From a virus, in IMG/VR virus record IMGVR_UViG_3300047509_000193, positions 1 through 58,259 of that record: a stretch of DNA of 58,259 bases. One strand, written 5' to 3'. Both the position numbers and the translations under genes were made by a program. Below, one piece after another: positions 1 to 58,259 of this stretch; the first letter of the stretch is position 1, and each line of letters opens with the position of its first letter. A model generated the notes under the pieces. That model saw only the letters and a program-made list of their open reading frames with translations. It was not told the DNA's origin and ran no database searches.

Positions 1-580
1 GGCCGTCGGCACCAACGGGGCGTATTTGCACAAGAACAAGATCCTTTGGCAGGACCTCGTAGATCGCCTTGTTGCCCTGCACCAAGTCCATGGTACGTTC
101 AAATGGACCGGAGGAGCGCTGCGCAGCGCCGAAGCATGGTACAAAGACAAGCTCCCGCCAAGGCCCAGCCACAGCAAGCTGACACATTACCTGCCAAGAC
201 GATGGGTCACAACCTTGAAGCTCACAATGGTGGCGAGCATAGCGCGTGCTGATGACCTTGTCATCCAGCTTGATGACTTTGACAGGGCTAGGGAATGGCT
301 TCTCGCCGCCGAGCATCATATGCCAGATATCTTTAGGGAGATGACCCAAAGGAGCGACACGCAAGTCATTCAGGAGTTGCATCAGTTCGCCTGGCGGACC
401 TATGCCAAGAACCAGCGTCCGCTAGATGAATCTCATCTCATCCACTTTCTTCAAAGCAGAATCCCAAGTGAGAAAATCCTCAAGGTCCTTGAAATTGCTG
501 AACGATCTAATTTCTTGTCTCGCGACGCGGGCACGAAGCTCTGGAAACCTCGGCCTGCGCATGAACGAGGAGTTGAATAG
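1..580 (+). CDS. P-loop helicase/primase-like protein, 3' part (continues from 57501)
   Basis: This is the C-terminal part of the gene that begins at 57501. Codons run in phase from base 2, and the 127-base terminal overlap keeps the frame open across the join. The part is largely helical, with the stop at 578-580. The internal TTG at 26 is not a real start; it only appears as one because the window cuts the gene. No catalytic motif was seen here, since the P-loop lies in the 5' part. Confidence 0.65.
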   Translation, partial: AVGTNGAYLHKNKILWQDLVDRLVALHQVHGTFKWTGGALRSAEAWYKDKLPPRPSHSKLTHYLPRRWVTTLKLTMVASIARADDLVIQLDDFDRAREWLLAAEHHMPDIFREMTQRSDTQVIQELHQFAWRTYAKNQRPLDESHLIHFLQSRIPSEKILKVLEIAERSNFLSRDAGTKLWKPRPAHERGVE

Positions 581-626
581 CCTTGCCCACCCTTCGTCTG
601 TCAAACAAGCCCACGGAGCCCCACCC

Positions 627-800
627 ATGCTTACCACCATCCGCGATCGCTATGTCGTCGAATGCGACTCCTGCGCCGAGATCCAAGAACTCGAAGACGA
701 CTTCGACATGAGCCGAGCGCAGATGAAAAGCTTAGGCTGGAGGGCCGTGAAGCACGGCCCAGAATGGACGCATCTTTGCCCGGACTGCAAGGAAGACTGA
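627..800 (+). CDS. small zinc-finger-like protein, 57 aa
   Basis: The protein has two Cys pairs, CDSC near the N-terminus and CPDC at the extreme C-terminus, which could bind one zinc. The ATG at 627 has a GGAG about 8 bases upstream. The frame is also open from an ATG at 561 overlapping the previous gene, so the start could be earlier. It belongs to the end of the early operon. Its function is unknown; DNA, RNA or protein binding is possible. Confidence 0.6.
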   Translation: MLTTIRDRYVVECDSCAEIQELEDDFDMSRAQMKSLGWRAVKHGPEWTHLCPDCKED

Positions 801-850
801 GCTAAGATGCGAAATCCGTCTTCACTGCATCGACTTTGGCAAAAATATAG

Positions 851-877
851 AGCAAAAGCAATTGCTTTTGCTATAAT
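851..877 (+). promoter_or_regulatory. extended -10 promoter (TGCTATAAT) abutting a perfect palindrome
   Basis: Positions 869-877 read TGCTATAAT, a perfect extended -10 (TGn plus TATAAT). Directly upstream, 851-872 is a perfect 22-base palindrome: AGCAAAAGCAA followed by its reverse complement, whose last base is the first T of the -10. No good -35 is visible, as is usual for extended -10 promoters. The layout suggests a regulated promoter for the genes at 903 and 1083. If the next gene starts at 807, the palindrome is inside it. Confidence 0.5.
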
Positions 878-902
878 AGATGCAGCTTTTCAGGAGCCAG
901 AT

Positions 903-1079
903 ATGGAAATCAAACTACAAGTAGGTCCACAATGGGTAGCTGTTAAAGCAGAAGACAATCACGAAGCCTACACTAAAGCCATCAAAATGGCTGCGGCTTT
1001 ATTGTGGGATAAGCTACATCCAGAAGAAATGGAAAATCTGTTACAAAAAGGCAGACAAGAATTAGCGAGAAAGACCTAA
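903..1079 (+). CDS. hypothetical protein, 58 aa
   Basis: A hypothetical protein with a beta-rich first half and a helical second half. I chose the ATG at 903 because AGGAG lies 7 bases upstream. The frame is open from an ATG at 807 (90 residues), but that start has a weak ribosome site and would place the promoter-like palindrome 851-877 inside the gene. The gene is more AT-rich than its neighbours. Function unknown. Confidence 0.55.
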   Translation: MEIKLQVGPQWVAVKAEDNHEAYTKAIKMAAALLWDKLHPEEMENLLQKGRQELARKT

Positions 1080-1082
1080 TAT

Positions 1083-1202
1083 ATGCTTGACTTCTTCGCC
1101 ACTCTCTTCCTCCTCGTCTACCTGGCTTTCTGGCCAGTTCTCTATACCCTTGTCTTCTGGGCCGTCTACAAATCTGTAGTCACCCTACTACGGGCCGATT
1201 AG
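1083..1202 (+). CDS. very small membrane protein, 39 aa
   Basis: ATG at 1083, TAG at 1200-1202. The peptide starts MLDFFATLFLLVYLAF and is hydrophobic over about residues 4-30, enough for one membrane helix, ending RAD. It is the last gene of the early arm and overlaps the stop of the convergent late gene (1188) by 15 bases. A membrane-active role is possible, but nothing in the sequence fixes it. Confidence 0.45.
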   Translation: MLDFFATLFLLVYLAFWPVLYTLVFWAVYKSVVTLLRAD

Positions 1203-3023
1203 CTTATTGCTGCCCTGCGCAGCAGGGGCCAGCAAGGCATTAGGCACCGCACGATTAAGCTCCGGTTGCAAGGCTCGGCCAGCATACGTAGCGCCCTGCC
1301 CATAAGCATTTACAGCAGCCTTGCCAAAGATCGAGGCAGCAAGAGTAGCAGCTGCCACTGCCGCTGCCCCTGGATGACTATGTACCAGGGGAATTATCTC
1401 GCTGGCAGCAGCTGTTCCCGCTGCCACTCCCATAGTCTTCGCTGCCGCGTGGTGCCCACCAAGGAAAAAGCTGTCTGCTGCTTTCTTTACTCCCCCTGTT
1501 GCTGTTGGGCTATCAATCAACTGTCCAACTCTTGCCCAAGCATCTACATCATCTGGCACGCCACCCCAAGCAAACTCCTTATACTTATTCCCAATAGCTG
1601 TCTGCACTCGCTTTGGGTCGATCATGCCAGTGGCCTTGGCATCATCAACCACAGGCTCCAAAGCCATCATAAGCCTTGTCTGCTTGCGCGCAAGGTTGAA
1701 TTCTTGCACATCCGCCGGTGCATTAGCCGGGTTACGAAGCAAGGAATCCTCCAGGGCACTTCGAAGCCTTACACCAAGATACTTCGTATTCTGATTATTT
1801 ATTAAGTCGTCGATCGGGCCACCCTTCTCGGTGAGGGCCTGAAATCGCACCCCTGGAATAGTGCCAGCCCTCCCAGGCACCGCTGCCGCTGTCCTCAGTT
1901 CACCAGCAATATTCTGTAGCGTATCATTAAACTGATTGTAATCCGAGTTCCCTGCACGTCTTGGTCCAAACTTCGCCACAGCTTTCGCTTGAATATCACC
2001 TAAATCCGTAATAAGCCCCCTGTCGTAGGGCGTCAGCGACAGCTTTGGCACAACCGCGTTATAGCGCGTGCTCAGGTCTGCCTTGGCCTGCCCAAAACTT
2101 GCTGGTGTAAAGTCCTCTGCATCGCTACCAATGAGCTTATTCCCTGCTGCATTGTATTGTTTGATTTGGTCCTTGGCCTTGCCAGCAGTAACAGATTCCA
2201 CATCAGGCCGAAGTTGTTTAGGAGCAAGATCAATTCCAAGATCCTTGGCGTCGCTGGCAAGCTGCGCCACCGGCCTTTCAATACGTCGCCCTGCAAAGGC
2301 ATTAAGCATGGGTGCAATAGGGCTCAGTACAGTTCCAACAGCCGCTCCAGTCGCTACTTGCTGCCCAAAGGATTCCTCTGGATTCACCTGGCTCTGCAAA
2401 GCCCCAGCTTCTGCCCCGAGCTTTGCTCCCGCCACCGGGACGCTAAGTAGCGCTCCACGTCCACCAGTCTGTCCAGCCAAGAACTTCTGCATAATCGGCG
2501 CGCCCTTAAGCAGGGCTTCTTCCCCATACTTAAGTCCCTTTAGGGCCATCCCCGTCGGCACGAGCGTAGTGGCAATGTCTGTGCCAAGAGCAAACTCTGG
2601 ATTCTGCTTCTCCCAGGCTTGTCTTGCGGCATCCACTGGCTGGCGCAGGGCCGCATAGCGATCTGAGAAGGTTCCTCCAGAGCCTTGGACAGCCCCGATC
2701 GCTGCATCGGCAGGGGTGTCAAGGCCAAGAGTCAGACCATGCCCTACTTGCCCTGCAATGCCCCATTCCCCCGCAAGCTCATCTTCTATCTTTTGCCTAA
2801 GCTGCGGCTTTGCTGCAAACTCTGCACTTGAAATAGGCTCACCGTCGGCACCTTGATGTCTTTGCTGCGCACGGCTCCAGACCTCCTTGTCCAGAGTGCT
2901 TGGTTCCCATTGCTGCAGAGTAGAATTTATGGTATCTTGGTCAGTATTGGCAGGGAACTGCATGACATGCCCATACCCCATATCCATATTTATAGGAGGT
3001 TCTGGTTCTGGTCTCTCGCTCAT
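1188..3023 (-). CDS. large ejection-type virion protein (P22 gp16-like position), 611 aa
   Basis: The last gene of the late arm. The ATG at 3023 overlaps the TGA of the upstream gene (ATGA), so I prefer it to the ATG 36 bases further up. It is Ala/Gly-rich and mostly helical, with glycine-alanine segments and a hydrophobic stretch near residues 540-575 that could insert in a membrane. It is the third of three large proteins placed after the neck genes, where P22-like phages encode proteins injected with the DNA. The assignment rests on position, size and composition. No lytic transglycosylase motif was recognised. Confidence 0.5.
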   Translation of the reverse strand: MSERPEPEPPINMDMGYGHVMQFPANTDQDTINSTLQQWEPSTLDKEVWSRAQQRHQGADGEPISSAEFAAKPQLRQKIEDELAGEWGIAGQVGHGLTLGLDTPADAAIGAVQGSGGTFSDRYAALRQPVDAARQAWEKQNPEFALGTDIATTLVPTGMALKGLKYGEEALLKGAPIMQKFLAGQTGGRGALLSVPVAGAKLGAEAGALQSQVNPEESFGQQVATGAAVGTVLSPIAPMLNAFAGRRIERPVAQLASDAKDLGIDLAPKQLRPDVESVTAGKAKDQIKQYNAAGNKLIGSDAEDFTPASFGQAKADLSTRYNAVVPKLSLTPYDRGLITDLGDIQAKAVAKFGPRRAGNSDYNQFNDTLQNIAGELRTAAAVPGRAGTIPGVRFQALTEKGGPIDDLINNQNTKYLGVRLRSALEDSLLRNPANAPADVQEFNLARKQTRLMMALEPVVDDAKATGMIDPKRVQTAIGNKYKEFAWGGVPDDVDAWARVGQLIDSPTATGGVKKAADSFFLGGHHAAAKTMGVAAGTAAASEIIPLVHSHPGAAAVAAATLAASIFGKAAVNAYGQGATYAGRALQPELNRAVPNALLAPAAQGSNKLIGP

Positions 3024-4795
3024 ATCCCTGGCACCCACTTCTTGCTGTCTGTATCCCAACGTTCTGGCTGCCTCGTCGTAGGATTCATCCTATGCGTTAT
3101 ACCAACTGGTGGCGCTACAGTCTCTGATGCCTTTGCTCCCCGCTCAGGCACCGGAATTTCTTGCGTACTAATCTTTCCCTCCTTAAGCATCTTATTCTGC
3201 CATTCATTCTCCCACCCAGTGATATCAAAATCAGGCCTTTTCCGAGCCTCTAGCAGAGCATCCTGCTGCTCCTTATCAAGCTTATACTGACCCTTCATAA
3301 AATTGAAAATCTTCTTAGCTGCATCTGGATCAGTATTCAGATTTGGATTCGCTTCCTGGAACTTCGCCCACTCCATTTGAGTGAACTTACCAGTATTTCC
3401 TTGCAGCGCATTTGTCATGCTTGTTGTAGCGAACGTTACCATGAACTTGTCAAATTCTTGTGCAGCGGAGAGATCTCCGCCGGCAATCCTATCTACAAGG
3501 CTCTGCGATACCCCTGGAATACCCTGAGCAATGCTTGCCAATTTTGCCTTGATTTCACTCAGGCCACCCGTCTGCGTCTTTTCCAAGAGCGGAATGACCT
3601 CTCCAAGCTGTCTTAGCATCTGCCCGCTAGAGGCAACCCGCTCGTTAAGGTTTTTGACGTACTCAATGGCAGGCTTACGCAGGTCTGCAGTTGCTACATT
3701 CTGCGGCTTGACAAGTCCGCTCGGCTGTCCTTGTCCAGGCACTGTGCCTCTTGCCCCAAGCTGTGAATCTTCCTCTGCTGTTGCACCTGCCACAGCGTTT
3801 GTCTGTGCCTGCGAAGCATTATTGCCAGCTTGGCCTGGTGGCGGTGGAGCCCCTGCTGCAGCACGCCTCGTCGCAGGCGTTCCAACAAGCGGATTGGCCT
3901 GCGCTGGAATGCCACCCTGCACAGTTAGTGGATTGCTTCCAGCAGGCCCCGGCGTGAAGCTCGAGCCACCAGGTGCCAGGGTTGTGCCTCGCTTCGGCAC
4001 CTGGTTTCCATATTCGTCGGTGACAGCCTCTGACCCTTCTCCAGGGGTCAGTGACTTGTTCGTCGTGCCAAGGAGCTTTGGTTGATTAGTCAACGAGTCG
4101 AAACCAATATGAAAGATCCTGTCATGTGCATCCACATGCTGGACTTGGCCTAGTCTTGCCTTGATCTGCTCGTCCAAGGGCTGCGCTTCGAGCGCCAAGC
4201 GCTCGACATAGTCTTGCAGTCCTTGCGGATCGTCAGGAACCTTACTTGCAGTCTCCATAATCCTGGCGCTCATCGCGGCCTTCACATCCGCAGGGATATT
4301 CGGATTCGTCCGAATGTTTGCCCAGGATTCACTTAAGGCATCCTGAAAGGCGCTCTTTGTAACAGGAATTTTATTGCCATTCTCATCGGTCCGCCCTAGG
4401 GTCGCCGCAGCAAACTGCGTATGCGTCTTATACGCCTCATTGAGCATCTTCTGCGTATCAGTGCCAAGCTGCAACTGCTTGATCTGCTTATCCACAAGGG
4501 TCGGCATGATATTGGCAAGGCCGAAGGCACCGATTGGACTGCCCTGCTTTGCCATATCGGCAGCAAGAGTACCGGCCTTCTTGAGATCGATCTGTCCAGT
4601 ATCAGGATCTGTGGCCTCGCCCAAGATGTGCCCTACAGCGAGCTTACTTTGTGTTTCCAACTGGTAGAGCTGGTTCTGGTTCTGCAGAAGCTGGTTTCGC
4701 GCCAGCGAATTGCTAATATCCATTGCCTGCCCGGCCGTTGCCAACGGATTTGGCGGAGGCTGCACACCAAGGGAGATGCTCGGATCTATGGGCAT
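3020..4795 (-). CDS. ejection-type virion protein (P22 gp20-like position), 591 aa
   Basis: The second of three consecutive large late proteins. The first 230 residues look helical, a low-complexity Gly/Pro/Ala/Gln region follows at about 270-370, and the rest is helical again. The C-terminus carries an N-P-x-T-x-Q-x-E-x-W-D-x-x-x-K-x-W-V pattern. The start is ATG 4795, two bases after the preceding stop. Order and composition match the DNA-ejection proteins of P22-like phages, but the sequence itself is not diagnostic. It could instead be another internal virion protein. Confidence 0.5.
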   Translation of the reverse strand: MPIDPSISLGVQPPPNPLATAGQAMDISNSLARNQLLQNQNQLYQLETQSKLAVGHILGEATDPDTGQIDLKKAGTLAADMAKQGSPIGAFGLANIMPTLVDKQIKQLQLGTDTQKMLNEAYKTHTQFAAATLGRTDENGNKIPVTKSAFQDALSESWANIRTNPNIPADVKAAMSARIMETASKVPDDPQGLQDYVERLALEAQPLDEQIKARLGQVQHVDAHDRIFHIGFDSLTNQPKLLGTTNKSLTPGEGSEAVTDEYGNQVPKRGTTLAPGGSSFTPGPAGSNPLTVQGGIPAQANPLVGTPATRRAAAGAPPPPGQAGNNASQAQTNAVAGATAEEDSQLGARGTVPGQGQPSGLVKPQNVATADLRKPAIEYVKNLNERVASSGQMLRQLGEVIPLLEKTQTGGLSEIKAKLASIAQGIPGVSQSLVDRIAGGDLSAAQEFDKFMVTFATTSMTNALQGNTGKFTQMEWAKFQEANPNLNTDPDAAKKIFNFMKGQYKLDKEQQDALLEARKRPDFDITGWENEWQNKMLKEGKISTQEIPVPERGAKASETVAPPVGITHRMNPTTRQPERWDTDSKKWVPGI

Positions 4796-4797
4796 GA

Positions 4798-5598
4798 CTA
4801 GGCTCCAGCACCGAAGAATCTAGAGTTTGGATTCAAAGTCTGACTTAAATCAATATTATTATTGTTATTTTTACTCAGCAAAGCACCAACCAAGGCGTTG
4901 GAGCCAAGGTTGTTGATGCCCCCTCCGATGGCGTTGCCGACACCGACCTGTCCAGCCGCTTGCGCGGCAGCACCGCTTGTCAGGAACTGGTTCGAGAAAT
5001 TTGTGCCCTGCACACCGAGGGCACCAGCGCCCGCCGCTGCGTTCTCACCGAGGTTGGCCTGTCCAGACAACATACTGAAGACCTGTTGGTTCTGGGTTAA
5101 GTAATTTTGCAGCTGCTGATTGTACGTCGTGCTTGCAAGCCCTGTAGCGTAGTTGGCGGCGCCCTTGAGGGCCGGGCCAGAGCGGCCCAGCCCCTGGCTC
5201 GCCATGCCACTCTGCACGGCCTGGAGGCCCTGATCAAGAGTAAACTTGTACCCGGGGGTCTGCGTCAAGTCCGCCGGACTGAAAGGCGCTGTGAGCGGAG
5301 CTGTCAAAGGGCTTGTCCCAGGTGCCGTCCCTGTCATTTGCCCCAGGGTGCCAAAGGCCCCTTGCCCTTGCTGCGCAAAGGGCTGTAGGCGGCTTGCTGC
5401 CGCCTGCGAGGCTGCCAAGGCATTTTGGCTAGCAATGATACTCGCCTGACTCTGCGTATCCGCCGCAGAGCTTGCCGCATTAGCGCCGATGCCCGCGCTA
5501 ACAAGGCCTGCCCCGGCGGACAGCGCAAGCGCTGTTCCAAGCCCAATGAACTGACAAAGGCAGGGCTCTGCCCAGTCGCCATCTATGCCTAGTCTCAT
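4798..5598 (-). CDS. DNA transfer/ejection protein (P22 gp7-like), 266 aa
   Basis: An Ala/Gly/Gln-rich protein with a hydrophobic N-terminal segment (about residues 18-40, rich in A, G and L) and repeated small-residue and Gln patterns. This composition is typical of phage DNA transfer proteins next to tail genes. ATG 5598 overlaps the upstream TGA. It is followed by the two larger ejection-type genes, so the trio matches the gp7-gp20-gp16 set in order. Likely role: injected with the genome to form or line a channel through the envelope. Confidence 0.6.
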   Translation of the reverse strand: MRLGIDGDWAEPCLCQFIGLGTALALSAGAGLVSAGIGANAASSAADTQSQASIIASQNALAASQAAASRLQPFAQQGQGAFGTLGQMTGTAPGTSPLTAPLTAPFSPADLTQTPGYKFTLDQGLQAVQSGMASQGLGRSGPALKGAANYATGLASTTYNQQLQNYLTQNQQVFSMLSGQANLGENAAAGAGALGVQGTNFSNQFLTSGAAAQAAGQVGVGNAIGGGINNLGSNALVGALLSKNNNNNIDLSQTLNPNSRFFGAGA

Positions 5599-6176
5599 TG
5601 CAACACCCTAGAGTCATAGTATGCCTGAGCCTTGCCAAACACCCTATCCATGCCAACGACATTGCTTCTGGCACGTTCCATCAGAATCTCTGGTTGTATT
5701 TGTATATTGAGGTCCTTGGTAAACTCCCACCAGGCAGGGTCCCACCGACAAGGCAAGCATTGTTCAAAGACGCGGCGAGCCGCGTCCTCGTGCTTAAGCT
5801 CTTGAAAGGTCGTCTGCAGAACGCCCTTGAGGGCACTTACCTCGTCCAGGGCAAAGCACAGTCTGTCAATGGCCCTCTCCAGCATGGGGCCCTGCCAACC
5901 AAGCGCTGCACAACTCTTGATGACCTCTGCCTTCGGTCGTCGCAAGACCACAAGGCGTGCTTGGGGCCACCTCCCAATGACCTCCGGCCAGCAAAGCGCC
6001 AGCTGCGTGTCACAGATTCCAAAGCGGGGCTTGCCAAGGATCTTATCAAGGTCCGAGAGTTGCCGAAAGGCCACCGACATCTCATGCACGCAGACCCAGT
6101 CGCCATAGGTTAGGAAGGCACTTAGCCACGCGCTCCTTGCGCGTGGCATGGCAAACACAATGAAGGGCCTTGTCAT
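5595..6176 (-). CDS. sulfotransferase-like P-loop protein, 193 aa
   Basis: The N-terminus reads FIVFAMPRARSAWLSAFL, resembling the 5'-phosphosulfate-binding loop of sulfotransferases (G-x-P-R-S-G-T-x-W-L). Further on, ARLVVLRRPKAEVIKSC resembles their 3'-phosphate-binding strand and helix. ATG 6176 overlaps the upstream TGA (ATGA). The family moves sulfate from PAPS to hydroxyl groups on sugars, lipids or proteins. It sits between a tail protein and the ejection genes. Substrate is unknown, and the canonical T of the first loop is absent, so activity is not certain. Confidence 0.55.
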   Translation of the reverse strand: MTRPFIVFAMPRARSAWLSAFLTYGDWVCVHEMSVAFRQLSDLDKILGKPRFGICDTQLALCWPEVIGRWPQARLVVLRRPKAEVIKSCAALGWQGPMLERAIDRLCFALDEVSALKGVLQTTFQELKHEDAARRVFEQCLPCRWDPAWWEFTKDLNIQIQPEILMERARSNVVGMDRVFGKAQAYYDSRVLQ

Positions 6177-6949
6177 AGCGCGATCTGCCATGCAGTCAAG
6201 GTACTATCCTTATTATTGCCAGAGATATTGAACAGAATCTTGCCGTTGACAGAGGTGAGGTCTTGGACAGAGATTCGCAGATTCCCCGCCGGAGCAGCCA
6301 ACACACCGGACAACGCCACAACGCCAGCCGCTCCAGCCGCAACAGTAAGCTCCGCACTTGCAATGACCGTTGTACCGTCCCACAGCCTCACAAGCATATT
6401 AGCCAAGGCAGGATCAAATAGTGTCACTGTGCCAGAAGCAAACCAGGTGCCAGTGGCACCCTGCACAACGCTCGGCCCATCGAAGTAGTTTGCCACATTG
6501 TTTAAGGCCACGTCACCAACAAGAGATGCAGTGAGAGGTAGGCCCAAACCAAGCAATGCTCTGACCTGTGCAACGGATAGATCTGCTGGCGTAGCCAGCA
6601 CTCCTGCTGCATTGCCCTTCAAGGTGCTTGCTGGTACCTTTGCTAAGCGAGGATTGTCAACGCCGTTTTGCACAATGTCTAGCCTGCCCAGCACGAAGCC
6701 AAGGGCATCAGCAAGGGCGAGGTCCTGGGATTGGCCAGGGCCAATCCCAGCATTGCCCTTCAAAGTCTGTGCAGGCACAAGCGCCAGTTTCACATTGCTT
6801 ATGCTCCCATCAGGCACCAAAGTCCCCGCCTTGTTAGTTCCAAGGATCTCGAAGAGGCCCAGAATGCACCTATAGAAGGCATTAGTTGGTCTACCATCCT
6901 GGTCAACCCACTGAGCTCTCGGTGACATAACCTGGTATTCGTTTGCCAA
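6173..6949 (-). CDS. tail fibre-type structural protein, 258 aa
   Basis: Contains two copies of the fibre-like motif [KR]-L-A-x-V-P-A-x-T-L-K-G-N-A, at about residues 54-67 and 100-113. Variants of this motif occur in many phage tail fibres. The C-terminal half is beta-strand rich (V/A/G). It lies between the gp10-like gene and the sulfotransferase-like gene, where P22-like phages carry tail-tip genes. Likely a virion tail appendage, with receptor binding possible. Exact role unproven. Confidence 0.55.
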   Translation of the reverse strand: MANEYQVMSPRAQWVDQDGRPTNAFYRCILGLFEILGTNKAGTLVPDGSISNVKLALVPAQTLKGNAGIGPGQSQDLALADALGFVLGRLDIVQNGVDNPRLAKVPASTLKGNAAGVLATPADLSVAQVRALLGLGLPLTASLVGDVALNNVANYFDGPSVVQGATGTWFASGTVTLFDPALANMLVRLWDGTTVIASAELTVAAGAAGVVALSGVLAAPAGNLRISVQDLTSVNGKILFNISGNNKDSTLTAWQIAL

Positions 6950-6952
6950 GGC

Positions 6953-8386
6953 CTAGCTTCCCATCGACAGCTGGTCGATCCAGGCACCATTCAAGGCTGT
7001 CAATTGGGGGCAGTCCCAAAAGAGTTCAAACACTCGATCCCTGGCGGCGCCCAGCCTTCGCCACTGCGGCTGCACAAGGTATTCGCCGGTCTGCCCGAGG
7101 CTCTGATCCAGGGCATTGCCCCAAGTCCGCCCTCGGTCATCGGACCAGCGGAGGAACACAATGGAGTCTCCCAGGCTGGCTTCGCCAGCCTGCATATCCG
7201 CGCGGAAGCTTGCATAGGACACTCGGTTCCCGTTGGACAGGATATGCGGAAAGCCCCTCCGACGGACAATGGCAACACCATTATCAGTAAAGGTGTCTGG
7301 GTCAATTTGATAAAGGGCGCCTGTTTCCCAGTCCTGGCCCCAATTAAGGCCATATGCAAAAGCAGCCGCCGATAGGCGGCTCCTATGTTCCCTCCCGTTG
7401 TTGTCCGTCCAAGTCTCCTCATGCCAAAGCTCCGTCTGCTTATCGTAGACCCAAGTGGCATCGACCGAGGGAAAGGTCAGGTAGTAAAAGATGTGGCCGC
7501 CGAGCTTGACCACAAAGCCAATGCCATCAGAGACTTTGCTATACTTCCTCAGGGCCTCTTCAATAGCGTAGGTGCTTATCCGTGTTACCTTGTATGGCTC
7601 TCCCATCACGACAAAGCGGGCGCCGTCCTTATCCTGGTCGAGCCAAAAGACATACTGGTCATGGGTGGCCACCGAGTAGGTCGCCGCACAACCATGCTCG
7701 AAGAACACGCCCGGCAAGATGGCGAAGGGAAAGGTGGGGTTGCCAGCGTTGAACCAGACTTCTGTGGTTAGACTGCCAATGAGCCAGATCTCACGATGCA
7801 CCACGGCAAGGGTTATTAGGCCGTCTGAGAATGCTGTCTTGCTCGCGAAGTAGAGAGGGTCCCAGACCAAGCCATTGGAGTGTGTGCTTTGGAACTCCTG
7901 CGTCGCAGGCACATTGGAGAGCACAAAGGTGTCCAGAAACCCTACCTTGTCAGCACCGAGGAACTGGACATCGGCAATCGGGGCAAAGGCATGCCCTGCC
8001 AAGGCAATAGTATACCCGACAGGACTGCCATCAACTAGTACAACCGTACTGCTGTCATCCGTCATTGAGCAGATGCTTGTCAAAGAGGCAAGGTTGCCAA
8101 GCAGGGTGAAGTTGCCCAAGGAATCGACAAAGTAAACACCAGTACCAACGACGGCAAAGAGCTCTCCGTTGGTGGCCCTATAGAGGCCACGGCCAAGCCC
8201 TGGACTCGGCGGCAAGCCCTGCTGCTTAAGCCCAGCGCGTAAGTAATGTGTCACCGGCGTCTCAGCATCACCCTGGTTGATCTCCGGCACCAGGTTGACA
8301 CAGCGCTGCGCTGAGGCAATGACGCTGCGCGCCTGATAAGTGCCGCCAAGCAGCTGAACTAGGTTATCATTCCGGGGCTTAGGCAA
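6953..8386 (-). CDS. packaged DNA stabilisation / head-closure protein (P22 gp10-like), 477 aa
   Basis: The N-terminal pattern (LLGGTYQARSVIASAQRCVN, then E-x-x-x-G-D-A-E-T-P and LPPSPGLGRGLYRATNG) resembles the P22 gp10 family. The rest alternates short beta strands, consistent with a propeller-like fold. In P22, gp10 plugs the portal under gp4 and before gp26. ATG 8386 overlaps the end of the preceding small gene by 8 bases. Position downstream of the gp4-like gene supports the call. Confidence 0.75.
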   Translation of the reverse strand: MPKPRNDNLVQLLGGTYQARSVIASAQRCVNLVPEINQGDAETPVTHYLRAGLKQQGLPPSPGLGRGLYRATNGELFAVVGTGVYFVDSLGNFTLLGNLASLTSICSMTDDSSTVVLVDGSPVGYTIALAGHAFAPIADVQFLGADKVGFLDTFVLSNVPATQEFQSTHSNGLVWDPLYFASKTAFSDGLITLAVVHREIWLIGSLTTEVWFNAGNPTFPFAILPGVFFEHGCAATYSVATHDQYVFWLDQDKDGARFVVMGEPYKVTRISTYAIEEALRKYSKVSDGIGFVVKLGGHIFYYLTFPSVDATWVYDKQTELWHEETWTDNNGREHRSRLSAAAFAYGLNWGQDWETGALYQIDPDTFTDNGVAIVRRRGFPHILSNGNRVSYASFRADMQAGEASLGDSIVFLRWSDDRGRTWGNALDQSLGQTGEYLVQPQWRRLGAARDRVFELFWDCPQLTALNGAWIDQLSMGS

Positions 8387-8558
8387 GCCTGCACCTATCC
8401 CGCAGATCTTTCTCCTGATACGCTCCGTACTTAACTTTGCTTACCACACCGTCCTGCCTTGTGATCTCGAGCACGAAGTCGCCCTCTGGCCCTACCTCGA
8501 GAACCTTGAAAACCTGCTTACCGTGAGCAGGCAGCCAGAGTTGCCCAACCTCTAGCAT
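8379..8558 (-). CDS. hypothetical small protein, 59 aa
   Basis: A beta-rich, charged protein starting MLEVGQLW. The pattern W-L-P-x-H-G-K-x-x-F-K-V-L-E-V-x-x-x-G-D-F-V suggests a small SH3-like barrel, which is inference. ATG 8558 was preferred over the longer frame because the upstream extension begins with TTG. It sits between two neck genes and is co-transcribed with them. Confidence 0.5.
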   Translation of the reverse strand: MLEVGQLWLPAHGKQVFKVLEVGPEGDFVLEITRQDGVVSKVKYGAYQEKDLRDRCRLA

Positions 8559-8560
8559 GG

Positions 8561-8974
8561 CTACGCCGAAGTCTCCTGCTTCCAAGCCCCTGGCTTGTAG
8601 CAGTAGAACTCACAAATGACACCAGTGGCAACAGTCACAGCGGTGCCATTGGCAGTCGGCGTCACTGTGCCATTGGGAGTAATGCGGTCCGTCCCGCTTG
8701 CGGCAAACACATTCACCGTCTGCGCTCCATTGTTTATCACCGCGATGTTCTGTCCGACGGTCTGGGCAGGGGGCAAGACCACACTATCCCCGCTGCTCGC
8801 GCAGACGCTGACTTCACATACGGAGGCATTGAGTGGCACAGCACCACTCTGCCCACCACCGGCCTTCGCCGTAATGCCAGACTGAGTGCCATATAAGAGG
8901 TTGACAAGCGCTTGCATCTGCGTACCGTCGAAGAGGCGCGGACCAGGGTCAAAGGACGGGACTTGGGTTGCCAT
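8561..8974 (-). CDS. structural protein between neck genes, 137 aa
   Basis: A Thr/Val/Ala-rich beta protein containing the stretch VINNGAQTVNVFAASGTDRI, a pattern common in short phage structural proteins that form beta-sandwiches. It starts at ATG 8974, 12 bases after the gp4-like stop, with AGGAG upstream. Likely a virion decoration or tail component. The precise role is not visible. Confidence 0.5.
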   Translation of the reverse strand: MATQVPSFDPGPRLFDGTQMQALVNLLYGTQSGITAKAGGGQSGAVPLNASVCEVSVCASSGDSVVLPPAQTVGQNIAVINNGAQTVNVFAASGTDRITPNGTVTPTANGTAVTVATGVICEFYCYKPGAWKQETSA

Positions 8975-8986
8975 AGGTAGGCTCCT

Positions 8987-9769
8987 TTAGGTGTCAGAGT
9001 AGATATTGTATTTGCCTTGTCGAAGCAAGTCCGAGGGCATGGTCAAGGCTGCAATCTGCGTGTTCGCACCGCGAAGCACATTGAGGCTGTCCTTGGCCAA
9101 ACCTTTGACTGTTTCCCACTGGTCAAGCATGGTCTGATCCCTGGATATGGGATACCTAACGCCGACTCGCAAGACCAAGTTGTAAAACAAGGCGCCAAAG
9201 TATTCATCCGGCAGATTGATCACTGTCGTCAGACTTGGGAAGCTCGTCAAGGTTTCTTTGAGGCTCAGGTGGATCTCGTAAAGGCTTGCCTGCGGGATCG
9301 GGTAGGGATGCAGAACGCCCAAGGGCCAGGCATTGTCATAGAACAAGGACCTGGTAAAGCTCTGTAGGCTCTTGAGGGCGATCCTGTTGTAGTCCTCACG
9401 GCTCTGCAAGATCCTCATGGGATAGTCAACGGGAGGGGCAGAGCCGAAAGGTGTGACACCAAAGATGAAGCCGCCAAAGCCAACGCCCATGAGTTGCCGT
9501 AAGAACGCGGCCTCCACACGATCGGGACGTACCGCAAGCTGGACATCGCCGCCTGGCCCAAGTGTGTATTGCCCTGCCCCTGTGCTTGGCACGACGACAT
9601 CCACAAGGTGATAAACTAACCACCTCTTCCTATTCCACTGCCCAAGCATCATAATGGCAGTGTCGAAGGCATCGTTGAGGTCTTCGGCCCTGGGGGTCTG
9701 CCCAACGCCAGTCGCGCCGCAGTCCTTGAGGACCAGGGTGAGCAGGTCCTGCGGGGTTTTCAATACCAT
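8987..9769 (-). CDS. head-to-tail adaptor (P22 gp4-like), 260 aa
   Basis: The N-terminus has a helical pattern (D-L-x-x-x-V-L-K-D-x-G-x-x-G-V-G-Q-T) followed by A-F-D-T-A-I-M-M-L-G-Q-W-N-R-K-R-W-L, as in the P22 tail accessory factor gp4 family. In P22 this protein binds the portal and creates the gp10 site. The neighbouring gp10-like gene agrees with that. No separate peptidoglycan-hydrolase motif was seen. Confidence 0.75.
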   Translation of the reverse strand: MVLKTPQDLLTLVLKDCGATGVGQTPRAEDLNDAFDTAIMMLGQWNRKRWLVYHLVDVVVPSTGAGQYTLGPGGDVQLAVRPDRVEAAFLRQLMGVGFGGFIFGVTPFGSAPPVDYPMRILQSREDYNRIALKSLQSFTRSLFYDNAWPLGVLHPYPIPQASLYEIHLSLKETLTSFPSLTTVINLPDEYFGALFYNLVLRVGVRYPISRDQTMLDQWETVKGLAKDSLNVLRGANTQIAALTMPSDLLRQGKYNIYSDT

Positions 9770-9772
9770 GAG

Positions 9773-10096
9773 TTAGGCTCCAGGAGCCTTTGGCCCTATC
9801 CCTCTGGTCTCAACCTTGCCAACGACTGGGGGCAAGGACTCCACCTTGCCCTGCCCCCTGGATAGACGCAGTTCCTGGATGAGGCTCTGTGCCTCTGCGA
9901 GCTGCTTCGCAAGCTCAACTTCGCGTGCTGAGCTGGTTGGCACGCTTTGGGCAAGGCCGTAATCCAGCTCTGCGTCCATCTCTGCTTTGCGACTTTCGCA
10001 AAGCACGGCTTCGCCGCTCGCCAAGGTTACCCACTTCGGATACTCCTGATACTTGTACGGCGTGAACTTCATGTTACGATAGATGCCCTGGGTCAT
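9773..10096 (-). CDS. hypothetical late protein, 107 aa
   Basis: Begins MTQGIYRNMKFTPYKYQEYPKWV, a lysine/tyrosine-rich segment found at the start of many phage proteins. A short coiled coil follows (about residues 55-80). ATG 10096 overlaps the upstream TGA. Located between the coat and gp4-like genes. Likely a minor head component. Function unknown. Confidence 0.5.
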   Translation of the reverse strand: MTQGIYRNMKFTPYKYQEYPKWVTLASGEAVLCESRKAEMDAELDYGLAQSVPTSSAREVELAKQLAEAQSLIQELRLSRGQGKVESLPPVVGKVETRGIGPKAPGA

Positions 10097-10764
10097 GGCG
10101 CTGCTCCCAAGACAGCAGGCGCCTTCTGCGCAGCCTTCAGGCGTGCCATCTCGGCGGCATCTGCTTTGGCTTTCTGATCGGAGATCGAAGCGCCTTTTGG
10201 CGCTTCATCGAAGTCCTTGGCCTCAAGCTCGGCCTGCGCCTCCCGCTGCGGCGTGGTTTCCAGCCAGGTAAGGTACGCATCTGCAGCGAGCTGTGTGGTG
10301 AACTTGCCGAAGTGCTTTCCGCCGGCCTTGTACAAGGCCAAGGCTTGGGCATCGCTCAGCAACAGGTTCTTGTCAATACTGGAGACAATGACCCAAGTCG
10401 GCAGGGTGGGTGGCAAAGTCGTTTCGTCCTTGTCCTCGATGACGATAGCATGGAAAGGCACCTTGCTCTCCACGGCGATGTTGCCGGCAAGGGCCGGCAC
10501 AGACGGGGCCAAGAGGACCTTGGGCACATCCGCCTCCATATGGGCCTGGCTGTCCCAGAGCCGACCGTCCACCCACTTTGGCCACTCGACCGGCATGTAG
10601 TTGCTGACAAGCTCCGGAGTGAGGCTGTATGTCAGGCCGATGCCGCGCAAGCGATCGAGCGCGGCAAAGATTTCCGTAAGCGCTGTATTGGCGAGCAGCG
10701 CCTCTTGCGGTTGCACAGCGAATTGCTTCGCTGCCCGATTGCGAATGTCATCACGACTGAGCAT
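10093..10764 (-). CDS. hypothetical late protein downstream of coat, 223 aa
   Basis: A mixed helical protein with an Ala/Lys-rich, charged C-terminal third (about residues 165-215). It follows the coat gene by 21 bases, so it belongs to the capsid transcription unit. No recognised domain. Could be a head completion or decoration protein, by position only. Confidence 0.5.
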   Translation of the reverse strand: MLSRDDIRNRAAKQFAVQPQEALLANTALTEIFAALDRLRGIGLTYSLTPELVSNYMPVEWPKWVDGRLWDSQAHMEADVPKVLLAPSVPALAGNIAVESKVPFHAIVIEDKDETTLPPTLPTWVIVSSIDKNLLLSDAQALALYKAGGKHFGKFTTQLAADAYLTWLETTPQREAQAELEAKDFDEAPKGASISDQKAKADAAEMARLKAAQKAPAVLGAAP

Positions 10765-10785
10765 AGGACTGTCCTTTCAAAGAGG

Positions 10786-12042
10786 CTAGACTGCATCACC
10801 AACAGCAACGCACCACTCCGGGCGAATGAACACAAAGCCATACAAGACGTCGAGCCTTGTAACCATCTGGTCCGTCGCGATGATGTAGTCCGAGATCATC
10901 CGCATGGAGATGCCATCGAATTCCTCCCGCGCGACTTCATGCACGCCCTTGGGAGTTTCGAGGTCGGCGGTGGCTAGGGTAATGGCTTCGGGGGCGAAGG
11001 CAATGTTCTTGCGATAGGTGCTGCCAGACAAGGTAGCCACCGAGATGTTCGCTCCGTTCGCCGGGGAGAAGTCCACGGTCTGATACTGGACGCCATTGAG
11101 GCCCGAGATGGGCACGTAGCCAGCGCCACCGGGGATGATAGCAGGATAGATGTTGATCAGCGTCCCGTTGGGTGCAACGGCAGAGGTGACGACGAACTGG
11201 GCCAATTGCCCATTGGTCTGCTTAGTGACCCTATTGACGGCGTTGACGCCGGCAAAGGTGATGATGTCGCCGATGGCCAAGCCGCCTGCAATGGCATTGG
11301 TGACGACCTGGAGGCCGGTCTGCGTCGCGCCAAGGACCGTGCCAGCCACTATGGCCGGAGCACCCATTCCCGTGTAAGAGGCTGTCAAATGCTTGATCAC
11401 CGTCTGGTCTGAGAACCAGTCGAAGCCCAAGGCTTCTTGCATCTGGCCAGACTCATATTGGCCGCTGATCGCCCGGCTGGGATTGAACAACCCCGTGAGG
11501 CTTGTCACCGTCCTGGCCATCGTCAGCGGGTCAAGGATGAGCTTGCGGTTCTTCCTCGGCGCAGACTTGATGTCGAGGATAGCGCCAGCGTTCAACCAGG
11601 TGCCGGCCAAGGGGGCAAGCACATTGCCAGAGGCATCGAGGTTAGCGGTGAAGTTGGAGACGCCAGCCTCAACGCCTGTCATCACGTCGGCCGCTACTGC
11701 GCCAGCCAGGTTATTCACCATCGGCGCAAGGACTCGACGGCTGAAGCTATCGAGCGACATTGTACGATCGACGGTGGAGTAGGACACATCGACGTGTTTC
11801 TGGGTAGCCAAGGGCAGCGTGATAGACTGTTCAGCAGTATCCTGCGCCGACAATGCCGGCCCAGTAGCTACGGTAAAGTCGTTAGGCAATCGAATCCTGA
11901 GACTCTGGCCGATCTTGGCCCCGGTTTGGGCGAAGCTGTCGTCGTATTGCCTGTCGATGTGCTGGAGGAATTCATTCGAATTGATAAACAATCGAATGGC
12001 TTCCAAGGTAATCATATTTATAGTCAGCAGTGTATTTGCCAT
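10786..12042 (-). CDS. major capsid protein (P22 coat-like), 418 aa
   Basis: The N-terminus (MANTLLTINMITLEAIRLF..., then NEFLQHIDRQYDDSFAQTGAKIG) matches the pattern of the P22 gp5 coat family. That family's protein forms the HK97-fold capsid shell. Length is close to the 430 residues of P22 gp5. GGAG lies about 10 bases before the ATG. A scaffold-like gene lies just upstream, as in P22. Confidence 0.85.
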   Translation of the reverse strand: MANTLLTINMITLEAIRLFINSNEFLQHIDRQYDDSFAQTGAKIGQSLRIRLPNDFTVATGPALSAQDTAEQSITLPLATQKHVDVSYSTVDRTMSLDSFSRRVLAPMVNNLAGAVAADVMTGVEAGVSNFTANLDASGNVLAPLAGTWLNAGAILDIKSAPRKNRKLILDPLTMARTVTSLTGLFNPSRAISGQYESGQMQEALGFDWFSDQTVIKHLTASYTGMGAPAIVAGTVLGATQTGLQVVTNAIAGGLAIGDIITFAGVNAVNRVTKQTNGQLAQFVVTSAVAPNGTLINIYPAIIPGGAGYVPISGLNGVQYQTVDFSPANGANISVATLSGSTYRKNIAFAPEAITLATADLETPKGVHEVAREEFDGISMRMISDYIIATDQMVTRLDVLYGFVFIRPEWCVAVGDAV

Positions 12043-12214
12043 CTGGACGACTCCAAGTGCTGGGCCATTGGCCCGTTAAGACATCAGGGGAGCCGTCGAA
12101 GATCTGTGGCATCAGACGGGGTTCGGACCTGGCTAATGGTCCTATTCTGCGCCTGGGCTGGGTTAGGCCCGCAGTCTTGCACCCACTGCATAGCTTTAAG
12201 GCAGCTAAGAAGCC
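12043..12214 (-). other. non-coding leader before the coat gene
   Basis: A 172-base gap upstream of the coat gene. It contains a perfect GGGCC-AAT-GGCCC hairpin at 12068-12080, close to the coat ribosome site. This could tune coat translation or mRNA stability. No clear promoter was seen. Confidence 0.4.
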
Positions 12215-13075
12215 TTATGCACGCTTTTGCTTCTCGCGAAGTTCTTTGTTCCGCAGCTCCATCCATTCAGCTGTGGGCATCTTCCCCGCATCATAGGTGC
12301 TGCGAGTGCCGCTGGCGCGGCCTGTGATCACCTGCGTGCCTGGGGCCGGAGTGCGGCTTATTTCCTTCTCAGGAACAAGGCCTGCCTGGAAGCGACTCAG
12401 CGCTACTCCTTGACGGCTTGGCGGCAAAGCCATAATCCTTGCCGCCTCATCATGGTTGATCGGCAGCGCCAAGGCGCTGAGCACTTCTGCTGGCTTATCC
12501 AACTCAATGACTGCCTCAACAAAGCTTCGAGGCATATTGGGGACGGCGCCTTGCGCCGTCTGCACCATGACAGGGCTGATATTGTGCAGGGCCTGCAAAG
12601 CGGTGTCAAAGGCCGGATTGGTCTTGCGACCCTCTGCCAAGACCTTATTTGTGGCATCGGAGAACAATTTGTCGTCCGCAATCCGTTGAGCCTCTTCTGC
12701 CACCTGTGCTGCCGTAAACCCAACTTGGGCACTTGGCTTCGCAGTCTTCAATTGCTCCACTTGACCCTTGAGGGCATCCCGCTCCCGCTCCGTCTCGCGC
12801 CAACTCTTTGTCAGCACATCAATACGATCAGATGCCCATTTAGGCATCTGCCCTCGCATTGCACGGAGCTCGGTGAGCTCCTTTATGGCATCTTCAAGGG
12901 TCTGCGGAAGATCAGAGGCAGATGCCTTTTTATCTTCTTTCTTCTCCTCGCCATCAGCTGCGCCCTTGCTCTCATCTGGCTTCTCGGCGTCGGACTTCAT
13001 ATCTGTCGCAGCAGAGCCTCCAGAACCGTCGCCGGCATCAGCTGCATAGACCGCATCCCAAGTCCTAATGAACAT
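12215..13075 (-). CDS. scaffolding protein, 286 aa
   Basis: A highly charged helical protein with an acidic/lysine region (about residues 12-55), a coiled coil (about 60-125) and a basic tail (EKQKRA at the end). This is the composition of phage scaffolding proteins. It lies immediately upstream of the coat gene, as P22 gene 8 does. ATG 13075 overlaps the preceding gene by 11 bases and starts MFIRTWDAVY; an earlier in-frame start is less likely. Confidence 0.7.
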   Translation of the reverse strand: MFIRTWDAVYAADAGDGSGGSAATDMKSDAEKPDESKGAADGEEKKEDKKASASDLPQTLEDAIKELTELRAMRGQMPKWASDRIDVLTKSWRETERERDALKGQVEQLKTAKPSAQVGFTAAQVAEEAQRIADDKLFSDATNKVLAEGRKTNPAFDTALQALHNISPVMVQTAQGAVPNMPRSFVEAVIELDKPAEVLSALALPINHDEAARIMALPPSRQGVALSRFQAGLVPEKEISRTPAPGTQVITGRASGTRSTYDAGKMPTAEWMELRNKELREKQKRA

Positions 13076-13397
13076 AACGCTGAATCCTTGCTCGCTGCGC
13101 CCGGCCCCTACCAAGTCGCAGCTCGTTGTCCTTTATCAAAGCATCGGCGATTTTGTCTTTCTCACTGTCAGGCAAAGGTGAGGACGGCCTTAGCAACTCA
13201 CTTAAGTGGGTCCGCACGGACGGAAGGACATCAGGCCAAATGGCGGCTACGAAAGCCGCCCTATCAGGGTTTAGCTTGTACCAAAGGTTATCCTGCGCCA
13301 AGCGTTCGTAGAGCGTCTCTGCAAAGCCAATAGCGACTTCCTTGAGCAATGGGTGGACCCAGCCACGCCGGTTCGGCCTTGACTTCACATAGCGCAT
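13065..13397 (-). CDS. hypothetical late protein, 110 aa
   Basis: A basic, helical protein. Its ATG overlaps the stop of the preceding Gly-rich gene (shared base 13397) and its end overlaps the scaffold gene. By position it may be involved in capsid assembly. No recognised motif. Confidence 0.5.
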   Translation of the reverse strand: MRYVKSRPNRRGWVHPLLKEVAIGFAETLYERLAQDNLWYKLNPDRAAFVAAIWPDVLPSVRTHLSELLRPSSPLPDSEKDKIADALIKDNELRLGRGRAQRARIQRYVH

Positions 13398-14389
13398 TAG
13401 GCGGTTCTCCCCTGGTTCCCAGTGATGTATGGATTCCCTACTTGCGCCGGCCTACTTTGGTCCCCATAGGGATTGACGCCGTTGGCCCCAAGCAAGAGGT
13501 TCTGCAACAGTGGGTTGATCTGCCCCTGGGCAATGCCCGCTTGAATGCTCGTTGGTCCCTGGGTAGTGGTAAGGCTGTTGATTGGACCTCCGAAGGGGCC
13601 TTGGGCACCGCCACCTGCCCCCTGATTATTGTTGTTTGTGGACTGTCCGCCGCCGCTGAAATCTGCGCTACGCGCCAAGTCTGCCACCTTGCCGCCAAGC
13701 CCTACACCGGCTGCACCTGTAAAGCCTCCCATAATAGCACCAGGGATGCCGCCAGTAAGCATTCCAGTGCCGATACCAGCAAGGGCGCCCATCACATCTG
13801 GCGGATTGACTCCAGCCATCATCGCCTGCACACCAGTGAAAGTGTGCTGTGCCATGTTGCCAAGCTCATTGCCAACGGAGGTATCGGAGCCAGCAGCTGC
13901 TGCTGTGCCAGGGTCGCTTGCGTTGGCACCGCCCGAGGCGTCACCACCGCCAACACCCATACCGCCTGCACCGCCACCTACCGAGCCTCCCGAGCCTGCT
14001 GCCTGTCCACCCGAGGCACCGCTGCCTGATCCATCTGCACCACCCTGCCCACCAGGGCCACCACCGCCACCACTTCCAGCGCCTTGCCCACTCCCTCCAC
14101 CATCCCCTCCATCGCCACCATCTCCTTCAAACTGAATCAATCCTGTCTTTTGGTTAATACTGTTTTGTGGATGCCCTACAGTGAATCGGTCTGCAAGGCG
14201 CCCTAGCATCTGTCCATGCAAGGCCTTGATCTCTGGCGTCACATGCTCCTCTGGAATGACTAGATCGCCAGGGCTCATATGGGCAAGGTAGCGATCGGCA
14301 CCATTCCCCTGCTGTGCCACATGATCGAGCAGGAAGGGGTCGTAGTCAACGGGCCGAGCGCCAAGAGGCGCTCCTGAGACTTGTGTCAA
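13397..14389 (-). CDS. glycine-rich structural protein, 330 aa
   Basis: Residues 1-85 carry a phage-type segment (AHMSPGDLVIPEEHV... then TVGHPQNSINQKTGL). A Gly/Ser/Ala region at about 90-165 follows, with runs such as GDGGDGGDGGG. A hydrophobic glycine-rich segment (about 180-235) resembles a membrane-active region. It sits between the ART-like gene and the scaffold region. Likely a minor virion protein. The composition explains long open frames on the opposite strand, which are not genes. Confidence 0.55.
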   Translation of the reverse strand: MTQVSGAPLGARPVDYDPFLLDHVAQQGNGADRYLAHMSPGDLVIPEEHVTPEIKALHGQMLGRLADRFTVGHPQNSINQKTGLIQFEGDGGDGGDGGGSGQGAGSGGGGGPGGQGGADGSGSGASGGQAAGSGGSVGGGAGGMGVGGGDASGGANASDPGTAAAAGSDTSVGNELGNMAQHTFTGVQAMMAGVNPPDVMGALAGIGTGMLTGGIPGAIMGGFTGAAGVGLGGKVADLARSADFSGGGQSTNNNNQGAGGGAQGPFGGPINSLTTTQGPTSIQAGIAQGQINPLLQNLLLGANGVNPYGDQSRPAQVGNPYITGNQGRTA

Positions 14390-15867
14390 TGTGGTACCTC
14401 CACATATTTGCCCGGCCGCTCAGGGTCAAGGACATAGAACCGGCCATTAGGTGCTCGGCGGGCCTCTGGTACCTTGGGATGGGCCTCAGAGGCAAAGTCC
14501 GGCACATGGTCCACCGGACGCAAGTCTGGCCCAAAGGGATCATGGTCCACTGGCGTGAGGGCCTTCCCATTCCGCGCTGTGATCTTGATGTTGCTGGGGT
14601 CGAAGATGACCAGGTTGTGAGTCTGGTTTTCATCCAGATATCTTTGCATATCTGCCTGCTTACCTTTGGCAACTATACCTCCTCCAGGTCTAGCAACAAT
14701 CCAGTCATGTGTAGGAACCGTAGGGGCTCGCAAAGCAAGCCCGCGGCTCTGCTGATCCAGGAACTTGACGCCCGGAACGCCAGCTTCGTGGAGAGCCTTG
14801 CTTGCTGCTGGCTCGTCCGCGTATGGCACCGTGTACTGGTTTGTACCTTGTCCAAGTGTATGTTGCCCACCTTTCTCAGCTGCTAAGGCTTTGTAAATAT
14901 CTTCTCCTGTCGCTGAAAATGGATCATGTAGCCAATGCTTAGGATCATTCTCTGCTTCCGGATAAAGCTTTTGCAAACCAGTTTTCACCTGTGTACTCTG
15001 CTCTCCTAGCCACTTGTCCCAGTCCAGCAATTCATGCTTATCCGGCCGGACCTCAACGTTGTACAGGCTCCCTGGCTGTGTCATCTCCCAATTGCGTGCC
15101 TGCCCAACGCGCTCAATATTCCTTCCTTCTGGATATGTCGCATGGTTGCGGGCGCCCTCAGTGTCCTGCCAATGCTCCGGATTGCCAAGATCTGCAATAT
15201 TTTTTCCATTGTTGGGTTTGACAGCACGGACATCTACGGACCAACCCTGTCCCTGATCTGGATTAAACTTCACCACGCGATCGAAGCCGGAGTATGACGG
15301 CACTATTTGCCCAGGCTCGAAGTATTTTTGCAGAATATCGGCTGGCTTTAGTGGACTGCCGCCGACGTCTGCTGGTACACCTTGACCAGCAGGCCGATAG
15401 CTTCCTCCCACACCTTTGTTTTCGGCCAAATAGTGCCCATAGCTAAAAGCCTGAGCGCCTTCGCCCGACCCGATGGCCTCGTCGCGGAAGCGCCCCAAGG
15501 GTGCTCCAGGCTCCGCCCTAAACTCGTGTGGGCTGCCATGCCAAGCAGAGATGGCACGAAGTGCTCCAGGAGGAGCAGGAACACCCGCCCCTGCAAGCGC
15601 CAAGTCCACTCCATAGTCGGCCGCCAGTGGCCCTATGTCCCTTACATCATGCTTGCCTGCAAGCACATCGCTTGGAGTCTTGACAAGGCCCAGCAGGGCG
15701 TTGCCAGTGCCTTTGACAAGCTGCCCGCCGGCATAAGCGGCGAAGTCTCCGAGGTCCGGTGGCCCTTTCTGATAGCCCTCAAGCAGATTCTGCCTGGGCA
15801 CACCGGCAAGGAGATTGACTGGCGGCGGCGCTACGCCCTGGTCATCATCTTGGTATTGCTCTGGCAT
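14386..15867 (-). CDS. putative virion-associated ADP-ribosyltransferase, 493 aa
   Basis: Residues 109-114 read WHGSPH. A block at 133-149 (GSGEGAQAFSYGHYLAE) follows, and later A-L-x-E-A-G-V-P-G-V-K-F-L-D and NLVIFDPSNIKI. This series is typical of the ART-like domains of phage polyvalent and head proteins. Such enzymes move ADP-ribose from NAD+ to host proteins. The N-terminal 100 residues are Gly/Ala-rich and look structural. The C-terminus shares a motif with the portal C-terminus. Co-expression with the portal suggests packaging and delivery at infection, which is inference. Confidence 0.6.
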   Translation of the reverse strand: MPEQYQDDDQGVAPPPVNLLAGVPRQNLLEGYQKGPPDLGDFAAYAGGQLVKGTGNALLGLVKTPSDVLAGKHDVRDIGPLAADYGVDLALAGAGVPAPPGALRAISAWHGSPHEFRAEPGAPLGRFRDEAIGSGEGAQAFSYGHYLAENKGVGGSYRPAGQGVPADVGGSPLKPADILQKYFEPGQIVPSYSGFDRVVKFNPDQGQGWSVDVRAVKPNNGKNIADLGNPEHWQDTEGARNHATYPEGRNIERVGQARNWEMTQPGSLYNVEVRPDKHELLDWDKWLGEQSTQVKTGLQKLYPEAENDPKHWLHDPFSATGEDIYKALAAEKGGQHTLGQGTNQYTVPYADEPAASKALHEAGVPGVKFLDQQSRGLALRAPTVPTHDWIVARPGGGIVAKGKQADMQRYLDENQTHNLVIFDPSNIKITARNGKALTPVDHDPFGPDLRPVDHVPDFASEAHPKVPEARRAPNGRFYVLDPERPGKYVEVPH

Positions 15868-15870
15868 AGC

Positions 15871-18135
15871 CTAGCCCACTAAGGCATATTTGCCTGGCCT
15901 TGTCGGGTCAGGCACATACCAGTGTCCATCGCGCGCTTTACGGGCGCCCGGAGCCGGCGGCGAGGTGCTTTCAGCACCTCCTTCATTGGTCTGGGCAGGG
16001 GCGGCACCGTTGCCAGCACTCGGGCTGCCCCCACCGTTGCCGGCGCCTGGGGCGGCCCCCTCGCTTGCCACATCCATACTCTTGTGCTCGTCCGCCTGCA
16101 CGAGTTGCATTTGGTTGTGCTCAATGTCGTGCATGAGCTGGGCCTTGAGCACGCCAAGGGTGCCCTGATCAATGCCATGATCAGCCAAGACCTTGAGCCG
16201 CCTTGTGTCCGCCTCAAACGCATCAATCTCACGCATTTCGTCCTTACCCTTGAGCTTGAGGCTAAGCCCAGCTTCCTTATCCATCGCCTTGATCAGGAGC
16301 TGGGTCAGGTTCTGCACCTGGAGCTGCAATTGCTGCTCCGCCTGGCTCGGCCCCTTGCCAAGTGCTTGTGGAGGTAGCATTCTCTTAAAGCGCTCCGCGG
16401 CCTCATCCGCGCCTGGGAAGTCCGCCGCCCTCATCCAAATGTCGCCCACGAGGTTGGCCATATCCGGGGCCTGCGCTATCAGCGTGGTCAAGGCATCGAA
16501 CATCTGCTGCCTCTGCGTTCCGTAGGCCGGCCCGATGTCTGCTTGGACATCATATTTGCCCAGCTTAGGATTGAAGATCCTCTTGACAACCTCTTGGTCA
16601 TGGTTTAAGTGCTCTAAGTAACTCTGCTTGGCCTGTGGATCAATCTCGATCTCGAAGTCTGTACCATCCAGGGCCAAGATCTGCATCGCCCTCTTGGTAT
16701 CGTAGACTAAGGGGATCTGATCAAGCAAAATCCGGCCAACATGCCGAAGAGCAACGCCCAAATTATCAATAAAGTGATAAGTAGCGTTATCTCCCTGCCG
16801 TTGTCGTTCCGCAAGGGCTTTGCCAGACCTTTCATTGCTCGGCTCCCCCATCTGCGGTTGGTACTGCCCCGAGACCATCATCATCTCGTTGACGGCCACC
16901 TGCATACCAGAGAGGTAGGCGGGGCCATATTCCGGGGGCTGGGTCCTTGTTGGCGCCGGGAGGGCGTTGCCTGCATCGTCGAAGGCATTATAGGGCAACA
17001 CCGAGTGATTGACCCTGTTGGCCGTATTCCAGTATCCCTCATAGTCCTCGATGGCCTGTGCAGGGGCTACCCAGGGGGTTTTGCCCTGGAGTGCTACGTG
17101 CTCAACGGCGGAGCTGGTCCAGAAGTTATAAATGCGGCCTGGGTCCTTGAGCGCCCTTGTGTGGCCCTTGCGGTCGAGCTTGCCATCGATGATGGTCTCT
17201 TCCCCGATGACCGGCACCAGGCTAATGTATTTGCCTAGCTCGTCGGTCTGCTCGGCGATCTGGTCTCCGACAATCAGATACCGTTCGATCTTAGTGTAAG
17301 TGATGGGACGGCGCTGGATGGTCTTATCGGCCGTAATGTCCTTCCAGATGTCACTTGGCAGCTTTGACCGGCGGATTGTCTCCATCTGGCCAGTCTGGGG
17401 ATTCCGCATCGCCGCAAGCTCATCCTTGATCTCAAGCTTACGGAAGTATTCCACAACGCGGATATGGTCTTTGCTTGTGATCCCGCCAATCCCCAGGGCA
17501 TTGTCGTTGAAGTCCTTCAGGTCTGGATATGCGTCCTCAAAATCGTCCTTCAGAACGTCGTCAAACACGAAGCAGAACTTCATGTCGCTCTTGTCGGCCT
17601 CTTTGGCATCTGGATCGCAGTAGACACTAAGCGGGTCGTTGACCCTTCTTATGAAGAGGTCCTGCTCAAAGCTTTCCTCGTCTCGGTACTCCCGCGTGAC
17701 CCTGATCCAGCCAATACCACACTTGACCTGGAACTCCGTTGCCGTGCTATAGGCGGTCTGCGCATTGCTCTGGTATTCAATATTCCTTACTATGCTCTCG
17801 TAGGTCTTGGCCGACTCGTAAGTGGCCCCGTTCCCAGTGCCCCGAATAACAATGCCGGGCTTATTCTGCTTAGAGTCATTGATGATTTGCAGATTATGTT
17901 GCCGAGTCCTATTGACTGTCAGGCAGGGCCTTTCATCAATATCTCTATTCCTCCGTACGGCGTCTGGCCAAGCAAAGCCGTTGTCAGCGTCTGCCTCTGC
18001 AAACTTATAGTCCTCCACAAAGCTCGTTCGGCAGATGCTTTCGTAGTCGATGCAACGGCGAAGCCGCTTGTCCGCCTCATCGACGACAACGTGGCGGACG
18101 GAGCCGGGGAGCCGTGCTGCCCCTCCCTCAGCCAC
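15871..18135 (-). CDS. portal protein (P22 gp1-like), 754 aa
   Basis: Long portal with P22-family features: an N-terminal Y-K-F-A-E-A-D-A-D-N-G-F-A-W region, then an R-P-C-L-T-V-N-R segment and DPLSVYCDPDA. P22 gp1 has 725 residues, so length fits. It forms the dodecameric ring for DNA passage. It overlaps the large terminase end by 8 bases. The last 24 residues (ARDGHWYVPDPTRPGKYALV) match the C-terminus of the next gene product. Confidence 0.85.
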   Translation of the reverse strand: MAEGGAARLPGSVRHVVVDEADKRLRRCIDYESICRTSFVEDYKFAEADADNGFAWPDAVRRNRDIDERPCLTVNRTRQHNLQIINDSKQNKPGIVIRGTGNGATYESAKTYESIVRNIEYQSNAQTAYSTATEFQVKCGIGWIRVTREYRDEESFEQDLFIRRVNDPLSVYCDPDAKEADKSDMKFCFVFDDVLKDDFEDAYPDLKDFNDNALGIGGITSKDHIRVVEYFRKLEIKDELAAMRNPQTGQMETIRRSKLPSDIWKDITADKTIQRRPITYTKIERYLIVGDQIAEQTDELGKYISLVPVIGEETIIDGKLDRKGHTRALKDPGRIYNFWTSSAVEHVALQGKTPWVAPAQAIEDYEGYWNTANRVNHSVLPYNAFDDAGNALPAPTRTQPPEYGPAYLSGMQVAVNEMMMVSGQYQPQMGEPSNERSGKALAERQRQGDNATYHFIDNLGVALRHVGRILLDQIPLVYDTKRAMQILALDGTDFEIEIDPQAKQSYLEHLNHDQEVVKRIFNPKLGKYDVQADIGPAYGTQRQQMFDALTTLIAQAPDMANLVGDIWMRAADFPGADEAAERFKRMLPPQALGKGPSQAEQQLQLQVQNLTQLLIKAMDKEAGLSLKLKGKDEMREIDAFEADTRRLKVLADHGIDQGTLGVLKAQLMHDIEHNQMQLVQADEHKSMDVASEGAAPGAGNGGGSPSAGNGAAPAQTNEGGAESTSPPAPGARKARDGHWYVPDPTRPGKYALVG

Positions 18136-19477
18136 CGAGCCACCTCAGGTTAGAGGCTACTCGTCGTCCGGCCTCAAAGACGAAGCCGGGCTTGCGCTCT
18201 GCCGCGTTGATTAGCTTGTCATTGCCCTTGGCCCTTGGCGCCTTCAGCGCAACGGCGAGCCCTCTAAAGGCATCTGCGTCATGGCTATGGATATCATGGA
18301 CTGGCTCTTTGGAGAGCCTACCGCCTACTTCAACAACCTCGTAGTGATAACCTCTAAGGGACTTGACTCCTGCTTCGCATCGCTCTGCATCGAACCAGCA
18401 GCTTCCAAAGACTGTCCGCGCAGCGTTAATGCCATCAGCGAGGCTAAGCCTTGGCACGATCCTAGTCTTAAATCCCTTGGCTCGGAGCAGCTCCTCGATG
18501 CTCTTGCCCGTTCCAAGGCTCTTAGCCTTGGCGTCGTGAGGAAGCCAATGCGTGTCAAAGATATAGCCTTTCGACTGGAGGACACCAAGGTAGTGATCGA
18601 GGCTCCGCAGGTGATTGCTGTAATGGTCTATGATGTGGTTTTCAAACCCAACTCGTTGGGCGAACCAAATCGAAGTGTGATCTGCCCATCCCAGGTCCCA
18701 AAAAGTGCTGACGCCAACGGTCGGATCATAGGGCACTTTGCACAGGCGTCCATCACGCACCAAGTCCCTGAGTTCCTCCGCGTAAACGGCGCCCTCGAGC
18801 AGAATCCTGCATTCTCCTTCCCACACATGCAGGTATTCATCATAATCCTTTCGCTTGAGCTCTTCAAGCTCATCTCGAAGGACTTGTGGGAACCAGGGAT
18901 TGTTTCGCCAAGTGATCTTCCTGACAAAGGCCATATCCTCAGGCGGTGGACTCTTAATGAACCTTTGATAGGTCTCGTCGCTTTCAAGGTCTGGATTAAA
19001 AGTTACCCAGATCTCACTGCCGTCCTTGCGAATGGTTGGGATCAATATCTCCCACGAGGCCTTGGTCACCCGATGAGCTTCTTCCACCCAGCAGATGTCC
19101 ACGCCCTCATAGGACTTAATGCGATCCACGTTCCTGTAAATGCCCTCGAAGAAGAAGCCCGTGCCCAGGTCATTATAGATTTGGGTCTTCTCGATCTTGT
19201 ACGGCAAGTTCATCAAGGCGATCTGGTCGCTGAGTAGCTTGTGCACAGACTCCGCGATGGAGTTCTGCAACTCACGAGCACATAAGATTCTCAAAGGCCT
19301 CTGCATCCCAAGGATTAGCAGGGCCCTTGCAGCACCCCAACTCTTCGCTCCACCTCGTCCCCCATAAGCTACCTTGTATCTCTTCGGCCTAAACAAGAAG
19401 TCCAAAGCCTGCGGAAAGCCAGCCTCGACCTTGCGACTTGGCTGACCTTTCACAGGGCTTGGGCTTAGGGTGTCCAT
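18128..19477 (-). CDS. terminase large subunit (PBSX/Terminase_3 type), 449 aa
   Basis: The packaging motor and nuclease. Walker A is GGRGGAKS (residues 39-46) and Walker B is VDICWVEEAH, with acidic residues at 131-132. An RNase H-like nuclease region has FWDLGWADHTS and, near the C-terminus, HDADAFRGLA. Length is normal for the family. The small terminase is not adjacent; it lies about 12.7 kb upstream in the same direction. Confidence 0.9.
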   Translation of the reverse strand: MDTLSPSPVKGQPSRKVEAGFPQALDFLFRPKRYKVAYGGRGGAKSWGAARALLILGMQRPLRILCARELQNSIAESVHKLLSDQIALMNLPYKIEKTQIYNDLGTGFFFEGIYRNVDRIKSYEGVDICWVEEAHRVTKASWEILIPTIRKDGSEIWVTFNPDLESDETYQRFIKSPPPEDMAFVRKITWRNNPWFPQVLRDELEELKRKDYDEYLHVWEGECRILLEGAVYAEELRDLVRDGRLCKVPYDPTVGVSTFWDLGWADHTSIWFAQRVGFENHIIDHYSNHLRSLDHYLGVLQSKGYIFDTHWLPHDAKAKSLGTGKSIEELLRAKGFKTRIVPRLSLADGINAARTVFGSCWFDAERCEAGVKSLRGYHYEVVEVGGRLSKEPVHDIHSHDADAFRGLAVALKAPRAKGNDKLINAAERKPGFVFEAGRRVASNLRWLGG

Positions 19478-19540
19478 GCGTGGGCCTGTTCACAAATCAA
19501 AACATGGGCCGGAGGAGGCTTGCACCCCCTCCACCCAAGC

Positions 19541-19555
19541 CGGGGCTTCGCCCCC
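19541..19555 (-). terminator. short GC hairpin after the adhesin gene
   Basis: GGGG-CTTCG-CCCC, directly after the stop at 19556 in the minus direction. The stem is short and no T-run follows, so it is only a weak terminator candidate. Confidence 0.3.
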
Positions 19556-20833
19556 TCAGAGCTCGGCGCTTGCGTTGATCTGCCCACCGCCACCAGCACC
19601 CGTGAGGACACAGGTCTGTCCAACAGTCAAGACCGCCGCTGTGGTCGCTGTGACATTGATCATTGTTGGCGTACTGCCAGCCGCCGTACCTGCAAGGAAG
19701 GGAGTGGCCAAGGCAGTGGCCGTGACAACATGGGTGATCGTCCAAGTGGTTGCTGCTGGTGCCGTGCCAGGGAACGTCACCGTCGGCGCGGCACGCATGG
19801 GGTTTGCCAGGGGAATCGTGATCGTACACGTTGTGGTGCTCGCACCCTGCCCGCTCGGCGCCACGACAATGCCGGCTGCTGGCTCCGCAATATTCTGCTC
19901 ATACCGCTGCGCCATCATGAGTTCGGCAGCTGCTGGACGATGCTCATAGGACATCAGCGAGGCGGCCGAGGCCGGCCCCAGATAGCCGGGCGTTCCAGCC
20001 TGGTTGACCGCAAGTTGCGCCCCGGTGAACTCGAACCAGTCATTGGTGCCAGCGGTGCCAACGGGGGTGTAGCAGAGGCTCACCCCAACCTGTACCGCGG
20101 TGACAGGGATAGCGACCTGTGCCACATACCTGTTCCAGGTCGCCGTGATGGGCGTTGCGGCCTGCACGGCGTTGGCATAGCCCGTCCAAGTACCAGCAGC
20201 AAAGTTGGCAGCACTTCCATCCACGCCAGTGCCCGTTGCCACCGTCACCTGCAGGGCGCTTGCCGCTGCACTAAAGTTCGCGCCAGCCAAGGCCCAAAAG
20301 CTGAACTCCGCCGTCCGACCCTGGAATCGGCTTGAGTCCACGGTTTCAAGGACCTGTCCGGTGCAGATCTTGACCACATCGGCGTTTGTGGCCTTGCGCT
20401 GGAAGCGCAGGCTTGCCACATAGGTGGCCGTGACATCGGCGGCGCCGGTTTCCTTGGTCACGTCGATGGCAGAGCTAGCCCCACCCAAGTTCCACCACCT
20501 ATCAGCCTGATAGGTCAGCGTGTTGGCAATGTCAGCGCTTGGGCCAACACCCCTTTGCCAGATGTTCATCGCCCCATTGATTAGGGCGTTCCGAAAGCCT
20601 GCTGTATTGCTGACCTGCCCGGCGAAGCCGATGAGTTGCTGAGTGGAGATCGCTTCACTTTGGGGGTTTTGCCCACTCGGCAAGTTGGTATCCGCCGGGA
20701 TCTCCTCAATGCCGGTCAGAGGCCCAGTTGGGTTGGGCAGGCCAGGGGTAAATACTCCTGCCGCGAAGGCGCTGCCAATCAGCAGCGCAGCCGTCACAAT
20801 CCCGACGGCAGGGAGCAAAGCTCGTCTAATCAT
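19556..20833 (-). CDS. signal-peptide-bearing tail/adhesin protein, 425 aa
   Basis: ATG 20833 has AGGAG 8 bases upstream; longer frames read out of non-coding sequence. The N-terminus MIRRALLPAVGIVTAALL...AFA looks like a Sec signal peptide. Around residues 75-130 is a phage appendage pattern (N-A-L-I-N-G-A-M-N-I-W-Q-R-G), then a beta-sandwich, carbohydrate-binding-like region (about 120-290). The C-terminal third is Thr/Ala/Val-rich beta sequence. It lies after an intrinsic terminator and before the large terminase. Likely binds sugars as a virion or secreted adhesin. Confidence 0.55.
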   Translation of the reverse strand: MIRRALLPAVGIVTAALLIGSAFAAGVFTPGLPNPTGPLTGIEEIPADTNLPSGQNPQSEAISTQQLIGFAGQVSNTAGFRNALINGAMNIWQRGVGPSADIANTLTYQADRWWNLGGASSAIDVTKETGAADVTATYVASLRFQRKATNADVVKICTGQVLETVDSSRFQGRTAEFSFWALAGANFSAAASALQVTVATGTGVDGSAANFAAGTWTGYANAVQAATPITATWNRYVAQVAIPVTAVQVGVSLCYTPVGTAGTNDWFEFTGAQLAVNQAGTPGYLGPASAASLMSYEHRPAAAELMMAQRYEQNIAEPAAGIVVAPSGQGASTTTCTITIPLANPMRAAPTVTFPGTAPAATTWTITHVVTATALATPFLAGTAAGSTPTMINVTATTAAVLTVGQTCVLTGAGGGGQINASAEL

Positions 20834-20915
20834 GTCTCGTGCTCCTAAGCCCGCCAGGGTAAGGCTGCATGTCGGTGGCCGGCAAAGCCGACACGCAGAG
20901 GGCGCAAGCGCCCCC

Positions 20916-20960
20916 AAAAAACGGGAGCGGCTAGAGGAAAGACAAACCCTAGCCGCTCCC
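20916..20960 (-). terminator. strong intrinsic terminator (minus strand)
   Basis: A perfect 12-bp stem: GGGAGCGGCTAG at 20923-20934 pairs with 20949-20960 over a 14-base loop. On the minus strand it is followed after one G by six T (A6 at 20916-20921 on the plus strand). It lies between the small gene ending at 20994 and the adhesin gene, so it divides the late arm into transcription units. Confidence 0.8.
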
Positions 20961-20993
20961 CAGAGACGAAAGGCCCTGCCGGCATGACTCGGC

Positions 20994-21248
20994 CTACCTT
21001 CGTCCCCTAACAGCCGAGATCGCAGCGGCAAGACTGGAGGTGGGGGGCTGCCTTGCCTCGCGCTCATCGACCGCATCCACGTCAAGATCAGGTTTTTCGG
21101 CGCTGAAGCGCTTAGTCGAGTGATACTCGCCGTTCTTCGAGTGATATTCAGTCACCAAGTAGCCATTGTCAATGGCCTCGACGCTTACACTTCGCGAGAC
21201 ATATTCCTCATCACGGCTTGCTGTCTCAGGCACACTTACTCTTGGCAT
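20994..21248 (-). CDS. hypothetical protein, 84 aa
   Basis: A hydrophilic protein with a central beta-like stretch (GYLVTEYHSKNGEYHSTKRF) and a basic C-terminus. It begins 3 bases after the preceding gene and is followed by the terminator. No recognised domain. Confidence 0.5.
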   Translation of the reverse strand: MPRVSVPETASRDEEYVSRSVSVEAIDNGYLVTEYHSKNGEYHSTKRFSAEKPDLDVDAVDEREARQPPTSSLAAAISAVRGRR

Positions 21249-21251
21249 AGC

Positions 21252-21485
21252 CTAGTCCCCCTTGTAGTGCGGGTCCGGCACATTGTGCTCCCCGTCGAAG
21301 CCGCCCTCGACCTTGTGCTGCCCAACCATGTGATGCTCCGCGGTCTTCTGCTCCGCGATGTGCTTCATCGCGTTGCCCAGGTGCGTGTCGCCCACGCTAT
21401 CACCAGGCGCACGAATGTGTGCATCATGGCTTGCATCGCCTGCGAAGCCGTGCTTGTGGCTGCGTCGTCCGCCTTCATGTGCCAT
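21252..21485 (-). CDS. histidine-rich hypothetical protein, 77 aa
   Basis: Eleven His in 77 residues, often in HK, HH or HxH pairs, plus many Gly and Asp. This could bind metal. AAGGAG lies a few bases before the ATG, just below a GGCGGG-CTACA-CCCGCC hairpin. No family recognised. Confidence 0.5.
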   Translation of the reverse strand: MAHEGGRRSHKHGFAGDASHDAHIRAPGDSVGDTHLGNAMKHIAEQKTAEHHMVGQHKVEGGFDGEHNVPDPHYKGD

Positions 21486-21498
21486 AAGGCTGCTCCTT

Positions 21499-21603
21499 GG
21501 CGGGCTACACCCGCCTCTGCTGTTACACTCGGCGCACTTTAGGGGGAACTTAGGCCAGCTTGACAGGGCATTGCCCCGATGCGGGCTAAAGTCCCCCTTT
21601 CGT
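21499..21603 (-). other. structured intergenic element with nested hairpins
   Basis: In the 125-base gap 21486-21610, an outer stem pairs 21541-21553 with 21586-21598 (7 bp, two mismatches, 4 bp) and encloses smaller GC stems. A second perfect hairpin, GGCGGG-CTACA-CCCGCC at 21499-21515, sits next to the AAGGAG of the downstream gene. It may be a processed leader, a terminator or a small RNA. It does not fold as a standard tRNA. Confidence 0.4.
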
Positions 21604-21610
21604 GGGCGCC

Positions 21611-21976
21611 CTATGTCGGGGGTGCCGCCGCCTCAGCCTGTTGCACCGTCGCCACATCTGCCTGGAGGGCCGTATGCAGATCGGTGAGGGCCTGCAGCTG
21701 CGTGGGCGTAGCGCCCGCTGCACTTGCCGCCGCCGTCGCAGCTGCAAGCTGCGCAGTGAATCCACTAACCTGAGCACTGAGCTTCCCCAGCTCTGCCTTG
21801 AGCCCCACCTCGTCGTCCTGCAGGGCCTTGACTACATCATCTGTCGCTGTCATTTGTTTCTCCATCCTATCAAGTTGCAACGTTGTCTCTCGTGCGACTT
21901 GCAGCACCTCAACGAGGATCGCACGATCCTCCTCGGTGAAGACAGGCATCCAGCGGTGATTGGGTCTGTCATTCAT
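21611..21976 (-). CDS. coiled-coil protein, 121 aa
   Basis: Starts MNDRPNHRW at ATG 21976, which overlaps the stop of the upstream membrane peptide. A coiled coil follows (about residues 20-70), then an Ala/Thr-rich helical tail. No transmembrane segment. Could be a small late structural or lysis-related protein. Function unknown. Confidence 0.5.
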   Translation of the reverse strand: MNDRPNHRWMPVFTEEDRAILVEVLQVARETTLQLDRMEKQMTATDDVVKALQDDEVGLKAELGKLSAQVSGFTAQLAAATAAASAAGATPTQLQALTDLHTALQADVATVQQAEAAAPPT

Positions 21977-22137
21977 AGGCCACCCCGGAAGACAAGGAAC
22001 ACAATAATGATCAGGGCAATGATACCAATACCTGGTCCACCGTAGCCACCACCCCAGCCATTGACATGCCCATAGTAGCCGCCGCTGAGGCCACCAAAGA
22101 GCAACAAAAGGACGATAATCCAAAGCACTGGTGGCAT
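21973..22137 (-). CDS. small two-helix membrane protein (DUF3309-like), 54 aa
   Basis: The start is MPPVLWIIVLLLLFGG, followed by a glycine/tyrosine-rich turn (GGYYGHVNGWGGGYGG) and a second hydrophobic stretch (IGIIALIIIVFLVF). This hairpin pattern resembles bacterial DUF3309 proteins. ATG 22137, TGA overlapping the next ATG. With the surrounding membrane proteins, an alternative holin or envelope role is possible. Confidence 0.5.
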   Translation of the reverse strand: MPPVLWIIVLLLLFGGLSGGYYGHVNGWGGGYGGPGIGIIALIIIVFLVFRGGL

Positions 22138-22146
22138 AGCAATCTC

Positions 22147-22617
22147 CTATCGATGGCCCCTGAGATTGGTCATATCATTCTTTAAGTTGTTTAGCTCGAT
22201 CGTCATGTGCATTCCCTCGGCGCGCTGCGACTGCTCGAACGCCTTCTGCTCGCCCTGCACGTCCTGAATCCAGGTGGTGTTAGCCTTCGTTTCTTTCTCG
22301 AGCACGCTGATGGCGGCCGTGTTCTTTTCGCTGGCCTTCTCGGTCGCGTTGGTCGATGCGACGTGATCCGCAAACTTGCGGTCGAAATAGAAAAATGCCG
22401 TGCCGACAGCACTAAGAATCGCAAGAACGATGGTGAGCGCCAACGCACCCCAGATACGGATTTCCGTTGCAACCTTGTCGCGGCGCGCAAGCTCAGCGCG
22501 TAGCCTTCCCGTCTCGGCTCGACGATCGCTCTCGTTGAGTGTAGCCTCATAGAGCAAGTCACGGTGCTGCTGCGCACGATCAGTAGTCGGCGGTGGGTTG
22601 TCTGCGTCGTCACTCAC
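22147..22617 (-). CDS. single-span membrane protein with coiled coil, 156 aa
   Basis: GTG 22617 overlaps the preceding TGA (GTGA); a longer frame would overlap that gene by 75 bases. The N-terminal half is hydrophilic and helical, a membrane helix lies at about residues 57-80 (ALALTIVLAILSAVGTAFFYF), and a long coiled coil follows. Paired with the lipoprotein gene upstream, this could be an inner-membrane spanin-like partner, but the helix is not at the N-terminus as usual. Role uncertain. Confidence 0.5.
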   Translation of the reverse strand: MSDDADNPPPTTDRAQQHRDLLYEATLNESDRRAETGRLRAELARRDKVATEIRIWGALALTIVLAILSAVGTAFFYFDRKFADHVASTNATEKASEKNTAAISVLEKETKANTTWIQDVQGEQKAFEQSQRAEGMHMTIELNNLKNDMTNLRGHR

Positions 22618-23042
22618 GGCGACCTTGGCAAAGTCTGCTTCTTCTTCGGCTTGGGTGTGGGCTTGAGCGAAGTCGGCACTTGGTTGCACTCTGCGCTAAG
22701 TACATTGGCAGTATGTGGCTTTCCCGTCTCTGGGTCAATCAAGTCTGTGTGCGCCAGGGCCGCCGCCTTGGCGGTTTCACATTCCGCCAAGGTCATCTTA
22801 CGACTTGGACTCACCGTGCCGCCGACCGTGTAGGTTTGCAACATGGTGTTGGCAGCCGGTCCGGCGGGTTGTGTTGTCGAGGTCATAGTCTGGGATACAT
22901 TGACTTGAGGAGCTTCACCTGGCGCTGTAGTACGAATAGTTGCCGTAGCGTCAAGTGGCAACGCCACCGTGGCAGGGAGCGACGGGCAGGCAATCGGCGT
23001 GCAACCGACAAGGGCCAATACCAGAGCAATCGTGCGAGTCAT
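22614..23042 (-). CDS. lipoprotein, 142 aa
   Basis: MTRTIALVLALVGC is a typical lipoprotein signal with lipobox L-V-G-C (Cys14). The mature part is Thr/Ala-rich and ends in a Pro/Lys tail. It overlaps the genes on both sides. It may be an outer-membrane spanin subunit paired with the next gene, though longer than most, or another envelope lipoprotein. Confidence 0.5.
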   Translation of the reverse strand: MTRTIALVLALVGCTPIACPSLPATVALPLDATATIRTTAPGEAPQVNVSQTMTSTTQPAGPAANTMLQTYTVGGTVSPSRKMTLAECETAKAAALAHTDLIDPETGKPHTANVLSAECNQVPTSLKPTPKPKKKQTLPRSP

Positions 23043-23887
23043 TTGACCAGCCTCAGTCCCTCGACTACGGTGTTGGCTTTGGCGTCTGGGCTCTCAAGGC
23101 TAATCGGCCCATAGGCGCCGAAGCCAATCCAATTATCGCGGAGCAGGATATTGTGAAATGTTCCCTTGGCACCCGTACCGCCGTCGCCTACGAAGACAGT
23201 CCAGCTTGCTCCAAGGAGGAAATTGTTGATCACCGTCACGTCGCTCGTCGGCCCCATCTCGGTGGTGATCCTGATGGCCTCGTTGCACGCCGTCTTGGCA
23301 TCGTCGTTCTTCGTGAAGTCCATAAAGTTCCGCGCCACAAGGATCGGCCCTGTCGTCTTGGCGATCCAAATGGCGTCGGCATGCGCATCAGTCTGATAGC
23401 CTGACGGCCCGATGTAGCATTCAACGACGGCGCCGCAGTCGATCTGGATCTGGTCGCTGCAGCCATTGACGAACGAGCAGCGAAATATCGTCGCCTGCCC
23501 ATCGCCGCAGCCGATGGCGTCGCTCAGTGGCCGGTCGAGCTTGCCGCCGTCAAACGAGCATGAGATGACAGTGAGGCCGTTGAAGCCTGGAAACTGGCGC
23601 AGGGAATAATAGCCGCTCGCCGCGTCGAACAGGCAATTCGAGATCGTCACGTTGTCGGCGTGGACCTCGACGACCGCGCCTCGGAAATCCTTGCCGGAGA
23701 CTACAACGCCGCTATCTTTGATAACAAAGCGGGCATGTGCCGCGTCGTACCCCTGCAAGGACGCCACCGGGTAGAGATTGCCAATCAAGCAGCCAACCGG
23801 ATAGTCAAGCGTCGGCCAGTGCACCCCAGGCGATGCCGCACGAACGAGAGCAAGTTGCGCAGGAGAGATCATCGCTCGGTCTTTCAC
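23039..23887 (-). CDS. right-handed beta-helix protein, 282 aa
   Basis: Repeated short strands with pectate-lyase-like spacing (V-T-I-S-N-C-L-F-D, T-V-I-S-C-S-F-D, A-T-I-F-R-C-S-F-V-N, V-T-V-I-N-N-F-L) indicate a right-handed beta-helix. Such folds in phages usually bind or cleave polysaccharides. No signal peptide is seen. The start may be the ATG at 23887 or the internal MISPAQ. Possible depolymerase or fibre domain; no catalytic site was identified. Confidence 0.55.
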   Translation of the reverse strand: MKDRAMISPAQLALVRAASPGVHWPTLDYPVGCLIGNLYPVASLQGYDAAHARFVIKDSGVVVSGKDFRGAVVEVHADNVTISNCLFDAASGYYSLRQFPGFNGLTVISCSFDGGKLDRPLSDAIGCGDGQATIFRCSFVNGCSDQIQIDCGAVVECYIGPSGYQTDAHADAIWIAKTTGPILVARNFMDFTKNDDAKTACNEAIRITTEMGPTSDVTVINNFLLGASWTVFVGDGGTGAKGTFHNILLRDNWIGFGAYGPISLESPDAKANTVVEGLRLVK

Positions 23888-24093
23888 CTTCCTTGATAGT
23901 TGAACAGTCCAACTGGCATGTCGTAGTCCGGCCCCAACGCGTCGAGGATCGCCTTGGCGTACTTGATCGGGATTTGGTTCGCCCGCTTGAACTGGTAGAC
24001 GTAAGTCTTGCTGGTGCCCATGACCTTTGCCGCCGCTGCCTCGCCGCCGAGCGCCTTGATGAGATCGTCCACGCTGTCGATCGGCTTGGTCAC
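23884..24093 (-). CDS. small Cro-like helix-turn-helix protein, 69 aa
   Basis: The sequence D-L-I-K-A-L-G-G-E-A-A-A-A-K-V-M-G-T-S-K-T-Y-V-Y-Q-F-K-R fits a Cro/YdaS-type HTH in which G-G-x-A-A-A-A-x-x-M-G is helix-turn-helix. The GTG at 24093 overlaps the preceding TGA. It sits in the lysis/small-membrane block of a late operon, so it may regulate late transcription. No operator was matched to it. Confidence 0.5.
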   Translation of the reverse strand: MTKPIDSVDDLIKALGGEAAAAKVMGTSKTYVYQFKRANQIPIKYAKAILDALGPDYDMPVGLFNYQGR

Positions 24094-24251
24094 GGATCCG
24101 TCTTCCCCGTCATGTTGAGCCTCGTGCGCAGCGCGTCCAACTCCATCTCGGTCTTGCCGTGGTGGACGACCTCCCTCACAAGACCGCCCGCGATGACGAG
24201 CAGCAGCGCCCAACTGGCAGCAAATAGCCACAGCGGAACGCACGCGCTCAT
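24090..24251 (-). CDS. small membrane protein, 53 aa (spanin-like candidate)
   Basis: N-terminal hydrophobic helix (PLWLFAASWALLLVIAGGLV) followed by a charged helical tail (E-V-V-H-H-G-K-T-E-M-E-L-D-A-L-R-T-R-L). The topology resembles a very short inner-membrane spanin. ATG 24251 and TGA 24090 overlap the neighbours by ATGA and GTGA. Coupled translation makes it likely real. Confidence 0.5.
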   Translation of the reverse strand: MSACVPLWLFAASWALLLVIAGGLVREVVHHGKTEMELDALRTRLNMTGKTDP

Positions 24252-24391
24252 CGGGCGACCTCTAGTCTGTGCTTCAACTCGTCGCGTTCAGCCTCGGCTT
24301 TCCAGAGTCGGTGCATGACCATCTCGAGAAATGATGCTGTCATGAACAACAGCACAGAACTGATGAGGAGAAGTACATCGCATCCGATCAT
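24248..24391 (-). CDS. small membrane protein with coiled-coil tail, 47 aa
   Basis: Begins MIGCDVLLLISSVLLFMTASF, one membrane helix, then a short coiled coil (KAEAERDELKHRLEV). ATG 24391 overlaps the upstream TGA, and its own TGA overlaps the next ATG. With the adjacent 53-residue protein it could form a two-part membrane device. No family recognised. Confidence 0.5.
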   Translation of the reverse strand: MIGCDVLLLISSVLLFMTASFLEMVMHRLWKAEAERDELKHRLEVAR

Positions 24392-24627
24392 CGGGCGGTG
24401 CGATATATGGCTCGCCTGAGCGCGCCGTCCTTGACCTGCCGCATGATGAGGTCCGGCCCCTGGACCACCTTCCCGCTCATCGGCCCCGGCCCTGCCATCT
24501 TGTCCTCGGCCTGCCCACGGCGGTGTTTGTAGTTCTCGATCGCCTTGTGATCCCGCGCGCAGTCCGCCAGCGTCGGCCAGGTGAGGCCCACGGGCACGGC
24601 GCGACAAAATGGGCAGTATTGTGTCAC
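24388..24627 (-). CDS. hypothetical small protein with N-terminal CxxC, 79 aa
   Basis: Starts MTQYCPFCRAVPVGLTWPT with one CPFC pair and a further Cys at about residue 23, so a metal site is possible. The rest is basic. It overlaps the genes on both sides by 4 bases. Function unknown. Confidence 0.5.
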   Translation of the reverse strand: MTQYCPFCRAVPVGLTWPTLADCARDHKAIENYKHRRGQAEDKMAGPGPMSGKVVQGPDLIMRQVKDGALRRAIYRTAR

Positions 24628-24812
24628 GGCTTCGGATCGCCCGAGGCCGCCGCCTCGAACGCCGCCCGTCCGGCCCGGTAGTTCGCCGCAGCGTCAGCCC
24701 ACTGTTGCAGCGCCAGGTCGGCGCCGGGCGTGCCGTTCGCGTATTGCTGGATGAGGGAGATGCCCTCTTGGATGCCGGCGGCGGCAAGGGAGATGAGAAT
24801 GGGGTCCATCAT
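24624..24812 (-). CDS. hypothetical small protein, 62 aa
   Basis: Starts MMDPILISLAAAGIQEGISL with a weakly hydrophobic first helix; the rest is Ala-rich and helical. ATGATG at 24812-24807 overlaps the TGA of the Tad2-like gene. Membrane association is possible. No recognised family. Confidence 0.5.
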   Translation of the reverse strand: MMDPILISLAAAGIQEGISLIQQYANGTPGADLALQQWADAAANYRAGRAAFEAAASGDPKP

Positions 24813-25120
24813 GCAATCTCCCAATCGGTCGCGAGAAGATCGGCCTGAGAGCAGACCCATCCGGGTTGCCACTTCCCCTGCCCCGTCCACATGGCAATGT
24901 AGGGTTGGCTTTCGAGAGGCGTATCCTTGCCGATGTGCTTCGCGGTCCGGTCGTTGACCTTGGCGCCGGGTGCCTGCGAGTTGAACGGTGGCAGGCTCAA
25001 TTCCGGTATGAGCACGATGAACATGCCTTTGCCGTTCCAACCGGAGCGCCGGACCTTGTCACCGTGCCGCATGGCGTAGATGGCCCATCCGATGCCCTGT
25101 GCTACATTAATGTCACTCAT
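24809..25120 (-). CDS. Tad2-like (DUF2829) anti-Thoeris protein, 103 aa
   Basis: Key residues match the DUF2829/Tad2 family: K-V-R-R-S-G-W-N-G-K-G-M-F (residues 22-34), PYIAM (73-77) and SQADLLATDW (91-100). Family members called Tad2 bind and hide the gcADPR signal made by the bacterial Thoeris defence. Some relatives bind other cyclic nucleotides. ATG 25120 overlaps the TGA of the upstream lipoprotein (ATGA). It sits among lysis genes in a late operon, whereas anti-defence genes are usually early. Function is inferred from family identity. Confidence 0.75.
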   Translation of the reverse strand: MSDINVAQGIGWAIYAMRHGDKVRRSGWNGKGMFIVLIPELSLPPFNSQAPGAKVNDRTAKHIGKDTPLESQPYIAMWTGQGKWQPGWVCSQADLLATDWEIA

Positions 25121-25470
25121 GGCTTCACCTGCATCTGGAGGGAAACGAGCGCGGCCAGCCCTGTTGCGAAGGCTCTGGCAGCCGCCACGGCATCGCTCGG
25201 CGGCGTCGGCGCGGTGCAGACCGGATCGGTCAGCGTCTCGGCGTCGTGGACCTCGGCAACCTGCTTGGCCGAGAGCTTGCCTTGCGCGCGGGCGGAGGCC
25301 AGCACGGTGAGTGCGTTGCCGGCCGCGTTGCAGAGCGAGATGGCGCCCTGCGCGACAGGGGTTGACGACGTGGTAGCGGTCGATGAACACCCGACAAGGC
25401 CACCGAGCGCAACAAGGCTTCCAGCCATTACGGCAACGGCAACTGTGCTGACAAAGAATTTTCGCGTCAT
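25117..25470 (-). CDS. lipoprotein in lysis cassette, 117 aa
   Basis: MTRKFFVSTVAVAVMAGSLVALGGLVGC ends in a lipobox (L-V-G-C). The mature part is helical and Ala-rich and starts with Ser/Thr. It is coupled to the holin candidate upstream and the Tad2-like gene downstream. An outer-membrane lipoprotein in lysis (spanin-type) is possible. Not diagnostic. Confidence 0.5.
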   Translation of the reverse strand: MTRKFFVSTVAVAVMAGSLVALGGLVGCSSTATTSSTPVAQGAISLCNAAGNALTVLASARAQGKLSAKQVAEVHDAETLTDPVCTAPTPPSDAVAAARAFATGLAALVSLQMQVKP

Positions 25471-25853
25471 GGCTTTGCTCCTTCTACGGCCGGCGGTGGG
25501 GCGATGCTCGCCGCGATCCGAGCGGAGCCGGCTATCGTCGGGACAAGCTGGCCGGTGCTTGCTCCCGGCGTCAGGACGCCCGTGCTCTTAGCGAGGTCCG
25601 GCGAGGTCGTGGCGAGGTAGTCTGCCACCTTGTCTGGAATCTGCGCCGTTGGCGTGCCCTGCGAGATTGCCAAAGCGTGACCCCGGTTAAGCGCCGCCGT
25701 CAGCGCGGCAGCGTCGGCTGTTCCCTGCGCGATGGCCACCCATCTCGCTGCATATATCTTCACGACCGCAACGACCGCGATCCCTACGACGGGGATAGCG
25801 CCGAGCAGCACCACGATGATAGCTTGCTGTACGTCCGCCCATGTTGATGTCAT
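25467..25853 (-). CDS. putative holin (LLH/superfamily 6-like), 128 aa
   Basis: A single hydrophobic helix at about residues 10-30 (IIVVLLGAIPVVGIAVVAVV) is followed by a long Ala-rich cytoplasmic-like tail. This matches single-span holins placed next to GH108 endolysins. Start ATG 25853 overlaps the endolysin stop (25850). Position immediately after the endolysin is the main support. Confidence 0.55.
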   Translation of the reverse strand: MTSTWADVQQAIIVVLLGAIPVVGIAVVAVVKIYAARWVAIAQGTADAAALTAALNRGHALAISQGTPTAQIPDKVADYLATTSPDLAKSTGVLTPGASTGQLVPTIAGSARIAASIAPPPAVEGAKP

Positions 25854-26401
25854 ACCGTGCCGACCTCCTCTGGCGCCAAGAGCGCGGCCTCAGTGATGTC
25901 AACAAGCCGATTGAGCCATCCTGCAAGGTACGTCGCGGCGTTCTGATCGGCAGCGTAAGCAGCCGCCCGCTCGAACATTAGCTTGAGGAACACCGTGATG
26001 ACGGCCTTGCTCTCCGAAGCGGGCAATGCTGCCAGAGTGAGCGGCCCGATTGCGCCATCCGCGACGACACCAAGCGCTCGCTGAAGGCGCCTTGCCGCTG
26101 CGCCAGCGCCACTATTCACCGCATCGTCAAAGACACCAAGCGCCAGCATCCATTGGAGCACATCGCAGTGACAGGCAAGCCAATAGTCGCGATGATAGAT
26201 GGCGTGTGCTTGATCCAAGGTGAGATTAGCGATATCGCTGATCATCGGATAAGCAGCGGCGCTGATCCCGTACTTGGTGCCCCTAAGCTCGCCCAGGCCA
26301 ATCTTGCCGCCGGTCCAGTTTCCACGATCGCTCGCGCTCTTGGAGTAGCGCCCCTCGACGCCCACGACGATCGCCACGGCAGAAGGGAAGAGGTCGGTCA
26401 T
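25850..26401 (-). CDS. endolysin, GH108 N-acetylmuramidase, 183 aa
   Basis: The N-terminal catalytic pattern (V-x-G-V-E16-G-R-Y-S, then D-R-G-N-W-T-G-G and L-R-G-T-K-Y-G-I-S-A) is that of GH108, with Glu16 the expected catalytic acid. The C-terminal half resembles the peptidoglycan-binding domain that accompanies it (N-S-G-A-G-A-A-A-R-x-L-Q-R-A-L-G, then D-G-x-I-G-P-x-T). It cuts the glycan backbone at lysis. No signal peptide, so a holin is needed. Length is typical of the family. Confidence 0.8.
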   Translation of the reverse strand: MTDLFPSAVAIVVGVEGRYSKSASDRGNWTGGKIGLGELRGTKYGISAAAYPMISDIANLTLDQAHAIYHRDYWLACHCDVLQWMLALGVFDDAVNSGAGAAARRLQRALGVVADGAIGPLTLAALPASESKAVITVFLKLMFERAAAYAADQNAATYLAGWLNRLVDITEAALLAPEEVGTV

Positions 26402-26490
26402 GGCGTCATCACGAGGCGCGAGCGCGCGGTGCAGGTAGCGCCGGCCTCGGCGGCGGCTGGAACGCAGTGCAGGAGGGGGGTGCGGATCAT
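26398..26490 (-). CDS. tiny coupled ORF between tailspike and endolysin, 30 aa
   Basis: ATG 26490 overlaps the TGA of the tailspike-like gene, and the stop overlaps the ATG of the endolysin, both as ATGA. The peptide is Ala/Arg-rich with two Cys and has no recognisable domain. It may simply couple translation of the endolysin to the upstream gene. Confidence 0.3.
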   Translation of the reverse strand: MIRTPLLHCVPAAAEAGATCTARSRLVMTP

Positions 26491-28097
26491 GGCGCGGCCG
26501 TCAACCGCTCAGTTGCCGCGCAGTGCAACGTCTTGCCCACCTCGCCGGTCACGATGACCTGGAACGCCTGCGGACTGGCGGCAATGAGAGTGAGGGTCCA
26601 AGCCGCCGCCGAGGCATCGTTCCACTTGGTAATCGTCGGCGTGCCGATCATCTGCATCACGTCTGAGTTGTTGGCGATCCCGCCCGTTGCTTGCCAACTC
26701 GCCGCCTCCGTGCCGCCAACGTCCGTTCGCCGGCATACCACATCGACCGAGAACTTCGCCGCTGTATTGGTGAGTAGCGTGACGCGATTGCTGGTGTTTG
26801 CGCCATCCAAAGTCAGCTCAGACGGGGTGGCGTCGGTCAGGATTCGCCGCGTCACGTAGCGCGCGTCGAAATATCCTCCGGCAGTCCCCAGCATCTTGAA
26901 TTGATTACTGTCGAAAAAGAACTTTCCCCCGATGCCACCAGGGCTGAGGGTTATATGAGAAGTCCCCAAGGTCTGGATATCCAGACCAGTTGACATCCTG
27001 ATATTTTCGCCGCCGTTGTTGAAACTCTGGTAATAGAGAGTTGCGCCGCCGGCCGTGTCGATCACCGGATCAGGATCGGCGTTGGCCTTGTCGATATGCA
27101 GGATCACATTATCGGTAGTGGCCGTCCCGCCAGGACACTGTGTGATTCCTTGGGCGACGAAAGACGTGTAGCTGATACGATGGAACGTATTATCAACGGG
27201 GACGTTGGGGATGGGAATGACGCCGGACGCCAAGCTGCAAAGCAGGACGACGCCGTCGCCCGTGCCGCCCGATCCTCCGCGAATCACTCTCGTGTTCATG
27301 AACTCGTTGTTGTCGGTAGCGCCAACGTGCAGGCCATCGCCGTTGTGATGTCTGATGTCCACGTTCCGGAAGAAATTCATCGACGTGTTGCCGCGCTTCG
27401 CTGGGTCGTGCACGCCATCAATCAGCGCGCCGAGCGTGTCGGTCGTGACCTGATCGGAGAAAATATCAATCGTGTTGAACTGCAAATCGAACGGGTCTGG
27501 CCCGACCATCGCATCGTTGGTGCCGATGTGGACGCCCATGTTGAGGCAGGCTATGCCGGTGGCCTGAACCTCGGAAGCCCACGTCGAAAGCATCTCCGTT
27601 CCGATGCCGGCGCGCGAGTTGCAATCGACCGATATGCCCTTGATGTTGACCCCGGCGAGATGTGTCGTTGCGCCGTTCGGCGGCGAGATCAGAAGTACAG
27701 TTTTCGTGGCGTCGGCAGGCCCGGTGTAGATAATTCGCGTGCCGCCGAAGGCGTGCATGTTCAGGTTGACGTTGTGCCAGCTATCCGTTCCGGCTCCGAG
27801 CCAGCTTACCCCCGGCAGACCAATCACGATCGGCAGCGTGGTATTGCAGATGCTGGATGTGAACAGGTAGAGCCCTGGCGCCGTGGTCGATGCAAGAAGC
27901 GCCGTGTCATCGACACCGCCGCAAGCGATCTCTCGGATGGGCGGCGGATAGTCCTGCTTCGAAGCGAACTCGGCCTGCCACTGCGGCGGCGTCCATACGA
28001 CGTTTGGGCCGATGGCTGGAAGGCCTGGAGCTGTTGGGGACTGCGCGAGTGCCGCACCGGACCACAGCAGCGCCACGAAGAGGGCAATGCGTCTCAC
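26487..28097 (-). CDS. beta-helix tailspike-like protein with Sec signal, 536 aa
   Basis: Begins MRRIALFVALLWSGAALAQ, a clear Sec signal with an A-x-A site. The body has repeated short beta strands in pectin-lyase-like order (about residues 60-400). Its C-terminal 130 residues form a beta-rich domain. It overlaps the upstream S74 gene by 4 bases. Likely an adhesin or depolymerase. A signal peptide on a virion spike is unusual and may mean export to the periplasm. Confidence 0.55.
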   Translation of the reverse strand: MRRIALFVALLWSGAALAQSPTAPGLPAIGPNVVWTPPQWQAEFASKQDYPPPIREIACGGVDDTALLASTTAPGLYLFTSSICNTTLPIVIGLPGVSWLGAGTDSWHNVNLNMHAFGGTRIIYTGPADATKTVLLISPPNGATTHLAGVNIKGISVDCNSRAGIGTEMLSTWASEVQATGIACLNMGVHIGTNDAMVGPDPFDLQFNTIDIFSDQVTTDTLGALIDGVHDPAKRGNTSMNFFRNVDIRHHNGDGLHVGATDNNEFMNTRVIRGGSGGTGDGVVLLCSLASGVIPIPNVPVDNTFHRISYTSFVAQGITQCPGGTATTDNVILHIDKANADPDPVIDTAGGATLYYQSFNNGGENIRMSTGLDIQTLGTSHITLSPGGIGGKFFFDSNQFKMLGTAGGYFDARYVTRRILTDATPSELTLDGANTSNRVTLLTNTAAKFSVDVVCRRTDVGGTEAASWQATGGIANNSDVMQMIGTPTITKWNDASAAAWTLTLIAASPQAFQVIVTGEVGKTLHCAATERLTAAP

Positions 28098-29011
28098 CGG
28101 CCGAGCGCCCGCTTCAATGCGTCGATCTCGCGCTGCTGATCCTGAATTGCGCGGACCAAGACTGCCGTCAGTTGCATGTAGCGCACGCCCTTGATCTCTC
28201 CGTCGCCGTCGCGGCCGATCAGCCTCTCGTCGATCGCGCCGACTTCTTCGGCCATGAGGCCGACTTGGCGTCCGAGATGCGCCGGGTTGAACTCCGGCTT
28301 GAGGTCGTAACTCACCGGCCGCATCCGCAGCACGGCTTCGAGTCCGATATCGAGCGGTCGATCGTCCATCTTGAACCTCGCCGACGAGGCGAGGCAGGCA
28401 ACCGTAGTGTCAACGGTGATGGCGCCGGTGCCAGTCGTCCAGCACAGCGTGCCGGTCTGCGCGACGGAGGTCTGCGTAAGGGCCGGTGCCTTCATCTGCG
28501 CGATAAGGTTAAAACCTTGCGTCGAGTCGAAAAATCCTGCTTCTACACCGCCCGTTGCAAACCCAAGCTGATTTGCATTAGGCAAATAGATGCCAACGGA
28601 GGGAGCAACATTAGCAATAACGGAAACCCGCTGAGCAGACAGCACATTGACCGTTGTCGTGCCCTGGAATGTGGGCGCATTGGAGAACACGACGTTGCCG
28701 GTCCCCGTGGTGCCCGTGACGGCGACAGTGTTAAGGCTTTGCAAGTTCGCAATCGTAGGCGTACCGCCGAGCGTGTAGGTGCCGGCAACGGTGCCGCTGA
28801 GCGTCGGGCTGGCGCTGTAGACGACGTTGCCGGTGCCGGTTGGGGTGCCGACAGAGACACCGCCGATGCTGGCTATGGTCGGACTTGGGTAAGTGCCGGT
28901 AAGGTCACCACCAGCGGCACCAGCAGCCACAGACACCGATGTGGTGACTTGCTGTGCTGAGGCCGGGCCAACGGCCAGCAGGGCGCAGAGAACGAAGACA
29001 AAGCGCCTCAT
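28094..29011 (-). CDS. tail fibre-like protein with Sec signal and peptidase S74 chaperone domain, 305 aa
   Basis: Signal-like N-terminus (MRRFVFVLCALLAVGPASAQ), two fibre repeats of the type T-G-T-G-N-V-V-[YF]-S, then an intramolecular chaperone domain with S209-S-A-R-F-K214. This is the Ser-Lys dyad typical of S74 self-cleaving fibre chaperones, with the expected R-P-V-S-Y and Q-V-G-L-M-A-E-E-V motifs following. The C-terminus is a coiled coil. The domain should help trimerise the fibre and then cut itself off. A 4-base overlap links it to both neighbours. Confidence 0.65.
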   Translation of the reverse strand: MRRFVFVLCALLAVGPASAQQVTTSVSVAAGAAGGDLTGTYPSPTIASIGGVSVGTPTGTGNVVYSASPTLSGTVAGTYTLGGTPTIANLQSLNTVAVTGTTGTGNVVFSNAPTFQGTTTVNVLSAQRVSVIANVAPSVGIYLPNANQLGFATGGVEAGFFDSTQGFNLIAQMKAPALTQTSVAQTGTLCWTTGTGAITVDTTVACLASSARFKMDDRPLDIGLEAVLRMRPVSYDLKPEFNPAHLGRQVGLMAEEVGAIDERLIGRDGDGEIKGVRYMQLTAVLVRAIQDQQREIDALKRALGR

Positions 29012-29511
29012 TGCACGGTCCCCGAGAAGGCTGCTGTCGCACTAAGCGTCTGTGTGAATGGCCCCGTCGTTGAGAAGGCTGCGACGATGCCATTGACAAA
29101 GGTTAACGCTGGGCTAAACATCACAGACAGGGCGCCATTGGTGCCGTTGCTGGTGATCGGCCACCACCACTTAGGCACGGTGGCGCCATTAGCGGCTATC
29201 GCCACCTCGTCGATGACAAGCACCCAACCGGAGGTTGCCCCAATGGTCACAGTGAGCTGGCCAAGGGCGCCGGCAGCGCCCTTGAGTATGTGGCTGCTCT
29301 CTGTGGCCGTAGAGACAACTGGGGCCACTGCAATGCCAGAAGGCACAACTGGAAAGGCGATAGTACCACCTGGACCAATAGCACCCGGTACATCTTGGCA
29401 GCTTGCTGCCCCCTGCGCGTTGACGACGGGGACGCAGATCTTGACCGTTTGCTGGGCGGACGCTTGGCCTGCCAAGAGGCAGGCCAGAAGGGCAATGACT
29501 AGGCTTCGCAT
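29008..29511 (-). CDS. secreted/adhesin-like protein, 167 aa
   Basis: MRSLVIALLACLLAGQASAQ looks like a Sec signal with an A-x-A cleavage site. The mature part is beta-rich (V/T/G), with a Trp-containing stretch (PKWWWPITSNG) at about residues 113-125. It lies between two fibre-type genes. Probably an exported or virion-surface protein. No domain recognised. Confidence 0.45.
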   Translation of the reverse strand: MRSLVIALLACLLAGQASAQQTVKICVPVVNAQGAASCQDVPGAIGPGGTIAFPVVPSGIAVAPVVSTATESSHILKGAAGALGQLTVTIGATSGWVLVIDEVAIAANGATVPKWWWPITSNGTNGALSVMFSPALTFVNGIVAAFSTTGPFTQTLSATAAFSGTVQ

Positions 29512-29526
29512 GAACAGGGCCTCAGA

Positions 29527-30015
29527 TCATGGTGACGAGTAAGGTAACACGAGGATAAGCTGCTGTGTCCCTTTGTCGCACACGGCATAGGCGTCGATAT
29601 GGCCTGTCCCGCCCTGCGGCAATGCCGGAGACAAAGAGCTGTTCCTGGACCACGTTCCTACGCCGCCGCCAGAGGCAAAGACATCCCCGCCATCTGGGCC
29701 GCTTGCCGTTGCATGGGCCGAGCCAACGACTGCATAGCCACTAGCCGTTGGGTCACTAAGAATTTGTGTCAGCTGCCATCCAGTAATGCTAATTGGCGCG
29801 CCGGTGTCGAAGGGGCCAGCTGCTCCGCCTGGCGTTGGGCAGATCGAAAAGGCTCCAAACGGGCAGAGCGGCCTGCCATAAGATGATACTATGGGGGCAG
29901 CCCAATAACCAAAGCAAGAAAGTGGAGCTGTTACCCAGTAGATCGACCACATGCCACTGGCAGACAGAGGCAATGCCACAAGCAGGATAAGGAGAAAGGA
30001 GAAAACCCTGCTCAT
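29527..30015 (-). CDS. signal-peptide-bearing protein, 162 aa
   Basis: MSRVFSFLLILLVALPLSASG is a Sec-type signal. The mature part contains four Cys in the first half and a Gly/Ser-rich C-terminal half. It overlaps the preceding tail fibre gene by 4 bases. Might be a periplasmic or surface factor. Not recognised. Confidence 0.45.
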   Translation of the reverse strand: MSRVFSFLLILLVALPLSASGMWSIYWVTAPLSCFGYWAAPIVSSYGRPLCPFGAFSICPTPGGAAGPFDTGAPISITGWQLTQILSDPTASGYAVVGSAHATASGPDGGDVFASGGGVGTWSRNSSLSPALPQGGTGHIDAYAVCDKGTQQLILVLPYSSP

Positions 30016-31196
30016 GGAGAGGCCTGCCCCCCTGTCGAGGTTGTGCCGGCGATAGCGCCTGGATACACCGTGCCACTCGTTGAAAGCACACCGTTGAGGT
30101 TTATATCGTACTTCTTCCCAGTGATCGCCGCACCGACACCGGTAAATGTCGTAGCACCTCCCGAAGATAGCAGAGAGCCTTGTGAAACTACGAAAATAGG
30201 ATTTCCAGCGTAGCTCGTTGCCTGTGGCACGTTGATGGCCTGTGCCGCCAGATCCAGAAATCCAAGATTGCTGACATTCACAAAGTTCAGAGCCGTTCCT
30301 GAGCCAACGATGGAGATCGGCCCCGTGAATGTTATTCCACCAAACTTTGAAACGGTGACTTGCGCAACGGCAAACCCGGTATCGCCAAACGCGACATTGG
30401 ACAAATCGGCGACCGCAAACTGATCTACGGCAATGCAGCCTGCCCCGCCCTTCAGGGTCACACCGCTAAATATGATCTCCGCGTAATCTGTGAGAAACAT
30501 CGTGGCGGTCAGGTTGGACGCACCCTGGATCACAACGTTGGCTGGTGTGACTGGATCGCCTCGCAAGACGTATGCGTTCCCGCCGACCATCGGTCCAGCA
30601 GCAAGAATATTCTCGTGGTAGGTGCCATTTGCAAGCTGCAGGGTAACTGTCAAGCCAGCAAGATCAATGTTGCCACGGAGATAATTGTGTGCGAATTGGA
30701 TTGTTTTCCAGGCAGCAGCACCAACGCCAGTGCCATGCGCCCCATCATCTGTGCCCAAAACTGGGTCTACGAAATAGGTGGCAGCAGCAGGGCGGATGCG
30801 TGCTCCAAGCATAGTGTTGACTTGGGTAACAGTAAGGTCAAGGATGGGACCGGTGCTTACGGTGTTGTTGCCCTTGAGGGTTAGGGTTGGCGCCGGCGCC
30901 AACCCTGCATTTGTCACTCCGCCTGCAGGGATAGAGTCCTGTGTAAGTTGATCCCAAATGAGGTTTCCAAGGCTGTCTTTGACAATTTGCCGATACGTTC
31001 CACTGCCCCAGATCAGAGCCTCTCCCGCGCCATCGAGCAGGACTGGATTGGTGTTGGGCGTGCTCTGGGCTTGGTCTTGCCAGGTGGTTTTCAAGGTCAG
31101 GGTACTGGGTATGTAAAACCCTACGGTGCCCCCGGCAAGGGGCACGCCTTGGGCGTCGAAGAATTGGGTTTTGCCCAATGGCAGAATGGAGGTCAC
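30012..31196 (-). CDS. tail fibre/tailspike with head-binding domain, 394 aa
   Basis: The N-terminal 90 residues follow a widespread phage fibre anchor pattern: Q-F-F-D-A-x-G-V-P-L-A-G-G-T-V-G-F-Y-I-P-S-T, then T-x-W-Q-D and N-P-V-x-L-D-G-A-G, then G-T-Y-R-Q-I-V-K-D. The C-terminal part has parallel beta-helix-like repeats (about residues 130-380). It lacks a signal peptide, unlike the next genes. Likely binds the virion through its N-terminus and a surface glycan through the beta-helix. Confidence 0.7.
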   Translation of the reverse strand: MTSILPLGKTQFFDAQGVPLAGGTVGFYIPSTLTLKTTWQDQAQSTPNTNPVLLDGAGEALIWGSGTYRQIVKDSLGNLIWDQLTQDSIPAGGVTNAGLAPAPTLTLKGNNTVSTGPILDLTVTQVNTMLGARIRPAAATYFVDPVLGTDDGAHGTGVGAAAWKTIQFAHNYLRGNIDLAGLTVTLQLANGTYHENILAAGPMVGGNAYVLRGDPVTPANVVIQGASNLTATMFLTDYAEIIFSGVTLKGGAGCIAVDQFAVADLSNVAFGDTGFAVAQVTVSKFGGITFTGPISIVGSGTALNFVNVSNLGFLDLAAQAINVPQATSYAGNPIFVVSQGSLLSSGGATTFTGVGAAITGKKYDINLNGVLSTSGTVYPGAIAGTTSTGGQASP

Positions 31197-31654
31197 AAGA
31201 GGGATGCTCCGCGCCAGTGCAGGACTGGATTTGGTGTCTGCCAGGCGTCAAGCAGGCTCGTAACGATCTGTCGGCTTTGGGGCTTGAGGTGCTTAGTTAC
31301 GACTACGCCAAGCGCGGGGCGCTGCAGCGCCAGAGAGACAACAGGCAAATAGAGATCATCCAGCTGCGCTCGACCTGCAGAGGTATCACTTAGCTTGCAC
31401 TCGAAGATTAACACCGCACCGTTGATGCCTAAGATGGCGTCTGGTTGACAAAAGCCAGGCCCGTTGGCATCCTGATAGGCGAACCAGGGGCCAAGGCGGG
31501 CCTGCCTTGGCAAGGCCCTTCCGAAGGCCCTCTCATACGCAAGGCCGAGGGCCTTGACACCCCTTGCACGGCCCTTTGGGATGCTCGCGGGACGCGAGCA
31601 TGGCCTTGCCCAAAGCAAGCCCTGCACGACTCTGTGTCCCCAAGGGCTATACAT
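31193..31654 (-). CDS. PD-(D/E)XK-like nuclease domain protein, 153 aa
   Basis: Residues about 73-90 read QPDAILGINGAVLIFECKLS, with Asp, Glu and Lys spaced as in the PD-(D/E)XK nuclease core. The start is the internal ATG 31654, which overlaps the preceding gene by 8 bases; upstream codons are not protein-like. It is between packaging and tail genes. It could be a Holliday-junction or nicking nuclease in packaging. Activity is inference. Confidence 0.5.
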   Translation of the reverse strand: MYSPWGHRVVQGLLWARPCSRPASIPKGRARGVKALGLAYERAFGRALPRQARLGPWFAYQDANGPGFCQPDAILGINGAVLIFECKLSDTSAGRAQLDDLYLPVVSLALQRPALGVVVTKHLKPQSRQIVTSLLDAWQTPNPVLHWRGASLL

Positions 31655-32096
31655 TGCTGGTCTCCGGCCCCAGCAGCATCCATTCCGGAATGCTAGTGCC
31701 GACTTTGTAATATGCTTGTGGCCGTTCGCGCGTTGGACGGACGTGTAGGACACGTCCAGTAGACAATTTCAGCCTGCAAATATCTTGTGCAACATCATAC
31801 TCGTTGCTCACGACGAACGGAGGGGACTCAGGCCTCTCCAGGACGCCACCGCGGCCCAGCCTAGGCCTCTCCAGGACGTCTGCGACGGATGCCTCTTGGC
31901 ATTGCTCGGCCCCAAGGACGTTGACCGTGGCATACATGACCAGCCTACCTTCGCCCGTCATGAACTTGATCCAGCCCTGATCGGCCAAGATGAGCTTGGC
32001 GAGGCCAAGCTGGTGCAATGTGTTGTCCAGGTCGCGGATTTGCCAGGCCTTGAGGGTCTGCTCGGGCTTGAGGGGCAGTTTGGCGAAGTCAGGCAA
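31647..32096 (-). CDS. hypothetical late protein, 149 aa
   Basis: A mixed alpha/beta protein starting MPDFAKLPLKPEQTLKAWQI. An internal low-complexity segment (V-L-E-R-P-R-L-G-R-G-G-V-L-E-R-P) comes from two copies of a short DNA repeat (31831-31845 and 31864-31883). No recognised family. Confidence 0.5.
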   Translation of the reverse strand: MPDFAKLPLKPEQTLKAWQIRDLDNTLHQLGLAKLILADQGWIKFMTGEGRLVMYATVNVLGAEQCQEASVADVLERPRLGRGGVLERPESPPFVVSNEYDVAQDICRLKLSTGRVLHVRPTRERPQAYYKVGTSIPEWMLLGPETSNV

Positions 32097-32105
32097 TGGA
32101 GCAGG

Positions 32106-32165
32106 CCTTTGGCAATGACAGGGATCGAACCTTTGGCAATGACAGTGCCTCTCCAGGACGTCTGC
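32106..32165. repeat. short direct repeats upstream of 32096
   Basis: CCTTTGGCAATGACAG occurs twice (32106-32121 and 32130-32145). Next to it, GCCTCTCCAGGACGTCTGC (32147-32165) is also found inside the next gene at 31865-31883, with a 14-base match again at 31832-31845. Part of the 74-base gap between the terminase and the next gene. Could be a recombination scar or a packaging signal. Confidence 0.5.
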
Positions 32166-32170
32166 ACACG

Positions 32171-32734
32171 CTAAACATCGCTGCGCTCTTGCTCAATGAC
32201 AAGGCCTTCGGGCTCGGGGGTGTGGAATTGGACATTGATGACCACAGGAGGCGCCACAGCGCTCCCCTGAGCCGTTGCATTCTTGCTCGGGGCGATGCTC
32301 CGATCAAAAGTTGCTGTCATCCACTGCCTTAGCTCTTGCAGGGAGAAGTCCTCGGGGGCCTCGTCGAGGCGCTGTTGGGCTTCTTCAAGACAGCTAAAGC
32401 CGAAGGCAGCCAAGCGCTCGTGGACATTCGCGTACTGTGCCTGGACTTGGACCTTGTAGTACTCAAGCAATTCGGCGAAGGCCGGGTCCTGCTTATAGCT
32501 GCTGATCCGCGCCTGCGTGATGCCTGTGATGGCGGATACCTCGATGTTCGGCCGACCTTCAGCGAGCAGTCTTGCAACCAAGTGATGGGTCTGTCGGATG
32601 GCCTTGATCGGGGCCGGTCCAACCCTGGGCAAAGTCGGCGCGTCGAAGTCCTCGGGCGTAAGCTCCCTAAGCACTTCCAGGTGCAGGGGCTCCGCCGCTT
32701 GGCCCTTCCGAGACATGGTAAATGTGTCGTCCAT
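32171..32734 (-). CDS. terminase small subunit (inferred), 187 aa
   Basis: Residues 55-80 fit a helix-turn-helix (L-L-A-E-G-R-P-N-I-E-V-S-A-I-T-G-I-T-Q-A-R-I-S-S-Y). A helical part and a C-terminal tail follow. The first gene of the tail-fibre block of the late arm. P22-like phages start with the small terminase, which recognises DNA for packaging. It is 12.7 kb from the large subunit. The sequence LRELTPEDFDAP near the N-terminus matches the C-terminal tail seen in early proteins. Start ATG 32734; ATG 32716 is possible. Confidence 0.55.
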   Translation of the reverse strand: MDDTFTMSRKGQAAEPLHLEVLRELTPEDFDAPTLPRVGPAPIKAIRQTHHLVARLLAEGRPNIEVSAITGITQARISSYKQDPAFAELLEYYKVQVQAQYANVHERLAAFGFSCLEEAQQRLDEAPEDFSLQELRQWMTATFDRSIAPSKNATAQGSAVAPPVVINVQFHTPEPEGLVIEQERSDV

Positions 32735-32847
32735 CGGGGCATGATGCAGCAAGCAGGATGAAAACATAGGACGGCACGAAGTGCCGTGGCCGGAATAGCC
32801 CCTCCGTGGGCCTGTTTGACCATCCAAGTGTGGGCTGCACCCCTGTA

Positions 32848-33021
32848 TTACAGAAAATCTTCAGGAGTTAGCTCATTTTCGTGCATTTTTGCTGTGAAAT
32901 TAGCCTGCTCTCGTGCCCTTTTCGCATTTTTCTTGCATTTCACAGAGCAGTATTGCCTAGTTTCACGAGTCATTTCGTAAATTGCGCCGCAGCGAGCACA
33001 AGTATTGGTACTTTTTGGCAT
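32848..33021 (-). CDS. small zinc-ribbon protein with ELTPEDFL tail, 57 aa
   Basis: A 57-residue protein with CARC and CSVKC pairs (residues 8-29), fitting one zinc-bound ribbon, then a basic helix. It ends ENELTPEDFL, a version of the tail carried by several early proteins. ATG 33021, TAA 32848. Codon use and the tail support a real gene. It lies upstream of the terminase gene and may regulate or bind nucleic acid. Confidence 0.6.
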   Translation of the reverse strand: MPKSTNTCARCGAIYEMTRETRQYCSVKCKKNAKRAREQANFTAKMHENELTPEDFL

Positions 33022-33241
33022 CTGGCTATTGCGTACGGCCTCCTCTCCATCTTTATTCTACTCTTTCCAATGCCCAGCAACAGGACTGTTAAGAAACCAG
33101 CTATAAGAAAACGTAAAAAAGTGATAACCGTGTTTGGTGGTCCTGCAAAGCATTCTAAGCAAGATCCCTGGACCACATACCCCGCCACCCCTGGGGTGGC
33201 CTAAGCGAGGGAGGGAGGGTGACACTTGTCACCCTCCTGCA
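33022..33241. other. 220-base intergenic stretch with two palindromes
   Basis: Weak open frames exist on both strands, but neither has a good ribosome site. The stretch contains GCCACCCC-T-GGGGTGGC (33184-33200) and the hairpin at 33214-33237. Otherwise nothing supported. Confidence 0.4.
33214..33237 (-). terminator. hairpin after gene 33242-33487
   Basis: GGAGGGTGACA-CT-TGTCACCCTCC is a near-perfect palindrome (11-bp arms) 4 bases past the stop of the minus-strand gene. No T-run follows, so it could be a terminator, a processing site or an operator. Confidence 0.5.
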
Positions 33242-33487
33242 TTACACCTTAAGTATCTGCTTGATGGCAATAATCTGCGCTTGTGTCACCTTGAGCGTTT
33301 GCCCGTTAATGACCAGTTCATTGGTCAAGGCGCATTCTGGATGCGCGCGTAAGTACGCCTCCATTATCATTACTTTCATGTGATCCACGCAGTACGTGTG
33401 ATCCTCATACGTGAACTGCGCGCCCTTGCCACAGCCTTGACCTTTGCGGTCTACGCCGTGGCATGGAACCTGGGATTTGTATTGCAT
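33242..33487 (-). CDS. small Cys/His protein, 81 aa
   Basis: Starts MQYKSQVPCHGVDRKGQGCGKGAQF with Cys and His spaced as a possible metal site (C-H...C-G...C-V-D-H), then a helical and beta C-terminus. ATG 33487 is chosen because AAGG sits upstream; longer frames start inside the control region. First gene of the leftward arm. Function unknown. Confidence 0.55.
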   Translation of the reverse strand: MQYKSQVPCHGVDRKGQGCGKGAQFTYEDHTYCVDHMKVMIMEAYLRAHPECALTNELVINGQTLKVTQAQIIAIKQILKV

Positions 33488-33566
33488 CGCTTTGCCTTTC
33501 GTTGTCATGCCATGCCATAAGGTCATGCCAGCCTGTCACTGTCAATGGCTGAGTGGGCTTAGCGCG

Positions 33567-33582
33567 ATCACGAAACCGTGAT
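33567..33582. promoter_or_regulatory. operator-like palindrome ATCACG-AAAC-CGTGAT
   Basis: Perfect 6-bp arms separated by 4 bases, in the middle of the control region. The spacing fits a dimeric regulator. It lies 20-40 bases upstream of a consensus TTGACA on the minus strand (33545-33540) and about 220 bases before the early promoter. The regulator is not known. Confidence 0.5.
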
Positions 33583-33775
33583 TGAAAGGCCCGTTGGCCC
33601 GCCGACGACGGCCCCGATCGGACGGCCCGGCAATGCCCGCCACGGCCCGCTACAACGTGGGGACGGGCCGGCCCGTCTACCGGGACACCCAACAATCACG
33701 CGCGTCTACGGCCCGCCAATGGCATTGTGCGATGCACAAAAAGCACACCCAGCCTTGTCATTCTGTACCCTTAAA

Positions 33776-33801
33776 GAAAAATGCATGGCTTTGCATTTTT
33801 C
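33776..33801. other. hairpin just upstream of the early promoter
   Basis: GAAAAATGCA (33776-33785) pairs with TGCATTTTTC (33792-33801) over a 6-base loop. As a minus-strand transcript it would end in T-rich sequence. It insulates or regulates the promoter that begins 4 bases later. Confidence 0.45.
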
Positions 33802-33804
33802 CTA

Positions 33805-33833
33805 TTGACCTTTAGGCAAAGCCCGATTAGGTT
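33805..33833 (+). promoter_or_regulatory. likely early promoter (TTGACC-N17-TAGGTT)
   Basis: The -35 TTGACC (33805-33810) and the -10-like TAGGTT (33828-33833) are 17 bases apart. The first early gene begins at 33996. The -10 is a modest match, so confidence is moderate. Confidence 0.45.
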
Positions 33834-33995
33834 ATGTCTATCGAAACGACGGAAAGGCCTTTCATGTTGAAACGCAAAGCGGACTAAGCCTACCACCCTG
33901 CGCGGGGCGAGACAAAATACGCGCAATGCACGAGGCTCGACTAAGGCAAAGACGACAGGTAAACACGATCCCTGTTGCAAACGAAAGACAATGAC

Positions 33996-34544
33996 ATGAC
34001 ACAAGTTCAAATTGATATCCCTCATGGAATGCAGGCAATCTTGGTTCCTGCTGACTTGGTTCTCAAAGGCCACGGCTATGAGGCCGAGGCCGCTTCTTTG
34101 CTTCCCACAACTGCGGCCTATCTGTTGCAAAACGGGTGGACGCAGGCTCACGGCGATGCCAAGGCAGTGACTGCCAAGGATACCGAAGGGATGTCCGAGG
34201 ACGAGGTTAAGGCCCTGAAAGCCGAGCGGCTTGCCGCAAAGCACGACGCGATCATGGCCGGAACGGTCGGAACCCGCAACGGCGGACCTCGCCTTGTCGG
34301 CATTGACAAGATGATCCAGATCGTTGCGATGGAGGAAGTTGTCGCCTGGGCCGCGTCCAAGGGCAAGAAGCTGCCCACCGGCAAGGGCGCGGCGGAGAAG
34401 CTGCGCGCATCGGTCGAGTCCTACATGGCGAATGCCACGAGGGCCGAAAAGGTCCGGGCCAAGGCGCAGGAGCGCATTGACAGCCAGAAGCAGGCGGTCG
34501 AGGCTCTCGGCGAGGACGACTTCGACTTCGAGACTGCGGCGTAA
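33996..34544 (+). CDS. first early protein, 182 aa
   Basis: The first gene of the rightward arm, flanked by a promoter and a strong hairpin. Residues 100-125 contain an R-N-G-G-P-R-L-V-G-I-D segment seen in other phage early proteins, and the C-terminal half is helical and charged. It ends in an acidic EDDFDFETAA tail. No family recognised. A DNA-binding or single-strand-related role is possible. ATG 33996 is preferred over 33975 because of GAAAG upstream. Confidence 0.5.
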   Translation: MTQVQIDIPHGMQAILVPADLVLKGHGYEAEAASLLPTTAAYLLQNGWTQAHGDAKAVTAKDTEGMSEDEVKALKAERLAAKHDAIMAGTVGTRNGGPRLVGIDKMIQIVAMEEVVAWAASKGKKLPTGKGAAEKLRASVESYMANATRAEKVRAKAQERIDSQKQAVEALGEDDFDFETAA

Positions 34545-34553
34545 TTTGTCATT

Positions 34554-34578
34554 GGGGGAGCAACGTTGCTCCCCCTTT
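34554..34578 (+). terminator. palindromic terminator/attenuator
   Basis: GGGGGAGCAAC followed directly by its reverse complement (11-bp arms, 34554-34575), then TTT. It lies 10 bases past the first early gene and 26 bases before the next, so it may lower read-through into the rest of the arm. Confidence 0.65.
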
Positions 34579-34603
34579 CCTCCTTGTGTAAGGAAACAAA
34601 CCA

Positions 34604-34855
34604 ATGGCAAAGCAAACGTTGCACGATCGCTTTTTGGCTGCACTTTTGGCCAAAGGCATGAAGCTTGACCCAAAGGCAAGGTCGAGCAAATACACGGTTC
34701 TTACCGTACCAGGCAAAGTCGGCAATTTCTATCTTGGCAGTGGCGGCGCGTTACGGCTTGGGCCATCCATTGCTGCCAGTCACAAGGTCAGTGACAAGAT
34801 CAGGGCCGAGCTACTGGCTTTCAACCCTGAGCTATCGCCAAGTGACTTCGCATGA
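34604..34855 (+). CDS. hypothetical protein with ELSPSDFA tail, 83 aa
   Basis: A basic, alpha/beta small protein. It ends NPELSPSDFA, one member of the shared C-terminal tail set. Preceded by GTAAGGAAAC. Overlaps the next tiny gene by ATGA. Function unknown. Confidence 0.6.
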   Translation: MAKQTLHDRFLAALLAKGMKLDPKARSSKYTVLTVPGKVGNFYLGSGGALRLGPSIAASHKVSDKIRAELLAFNPELSPSDFA

Positions 34856-34914
34856 TCCACTTCCTTTGGCTGTGGTTCTGCTTCACCTTTGCACTTTACA
34901 TCATCCAGCGATAA
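34852..34914 (+). CDS. tiny membrane peptide, 20 aa
   Basis: MIHFLWLWFCFTFALYIIQR: a single hydrophobic helix with Arg at the end. ATG overlaps the upstream TGA (ATGA), and a terminator follows directly. Coupled translation suggests it is made. Role unknown. Confidence 0.45.
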   Translation: MIHFLWLWFCFTFALYIIQR

Positions 34915-34915
34915 C

Positions 34916-34945
34916 GAGGCGCCCTTCGGGGCGCCTCCATTCCTT
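34916..34945 (+). terminator. intrinsic terminator (9-bp stem, TTCG loop)
   Basis: GAGGCGCCC-TTCG-GGGCGCCTC (34916-34937) is a perfect stem with the stable UUCG-type loop, followed by a T-rich stretch. It ends the first early transcription unit. Confidence 0.8.
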
Positions 34946-34995
34946 TCGTTTGCCCATAACATCCCCCAGCCGGCCGCTTCGCGGCCGTAGCGACG

Positions 34996-35168
34996 TAGGG
35001 TAGTGTGCCCTGAGCATAGGGTAGGCCCGAGGTAGGGTAGGTAGGGTCAATCTGCCCCAAATCAAGGAACAAAACGTGAACACGGGGGCGCAGGTGAGGT
35101 CATTGACGTGCCTGCGGGGGGCCAAGGTAGGGTCCATAGGGCTGCTATAGGGTAGGGCAGCATAGGGT
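34996..35168 (+). repeat. seven TAGGGT iterons in one orientation
   Basis: Exact TAGGGT at 34996, 35017, 35033, 35042, 35128, 35148 and 35163, all same strand. Variant TAGGGC occurs at 35137 and 35153. Several overlap as TAGGGTAGG. No such cluster was noticed elsewhere. Likely binding sites for an initiator or regulator. Confidence 0.7.
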
Positions 35169-35377
35169 GCTTATATACCCAATAGCCCACCTTTCGTTAG
35201 TCAAACAGTGCCACCCAGCCCCATATACGCCCCCACATGCTATCTCCAGCCACAACTCCGAGCACAATTCCCATCATATCTCACCACATTATCCACCCCC
35301 CACCCTTCTCTCCACAACCCACCCAGCCCCACCGACCCACCCTACGGCCCCCCAGGGTGGGGGTGGGCTGGTCTTTC

Positions 35378-35396
35378 TTTTTTTTTTTTTTTTTTT
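35378..35396 (+). other. 19-base T tract
   Basis: A homopolymer of 19 T flanked by CTTTC and AATAAAA. It could be a low-stability melting site or a terminator for plus transcription. Its exact length may be a sequencing estimate. Confidence 0.6.
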
Positions 35397-35404
35397 AATA
35401 AAAA

Positions 35405-35502
35405 CCTGGGTAGAGGCCCACCCAGGGTAGGGGATGGCCACCACCCCGACGACCCACCATAGGGAATATCCCCCCTAGAGAGAAGGGTGGGGGGTGGCCA
35501 TC
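35405..35502. repeat. two inverted repeats downstream of the T tract
   Basis: CCTGGGT (35405-35411) with ACCCAGG (35420-35426), and GATGGCCACC (35433-35442) with GGTGGCCATC (35493-35502). The second encloses GGGAATATCCC. They complete the putative origin structure. Confidence 0.5.
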
Positions 35503-35583
35503 ACGGTGAGATATGATACACTTTCAACCACCCTACATCATATGCGCGGCACAAATCCGCTTCCTGCAAAGGAAACCCCCTAG

Positions 35584-36084
35584 ATGCCCATCACCCAAGA
35601 GCGCCTCCACAACCTAGTCCTCGAGGCCGAGGCCTTCGAGCAGGCTTTCAACGACCTGCAAGAGCAGGTCCGAAAGACCTTGCAAAGCGCTCAGATGGCC
35701 TTAATTCGTTACAACCGCAGGCCAGCTGAAGTGCTTACCAGCACAATACTTATGTTAGAAGCTGCGGCCACGCAGAGCGCGCCAAACAACGCTAACATAA
35801 GGGTTGAGCGTTACCACTGGACAAAGTTCCACCGTATCAACGATAAGAATAGAGCTAAAATGGCAAGGCGCCGCATTGGCGAGGAGGGGCTAAAGCCCCA
35901 AGAGGCAACAACCGAGTACGTCCCGCCAAGCATCGACGAGATCGAAAAGGCCATAGCCAGGATCGAGGCCGAAGACATGGCAAAGGCAGCCTTGCTCCCA
36001 GAGGCCTTTACACCCCCCGTAGATTGGATGGAAAACACCGTCCCTGATCTGAGTCAACCAGCTACCTTGGAGCCAAAGGAATGA
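35584..36084 (+). CDS. hypothetical helical protein, 166 aa
   Basis: The N-terminal 60 residues are helical (LHNLVLEAEAFEQAFNDLQ), and an Arg/Lys-rich middle (KMARRRIGEEGL) and acidic C-terminus follow. First gene after the putative origin. Ends overlapping the next ATG. No family recognised; nucleic-acid binding is possible from the basic segment. Confidence 0.55.
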   Translation: MPITQERLHNLVLEAEAFEQAFNDLQEQVRKTLQSAQMALIRYNRRPAEVLTSTILMLEAAATQSAPNNANIRVERYHWTKFHRINDKNRAKMARRRIGEEGLKPQEATTEYVPPSIDEIEKAIARIEAEDMAKAALLPEAFTPPVDWMENTVPDLSQPATLEPKE

Positions 36085-36377
36085 GCAACTTCAACGAGAA
36101 CCTCGACTACGTAATCGAGCGCCACGGCCTACAGCAAGACGAAATAGCAGCACTACTTCTGACCTATCTCGCCCGCCGCTTTGCACGGCTCGAGTTCGCC
36201 GCTGATTACATGGCCTATTACCTGCAACAGGTTGCACCAGCTTTCTACGTACCTTACAATGGAAAGATCACAAAGGAGGAATCTGCACGGCAAATCACAG
36301 AGATCAAGCAACTCCGTTTCACACTGGACATGGAACTTCAGCGGCTCAATCCAACATACAGGGCAAAGAAGAAGTAA
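36081..36377 (+). CDS. hypothetical protein, 98 aa
   Basis: Helical with aromatic-rich middle (AADYMAYYLQQVAPAFYVPY) and basic end. Overlaps the preceding gene by ATGA. No recognised motif. Confidence 0.55.
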   Translation: MSNFNENLDYVIERHGLQQDEIAALLLTYLARRFARLEFAADYMAYYLQQVAPAFYVPYNGKITKEESARQITEIKQLRFTLDMELQRLNPTYRAKKK

Positions 36378-36441
36378 GGCTGGCAAGCGGCATGTCCATT
36401 TCGGCCCACATTTTGATAGCGTAACCGGCACACATTGGCTA

Positions 36442-36493
36442 TTTACACCCACGCCACCATAGTCTATCATACCCTATGGCACCACTTGTGCCA
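36442..36493 (+). promoter_or_regulatory. promoter TTTACA-N17-TATCAT with overlapping operator
   Basis: The -35 TTTACA (36442-36447) and -10 TATCAT (36465-36470) are 17 bases apart, each one base from consensus. CCATAG (36457-36462) and CTATGG (36474-36479) form an inverted repeat around the -10, and TGGCAC-CACTT-GTGCCA (36477-36493) follows. A regulated promoter for the genes from 36527 on is likely. Confidence 0.6.
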
Positions 36494-36526
36494 CCCACAA
36501 CGGACCAGCGATAAGGAGTGTCCCCA

Positions 36527-36730
36527 ATGCGCACCGAGTACACCAACGAAGCAGCCAAGCAACATCTTCTCACTGCTTTCAATCTTCTTGCACCAGACGG
36601 CAAAGCACAGAAGGCCATCGTCAAGTGCGTCAAAGAGCTTGAGCACGAGCACACACATCCAGACCGCATACTGACAGAGATTGCTGCAGCTATCCTTGAT
36701 GGCCTGCGCTACGGCAACTGGAGGGGCTAA
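36527..36730 (+). CDS. hypothetical helical protein, 67 aa
   Basis: A 67-residue helical protein with AAGGAG 9 bases before the ATG. Its start MRTEYTNEAAKQHLL and Glu/His-rich middle (KELEHEHTHPD) have no known domain. Confidence 0.55.
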   Translation: MRTEYTNEAAKQHLLTAFNLLAPDGKAQKAIVKCVKELEHEHTHPDRILTEIAAAILDGLRYGNWRG

Positions 36731-36734
36731 GGCA

Positions 36735-37097
36735 ATGTCCCTCACCATCGACCTCGGCCCAGATCACAGCCAACTGCTTGTCGAGCTCCCCGCCGGCCAC
36801 CACGTGACAGTGCCGGCGACTGCCGGCGGCCTTTTGATCTTGCTTAGGCTGCTCAGAGAGCAAAAGCGCGCCGACTTCAACGAGGGGCTGTCACGCCATG
36901 ACGCAGCCTGGCATCGCTTCGGCGCCATTGGCACGGCGCCAAGCCCCACCCAGGCCGAACTCACCCATCAGCTCGATCACTGTGACGCGCAACTGCGCGT
37001 CACCATGCACATCGACTCCTGTCCTTGGTGCCAGGACGCCAAGCGCCAAAGGGCAAGAGCACCGAAGGAAGAACTCTCCCCTGCCGACTTCGACTAG
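36735..37097 (+). CDS. hypothetical protein with CPWC and ELSPADFD tail, 120 aa
   Basis: The first half is beta-like (TIDLGPDHSQLLVELPAG), then helical with a CPWC pair near residue 105. It ends KEELSPADFD, a member of the shared C-terminal tail set. The ATG at 36735 follows GGCA closely. The next gene encodes an SprT-like protease with the same tail. Confidence 0.6.
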   Translation: MSLTIDLGPDHSQLLVELPAGHHVTVPATAGGLLILLRLLREQKRADFNEGLSRHDAAWHRFGAIGTAPSPTQAELTHQLDHCDAQLRVTMHIDSCPWCQDAKRQRARAPKEELSPADFD

Positions 37098-37108
37098 GAT
37101 CTTTCCGC

Positions 37109-37504
37109 ATGACAACCATCCGCAAGTTCTCCGCTGACCTCGGCCAGGACCAAATCCTCGCTAGAGCCCTATCCTACCATCCGACCATAGCCCAGGCACT
37201 GCTTGCCACTCCCTGTGACTGGAGCAGTAAGCTGCACGCAAGCGCCGGCTACGCAAGCTCCCGCCGTGGCATTAGCCTCCACCACGGTCTCCGCGCCGAG
37301 GGGCCGCAGGCCATCATCGACACCTTTCTGCATGAAGTCGCCCACATCATGCAATACCTGGTTTACAGGGAGTTCAATCATGGCGCAACCTGGTGGGAGA
37401 TGATGCATCACCTGGGGGCAAAGCCCGTCCGCACCCACAGCTACAAGTCCGCTGCCTTCAAACGCGGCCCCAAAGAAGAACTTTCCCCCAACGACTTCCT
37501 CTAA
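37109..37504 (+). CDS. SprT-like zinc metalloprotease with ELSPNDFL tail, 131 aa
   Basis: A catalytic HExxH motif (F-L-H75-E-V-A-H79-I-M-Q) and a third likely zinc ligand in H91-G-x-T-W-W-E-M-M. This is the SprT-like family core, whose members cut DNA-bound proteins and other targets. No zinc ribbon follows, so it is a minimal form. The end is KEELSPNDFL. Substrate unknown. Confidence 0.7.
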   Translation: MTTIRKFSADLGQDQILARALSYHPTIAQALLATPCDWSSKLHASAGYASSRRGISLHHGLRAEGPQAIIDTFLHEVAHIMQYLVYREFNHGATWWEMMHHLGAKPVRTHSYKSAAFKRGPKEELSPNDFL

Positions 37505-37541
37505 GCACATTCCCTCCTCTAGCATGACAAAGGACCCTCCA

Positions 37542-37730
37542 ATGGCCAAATACACAATCGTGATCCAGCGCACCCAAACCCACACCTGCGAGATCACCCT
37601 CTCCGCCCTCGACGACGACAAGGCCAACGAGAAGGCGCAGGAGAAGATCGACACCGACGGCTGGGCCGACAAACAGGACTGGACGCTTGAGTCCGATGAC
37701 TTGGAAATCACCGAGGTCAACGAGGACTAG
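37542..37730 (+). CDS. hypothetical acidic protein, 62 aa
   Basis: Beta-type start (MAKYTIVIQRTQTHTCEITL), then a helix, and an acidic end. Its leader GCATGACAAAGGACC-CTCC-AATG recurs almost exactly before the gene at 45346. The ATG at 37524 is a less likely start. Unknown function. Confidence 0.5.
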   Translation: MAKYTIVIQRTQTHTCEITLSALDDDKANEKAQEKIDTDGWADKQDWTLESDDLEITEVNED

Positions 37731-37826
37731 GCGCAAGGGCGCTTACCAAGGCCCAGAGGCATCCGTGCCCTGGGCCAAAGGCGCTGAGGACGCCAAAGGG
37801 GCGTCCCCAAAGAAAGGTCACAGACA
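37731..37826 (+). other. intergenic tandem hairpins
   Basis: Hairpin 1 pairs 37750-37761 with 37766-37776 (11 pairs with one bulged A, TCCG loop). Hairpin 2 pairs GGACGCC (37788-37794) with GGCGTCC (37800-37806). No T-run follows. Could be a double attenuator, a processing site or a small RNA. No promoter seen. Confidence 0.5.
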
Positions 37827-38024
37827 ATGAGAACCTCCGAGAGCATGACCATCAAAGGCGTCATCAATGACTGGAACCTCGTCAACAACCATATTCACGG
37901 CGTCTGCACATTCCCCGACGACACGCGCGACAGTATTACCACCTCGAATGTGGACCAAATCCGTCGGCTCGGCAACGTCTTGATCTGCACCACGCAGAAC
38001 TCCACTTACATCTTAGGAGCCTAG
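37827..38024 (+). CDS. hypothetical protein, 65 aa
   Basis: Hypothetical beta-rich small protein. The sequence AGACAATGAGAACCTCC around its start (37822-37838) is repeated exactly at the start of the next gene (38023-38039), though the proteins differ afterwards. This may be a duplicated start region. Confidence 0.5.
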   Translation: MRTSESMTIKGVINDWNLVNNHIHGVCTFPDDTRDSITTSNVDQIRRLGNVLICTTQNSTYILGA

Positions 38025-38027
38025 ACA

Positions 38028-38432
38028 ATGAGAACCTCCAGCCCTATAGTCGGCCAACACTTCCGGCCTCCCGCCAAGGCCATCCTAGCCGTTCTAAAGA
38101 ACGGCACCCCCTTGCTTATCTCTCGTGAGCCAGACAACGCCTACGACCCCAACGCCGTCAAGGTCCTGGTCGAGTCCCTCCACATCCCCAGCAGCCAACT
38201 CGACGAGCTCGACACACAGGCCTCTGGCTTCGGCTTCTCCGCCAAGCAGATCCTCGCCGAGCCCATCTGGCACCTCGGCTATATAGCCGCAAAGCCGCCC
38301 AAGGGCCGCCCAGGGGCGCTAGCGCCCGAGGTGTCAAACCGCCTGCTTGAGGGTGAGCCAAAGTCCGTCCTCCTCGGCTTCGACGGGCAGGGCCTCCCCG
38401 AGGTCCAGATAGAGTGGGGCAAAGCCCCATGA
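38028..38432 (+). CDS. HIRAN-domain protein, 134 aa
   Basis: The pattern I-V-G-x-H-F-R-P-P...L-x-R-E-P-D-N-A-Y-D-P-N-A-V-x-V followed later by W-H-L-G-Y-I-A is the HIRAN domain. In the helicase HLTF this domain binds 3' DNA ends. Here it stands alone, so it might recognise DNA ends or forks during phage replication. The end overlaps the next ATG. Function is family-based. Confidence 0.65.
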   Translation: MRTSSPIVGQHFRPPAKAILAVLKNGTPLLISREPDNAYDPNAVKVLVESLHIPSSQLDELDTQASGFGFSAKQILAEPIWHLGYIAAKPPKGRPGALAPEVSNRLLEGEPKSVLLGFDGQGLPEVQIEWGKAP

Positions 38433-38638
38433 GCACAAGGCAAGCCAAGATCTGGATTGTCCTCGAAGCCGGACAGCCTCTCGTAGCGTTCCGCAACGAG
38501 GACGCTGCGCGTGACTTCGCCCACAGCGCCAACGAGGCCAGCCACAGACTGGCTACCATAGACCCTAAGAAGCCACCTCGTTGGCACAATTTCATTGAGG
38601 TTGAGTTGCGACAGACTCCAAAAGCCGGCAAGATTTAG
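38429..38638 (+). CDS. hypothetical small protein, 69 aa
   Basis: Alpha/beta, basic, with a beta-like start (MSTRQAKIWIVLEAGQPLVAF). The ATG overlaps the preceding TGA. No recognised domain. Confidence 0.5.
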   Translation: MSTRQAKIWIVLEAGQPLVAFRNEDAARDFAHSANEASHRLATIDPKKPPRWHNFIEVELRQTPKAGKI

Positions 38639-38680
38639 TACGTCCCACCCAAACAGGAAAATGAAAAGGATATCCTGAGC

Positions 38681-39898
38681 ATGACAACGCAAGACAAGTT
38701 CCTCGTCTTCTCCAACCCCGGCGAGATCGACCCCAGGGCGGCGACGATCTTAGGCGTCAATGTGAAAGAGGGGCCAAGCCCCATAGGCTTCTTTGGCACC
38801 GGACTGAAAAATGCTATCGCCGTGACCCTCCGCCTCGGCGGCTCCATTGAGATCCTCTCCGGTCTGACGACCTTCCGCTTCCACGGCGAGGAAGAAACCA
38901 TTAGGGGCAAGCTCTTCCAGCTGATCTACATGACAACAGAGTCTGTCAATGCCCCGCAGTCCTGCGTCCACCTTGGTTTCACTACAGATCTTGGAAAGGC
39001 CTGGCTTCCCTGGATGGCCTACCGTGAGCTTTGGTGTAACGCCAAGGATGAGGGCGGATCAGTGACCTTGGCTCCTAATCGTCCGCAGCCGCAGGCTGGC
39101 TACACATACATCATCGTCCAAGGCGAAGCCATGCTTGCCGCATATCGTGACAGAGCAAAGTACGTTCTCCAGTCAATGCCTCTGGCCTCAACTCCCTACG
39201 CCAATATCCATCCAGGCAACAGCAAGACCGTCTTCTACCGCGGCATCGCCGTTTGCGAACTGCCAAAGCCCTCGCTTTACACCTACAATATCCAAGCCGA
39301 TTGTCAGCTGACCGAGGACCGCACCCTGGACAGCTTCACTTGCCGCGCGCGGATCATCAACGCCCTCGCGACTTGTCAGGACGAGGCGCTGCTTCGCAAC
39401 GCCCTGCAGGCAAGCGAGGCTACGCTTGAACACGGTCTGGACTTCTCATGGCACTACGGGGCGACCTCCAAGGAGTTCGTCACCACCACCGAGACCCTGT
39501 ACCACACGCGGCTTGCCAAGACCAGCCAAAGCGCCATCGCCCTGGCAAGGCCACAGTTCCTCCGTCCGACCTGGACCGAGGTAGGGCTTACCAAGGTCGA
39601 GGAGAAGATGCTTGCAAAGGCCCTCGCCTTCCTCAAGGCCTTTGGCCACGAAGTCAAGGAACCCATAAAGATCATCGAGACCCTTGGGTCCCAGTGGACC
39701 CTCGGTCTTGCCAAAGACAAAACTATCTTCTTGCCAAAGTCCCTCTTCGGCAAAGGCACCAAATACTTGGCCTCCACCCTGCTCGAAGAGCACCTACACA
39801 TCGCGCAGGACCTCCCCGACTGCAGCAGAGCCATGCAAGACTGGCTCTTCGACCGAGTCCTGTCCTTGGCTGAGGAACTCAGCGGCGAGCCTCTCTAG
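38681..39898 (+). CDS. GHKL-like ATPase with degenerate metallopeptidase-like end, 405 aa
   Basis: Residues 35-43 (IGFFGTGLK) match the G2-type GxFGxGLK motif of GHKL ATPases (gyrase, Hsp90, MutL), and a 5' NPGEID segment may be the N-box. Near the C-terminus L-L-E-E-H-L-H-I-A-Q-D (residues 367-377) aligns with HExxHxxxD, but the first zinc His is replaced by Glu. The protein may combine an ATP switch with a dead protease-like domain. No known phage role. Confidence 0.5.
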   Translation: MTTQDKFLVFSNPGEIDPRAATILGVNVKEGPSPIGFFGTGLKNAIAVTLRLGGSIEILSGLTTFRFHGEEETIRGKLFQLIYMTTESVNAPQSCVHLGFTTDLGKAWLPWMAYRELWCNAKDEGGSVTLAPNRPQPQAGYTYIIVQGEAMLAAYRDRAKYVLQSMPLASTPYANIHPGNSKTVFYRGIAVCELPKPSLYTYNIQADCQLTEDRTLDSFTCRARIINALATCQDEALLRNALQASEATLEHGLDFSWHYGATSKEFVTTTETLYHTRLAKTSQSAIALARPQFLRPTWTEVGLTKVEEKMLAKALAFLKAFGHEVKEPIKIIETLGSQWTLGLAKDKTIFLPKSLFGKGTKYLASTLLEEHLHIAQDLPDCSRAMQDWLFDRVLSLAEELSGEPL

Positions 39899-39909
39899 TC
39901 GTCTTACAT

Positions 39910-39929
39910 GGGAGGGGTTTGCCCCTCCC
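39910..39929 (+). terminator. hairpin after the GHKL gene
   Basis: GGGAGGGG-TTTG-CCCCTCCC, 12 bases past the stop. No T-run follows, so termination is only suggested. Confidence 0.45.
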
Positions 39930-39957
39930 ATCATTGACAACTAGGAGCCCACATCAA

Positions 39958-40056
39958 ATGAACAAGCCAACGCGCCTCACCGCCAAGTATAAGAGCCGGC
40001 AGACACTCAACACCCTCAAGCGCTGGCTCCGCATGAAGCGGAGGGAAGCTCAATGA
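39958..40056 (+). CDS. tiny basic protein, 32 aa
   Basis: Starts MNKPTRLTAKYKSRQTLNTL and ends RMKRREAQ: 12 Lys/Arg in 32 residues. AGGAG precedes and the TGA overlaps the next ATG. Probably binds nucleic acid. Confidence 0.5.
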   Translation: MNKPTRLTAKYKSRQTLNTLKRWLRMKRREAQ

Positions 40057-40334
40057 CCGACGACGCAGCGCAGGCGCGCGATTGGGCAGACGATGCCGCC
40101 GAACAAATCATGGGTGGCGAACTGCTCACAGGCGAGAGAAGACGATCTATTGTGGCTACCGCTTTGCGCAAGGAGCGTCTCGCCGCCGAGGCGCGCGGGC
40201 GAGCGGCGGTGGATAGTGTCCTTCACGACTTCATCCGAGCATACGATGAAGGTGTGTTTGGTGATGCAGGATGGCACGACAGGGAGGCTGATATCGTCGC
40301 CCGCATCCGCGCCCTAAAGGACACGCCGCGATGA
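40053..40334 (+). CDS. hypothetical helical protein, 93 aa
   Basis: Helical, Ala/Arg/Asp-rich, coupled to both neighbours by 4-base overlaps. No recognised motif. Confidence 0.5.
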   Translation: MTDDAAQARDWADDAAEQIMGGELLTGERRRSIVATALRKERLAAEARGRAAVDSVLHDFIRAYDEGVFGDAGWHDREADIVARIRALKDTPR

Positions 40335-40861
40335 CTGCTGATCGGCAGTGCTCTAGATGCAGCCAGATTTTGCCCGTGTCCGAGTTCTACCGGAAATCAG
40401 GACGAAAGGACGCATGGGAGGGCCGATGCAAGGCGTGCTTCAACGCTTTACTAAGCATCCAAAGGTCGTCTGATGAAGTGCGCGATAGCCGCGCCGAGCG
40501 GCGACGCAAAAATCGGCTGACTACAAATCTTCCGGTACGCGACCGCAGGCATGTAGCAGCGTACCGAATTAGGTATCCGCAAAAAGAGGCGTCAAAGAGA
40601 GCGCTAAATCGAGCCATCGAGAGCGGCGACGTTGTGCGCCCCGAGACATGCGAGAGATGCGGGACGAAACCTAGCCCGCGTAGCGACGGCGCAGCATCAA
40701 TTCACGGTCATCACGACGACTATTCAAAGCCGCTTGACGTGAAATGGCTATGCGGTCGGTGTCACACTGACACTCACCGCGCCCTCGCCGAGAAGGAGCC
40801 TCGTAGCAATGCTGATGACGGTGATCCTGAAATTCATGATGGGGAGTGGCCGAACGTATGA
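40331..40861 (+). CDS. zinc-ribbon / HNH-related protein, 176 aa
   Basis: Two metal-type sections. Residues 7-40 have CSRC and CKAC pairs. Residues 109-150 contain CERCG, then H-G-H-H-D-D-Y-S-K-P-L-D-V-K-W-L-C-G-R-C-H-T-D-T-H, a form common in phage zinc proteins related to HNH nucleases. A nuclease role is possible but the full HNH triad is not certain. Confidence 0.55.
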   Translation: MTADRQCSRCSQILPVSEFYRKSGRKDAWEGRCKACFNALLSIQRSSDEVRDSRAERRRKNRLTTNLPVRDRRHVAAYRIRYPQKEASKRALNRAIESGDVVRPETCERCGTKPSPRSDGAASIHGHHDDYSKPLDVKWLCGRCHTDTHRALAEKEPRSNADDGDPEIHDGEWPNV

Positions 40862-41790
40862 CCGAGATCGACCAAGCGACCGTCGAGAAGTGCGCCGCGG
40901 CAGCCGTGGAGGAGTGGAACGGCTCCGATCTATCGTCATGGGACTATCAATCTGACGGAACAACTGTCTGGCACAGGATCGCCCTCGCCGTGCTCGCCGC
41001 CAGCGGGTGGGGCGAGGAACTGCAACGGTGGAAGGATCACGCGGCCAATCGCGATGAAGAGTATGAGGAAATGGCATCCGATTTTGCAGCGTCAACACGC
41101 GAGTTAGATGCCTGTCGTAAGTTCCTGTCTGTTGCCGAGCAGCGCGTCTCGGCGCTGGAGGCGGCGCTGCGGGATCATCACAACTGGCAACTGAACCAAG
41201 GGACCGTATGGCTTGAGGACATGGATGGGAAGCCGACGATCTCAATCAACGGGCCGCTCGAATACTCGGAGAGCAGCATGTGCGAACGCACTATTGCCGC
41301 CCTCGCCTCCGCGCCCCCTGCGCCGGCTCCCTCCGGCGATCTTCCGTCCGGTGTAGCGGAGCGCAAATTCCTGAACGAGTTTGACCGAGAGATCAGCCTA
41401 TTCGTGATGGCGGGAAAACCGGGGCAGAACGTGTCGTCTCGCATCACCATGATTGGACGAGATTCGACCGCCGAGAACAACATGACGCGCATGGAGATGG
41501 AGCAACTTCACGCCGTCATGACACAGGCTCTCGGCCCTGCGCCGGCTCCCGAGCGCGACGGGTGGCGGCCGACCCATCGGCACTACAAGGGCGACCTCTA
41601 TCGTTTGCTCGGCGAGGTCCGCAACTCCGAAGACCGCAATGCGCCATTCGAGGCGCTGTACCAGAACGAGTACGGACACTACATTCGCCGGCCCTTGGCG
41701 ATATTCAACGAGACGCTGCCCGATGGCCGCAAGCGGTTCGAGCCTCTTCCCTCCCCGCCGCGCGAGATGGAGAACGCAAATGATCAGTAA
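40858..41790 (+). CDS. hypothetical protein with C-terminal DUF1653-like domain, 310 aa
   Basis: The first 110 residues are helical/coiled coil, the middle is Pro/Ala-rich, and residues about 255-305 resemble DUF1653 (H-Y-K-G-D-L-Y-R-L-L-G-E-V-R-N-S-E-D... then Y-G-H-Y-I-R-R-P-L-x-x-F). Its start overlaps the preceding gene by ATGA. Function unknown. Confidence 0.55.
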   Translation: MTEIDQATVEKCAAAAVEEWNGSDLSSWDYQSDGTTVWHRIALAVLAASGWGEELQRWKDHAANRDEEYEEMASDFAASTRELDACRKFLSVAEQRVSALEAALRDHHNWQLNQGTVWLEDMDGKPTISINGPLEYSESSMCERTIAALASAPPAPAPSGDLPSGVAERKFLNEFDREISLFVMAGKPGQNVSSRITMIGRDSTAENNMTRMEMEQLHAVMTQALGPAPAPERDGWRPTHRHYKGDLYRLLGEVRNSEDRNAPFEALYQNEYGHYIRRPLAIFNETLPDGRKRFEPLPSPPREMENANDQ

Positions 41791-41977
41791 GACCCACGCA
41801 ATCCATCGGACATCGCCCAAGGGCGGTCCTTTCATCGGCACTTGCTATCAATGCGGCACGCCAGGGCTGAAGCTAGAAGATGCTCTAAATCCGTGCCCGA
41901 ACCAACGCGGCCTTACGCAAGAAGATGCGCTGATTGAGGCGATTGAAGCCTCCCCGCCGCGCGAGACGCCGACATGA
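41780..41977 (+). CDS. hypothetical small protein with Cys motif, 65 aa
   Basis: Starts MISKTHAIHRTSPKGGPFIG, then CYQCG and a later Cys, which may bind metal. Ends just before the next gene with an overlap. Similar short proteins occur in alphaproteobacterial phages, from memory. Confidence 0.5.
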   Translation: MISKTHAIHRTSPKGGPFIGTCYQCGTPGLKLEDALNPCPNQRGLTQEDALIEAIEASPPRETPT

Positions 41978-42204
41978 GCCATGAAGCGATGGCTATTGAT
42001 GCGATCGCCTTAGAGTTTGCGACCAAGGTGCGCTATGGGAGATACACAGCTGAGGGACCTAAAAGAAAAACGTGGAGCGAGTTGAACGACCATGAGCGCG
42101 CCGTGCGCATGGACTGGATGCGCGTCGATATTGAAGTGTATCTGGCGGCAATGAAACAGCGCGAGACGCCGACGGATACGCCCTCCAGGGAGCCCAAAGC
42201 ATGA
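41974..42204 (+). CDS. hypothetical protein, 76 aa
   Basis: Helical small protein with a W-S-E-L-N-D-H-E-R motif in its middle. Overlaps both neighbours by 4 bases. Unknown. Confidence 0.5.
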   Translation: MSHEAMAIDAIALEFATKVRYGRYTAEGPKRKTWSELNDHERAVRMDWMRVDIEVYLAAMKQRETPTDTPSREPKA

Positions 42205-42491
42205 CCAAGTTCTGCAGAGACTGCCTCCATGTTCGCCGATACAGGCTGAGCATAGACCATAGTGCCGACGGAAAGCACTGGGTTTGCCAGGCAACGCAAA
42301 ATGCGTTGCCTGCATTCAACCTCGTTACTGGTGATTCACTGCTTACCTATCCAACCTGTCATGAAGCTAGACAAGATCTTGATGGCTGTGGACCAGAGGC
42401 CCTCTGGTGGCAAGCAAAGCCGAGCCCCGATTGGCCACGGGCGCCAAGCAAAGCACCTGTGGACGAACTCAGCCCCGAGGACTTCGTATGA
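42201..42491 (+). CDS. Cys-rich protein with ELSPEDFV tail, 96 aa
   Basis: Six Cys in 96 residues, including CRDC near the N-terminus and C-H-E-A-R around residue 53, so one metal site is likely. It ends VDELSPEDFV, one of the shared tails. The TGA overlaps the ATG of the YpsA-like gene. Confidence 0.6.
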   Translation: MTKFCRDCLHVRRYRLSIDHSADGKHWVCQATQNALPAFNLVTGDSLLTYPTCHEARQDLDGCGPEALWWQAKPSPDWPRAPSKAPVDELSPEDFV

Positions 42492-43000
42492 CCCTCCATA
42501 AGATCATCTCCGGTGGCCAGACTGGCGCAGACCAAGGCGCCTTGCAAGCAGCCAAAGCTCTCGGCCTTGCCACCGGCGGCTGGGCACCAAAGGGCTTCCG
42601 CACCGAGACCGGACCTTGCCTTGCCCTCGCCTCCTTCGGTGTGCAAGAGCACAGCAATCCGAACTATCCTCCGAGGACCTTCCTCAACGTCCTCGAGAGC
42701 AAGGGTACTTTGCTCTTCGGCAACGCCAAATCGCCAGGCTGTAAACTCACCGCACGCTATTGCACGGACAATTCCAGACCCTATTTCCACGTCCGTTGGC
42801 AATCAGGCGGCGCACCTCCGGATCAACGAGTGCGTGACAATTTCCGCATCTGGCTTCTTGCCTTCTCCATTGACGTACTAAACTGCGCCGGCAACCGTGA
42901 GTCCAAGCAGCCGGGCATCCAAGCCGCTTGTTTCAACTTCCTAATCGACACCCTCGGCCCTCAGGCACCGCCTCACTCCAAGGAGAACATCAATGCATAA
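42488..43000 (+). CDS. YpsA/molybdenum carrier-like SLOG protein, 170 aa
   Basis: Residues 5-18 (KIISGGQTGADQGAL) and A-P-K-G-F-R-T-E-T-G (residues 37-46) are the signature of the cpYpsA-type SLOG family, a Rossmann-like fold that binds nucleotide-derived ligands. Some SLOG proteins act in anti-phage signalling. Here it may sense, bind or break such a ligand. ATG 42488 overlaps the preceding TGA. Confidence 0.6.
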   Translation: MTLHKIISGGQTGADQGALQAAKALGLATGGWAPKGFRTETGPCLALASFGVQEHSNPNYPPRTFLNVLESKGTLLFGNAKSPGCKLTARYCTDNSRPYFHVRWQSGGAPPDQRVRDNFRIWLLAFSIDVLNCAGNRESKQPGIQAACFNFLIDTLGPQAPPHSKENINA

Positions 43001-44513
43001 ACCGACTCCTGAACAAGAAGCCATCATTTGCGCTGCCAAGAACACAAGGCAGTCATTGCTTATTCGTGCCCTCGCCGGCTGTGCCAAATCAACGACCTTA
43101 GAGATGATCGCTCACGCACTTCCACCTGGCCCTGGCCTTGCCTTGGCTTTCAACAAGAAGATAGCCGTGGAACTTGAGAAGCGTTTCCCACCACACTTTC
43201 AAATCAAAACCTTGAACGGCCTTGGCCACGCCGCTTGGGGACGTGCGCTGAGCAAGCGCCTGGTCTTAGATGACAAGAAGCTCGGCAAGATCGTAAGTGA
43301 GGTGCTCAAGGCAAGCGGTTTCCAGGCCTCCCAAGATGATTGGGCGGCGGTCCGCCAACTTGCAAGCTTTGCCATGTCCCAGGGCCTCGTGCCAAAGCCC
43401 TTCACACAAAAGGGTCTGATTCCTGATGATGAGGGTACTTGGCGTGACCTCTGTGAGCAAGCAATAGGTACCTATGACAAGACTCTAGCCGAGTTCGCCC
43501 GCCAAGTCATCGCGGAAAACGTGAAGCAGGGCTTCCAAGGCACCATAAGCTTTGATGACCAAATCTACTTGAGCACCATGTTCGGCGGACAGTACCCTCG
43601 CTTCCCCTTAGTGCTTATCGATGAAGCGCAGGACCTGAGTCCTTTAAACCACCTGCAACTCAAAAAGTGTGCAGCAGACAGAATCATTGCTGTTGGCGAC
43701 GAGAAGCAGGCCATCTATGGTTTCAGAAACGCTGACAGCGACAGCATAAACAAGATCAAAGCGCTGCGCAGTGACTGGATCGAGCTTCCGCTTGCCACTA
43801 CCTTCCGCTGCCCACAGGTCGTCGTCGAGAAATGTCGCGCTCACGCGCCTGGATTTACAGCGTTCCCTACCAATGTTCAGGGCTTCATCCACAGCCTCCT
43901 TCCAAAGCATGAGGACGAGACCTGGAACTGGACCAAGATCGGCGAGCACGCCAATGGTGGCACTACGGCGGTCCTTTGCAGGAACAACGCGCCCCTGCTG
44001 AGCCTTGCCTTCAAGCTCCTCCGCCAGCAGATCGGCGTCACCATGCTCGGCCGCGACATCGGCAAGGGCCTGGTCCTGCTCAGCAAGAAAATCTTGCGCG
44101 ATGATGACCTGCCGAGCGAAGCTTGCTACGCAAAAATCCATTCTTGGGCCGAGTCCGAGGCAGGGCTTGCCCGAGCGCGCGATCAAGAGGAGAAGCTCGA
44201 CGGAATCCGTGACCGAGAGGAATGCCTCATTGCTGTCCTGCAAGGCTCCGAGGCCAAGACAGCCGGAGACTTACGCAGGGTCCTCGCCGATTTGTTCTCC
44301 CGCGACAACGGCAGAGTCACCCTAGCCACCGGCCATCGAGCCAAGGGATTGGAATGGGACCTCGTGGTATACTTGGACAGCTTTCGTTGCCCAAGCAAGT
44401 ATGCACTTAAGTGCGGCGGCAAAGCCTTGGAGCAAGAATGGAACCTCGACTACGTAATCTGCACAAGAACCAAGCACACTTTGCTTTACTGCAACCTGGA
44501 GGACTACCAATGA
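42993..44513 (+). CDS. SF1 (UvrD/Rep-like) DNA helicase, 506 aa
   Basis: Walker A is L-A-G-C-A-K-S-T (residues 27-34), with Cys-Ala in place of the usual Gly. Walker B is LIDEAQDLSP near residue 212. Motif III-like GDEKQAIYGFRNAD and later T-L-A-T-G-H-R-A-K-G-L-E-W-D complete an SF1A helicase. Shorter than UvrD, with reduced accessory domains. Likely unwinds DNA for replication or recombination. Confidence 0.7.
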   Translation: MHKPTPEQEAIICAAKNTRQSLLIRALAGCAKSTTLEMIAHALPPGPGLALAFNKKIAVELEKRFPPHFQIKTLNGLGHAAWGRALSKRLVLDDKKLGKIVSEVLKASGFQASQDDWAAVRQLASFAMSQGLVPKPFTQKGLIPDDEGTWRDLCEQAIGTYDKTLAEFARQVIAENVKQGFQGTISFDDQIYLSTMFGGQYPRFPLVLIDEAQDLSPLNHLQLKKCAADRIIAVGDEKQAIYGFRNADSDSINKIKALRSDWIELPLATTFRCPQVVVEKCRAHAPGFTAFPTNVQGFIHSLLPKHEDETWNWTKIGEHANGGTTAVLCRNNAPLLSLAFKLLRQQIGVTMLGRDIGKGLVLLSKKILRDDDLPSEACYAKIHSWAESEAGLARARDQEEKLDGIRDREECLIAVLQGSEAKTAGDLRRVLADLFSRDNGRVTLATGHRAKGLEWDLVVYLDSFRCPSKYALKCGGKALEQEWNLDYVICTRTKHTLLYCNLEDYQ

Positions 44514-44884
44514 AACGCACACTTACTTGCCTTGCTCTCCTTGCCTCACTTGCTTCCTGCGAGCGAGACGCTCAAGTCGCCTCCCGCAATCTCTCCTACG
44601 CCGCCGATAACTTCCAAATCACTCGTCGAATCGTCTTCTACAATGGCATAACCGGCGAGTATATGCTCACCATCGAGGGCCTATGCTCTCAAGAGCCCAA
44701 GGACAAGAAGCTCGAAGTGACCTGCAAAGTTGGTCCAGAAGCCTTCAAAAAGCACTTCCTCGGTCTCAGCGATAACGTGACCTATTTCTCTGAGCAGATG
44801 GAAGCTGCACCTGCAAACGTCTATCATTACAAGGTGAGCTTCAAACCATCTGTCATTTTGCCAAGCATAGACTTTAGATCATAG
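44510..44884 (+). CDS. beta-sandwich lipoprotein, 124 aa
   Basis: MKRTLTCLALLASLASC has a lipobox (L-A-S-C). The mature protein contains N-L-S-x-x-A-D-N-F-x-I-x-R-R-I-V-F-Y-N-G-I-T-G-E-Y, a pattern shared by phage beta-sandwich lipoproteins. Early expression and membrane location suggest superinfection exclusion, but that is inference. Start ATG 44510 overlaps the helicase stop. Confidence 0.55.
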   Translation: MKRTLTCLALLASLASCERDAQVASRNLSYAADNFQITRRIVFYNGITGEYMLTIEGLCSQEPKDKKLEVTCKVGPEAFKKHFLGLSDNVTYFSEQMEAAPANVYHYKVSFKPSVILPSIDFRS

Positions 44885-44895
44885 GAACCCTAAGC

Positions 44896-45225
44896 ATGAC
44901 AACCGAACTAAAGCCTCGTCCTCTCGTCCCCATGCAGCCCTTGCGTGCGCAAGCTAAGCGTCTTGGCTTAAGCACCGCCCAAGCCTGTGATGCAATCGGT
45001 ATCACGCCAAGTCATTGGTACCAGTGCTGCAAAAAGAATCAAACCAGCAAACTCATGGCCCTCGCTATGGAGGCCCTAGTCAGGCGGCAAAGCCGCGAGG
45101 CAACAGGTTGGGCTCTCCTAGAACTCAATCATGGCTCTGCCAAGGTCACACCCATCGCTGAGCCGCAGGAGATCACGCTCAAGGGGCAAGCCTTCTGGCT
45201 AGTGGTAAAGCCAGGGGAGAGTTGA
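44896..45225 (+). CDS. HTH-like regulator, 109 aa
   Basis: Residues 16-45 (L-R-A-Q-A-K-R-L-G-L-S-T-A-Q-A-C-D-A-I-G-I-T-P-S-H-W-Y-Q) fit a helix-turn-helix. The C-terminal part is beta-like. It could control early genes. No direct target seen. Confidence 0.5.
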   Translation: MTTELKPRPLVPMQPLRAQAKRLGLSTAQACDAIGITPSHWYQCCKKNQTSKLMALAMEALVRRQSREATGWALLELNHGSAKVTPIAEPQEITLKGQAFWLVVKPGES

Positions 45226-45288
45226 GCGGCGCCGTGGCACACCATTGGTTTGTCAAACAATCACACGATGGCCATGCCAACACGGCCA

Positions 45289-45317
45289 TTGACACACGCC
45301 ATGCCACCCGCTATCCT
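45289..45317 (+). promoter_or_regulatory. promoter TTGACA-N17-TATCCT
   Basis: Perfect -35 (45289-45294), 17-base spacer and TATCCT (45312-45317), 29 bases before the gene at 45346. It sits in a 120-base gap that also has short repeats of CCATGCCA. Confidence 0.6.
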
Positions 45318-45345
45318 ACCCACCGCATGACAAAGGACCACTCCA

Positions 45346-45789
45346 ATGACCATAACAATCCAGGGAATAGAGTTCGACCTGCCAAGCCGTTACCGTCCCG
45401 GCCACGTCCTCAACGAGGCAGAGGCCAGCGCCCTCAACAGCACCCTAAGCGAAAGGCTGCGCACCAACTTCAGCAAACGGGTCATCGCCGCTAAGGCCAA
45501 TGGCCTCAGCGTCTCCAAGCTCCGCGACGAGTTCGCGGAGTACGCACGGCTCTACGAGTTCACCCTCACGCTTGATCCCTTGGAGGCCCTCGCCCGCAAG
45601 CTGGCCCTCGACGCCATAGCTGCCAAGCTCCGCGCCGATGACCGAGCGTTGCCCGAGGACGAGGCCTGGCGTGAGGCTGCCATATCCGCTGCCTTGCGCC
45701 GCCCCTACTTCAGGGAAGAGGCAGCACGGCGCCTTGCAAGCGCACGGGAAGCAGCCTCTCAGGTCCTTGACATGGACCCCCTGCCATGA
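45346..45789 (+). CDS. hypothetical helical protein, 147 aa
   Basis: Charged and helical throughout (Ala/Arg/Glu-rich), with a basic first half. It shares a leader with the gene at 37542 (GCATGACAAAGGACC(A)CTCCAATG). No domain recognised. Confidence 0.5.
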   Translation: MTITIQGIEFDLPSRYRPGHVLNEAEASALNSTLSERLRTNFSKRVIAAKANGLSVSKLRDEFAEYARLYEFTLTLDPLEALARKLALDAIAAKLRADDRALPEDEAWREAAISAALRRPYFREEAARRLASAREAASQVLDMDPLP

Positions 45790-46304
45790 AGCTGATCTGG
45801 ACCGACAATTTCAACAGGGAAACAGTCAGCGAGCATCTCGTCGCCGATCACGTCCGCGAGGCAGAGAAGCTGATCTTGCTCAACGCTCTACGTGCAACCT
45901 GCTCCGCCAACGGGCCAGACTGGTACAAGCTGGTAGAGGACGACTATGAACTTTACAAGTTCGAGCCGGAGGATATCCAGTGGATGAAATCGAGATTCTC
46001 TATGCAGGACTTCGGAGTCCGTTTGGGATTGTGGTCAAGTCCAGTCACGGCTTCGACTTCACCAGACAACGGCTCTATCAAGCAAGAGCCAAACTCTGTG
46101 ATCCTGCCCTCGCCCAGCTCCAAATCAGGAGAGGCCCAAATGAAGAAATCTGGATTCGCTGCGAAGCGGCGACAAGCAAGGCTCCCAGATCCAGCCCCTC
46201 GTCCGAGGGACAATTTCTATTGGGGCGAGATTCAGTCAATGCACAAGGCAGATCGGAAGAGGCTTAACTTTGCCTCAGATAGAGTTCTGGAGCCCAAAAC
46301 ATGA
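45786..46304 (+). CDS. hypothetical protein, 172 aa frame with a doubtful second half
   Basis: The first 65 residues look genuine (MKLIWTDNFNRETVSEHLVA...YELYKFEPED). From about residue 66 the frame becomes Ser/Pro-rich and overlaps a more protein-like frame at 45980. The frame stays open to a TGA that overlaps the next ATG. Either a C-terminal extension, two coupled genes, or a frameshift near 45975. An internal ATG at 46141 with GGAG upstream may start a 54-residue protein. Confidence 0.4.
   Translation: MKLIWTDNFNRETVSEHLVADHVREAEKLILLNALRATCSANGPDWYKLVEDDYELYKFEPEDIQWMKSRFSMQDFGVRLGLWSSPVTASTSPDNGSIKQEPNSVILPSPSSKSGEAQMKKSGFAAKRRQARLPDPAPRPRDNFYWGEIQSMHKADRKRLNFASDRVLEPKT
45980..46267 (+). 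CDS. hypothetical protein in overlapping frame, 95 aa
   Basis: GTG at 45980. The first 65 residues look like a real phage protein (F-G-I-V-V-K-S-S... R-Q-R-L-Y-Q-A-R-A-K-L-x-D-P-A-L... N-E-E-I-W-I-R). After that the frame is Ser-rich and less convincing. It is nested in the frame 45786-46304. Confidence 0.4.
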   Translation: MDEIEILYAGLRSPFGIVVKSSHGFDFTRQRLYQARAKLCDPALAQLQIRRGPNEEIWIRCEAATSKAPRSSPSSEGQFLLGRDSVNAQGRSEEA

Positions 46305-46624
46305 TTGTCAGCCGCCGCAGCTTCCTCTCCGGCCTGATCCTCGCCCCTGCGATCATCAAGTACGATTCGCTGATGCCAGTTCGGCTCTTCCTGCGGGACG
46401 GGCAGGGTGCCGAAGGCACCTTGGATCAAATCTGGCCAGTCATAGACACAAGGTCTGGCCTCGTCGTGCGTTTGTCCGCAAAGCAGATCATAGAGGGCGG
46501 AGCCCGCTACCGAGTCTACTTCGAGTCCGTGCCAGACCCAAGCGCCGATATGCGTGCCAAGAGCATTCTGGCTGGCACAATACAGCTTATCAAGCCCAAG
46601 GGCCTTATCTTGCAAGGAATCTAG
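46301..46624 (+). CDS. Tat-signal-like protein, 107 aa
   Basis: Starts MIVSRRSFLSGLILAPAII, which has the twin-arginine motif (S-R-R-S-F-L) followed by a hydrophobic stretch. The mature part is beta-rich with a D-G-Q-G segment. This suggests export of a folded protein. ATG overlaps the preceding TGA. No enzyme motif seen. Confidence 0.5.
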   Translation: MIVSRRSFLSGLILAPAIIKYDSLMPVRLFLRDGQGAEGTLDQIWPVIDTRSGLVVRLSAKQIIEGGARYRVYFESVPDPSADMRAKSILAGTIQLIKPKGLILQGI

Positions 46625-46628
46625 TCCA

Positions 46629-46892
46629 GTGTCTCAACGACCCAAAGAGCCAGTCGAACGAGTGCATTTCCATTTGTACACCCGTGACTTGGCTAGGATA
46701 GATGCCTTGTTCAAGCACCGCATGAGCCGTGCCCAGGCCGTCCGTGAGCTGCTTCGCCGTATGTTGGATCGGATCGAGGCCAAGGGCAAGATCAGGGTGC
46801 AGCCACTGCAAGTGCCAAACGACTTAGAGCTGCCGCCCTTGCCACCAGTCAAGGATGACCTGGACGACCTCCTAGGCGCCCCTGCGGAGTAG
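46629..46892 (+). CDS. ribbon-helix-helix regulator, 87 aa
   Basis: A GTG start with AAGGA upstream. Residues 9-45 (V-E-R-V-H-F-H-L-Y-T-R-D-L-A-R-I-D-A-L) fit a ribbon-helix-helix DNA-binding strand and helices. The C-terminus is Pro-rich and acidic. Followed by the inverted-repeat region 46904-47007, possibly its operator. Confidence 0.55.
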   Translation: MSQRPKEPVERVHFHLYTRDLARIDALFKHRMSRAQAVRELLRRMLDRIEAKGKIRVQPLQVPNDLELPPLPPVKDDLDDLLGAPAE

Positions 46893-46903
46893 TCTATGCT
46901 TAC

Positions 46904-47007
46904 CTGGCTAGCAGGACGGCGCAGGGGCTTATGCCCCCTGCGATTTAACAAGGAAGGGCCGCAGAGATGCCAAGTGTTCTGCACGATTTCCGGCGCCTGC
47001 TAGCCAG
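46904..47007. repeat. nested inverted repeats between genes
   Basis: Outer arms CTGGCTAGCAGG (46904-46915) and CCTGCTAGCCAG (46996-47007) are perfect, 12 bp each, and each contains the GCTAGC palindrome. Inside is the hairpin CGCAGGGG with CCCCTGCG. The 151-base gap has no good gene. It could be a small RNA, an operator pair or a recombination site. Confidence 0.55.
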
Positions 47008-47043
47008 CTAAGCACAGGGACATCCAGATGGGAGATTTAATAT

Positions 47044-47226
47044 ATGCTCGGCCATACAGTAACAGTTTATTTGCTTTCACCTGATACGCATGTGCGCGGA
47101 GAGCTACGAAAACAAACTGCAGAAGGCGTTTGGCTTTATCATGGAATGGCAGAGAAAGCTGCTCTGCATTTCTATCCCCAGCATCGTATCTCTGAGATCG
47201 AAGACAACGGACCAATCTACAGATAA
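47044..47226 (+). CDS. hypothetical small protein, 60 aa
   Basis: Small, beta-like protein (VTVYLLSPDTHVRGELRKQ). GGGAG lies before the ATG. More AT-rich than its neighbours. Unknown. Confidence 0.5.
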   Translation: MLGHTVTVYLLSPDTHVRGELRKQTAEGVWLYHGMAEKAALHFYPQHRISEIEDNGPIYR

Positions 47227-47238
47227 GGCACCCATTGC

Positions 47239-47448
47239 ATGACAGACCAAAGTCCCCTCGCCGAGGCCAACCCACTTTCCCTTGATGAGCTCTTCCGCCT
47301 TGACCCCCTCAAGCTCACCGACGCCGACGTTGACCAGATTATTGCTGAGCTTCGCCGCAAGCGCGCCCTTTGGGCTGCGAGCGAGGCCGCACCTAAGGCT
47401 GCGAAGCGAACGAGCAAGGAAGAACTCAGCCCGGACGACTTCGCATGA
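47239..47448 (+). CDS. hypothetical protein with ELSPDDFA tail, 69 aa
   Basis: Helical, basic middle (ELRRKRALWAA) and a Lys/Ala-rich linker before the tail KEELSPDDFA. The last bases overlap the nuclease ATG. Unknown function. Confidence 0.6.
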   Translation: MTDQSPLAEANPLSLDELFRLDPLKLTDADVDQIIAELRRKRALWAASEAAPKAAKRTSKEELSPDDFA

Positions 47449-48398
47449 GCGCAGCGCTGGCCTTGCAGCCCCTCGCCAATCCGAGCTTCTCCTCTGGCTA
47501 CGCCGGCTTGCAAGTAGCTTGGGACTCGACTAGCCTAGGTGCCCTCAAGAAGTGCCCACGCTTCTACCAACTGAGCATAATAGAAGGCTGGGCACCTCGC
47601 GAAGAGTCCGTGCATCTGCGCTTTGGCCTCCTCTACCACGGCGCCCTTGAGCGCTATCAACATTGGAAAAGCCAAGGCCATCAAGAGGCCTTACGCCTTG
47701 TCGTCCGATGGACCCTGGAACAGACCTGGGACCATGACTTAGGGCGTCCTTGGCTATCGGACAGCCCGAACAAGAATAGGGCCACCTTGCTCCGCACTGT
47801 CGTCTGGTACCTAGACCAGTTCGGCAAATCCGACCCCTTCGAGACTGTAGTCCTGGCCAACGGCAAGCCCGCAGTGGAGCTAAGTTTCCGCTTGGAACTC
47901 AACTACCAAAGCCACTTGACGGGCGAGGCCTTCCAACTCTGTGGCCACTTGGACCGCTTGGTGACTTTCCAGGAGCAAGTCTTCACCGTCGATGCCAAGA
48001 CCACAAAGCACACGCTTGACGACAGATACTTTGCACAGTTTAGCCCAGACAATCAAATGTCCACCTATTCTTTTGGTGGCAAAATCGTCTACGCCCAGCC
48101 GATCCAGGGCATAGTCATCGACGCGGCACAGATTGCCGTTGGGTTTACCCGCTTCGAGCGCAGGATCGTGCCAAGGCAGCAGAGCCAACTCGACGAGTGG
48201 CACAGGGATCTGGGCTTCTGGCTAACCACCGCCCAGATGCATGCCAAAGCAGCTTATTGGCCCCAGAATGACAAGTCCTGCTTCCTCTGCCACTTCAAGT
48301 CCATTTGCGGACGGCCGCCAAGTGGCCGCGAGGCCTGGCTTGCCAAGGACTTCGTACGGCGCCAGTGGAATCCCCTCGCTTCGCGCGGTGACATATGA
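47445..48398 (+). CDS. Cas4/RecB-like PD-(D/E)XK nuclease, 317 aa
   Basis: Cys37 in K-K-C-P-R-F-Y-Q-L, H65, then D170 (GHLDRLV) and D183-x-K185 (VDAKTT) form the PD-(D/E)XK core, with Q-M-S-T-Y after it. C279, C282 and C288 near the end complete a likely four-Cys Fe-S cluster as in Cas4/AddB. Next to Sak4-like and SSB-like genes, so it probably provides 5' end resection in recombination. Confidence 0.7.
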   Translation: MSAALALQPLANPSFSSGYAGLQVAWDSTSLGALKKCPRFYQLSIIEGWAPREESVHLRFGLLYHGALERYQHWKSQGHQEALRLVVRWTLEQTWDHDLGRPWLSDSPNKNRATLLRTVVWYLDQFGKSDPFETVVLANGKPAVELSFRLELNYQSHLTGEAFQLCGHLDRLVTFQEQVFTVDAKTTKHTLDDRYFAQFSPDNQMSTYSFGGKIVYAQPIQGIVIDAAQIAVGFTRFERRIVPRQQSQLDEWHRDLGFWLTTAQMHAKAAYWPQNDKSCFLCHFKSICGRPPSGREAWLAKDFVRRQWNPLASRGDI

Positions 48399-48610
48399 CG
48401 TACCATGTCCCCTCCGAGAAGCAGAAGCTTCAGCGTCGCTACGCAGGCTATCTGCGTGGTGCCCTTGGCTCCGCTGCCATCTTGCGGAACATCAACCATG
48501 CAACAGGCCTCGAGATGCTTCCAATCTTCGACACCACGCGGATCAAAACCAAGCTAAAGGCTTGGTACGAAACTGAGAAGCAAGTGCTTGCAAAGAAAGA
48601 AAAGGCATGA
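48395..48610 (+). CDS. hypothetical protein, 71 aa
   Basis: Basic and helical, Lys-rich C-terminus. Overlaps the nuclease gene by 4 bases. Unknown. Confidence 0.5.
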   Translation: MTYHVPSEKQKLQRRYAGYLRGALGSAAILRNINHATGLEMLPIFDTTRIKTKLKAWYETEKQVLAKKEKA

Positions 48611-48614
48611 CCAG

Positions 48615-49496
48615 ATGAACGACGTACAGCCAATCACCGCCCCTGTCCTTGCCATAGCACCCCCAATCAAAGCCCTCTTCATGGGCGAGAGCGGCTCTGG
48701 CAAGACCTGTGCTCTCGCAAGCCTGCTTGACGCTGGCTACCAAGTCCGTGTCTTAGATCTCGATAACGGCATCGATACGCTCAAGCACTTGCTCACAAGC
48801 GAGAAATCCAAGTACAAGAAGGACTGCCTCAGCCGCCTATCCTACATCACCCTCACCGAGCCTATGCGCTTCGCCCAGGGCCGCATCATCCCGGCCAAAG
48901 CCACAGTCTGGCAAAGCGCCATGACCATGCTCGATAAGTGGAGCAACAGCAAGGCCGAGTTGGGGACAATCTGTGACTTGGGCAGCGCAAGCAAGTGGGG
49001 ACCAGACACTGTCCTTGTCATAGATACCATGAGCACCTTGTCCAACGCGGCCCTAAACTTTCATCTGGCAATGCAAGGCGCCCTCGGCGCAGTCCGCAGC
49101 CAGAACGAGGGAAGGCGTGACATTGGGGTGGCGCAGCAGCTAATCAGGACCTTGTGTCAGTACCTTAGCGATGTAAGCCTCCGTTGCAACGTCCTCGTCA
49201 ACTGCCACATTGTCTACGTCAAGCAGGATGGCAGCGGAGACTTAACGCCGGGCGAAAAGGCACCTACTCAGGGCTTCCCCGCGGCGATAGGGCGAGCCCT
49301 ATCGCCTGAGATACCTAGGTACTTTAACGCCGTCCTGCTCTGCGCAAGCGCCGGAGGACAGCGGAAGGTAATTCATACTATGACCCAGGCGAATATAAAC
49401 CTTAAGACAACAGCACCCCATAGCATAGCCCCTATGTATGAGCAGCCCACAGGCTTAGCAGAGTACTTCCGTGCAGTAAGAGGGCTCTTGCCATGA
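48615..49496 (+). CDS. Sak4-like RecA-fold ATPase (AAA_24), 293 aa
   Basis: Walker A GESGSGKT (residues 24-31), a D-L-D-N-G-I-D-T segment, Walker B-type DTVLVIDT, and a later N-C-H-I-V-Y-V-K-Q strand. This series is typical of phage Sak4/AAA_24 proteins, which help anneal single-stranded DNA. The adjacent Cas4-like nuclease and SSB-like genes support recombination. ATG 48615 has AAAGG upstream. Confidence 0.65.
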   Translation: MNDVQPITAPVLAIAPPIKALFMGESGSGKTCALASLLDAGYQVRVLDLDNGIDTLKHLLTSEKSKYKKDCLSRLSYITLTEPMRFAQGRIIPAKATVWQSAMTMLDKWSNSKAELGTICDLGSASKWGPDTVLVIDTMSTLSNAALNFHLAMQGALGAVRSQNEGRRDIGVAQQLIRTLCQYLSDVSLRCNVLVNCHIVYVKQDGSGDLTPGEKAPTQGFPAAIGRALSPEIPRYFNAVLLCASAGGQRKVIHTMTQANINLKTTAPHSIAPMYEQPTGLAEYFRAVRGLLP

Positions 49497-49651
49497 TCAA
49501 GGCTTTGCCAAGAGATTATACCAAACCTCTGCGGACAATCACCGGGGAGATCACCAAAGAGCGCTTCGCGCGCTTAACACGCCACCTCAAGGTAGGTGGA
49601 AAGCCCCTCGAAAGTATGTTACTCAAGCTGCAAGAGGAGCATGACAGGTGA
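49493..49651 (+). CDS. small basic protein, 52 aa
   Basis: 52 residues, helical and basic (starts MIKALPRDYTKPLRTI). ATG overlaps the previous TGA, and its own TGA overlaps the GTG of the next gene. Unknown. Confidence 0.5.
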   Translation: MIKALPRDYTKPLRTITGEITKERFARLTRHLKVGGKPLESMLLKLQEEHDR

Positions 49652-50244
49652 CAAGCTTTGAAGAACTGATAGAGTCATATCAGCCTGCATCTGCAGGGTC
49701 TTTGACACAAGCACGGCTGCAAGAAGTTGTGCATTGTGATCCAATCACAGGAATGTTTACCAGAAAACTACCGACGCTTCGCCGCAAGGTTGGAGCAATA
49801 GCTGGAAACATAAACAATACTGGCCGATGGGTAGTCCGCGTTGATGAAAAGCTGTATTTAGCTTCCCGTCTTGCTTGGCTTTACATGACAGGGAATTGGC
49901 CAACTTATCAGATCGACCACAAGGATCGGAATCCTGCTAACGATAAGTGGGAGAATTTACGTGAAGCAAACAGTTCACTTAACACCATGAATAGAGGCTT
50001 GCAAAGCAATAACTCTTCTGGCTATCCAGGCGTAAGCAAGTTTAAGGATAAATGGGAGGCATACATTAAGAAAGACGGAAAGAAAAGATTCCTTGGGTAT
50101 TTCACAACAGCTGAAGAGGCAGCGGCTGCACGTGCCATTGCTGCACAATCACTATTTGGTGAGTTCGTTCCCCTTATAACAGATAAACCTCCAGTCCATA
50201 CATATCAAGAAGAGCTTTCTCCTTCTGACTTCTTGCCTGATTAG
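49648..50244 (+). CDS. HNH endonuclease with AP2 domain and ELSPSDF tail, 198 aa
   Basis: HNH core: I-D-H-K-D-R-N-P-A-N-D-K-W-E-N-L-R (residues 91-107), then N-S-S-G-Y-P-G-V and W-E-A-Y-I-K-K-D-G-K-K-R-F-L-G-Y-F, the AP2-type DNA-binding fold. Such proteins are usually mobile homing endonucleases. It starts with GTG overlapping the previous gene. It is more AT-rich than neighbours yet ends QEELSPSDFLPD, the shared tail with two extra residues. This suggests adaptation to the phage. Confidence 0.7.
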   Translation: MTSFEELIESYQPASAGSLTQARLQEVVHCDPITGMFTRKLPTLRRKVGAIAGNINNTGRWVVRVDEKLYLASRLAWLYMTGNWPTYQIDHKDRNPANDKWENLREANSSLNTMNRGLQSNNSSGYPGVSKFKDKWEAYIKKDGKKRFLGYFTTAEEAAAARAIAAQSLFGEFVPLITDKPPVHTYQEELSPSDFLPD

Positions 50245-50282
50245 TTTGGTCATAATCCGTGACCCACAGGAGCACAAATACC

Positions 50283-50714
50283 ATGCCTGATTTCTCACAG
50301 CTACTCTCTAAGCCTCTAGACGAAGTTAAGAGGCCCCAAGCCCTTCCAGCTGGCACGTATTTCGGCTCGGTCAAGAGCTATGAACTCGGTGAATCGTCTG
50401 AAAAGAAAACTCCGTTCGTCCGAGTCCATTTTTCACTCAGCCACGCCGGCGACGACGTGGACCCCACCGAGCTGAACGGCGTTGACCTCCCCAAGCGCCA
50501 GCTCCGTACGGACTATTATTTGACGCCCGATGCCGACTGGAGGCTCAAGGAGTTCCTGGAAAGCTGTCACATTGACTGCAAGGGCAGAACCTTCCAGAGC
50601 ACCCTGCCCGACTGCATCAACTCGCCCGTGATGCTCGACGTTGTACAACGGCTTAATAGCCGCAGCCCGACGGACCCACCTTTCTCGGAAGTGAAGACCG
50701 CAAGAGGCGCTTAA
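50283..50714 (+). CDS. putative ssDNA-binding-like protein, 143 aa
   Basis: Beta-rich, acidic middle (VHFSLSHAGDDVD). Similar proteins sit beside Sak4-like ATPases in other phages, from memory, and may bind single-stranded DNA. ATG 50283 with GGAG upstream. Function is inferred by context. Confidence 0.45.
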   Translation: MPDFSQLLSKPLDEVKRPQALPAGTYFGSVKSYELGESSEKKTPFVRVHFSLSHAGDDVDPTELNGVDLPKRQLRTDYYLTPDADWRLKEFLESCHIDCKGRTFQSTLPDCINSPVMLDVVQRLNSRSPTDPPFSEVKTARGA

Positions 50715-50861
50715 GCATCTTCTGGCGTGCCGGACCCTTGGGACGACCGATTGAGCGTCTCTGGCAGGGTGAGTGTCCAAACCTCGCTCGCGTCGACGAG
50801 GGTCTGGATTAAGTCGAGTCGGCGACACGCCAGCGAAGGCGAAGCCTCAAGGAGAGCTGCC

Positions 50862-52202
50862 ATGCCAGACGAAAGCCACATCAGGGAATTTTGCTACCTT
50901 CCCCTCGATCAGATCACCGTGATTCGCGCCGAGCGGCAGCGGCGCAAGGCCGATCCAGGCGACTTGATCGACTCCATCAAGAGGCTAGGGATTTTGAATC
51001 CCTTGATCCTGCGTCGCGATGGCACCCTTGTGGCTGGTGAGCGCCGCTTTGAGGCCGCCAAAGCCCTTGGACTGGCTCAAGTCCCGGTAAGGTTCTTCGA
51101 AGACCTTGATCCAATCACCGCCAAGATCATCGAGCTGGAGGAGAATCTAAAACGTGCTGATCTCCCCTGGCAAGACCAATGCCGGGCCATAGCAGAGCTA
51201 CATCGCTTGCATGGCGAGAAGACTCCAGGCTGGACGCAGAGCCGAACGGCGAAGTCCATTGGCCTCGAGGACCCGACGGTTACCATGTACTTGAGAGTCT
51301 TCGAAAGCCTCGCCGATCCCTTGGTCGCCCAAGCTACCGGGATGCGTGTCGCATACAACATCCTGACGAGGATCGACGATCGCAAGGCCGGCGACGCCAT
51401 AAGCGAGATTATGGAAGCCGGATCAGACTTTTGGGAGACGGAGCCTACGGCTCCGTCCGCAACGGCAAGCAACCCTTTGGAGCCACCATCGGCCGAACCA
51501 GAGCCCTCTGTCCTGCTTGCCAACTTCCTCGAATGGGCTCCCACCTACAGCGGCCCCAAGTTCAATCTTATCCACTGTGACTTCCCCTACGGCTCTGGCG
51601 CCTTCTCCGGGCCGCAAAGCGGCAAGGACAAATGGGAGGCATACAGTGACTCCCCCCAGCTCTATTGGCAACTCATCGTTTGCTTGGGGCAGAACCTTGA
51701 CAAGGTCATGGCCCACGAGGGCCACTTGGTGTTCTGGTTCTCGATGGAGCATTATACAGAGACACTCAGGGTCTTCGCTAAGGTCGCTCCGAGCCTTGCC
51801 TTCAACATCTTTCCTCTGGTCTGGCTCAAGTCAGACAATGTGGGGGTCCTTCCGGACCCCAGGCGAGGCCCACGGCGCATCTACGAAACGGCCTTTCTCG
51901 CTTCGCGAGAGGACAGGCCCATAATCAGGGCCGTCTCCAACGCCTACGCTGCCCCAACCAACAAGGACCACCACCCAAGCACCAAGCCGGAGCCAGTGCT
52001 CAAGCACTTCTTCGCCATGTTGGTAGACGATCAAACAACCTTGCTTGATCCAACTTGTGGCGCCGGAAGCGCCCTTCGGGCCGCCGAATGCCTCGGCGCG
52101 AAGCGAGTCCTAGGGTTAGAAATAAATGAGGAGTATGCTTCCATTGCGCAGTCAACTCTGCGCAGCGCAAGGACACTCCGCAACTTTGGGAGCAAGGCAT
52201 GA
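50862..52202 (+). CDS. ParB-nuclease-like/DNA methyltransferase fusion, 446 aa
   Basis: Residues 13-110 form a ParB-type domain (G-E60-R-R-F-E-A-A and preceding N-P-L-I-L). After a linker (195-215) a methyltransferase follows, with motif IV as DFPYG (240-244, unusual DFPY form) and motif I as DPTCGAG (396-402). The order IV before I fits beta-class amino methyltransferases. AGGAG lies upstream of ATG 50862. Likely modifies phage DNA. Target unknown. Confidence 0.7.
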   Translation: MPDESHIREFCYLPLDQITVIRAERQRRKADPGDLIDSIKRLGILNPLILRRDGTLVAGERRFEAAKALGLAQVPVRFFEDLDPITAKIIELEENLKRADLPWQDQCRAIAELHRLHGEKTPGWTQSRTAKSIGLEDPTVTMYLRVFESLADPLVAQATGMRVAYNILTRIDDRKAGDAISEIMEAGSDFWETEPTAPSATASNPLEPPSAEPEPSVLLANFLEWAPTYSGPKFNLIHCDFPYGSGAFSGPQSGKDKWEAYSDSPQLYWQLIVCLGQNLDKVMAHEGHLVFWFSMEHYTETLRVFAKVAPSLAFNIFPLVWLKSDNVGVLPDPRRGPRRIYETAFLASREDRPIIRAVSNAYAAPTNKDHHPSTKPEPVLKHFFAMLVDDQTTLLDPTCGAGSALRAAECLGAKRVLGLEINEEYASIAQSTLRSARTLRNFGSKA

Positions 52203-52387
52203 CCACTCCCTTTGCCTTTCCTCTCCCTTGGTCCGTTGTCAACTACGACGGCCGAATCAGCATCATCGACGCCTCCAGCGCCCACGTGACCGAGGTCTAT
52301 CCAGGCCAGCACCTGGGACAGATCCCCAAGACCGAGACCTGTCTCGCCGTCGCCCGTCGCATCGTCAACGCGGTGAACCTGGGATGA
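52199..52387 (+). CDS. hypothetical protein, 62 aa
   Basis: Short alpha/beta protein (FPLPWSVVNYDGRISIIDA... AVARRIVNAVN). Overlaps both neighbours. Common in phages, from memory. Unknown. Confidence 0.5.
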   Translation: MTTPFAFPLPWSVVNYDGRISIIDASSAHVTEVYPGQHLGQIPKTETCLAVARRIVNAVNLG

Positions 52388-52761
52388 GGCGCTCCGGGCA
52401 TAGAACCAAGCAGCAGGCCCGGTTCGAAGACAGCCGGATCAAAGTCCTGCCACATCGCTGCCATGAACTAATCCGTGATCTCTACCGCAAGGCACAGAGG
52501 CTCGAGATCACCTACGGCGATTGGGAGCAGGCCAGCGGGGTGAGCCTTTGCTGCCTGACAGACGCTTGGAGAAGGAACAAAAACCCAAGCCTGCTTAGCT
52601 TCATCGCTGCCGGAGAGGCCCTGGGCTACACCCTGGCTTGGGTACCGACCGAGGCCAAGAGGCTTACGATGGATTTGGAACCTTACCTTGCGGATTCGCC
52701 TGGCCCGAGCCAGGACAACTTCCCCATTGGCGAACTAAGCATAGAGGAGTTCATCAAGTGA
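52384..52761 (+). CDS. HTH-like protein with ELSIEEFIK end, 125 aa
   Basis: Residues about 36-75 (K-A-Q-R-L-E-I-T-Y-G-D-W-E-Q-A-S-G-V-S-L-C-C-L-T-D-A-W-R-R) fit a helix-turn-helix. The end GELSIEEFIK is a divergent version of the shared tail. ATG overlaps the preceding TGA. Confidence 0.55.
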   Translation: MRRSGHRTKQQARFEDSRIKVLPHRCHELIRDLYRKAQRLEITYGDWEQASGVSLCCLTDAWRRNKNPSLLSFIAAGEALGYTLAWVPTEAKRLTMDLEPYLADSPGPSQDNFPIGELSIEEFIK

Positions 52762-53234
52762 CAAACCAAGTCGCTTTTTGTGTTGTGCCTGGCTGCGGCA
52801 ACACCGCCGTGCAAGGTGATCTCTGTAACGTGCATCTGCCAGACAGGCCCAGAAAGGACTTGATCTTCGACCATGACAGGTGGAACAAGCTCCTTGCTGA
52901 CACAGTGAAGCAAATCACACACCTTGCAGCAAGTAAGGGTGGCGAATACTCTGGCGATTTCGATCGCCTTGCGAACTTTCGCCGCAACGCGGAGCGGCTT
53001 GGCCTAAGCATGGAGCATGTTTGGGCAGTTTATAGCGCGAAACACTGGGACGCCCTCATGCAATTCGTGCAGGATCTGTCCATAGGCAAGGAGCGCCCTC
53101 GATCCGAGCCTCTCCAGGGTCGCTGCGACGACCTAATCGTCTATTTGATCTTGTTCAAGGCAATGCTCGAAGAGCGAGAGGCAAGGCCTGTTCCAGGCAC
53201 TGCAGCCTGGACTCTGAAAGAGAAGAAAGTATAA
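52758..53234 (+). CDS. zinc-binding-like protein, 158 aa
   Basis: GTG start overlapping the previous TGA. The first 25 residues contain C-V-V-P-G-C-G-x-x-A-V-x-G-x-L-C-x-x-H, a zinc-finger form. The rest is helical. Unknown role next to DNA repair genes. Confidence 0.5.
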   Translation: MTNQVAFCVVPGCGNTAVQGDLCNVHLPDRPRKDLIFDHDRWNKLLADTVKQITHLAASKGGEYSGDFDRLANFRRNAERLGLSMEHVWAVYSAKHWDALMQFVQDLSIGKERPRSEPLQGRCDDLIVYLILFKAMLEEREARPVPGTAAWTLKEKKV

Positions 53235-53238
53235 TTCT

Positions 53239-54345
53239 GTGGCACTAGTCCCTTTTCGCCATTCGGTAGGCAGCAAAAGCGCCAAAATTGCCCTTGTTGG
53301 CGAAGCTCACGGCGCAGATGAGGAGGAGTGTGGTAAGCCCTTCGTCGGCCAGAGTGGCCGCGAGCTAGCCAGAATGGCTTTCGAAGCCGGCCTGCTTAAG
53401 AACCCGTTGCCGGACAGGTGGCTCAGTAACAAGGATATGATCTATTATTGGGAGGCTTCTGGTCTCTTCCTCACAAACGTACTTGCTTTGCGACCTCCTA
53501 AGAATAACTTGGATGCCTTGTGCGCCAGCAAAAAGGAAGTGGGCAATGACTACCCCATGCCAGGGCTCCGCCAAGGCAAATACCTACGGCCAGAGTTCCT
53601 ACCGGAGCTTGCAAGGCTACAAGAGGAAATAAGCGAAGTAAAGCCGAACCTTGTCCTAGCCTTAGGCAACACCGCCTGTTGGGCCATCCTGCACAGCACC
53701 AAGATCGGCTCCATCCGCGGAGCGGTGGCCCAAGCGGGCCACCAAAAAGTGCTCCCAACCTTCCATCCTGCAGCGGTGCTGCGCAACTGGGCCTTGCGCC
53801 CTGTCGTCGTCGCCGACTTGCTCAAGGCAAAGACCGAGGGGAGCTTCGCCGAGGTTCGGAGGCCCAAGCGCTGTGTCCTTGTCAACCCAACCCTGCCCGA
53901 GATCGAGCAATGGTACGAGGGTGAAGCCAAGCACGCGGACATAATCTCCGCAGACATAGAGACTGGCGCTGGCCAAATCAAATGCATCGGCTTTGCCACG
54001 CGGCCAGACCTCGCCATCGTCATCCCCTTTGTGGACCTGACCAAGCCCAGCGGATGCTTCTGGGACAATCCCATTGACGAGGACGCAGCATGGCAATGGG
54101 TAAGGCGTATCCTCGCCCTGCCTTGTGCCAAAGTCGGTCAGAATTTCATGTACGACCTGCAATACTTAATGCGAGTGGGCATAAGGCCCTGCAACGTCCG
54201 AGAGGACACCATGTTGCTGCACCACAGCCTCTTTCCTGAACTTCAAAAGGGATTAGGCTTCTTAGGCAGCATATATACTCAAGAACCTGCATGGAAGCTT
54301 ATGGCTCGGCAAAAACTACAAGAAGGAGAGAAGAAAGATGGCTGA
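53239..54345 (+). CDS. uracil-DNA glycosylase-like plus 3'-5' exonuclease N-part, 368 aa
   Basis: Residues 18-40 (A-L-V-G-E-A-H-G-A-D-E-E-E-C-G-K-P-F-V-G-Q-S-G), TNVLALRPP (79-87) and FHPAAVLRN (175-183) match the family 4/5-like uracil-DNA glycosylase fold. Then Exo I (D239-I-E241) and Exo II (N302-x-x-x-D306) of a DnaQ/PolA-type proofreading exonuclease follow. Exo III is absent; it is at the start of the polymerase gene at 55319. GTG start with weak ribosome site. Together they imply a split polymerase. Confidence 0.7.
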   Translation: MALVPFRHSVGSKSAKIALVGEAHGADEEECGKPFVGQSGRELARMAFEAGLLKNPLPDRWLSNKDMIYYWEASGLFLTNVLALRPPKNNLDALCASKKEVGNDYPMPGLRQGKYLRPEFLPELARLQEEISEVKPNLVLALGNTACWAILHSTKIGSIRGAVAQAGHQKVLPTFHPAAVLRNWALRPVVVADLLKAKTEGSFAEVRRPKRCVLVNPTLPEIEQWYEGEAKHADIISADIETGAGQIKCIGFATRPDLAIVIPFVDLTKPSGCFWDNPIDEDAAWQWVRRILALPCAKVGQNFMYDLQYLMRVGIRPCNVREDTMLLHHSLFPELQKGLGFLGSIYTQEPAWKLMARQKLQEGEKKDG

Positions 54346-54730
54346 GTCACCATTTCGCCCAATTCTCTGTCTTGACTTCGACGGCGTTCTGCACTCTTAC
54401 ACGTCGCGCTGGCAAGGCCCAGACATCATACCGGACCCTCCCACCCCGGGCATGGCCAAGTTTCTACATGAAGCTGTGCAAAAGTTCGACGTTAGAATTT
54501 ATTCCAGCCGCTCCAACCATGATGGTGGGCGGCAGGCAATGGGAGAATGGCTAACAAAGCACTGCGTCGAAGCTCTTGGGCCTTTGGCCCCTGGCGTCCT
54601 CAGCCAAGTCACCTTCGCAGAGGGCAAGCCAGCAGCCTTTCTTACGATAGATGATCGGGCTCTCTGCTTTACAGGGACTTGGCCAAGCATAGAGAGCCTT
54701 CTCGCTTTCAAACCTTGGAACAAGGCCTAG
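54338..54730 (+). CDS. HAD-type phosphatase, 130 aa
   Basis: D13-F-D15-G-V-L (motif I) followed by a hydrophobic S-x-R-S motif II and D-D near the C-terminus show a small HAD hydrolase. It might dephosphorylate nucleotides or sugar phosphates. Overlaps the exonuclease gene by 8 bases. It lies between the two halves of the polymerase. Confidence 0.6.
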   Translation: MAESPFRPILCLDFDGVLHSYTSRWQGPDIIPDPPTPGMAKFLHEAVQKFDVRIYSSRSNHDGGRQAMGEWLTKHCVEALGPLAPGVLSQVTFAEGKPAAFLTIDDRALCFTGTWPSIESLLAFKPWNKA

Positions 54731-54734
54731 CCCG

Positions 54735-54785
54735 ATGGAAACCTTCATCCATATCCTCCTTGCCTTGATAGGAGCCCTCGCATGA
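54735..54785 (+). CDS. tiny hydrophobic peptide, 16 aa
   Basis: METFIHILLALIGALA, ATG 54735, with its TGA overlapping the MazG ATG. Only a hydrophobic stretch. May couple translation or insert in the membrane. Doubtful. Confidence 0.3.
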   Translation: METFIHILLALIGALA

Positions 54786-55162
54786 CCGAAGCCATTGACA
54801 TCGCCCGCATCGGCATTGCCGCTGCAACAAAGATATGTCACACTCGGGCCGTTGCCAACGGCTGGTGGACCGGCCCCGACGGCTCACGCATCCGCAGAAA
54901 CAAAGGAGAGCTAATCGCCCTCATGCACTCGGAGCTCTCGGAGGTCCTCGAGGCCGAGCGGAAGGGCCTCATGGACGAGCACCTGCCCGCAAGGCGGGCC
55001 GCAGAGGTAGAGTTAGCCGACTGCCTAATCCGCATCTTCGACTATGCAGGAGAGCACGGCTATGACCTGGCCAGTGCTCTCTGCGAGAAGCTTGCTTACA
55101 ACGATCAGCGACTTGACCATAAGCCAGCGGCGCGAAGCGCCCAGGGCGGCAAGGCCTTCTAA
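54782..55162 (+). CDS. MazG-like NTP pyrophosphohydrolase, 126 aa
   Basis: H-S-E-L-S-E-V-L-E-A (ExxE at residues about 50-53) and A-A-E-V-E-L-A-D-C-L-I-R (ExxD about 76-80) give the MazG-type metal site. These enzymes hydrolyse (d)NTPs or alarmones. Lies with HAD between polymerase halves. Confidence 0.65.
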   Translation: MTEAIDIARIGIAAATKICHTRAVANGWWTGPDGSRIRRNKGELIALMHSELSEVLEAERKGLMDEHLPARRAAEVELADCLIRIFDYAGEHGYDLASALCEKLAYNDQRLDHKPAARSAQGGKAF

Positions 55163-55332
55163 TGAACAAGATAACCTGGGTCATCCTCTACCCGCACGAA
55201 GAAGACCTGGACGAAGCCAAGCGCCTTGCCTTGGTCAATTCGCCCGAGGGCTGCCACCATCACTACTACGGCAGGCATATTGAGTGCGATGAACACGGCA
55301 ATCCGCTGAAAGACAAAGATGCCTCTTGTTAA
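55162..55332 (+). CDS. hypothetical small protein, 56 aa
   Basis: ATG overlaps the preceding TAA (TAATG). Contains C-H-H-H-Y-Y-G-R-H-I-E-C, possibly metal-binding. Its end overlaps the start of the polymerase gene by 14 bases. Unknown. Confidence 0.5.
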   Translation: MNKITWVILYPHEEDLDEAKRLALVNSPEGCHHHYYGRHIECDEHGNPLKDKDASC

Positions 55333-56860
55333 TACGCAAGACCTAGAGCCAGGCCGAGTCCATCCACAACAACTTCAAGTATATTGCGGTTTGGATGTCT
55401 GTGTGACCTTGGAAGTCCTCCAGGTCTTGCATCGCACCTTCCCATCGACGGCCCCTGGTGCCAACGCGCCAAACCTAATCTATGCCTTTGAAAGGGCCTT
55501 GCAAGGCCCTGCCCTCGAGATGATGCTTCGAGGCTTTAGGATTGACGAGCTTGAGCGCCGACGTGCCATAGACTTGCTAAGAGGCCAGCAGGCAAGGGTC
55601 TCAGACATCCTAATCAAGCTTGCTTGTGAGGTCTGGGGAAAGCCCCTCAATCCCAGGTCGCATCAACAGCTCACCAAGTTCTTCTACGGCGCGATGAAAG
55701 TCCCTGAGCAATGGACCAGTCAAAGAGGCGTCAAAAAGCTCAGCATGAACCGAGAGGCCCTAGAGAAGCTCCAGGCATACTTCCACGCCCAACCTCTGGT
55801 TTTATGTATCCTCAAGTTCAGAGATTTGGCAAAGCAACTAGAGACCCTGGAAACAGAAGTAGACCCTGACGGGCGCTTGCGAAGCAGCCTCAACATCGCA
55901 GGTACAAAGACTGGCCGCTGGTCCTCCGCCAAAAATGCCTTCGGCACCGGCGGCAACATCTTCAACATCAAAAAGGACGCCGACTATGCCGAAGACCAGG
56001 ACGAAGACACAATCCACAGCCTCCGCCGCATCTTCATCGCCGACGAAGGCAAGAAGCTCTGTGTCATCGACTACGAGCAAAGCGAAGCCCGCGACGTTGG
56101 ATGGCTCTGCGGAACCCTATTCGGCGACTGGACGTATCTCGATGTTATCGAAGCAGGGGACCTTCATACCTTTACCGCCCGGCTTATCTGGCCAGAAGCT
56201 GTGGCGTGGACACATGACCTTAAAAGAGATCGTGTCCTGGCTGAACAAAAATTTTACCGTCATTTCTCGTATAGAGATATGTCCAAGCGAGGTGGCCACG
56301 GAAGCAATTATCTCGGTACACCTTTTACCATGTCGAGACACTTGAAGGTGCCTCAAGCCCTCATGGACCACTTCCAAAAACGTTACTTCGAGGCTTTCAA
56401 AGCCTTACCTCTGTGGCACCGTTGGGTTGCCGAGCAGCTGCAGACCAAGCAGCACATTGTGACACCATTAGGTCGGAAACTTACCTTCTTCGGCCGGCCT
56501 CAAGACGAGGCGACGCTAAGAGAAGCTGTGGCGGCCGGACCTCAGTCCACCACGGCGGACAGGACCAGCCTGGGCCTCTACCGTGTCTGGCGCGACTTTG
56601 CCAATCGCGTAGAGCTGCTAAATCAAGGCTATGACAGCATCACCTTTCAATTCGCCGAGGATGATCACAAGGTCATCGACGAGATCAGCAAGGCTATCAT
56701 TGTGCCCCTAGAACATCGTGGCCGGCACTTTGTCATCCCGACGGACTGCAAGATCGGATGGAACTGGGGTTCTGCCCGTCCCGACAACCCAGATGGCCTT
56801 TCCAAGTGGAAAGGCCAGGACCTTCGCAGGCGTACCTCTAGCCTGGAGCGTATCCTATGA
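55319..56860 (+). CDS. family A DNA polymerase, 513 aa, starts at Exo III
   Basis: The N-terminus holds Y22-C-G-L-D26-V-C-V-T-L, the Exo III motif separated from Exo I/II. Polymerase motif A is D251-Y-E-Q-S-E-A-R; motif B R319...K323-R-G-G-H-G-S-N-Y-L-G; motif C G-Y-D439-S-I-T (usually V-H-D). All key acidic residues are present, so polymerisation is likely. The proofreading domain could only form by assembly with the product of 53239-54345. Start ATG 55319. Confidence 0.8.
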   Translation: MPLVNTQDLEPGRVHPQQLQVYCGLDVCVTLEVLQVLHRTFPSTAPGANAPNLIYAFERALQGPALEMMLRGFRIDELERRRAIDLLRGQQARVSDILIKLACEVWGKPLNPRSHQQLTKFFYGAMKVPEQWTSQRGVKKLSMNREALEKLQAYFHAQPLVLCILKFRDLAKQLETLETEVDPDGRLRSSLNIAGTKTGRWSSAKNAFGTGGNIFNIKKDADYAEDQDEDTIHSLRRIFIADEGKKLCVIDYEQSEARDVGWLCGTLFGDWTYLDVIEAGDLHTFTARLIWPEAVAWTHDLKRDRVLAEQKFYRHFSYRDMSKRGGHGSNYLGTPFTMSRHLKVPQALMDHFQKRYFEAFKALPLWHRWVAEQLQTKQHIVTPLGRKLTFFGRPQDEATLREAVAAGPQSTTADRTSLGLYRVWRDFANRVELLNQGYDSITFQFAEDDHKVIDEISKAIIVPLEHRGRHFVIPTDCKIGWNWGSARPDNPDGLSKWKGQDLRRRTSSLERIL

Positions 56861-57309
56861 CAAGCCTTGCACAAGACATCGTAAAAATAGCTATGCTACT
56901 CGAAGAATATCGGCCACGCAGTGCCATAATACAGGATTCTTTTCGCCATACAGCAGATCGAGCCGAGCGGCTCGATAATGTCTTGCAAGAGCTTATGCAA
57001 AAGCACAACGAGCTGCAGCATCAGCTTGCGTTAGCCCACGCTGATTTTGCCTGCAAGGTATTTATCCGCGAGGATCCTGCAACTATGCACAAAATCATAT
57101 CTCTCCAGATAGAAACCAGGTATCCAGTTTGGCGCCTTGCACTAAGCTACGCACATCTCTACGCCATTTCGCGCGGAGATGAAACGCAGCTCCTCCGCAT
57201 CCTCCGTTGGAGGACCTATCTAAACTGGTCCAGGCTCGTGCGACACGAGCTTAACAAGGCCTTACAAGAAGTGCAAAAGCAACTTGCCCAAGGGGAGCGT
57301 ACCCTATGA
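56857..57309 (+). CDS. hypothetical coiled-coil protein, 150 aa
   Basis: Helical, with a coiled coil (about 40-75) and basic helices. Follows the polymerase with a 4-base overlap. Function unknown. Confidence 0.5.
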   Translation: MTSLAQDIVKIAMLLEEYRPRSAIIQDSFRHTADRAERLDNVLQELMQKHNELQHQLALAHADFACKVFIREDPATMHKIISLQIETRYPVWRLALSYAHLYAISRGDETQLLRILRWRTYLNWSRLVRHELNKALQEVQKQLAQGERTL

Positions 57310-57497
57310 CAAAAGACGAGGCAGACAAGTTGGAAATCGGCACCCAAGTCTTCATCGAGGGCCTCCAAGGTCTTGGCTACGTCGATGCTCTGCACCCTGA
57401 CTTCATAGAAGTCCGGTGGCCCTCTGGCCTCGGCCTCATTTACTTTGACTCTTGCAGCGTAGCTCACATTGGCAACCTATGCAAAGTCGGCGGATAG
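57306..57497 (+). CDS. hypothetical small protein, 63 aa
   Basis: Beta-rich (EIGTQVFIEGLQGLGYVDAL), possibly an SH3-like barrel. Overlaps the preceding gene by ATGA and sits before the helicase gene. Confidence 0.5.
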   Translation: MTKDEADKLEIGTQVFIEGLQGLGYVDALHPDFIEVRWPSGLGLIYFDSCSVAHIGNLCKVGG

Positions 57498-57500
57498 CCC

Positions 57501-58259
57501 TTGGCCCAAGACTGGCTCGACGCATTTTTGGATTATACTGGAGGGCTTCCCAGCCCAGAGATCTTTAGGCTTTGGGCCGGGATCAGCGCGCTGAGCGGGG
57601 CGATGGAGCGCAGGCTATGTGTTATGAGCGCAGGGAAGCCCATTTATCCAAACTTGTACGTCCTCCTTGTCGCAACCCCTGGCATTGGCAAGAACGTCAT
57701 TCAAGAAGTGTACAACTGTTGGCATGAGGGTAAGTGCTTCCACGTCGCACCGCACAGCATCACGAAGGCCGGCCTTATGGACTCCTTGGGCGAGGCCGGC
57801 ACGGCAAAGGTGAACGGCGACGACCTGGTAGAGTACCACAGTCTGCTGGTTGCGAGTCCTGAGTTTGGAGTGTTGGTGCCTGCACACGACCTGGAGTTCC
57901 TATCTGTCCTTAATTTCATCTATGACAACCCCCCTGTGACAAGCGAAAGGCGCCGTTGGAGCCGAGAGGGCAAGGAACTTGCTATTGTCAATCCACAACT
58001 CACTATCTTCGCCGGCTCGCAGCCCAGTTACCTGTCTAGCCTCTTGCCAGAAGAGGCCTGGTCGATGGGTTGGACCTCGCGCCTTGTCATGGTTCACGCA
58101 AGCGAAGGCGTGCAGATAGACCTACACCTTGAGGCCGTCGGCACCAACGGGGCGTATTTGCACAAGAACAAGATCCTTTGGCAGGACCTCGTAGATCGCC
58201 TTGTTGCCCTGCACCAAGTCCATGGTACGTTCAAATGGACCGGAGGAGCGCTGCGCAGC
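57501..58259 (+). CDS. P-loop helicase/primase-like protein (DUF3987-like), 5' part; continues at position 1
   Basis: This is the first part of a gene that runs off the right end. Across the circular join it continues in frame at 2-580, giving a 403-residue protein. The start is TTG at 57501, three bases after the previous stop. A P-loop reads ATPGIGKN at about residues 58-65; the last position is Asn where Ser or Thr is usual. Further on, GSQPSYL followed by W-x-x-G-W-T-S-R-L resembles the sensor/arginine-finger region of phage DUF3987-type helicases. A role in replication is inferred from these motifs and from its position two genes after the DNA polymerase. No separate primase domain was recognised. 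Confidence 0.65.
   Translation, partial: MAQDWLDAFLDYTGGLPSPEIFRLWAGISALSGAMERRLCVMSAGKPIYPNLYVLLVATPGIGKNVIQEVYNCWHEGKCFHVAPHSITKAGLMDSLGEAGTAKVNGDDLVEYHSLLVASPEFGVLVPAHDLEFLSVLNFIYDNPPVTSERRRWSREGKELAIVNPQLTIFAGSQPSYLSSLLPEEAWSMGWTSRLVMVHASEGVQIDLHLEAVGTNGAYLHKNKILWQDLVDRLVALHQVHGTFKWTGGALRS

Follow-up and report, generated by a model that had tools for sequence, protein, structure and literature searches.

The window, which is the whole stretch of 58,259 nucleotides analysed here (IMGVR_UViG_3300047509_000193, positions 1 to 58,259), comes from a virus of bacteria and contains seven ORFs that share E-L-[ST]-P-x-D-F plus 1–3 residues as their C-terminal end. An eighth ORF closes with the divergent tail ELSIEEFIK. 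All eight tails were found at the ORF ends given in the original prediction, where the carriers were called early, a label derived from location and strand only. They are listed below together with one conserved ORF, several orthologues of which carry tails in other phages.

32848..33021, minus strand: 57-aa zinc-ribbon protein, weakly NinG/HNH-like, ending ...ENELTPEDFL (tail DNA 32854-32874)
34604..34855, plus strand: 83-aa protein with no assigned function, ending ...NPELSPSDFA (tail DNA 34829-34849)
36735..37097, plus strand: 120-aa protein, ending ...KEELSPADFD (tail DNA 37071-37091)
37109..37504, plus strand: SprT-like metallopeptidase-domain protein, ending ...KEELSPNDFL (tail DNA 37478-37498)
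42201..42491, plus strand: 96-aa cysteine-containing protein, ending ...VDELSPEDFV (tail DNA 42465-42485)
47239..47448, plus strand: SP, a 69-aa conserved protein, ending ...KEELSPDDFA (tail DNA 47422-47442)
49648..50244, plus strand: HNH-AP2 homing-type endonuclease, tail ...QEELSPSDFLPD (tail DNA 50212-50232)
52384..52761, plus strand: 125-aa protein, divergent tail ...GELSIEEFIK
45346..45789, plus strand: conserved helical protein, paralogue of 33975-34544, window copy ending ...QVLDMDPLP

Tail occurrence and selection on the peptide

The seven tails compare with an expected count of 0.003, calculated from composition or shuffled ORFs, and the possibility that tail frequency merely matches that of random protein ends therefore fails. 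The only further match to the DNA pattern, an internal LTPEDF in the small-terminase ORF (32645-32665, minus strand), is probably a chance match. Carrier bodies were mutually unrelated, as originally claimed, falling into separate BLAST clusters and distinct families (SprT-like, HNH_3 and a weak NinG-like zinc ribbon), with the remaining carriers showing no family match. The tail lies beyond the known domains of these proteins: the SprT-like match (PF10263, 1.8e-10) covers residues 36-105 of 131, and weak family matches of the zinc-ribbon protein span residues 2-52 at most, the best ones 5-41. The HNH-AP2 tail is likewise outside its domain (HNH_3, 1.1e-11), since residue 174 is the last in the family match and alignments with the best phage relatives reach no further than 174-181.

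Tail pairs with the same residue used identical codons in 50 of 120 cases, against 50.5 expected from phage codon usage, which is the rate of independent draws and upholds the earlier view that selection acts on the peptide rather than on copied DNA. This independent codon choice rules out DNA copying or a common 3' nucleic-acid element. A broader proposal, that the tails have no common function and spread via gene-end copying or recombination, could draw on the similar codons of the 42201 and 47239 tails (GAACTCAGCCC), but it is largely refuted and we find it hardly credible, as flanking DNA differs, orthologues change version together and SP orthologues keep the tail in kind with predominantly synonymous change. 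Synonymous and non-synonymous codon differences in the tail DNA of the two SP groups stood at 282:98 and 256:34, in comparison to 114:162 in the linker of the second group.

SP, encoded directly upstream of an exonuclease gene, has the body pattern SLDELF..DPLkLTDaDvD..I.eLRrkR, and its orthologues possess the tail in nearly all relatives, the kind being kept and the sequence variable. SP tails agree with other ORF tails of their own genome, an agreement reached in 0 of 20,000 permutations of the null and with p=1.6e-6 under an internal-peptide null. Same-genome agreement recurred in 31 new loci (p about 3.5e-6) located with an SP model that was built without tails.

Lineage-private tail versions in related phages

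The original prediction proposed searching for the motif at protein ends of related phages, and exact ELSPxDF was absent in the nine nearest relatives searched. This absence first resembled a refutation, until the relatives' own tails emerged. Most relatives had a tail of their own common to several unrelated ORFs (ELSLDDL, SLADLGL, SLSDIGL, VIDVEI, AADESIL, LLAGLE), and orthologues of window carriers retained the tail in the local version, contrary to the possibility that relatives of the carriers lack it. An automatic test found no within-genome tail coherence in G002, G009, G012, G023 and G025. Among the outgroups (Vibrio, Microcystis and MW202489 phages), the two long tailed proteins of each phage are homologous to one another and were counted once.

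Version changes are concerted. Three orthologue pairs (SP, SprT and 36735) between the window and its close relative G001, whose PolA is 68% identical, showed the same difference, PxDF in the window versus [LV]xDL in G001, the G001 orthologues of 36735-37097 and of the SprT-like protein ending in PELSVDDLDLFEEEEA and EELSLDDLEDDTSTTLSE, respectively. Three ORFs each carried the codes of G017 (IAANEDIL/LAADESIL/IPADESVL), G008 (VIDVEIPEF/VIEVEIGDI/VIEIEIPEE) and G022 ([IL]SLADLGL), and Kuura had AELNIDDLFSE and ADLSIDDLLSTL. Possible distant relatives of 34604-34855, which match it weakly in pairwise comparison and are linked by G012 57791-58045, are tailed too (MW202489 36080-36382, SPADLLKGLED; L063 901-1230, LTLADFL), and LDLDELA and ITIGDLSL are among the ends of several orthologues of 45346-45789, whose fold gave no match when searched against the PDB.

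Across most relatives the motif has the appearance of a very short helix with an N-cap (hydrophobic, S/T/D/N cap, x, x, D/E, hydrophobic). A single pocket could hardly accommodate codes as different as VIDVEI and SLADLGL unless that pocket changes quickly or a new partner took over. In one clade the old motif persists upstream of an added basic motif (KRRSW, KRRxIP, KRRF); a charge flip of the tail code was ruled out on inspection of this clade.

The C-terminal placement of the tails and the often short life of small early-region proteins could be interpreted as a degradation or adaptor tag that makes early proteins accessible to a protease of host or phage origin. We regard this as very improbable, as ssrA-type degrons have fixed C-terminal residues whereas the residues after the motif vary in the window (L, A, D, L, V, A, LPD and IK in the order of the carriers). 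In many relatives extra residues follow the motif (ELSLDDLEDDTSTTLSE, FSLADIGLEEEEDAA), up to 10 in some tails, the basic clade has a second motif behind the first, and lineage-private codes would not be expected for a host protease.

Candidate partners in the recombination and replication module

Tail-bearing small genes adjoin the exonuclease, Sak4 and SSB genes, which are themselves without the tail in the window. This module and its surroundings comprise the following.

47445..48398, plus strand: PD-(D/E)XK exonuclease (PF12705, 1.1e-15), without tail, candidate partner
48588..49496, plus strand: Sak4-like ATPase (phrog_124, 3.1e-13), without tail in the window, candidate partner
50259..50714, plus strand: 151-aa predicted OB-fold SSB (DUF669/PrgE-like; AlphaFold2 pLDDT 89), candidate partner
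50727..52202, plus strand: ParB_N plus N6/N4 methyltransferase, best mirror-tree correlation with tails
53239..54345, plus strand: uracil-DNA glycosylase domain plus 3'-5' exonuclease half of PolA, candidate partner
55319..56860, plus strand: DNA polymerase A domain (PF00476, 1.1e-28), candidate partner

The common tail suggests a plug that gathers many viral proteins at one partner in the infected cell. We consider it probable that the tail serves for C-terminal docking and, by way of flexible linkers, gathers many small, unrelated and often DNA-related proteins at one common partner, probably within the phage recombination/replication module. Carried by proteins of unrelated fold on the far end of a flexible linker, this short linear motif would recruit at least 7–8 mostly small proteins (the SprT-like protease, the HNH endonuclease, zinc ribbons and uncharacterised proteins) to what is probably a phage-encoded component of this module (PD-(D/E)XK exonuclease, Sak4, OB-fold SSB or PolA). 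Tails and partner pocket would co-evolve, giving every phage lineage a version of its own that shifts in all carriers of a genome at once. Recruitment to one partner, as first put forward, is still the best reading and was much strengthened by the relatives' own common tails. Replisome, protease and portal were the partners offered at that time; the gene neighbourhood favours the recombination/replication module.

Within the module, the exonuclease is universal among tail-bearing relatives. Mirror-tree correlations singled out none of exonuclease, Sak4, SSB and PolA; the highest value belonged to the ParB-methyltransferase (partial rho 0.46), which was rejected as the hub, being missing from Kuura, G018, L191 and all 11 basic-tail loci, all of which are still tailed. 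Sak4 is disfavoured as a universal reader, since L193, L213 and L244 have the basic tail on Sak4 itself. The predicted SSB had PrgE as its best Foldseek match (4.8e-5), matched DUF669 proteins in BFVD and itself lacks an acidic C-terminal tail. Net charge of core proteins in acidic- and basic-tail genomes showed several slight shifts that were not discriminating and concern one clade only.

Alternatively, the docking partner may belong to the host, as its sliding clamp, its RNA polymerase or an enzyme that binds SSB-Ct, and tail versions may track the host. Docking on host hubs is frequent among phages, and tails differ between phages with probably different hosts, the records including Caulobacter, Vibrio and Microcystis phages and an Acidobacteria-labelled contig. 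Host pockets for such motifs are, however, conserved across bacteria, and codes diverge even between relatives as close as the window and G001. The bacterial beta-clamp binding motif is Q-L-[SD]-L-F or Q-x-x-L-x-[FL], and this Q-x-x-L-x-F type of pattern is absent from the window tails, where E-L-[ST]-P-x-D-F contains no Q. Carriers also adjoin phage recombination genes, and a host partner therefore seems unlikely.

A bolder form of the docking reading, which we advance tentatively, is that a C-terminal tag with lineage-private codes might be read by a single phage-encoded hub that evolves quickly and is distinct from both sliding clamps and the SSB-Ct system. Genes, even a homing endonuclease, might join by gaining the tag, each lineage would rewrite the code in all its carriers together, and a second, basic motif would be the addition of one clade. 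Should the tails share one docking partner, they would offer a direct way to tell which anonymous small phage genes act together and a genome-readable label for the function of family-less genes. Concerted rewriting of a tag in many unrelated genes would let motif-pocket co-evolution be followed as a natural experiment, for which orthogonal versions are at hand to compare. The tail system may also account for the entry of accessory genes into phage replication machinery, and the phenomenon extends well past the window into the private versions of its relatives.

Comparison with known docking systems

The resemblance to the SSB C-terminus noted originally stands in general terms only: a flexible linker bearing an acidic, hydrophobic C-terminal tail. 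The SSB-Ct ends in a C-terminal Phe (DDDIPF-COOH), which none of the window tails does; the carriers (SprT-like, HNH, zinc ribbon and uncharacterised proteins) are not ssDNA-binding proteins, and in one clade a basic tail is present in addition. Moreover, SSB is one carrier with many readers, whereas here there are many carriers and a predicted phage SSB without a tail. The HK620 Sak4 depends on the last six residues of its DUF669 SSB (PMC5928155), and the gene neighbourhood is equal, with Sak4 beside a DUF669-type SSB.

In RPA70N, one OB fold reads acidic, hydrophobic and often helical peptides of RAD9, HelB, WRN, p53 and others (PMC10479964). The window similarly has many unrelated carriers and encodes a predicted OB-fold SSB, although its binding of tails is hypothetical, and the RPA70N motifs are eukaryotic, about 20 residues long, not bound to the C-terminus and not lineage-private.

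Encapsulin targeting peptides, with the consensus SDGSLGIGSLKRS (PMC8346489), are also short C-terminal peptides on unrelated cargo in shell-specific versions, and by this logic the tails could send proteins into the procapsid or virion. One carrier (32848-33021) is on the late strand, and there is a resemblance between LTLADL/LSAGDL and the consensus core GIGSL (PMC8346489). Cargo loading nevertheless appears quite improbable: the encapsulin pocket relies on an N-terminal helix in place of the phage-capsid N-arm (PMC8346489), the ELSPxDF tails of the window match neither the G-S-L-G-I-G-S-L type core nor the consensus, carriers are clustered with replication genes, and capsid-protein distances did not track tail distances (partial rho 0.11, p=0.19).

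No named phage system of this kind beyond T4 and SSB tails was found in the literature covered, which mostly excluded subscription journals. The original statement that no such system had been described was too strong, as the interchangeable hydrophobic, acidic C-termini of T4 gp43, gp55 and gp33 dock on gp45 (PMC2988020). By analogy, these tails on the gp45 clamp are the closest precedent: in both cases several unrelated proteins of one phage have short hydrophobic, acidic C-termini, and the linker is divergent, in gp55 as among SP orthologues and non-homologous carriers. No sliding clamp family was detected among the 30 window proteins (a subset of ORFs) scanned with Pfam. T4 has three replication and transcription carriers, in comparison to 7–8 mostly small accessory proteins in this PolA phage, and the window system differs further in having a distinct tail version in each lineage.

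Shared tails and their carriers in the window

Reading of the ORF ends confirmed that seven products of the window, as originally predicted, share a C-terminal tail, and an eighth carries a divergent form of it.

32848-33021 (minus strand): E-L-[ST]-P-x-D-F tail plus 1-3 residues
34604-34855: E-L-[ST]-P-x-D-F tail plus 1-3 residues
36735-37097: E-L-[ST]-P-x-D-F tail plus 1-3 residues
37109-37504: E-L-[ST]-P-x-D-F tail plus 1-3 residues
42201-42491: E-L-[ST]-P-x-D-F tail plus 1-3 residues
47239-47448: E-L-[ST]-P-x-D-F tail plus 1-3 residues
49648-50244: E-L-[ST]-P-x-D-F tail plus 1-3 residues
52384-52761: eighth, ending ELSIEEFIK

A pattern search of the window DNA returned the same seven sites together with an in-frame LTPEDF within the small-terminase ORF. 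The seven tails found compare to 0.003 expected among 631 ORFs from the window amino acid composition, a value also obtained from shuffled ORFs. Identical tail residues used the same codon in 50 of 120 pairs in comparison to 50.5 expected from independent draws at phage codon usage, and the bases flanking the tails showed no agreement among the window carriers. Codon matches at the independent-draw rate and disagreeing flanks indicate that the peptide is maintained and exclude DNA copying, in line with the earlier claim that selection acts on the peptide.

The window carriers are mutually unrelated. Pfam and PHROGs comparisons identified a SprT-like domain in one carrier (1.8e-10, residues 36–105 of 131), an HNH_3 endonuclease match in one (1.1e-11) and a weak zinc ribbon match in one, while the remaining carriers matched no family in either database. 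The family match of the 198-residue HNH endonuclease stops at residue 174, and for the best 12 of 2,624 phage records with a match the alignments reach no further than residues 174–181, indicating that the tail was appended to a gene of mobile type. A paralogous helical pair with unassigned function (33975-34544 and 45346-45789) occurs in most relatives, several members having tails; the AlphaFold model of the 45346 product had no match in the PDB.

Most tail versions follow the order hydrophobic, S/T/D/N, x, x, D/E, hydrophobic, the order typical of a helix N-terminus with a capping box and hydrophobic staple, and the proline at the third place of the window tails suits position N1. The tail would then be a short helix formed upon binding. 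Tails of the related genome G008 look strand-like from their sequence, so the tail fold is not necessarily uniform across genomes.

Lineage-specific tail versions in relatives

The shared tail extends to relatives in versions of their own. Starting from the window, a viral contig of 58,259 bases, PolA comparison led to Caulobacter phage Kuura as well as eight related viral loci, and ELSPxDF was present in none of these nine. ORFs of the related contig G001 end in ELDLSDLDD, QLDVADLC, ELNLDDLED, ELSVDDLDL and ELSLDDLED, and those of Kuura in ELNIDDLFSE and DLSIDDLLSTL. Relatives of the carriers do not lack the tail: the G001 orthologues of the 36735, SprT-like and 47239 proteins all keep one in the G001 version, so that three unrelated proteins differ alike between phages (PxDF versus [LV]xDL). 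G001 (contig of L001) also encodes an 85-aa protein (38051-38308, minus strand) ending in DLDDEIPF, which closely resembles the C-terminal tip of bacterial SSB, in apparent mimicry of the host protein.

The exonuclease adjoining 47239 provided a wider set of 80 more loci and one contig (G022; L107, contig 93) in an Acidobacteria-labelled metagenome-assembled genome, possibly a prophage or binned virus. The family of the 47239-47448 protein (SP) was found in about 60 of the exonuclease-found loci, with a tail of the same kind at nearly every SP end (for example LSLDDLGL, LNLEDLGF, KSLSDIGL, LSVDELLSGLD and ISADELLKDIDLNF). Further ORFs of these loci bear the version particular to their locus: three different G022 proteins end in HQLSLADLGL, PISLADLGL and LLSLADLGL, and DIGL ends several proteins in G013, G014 and G029. 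Across the exonuclease loci, tail-pattern matches occurred in 124 of 4,195 plus-strand ORFs versus 45 of 4,816 other-strand ORFs. Annotated Vibrio and Microcystis phages and contig MW202489 have their own tail sets (for example VDTDALLAGLE, IDADELLAGLE and SPADLLKGLED); two of the longer carriers in each of these outgroups are paralogues and were counted once.

Among 26 genomes, SP tails resembled other ORF tails of their own genome (mean similarity 25.2) more than did the SP tails of other genomes (21.3, s.d. 0.53), a value reached in 0 of 20,000 permutations. A control with internal peptides from the same ORFs gave p = 1.6e-6. When 31 new loci were tested prospectively, SP being located by a model built without the tail, the result was p = 3.5e-6, near-copies among these loci leaving fewer independent cases. 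Very different codes were still shared among ORFs of one genome in G017 (IAANEDIL/LAADESIL/IPADESVL) and G008 (VIDVEIPEF/VIEVEIGDI/VIEIEIPEE). The automatic test detected no coherence in G002, G009, G012, G023 and G025; in G009 a C-terminal extension buries the SP tail, and LTL[AK]DLGL is nonetheless common to three other ORFs. Tail codon differences were mostly synonymous in two close SP orthologue groups (282:98 and 256:34 synonymous to non-synonymous), whereas the second group's linker gave 114:162.

In 11 loci (L193, L207, L209, L213, L217, L224, L228, L233, L237, L244 and L245) SP and other ORFs end in KRRSW, KRRxIP, KRRF, KRRL or RRR. Nine of these were placed on the exonuclease tree, where they group with full support as a single clade inside the acidic-tail genomes. 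SPs of this clade retain the older motif upstream with the basic motif appended (L213 KVDLAKIGLGKAPQVVKRRTIP; L207 SIDLAALGLSKKAEEPPPAPMKRRSW), and this bipartite tail, a [VI]DLxxLGL-type motif followed by a KRR motif, is also found on other carriers (L237 LLSILGLGRAKPQEPVKRRVIP). Charge reversal of the code is ruled out by the retained upstream motif, which makes the basic motif an addition. Sak4 itself is basic-tailed in three loci of the clade.

Candidate partners and known docking systems

The carriers sit in and around an operon encoding a PD-(D/E)XK exonuclease, a Sak4-like ATPase and a 151-aa protein (50259-50714). The latter is conserved in relatives, and its sequence matched nothing in PHROGs or Pfam. 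Its predicted OB domain (pLDDT 89) matched PrgE best in the PDB, with RPA and SSB proteins next, while BFVD matches included DUF669 phage proteins; on this modelled fold it is likely a DUF669/PrgE-like phage SSB. Its C-terminus has no acidic tail.

Exonuclease, Sak4, SSB, UDG-exonuclease and PolA are present in all family genomes whose contigs cover them, and mirror-tree correlations singled out none of the five. The top score belonged to a ParB-methyltransferase (partial rho 0.46), rejected as partner by its absence from Kuura, G018, L191 and all 11 basic-tail loci. This protein (50727-52202) fuses a ParB_N domain to an N6/N4 DNA methyltransferase and is missing in several family branches. 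Elsewhere in the window, 53239-56860 encodes a split PolA, conserved in relatives, in which a uracil-DNA glycosylase domain fused to the 3'-5' exonuclease half is separated by inserted genes from the polymerase half. The 44411-44884 product matches PHROG 478 (recombination directionality factor, 6e-51) yet has a lipoprotein-like start (LALLASLASCE), and 42407-43000 encodes a cpYpsA SLOG-family protein (PF12694, 2.7e-33) adjoining a UvrD-like helicase.

Docking of the tails on a common partner, as the original prediction proposed, is the best explanation for these observations, although the binding itself is something we infer. The logic of encapsulin targeting peptides (PMC8346489) is alike, but their sequence is unmatched, and capsid-protein distances showed no correspondence with tails. 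The stimulation of Sak4 by its neighbouring DUF669 SSB in phage HK620 acts via the last six residues of the SSB (PMC5928155). There the tail is on the SSB, whereas the present phages have an SSB without such a tail and other proteins that are tailed; tail function may have passed to many carriers. The tails would work in like manner to those of T4 gp43, gp55 and gp33 that dock on the gp45 clamp (PMC2988020); Pfam recognised no sliding clamp among the 30 window proteins scanned. Unlike T4, carriers here are more numerous and mostly small accessory proteins, with a version private to each lineage. An attractive analogy is offered by RPA70N, whose OB fold recognises acidic, hydrophobic peptides from more than 20 proteins (PMC10479964).
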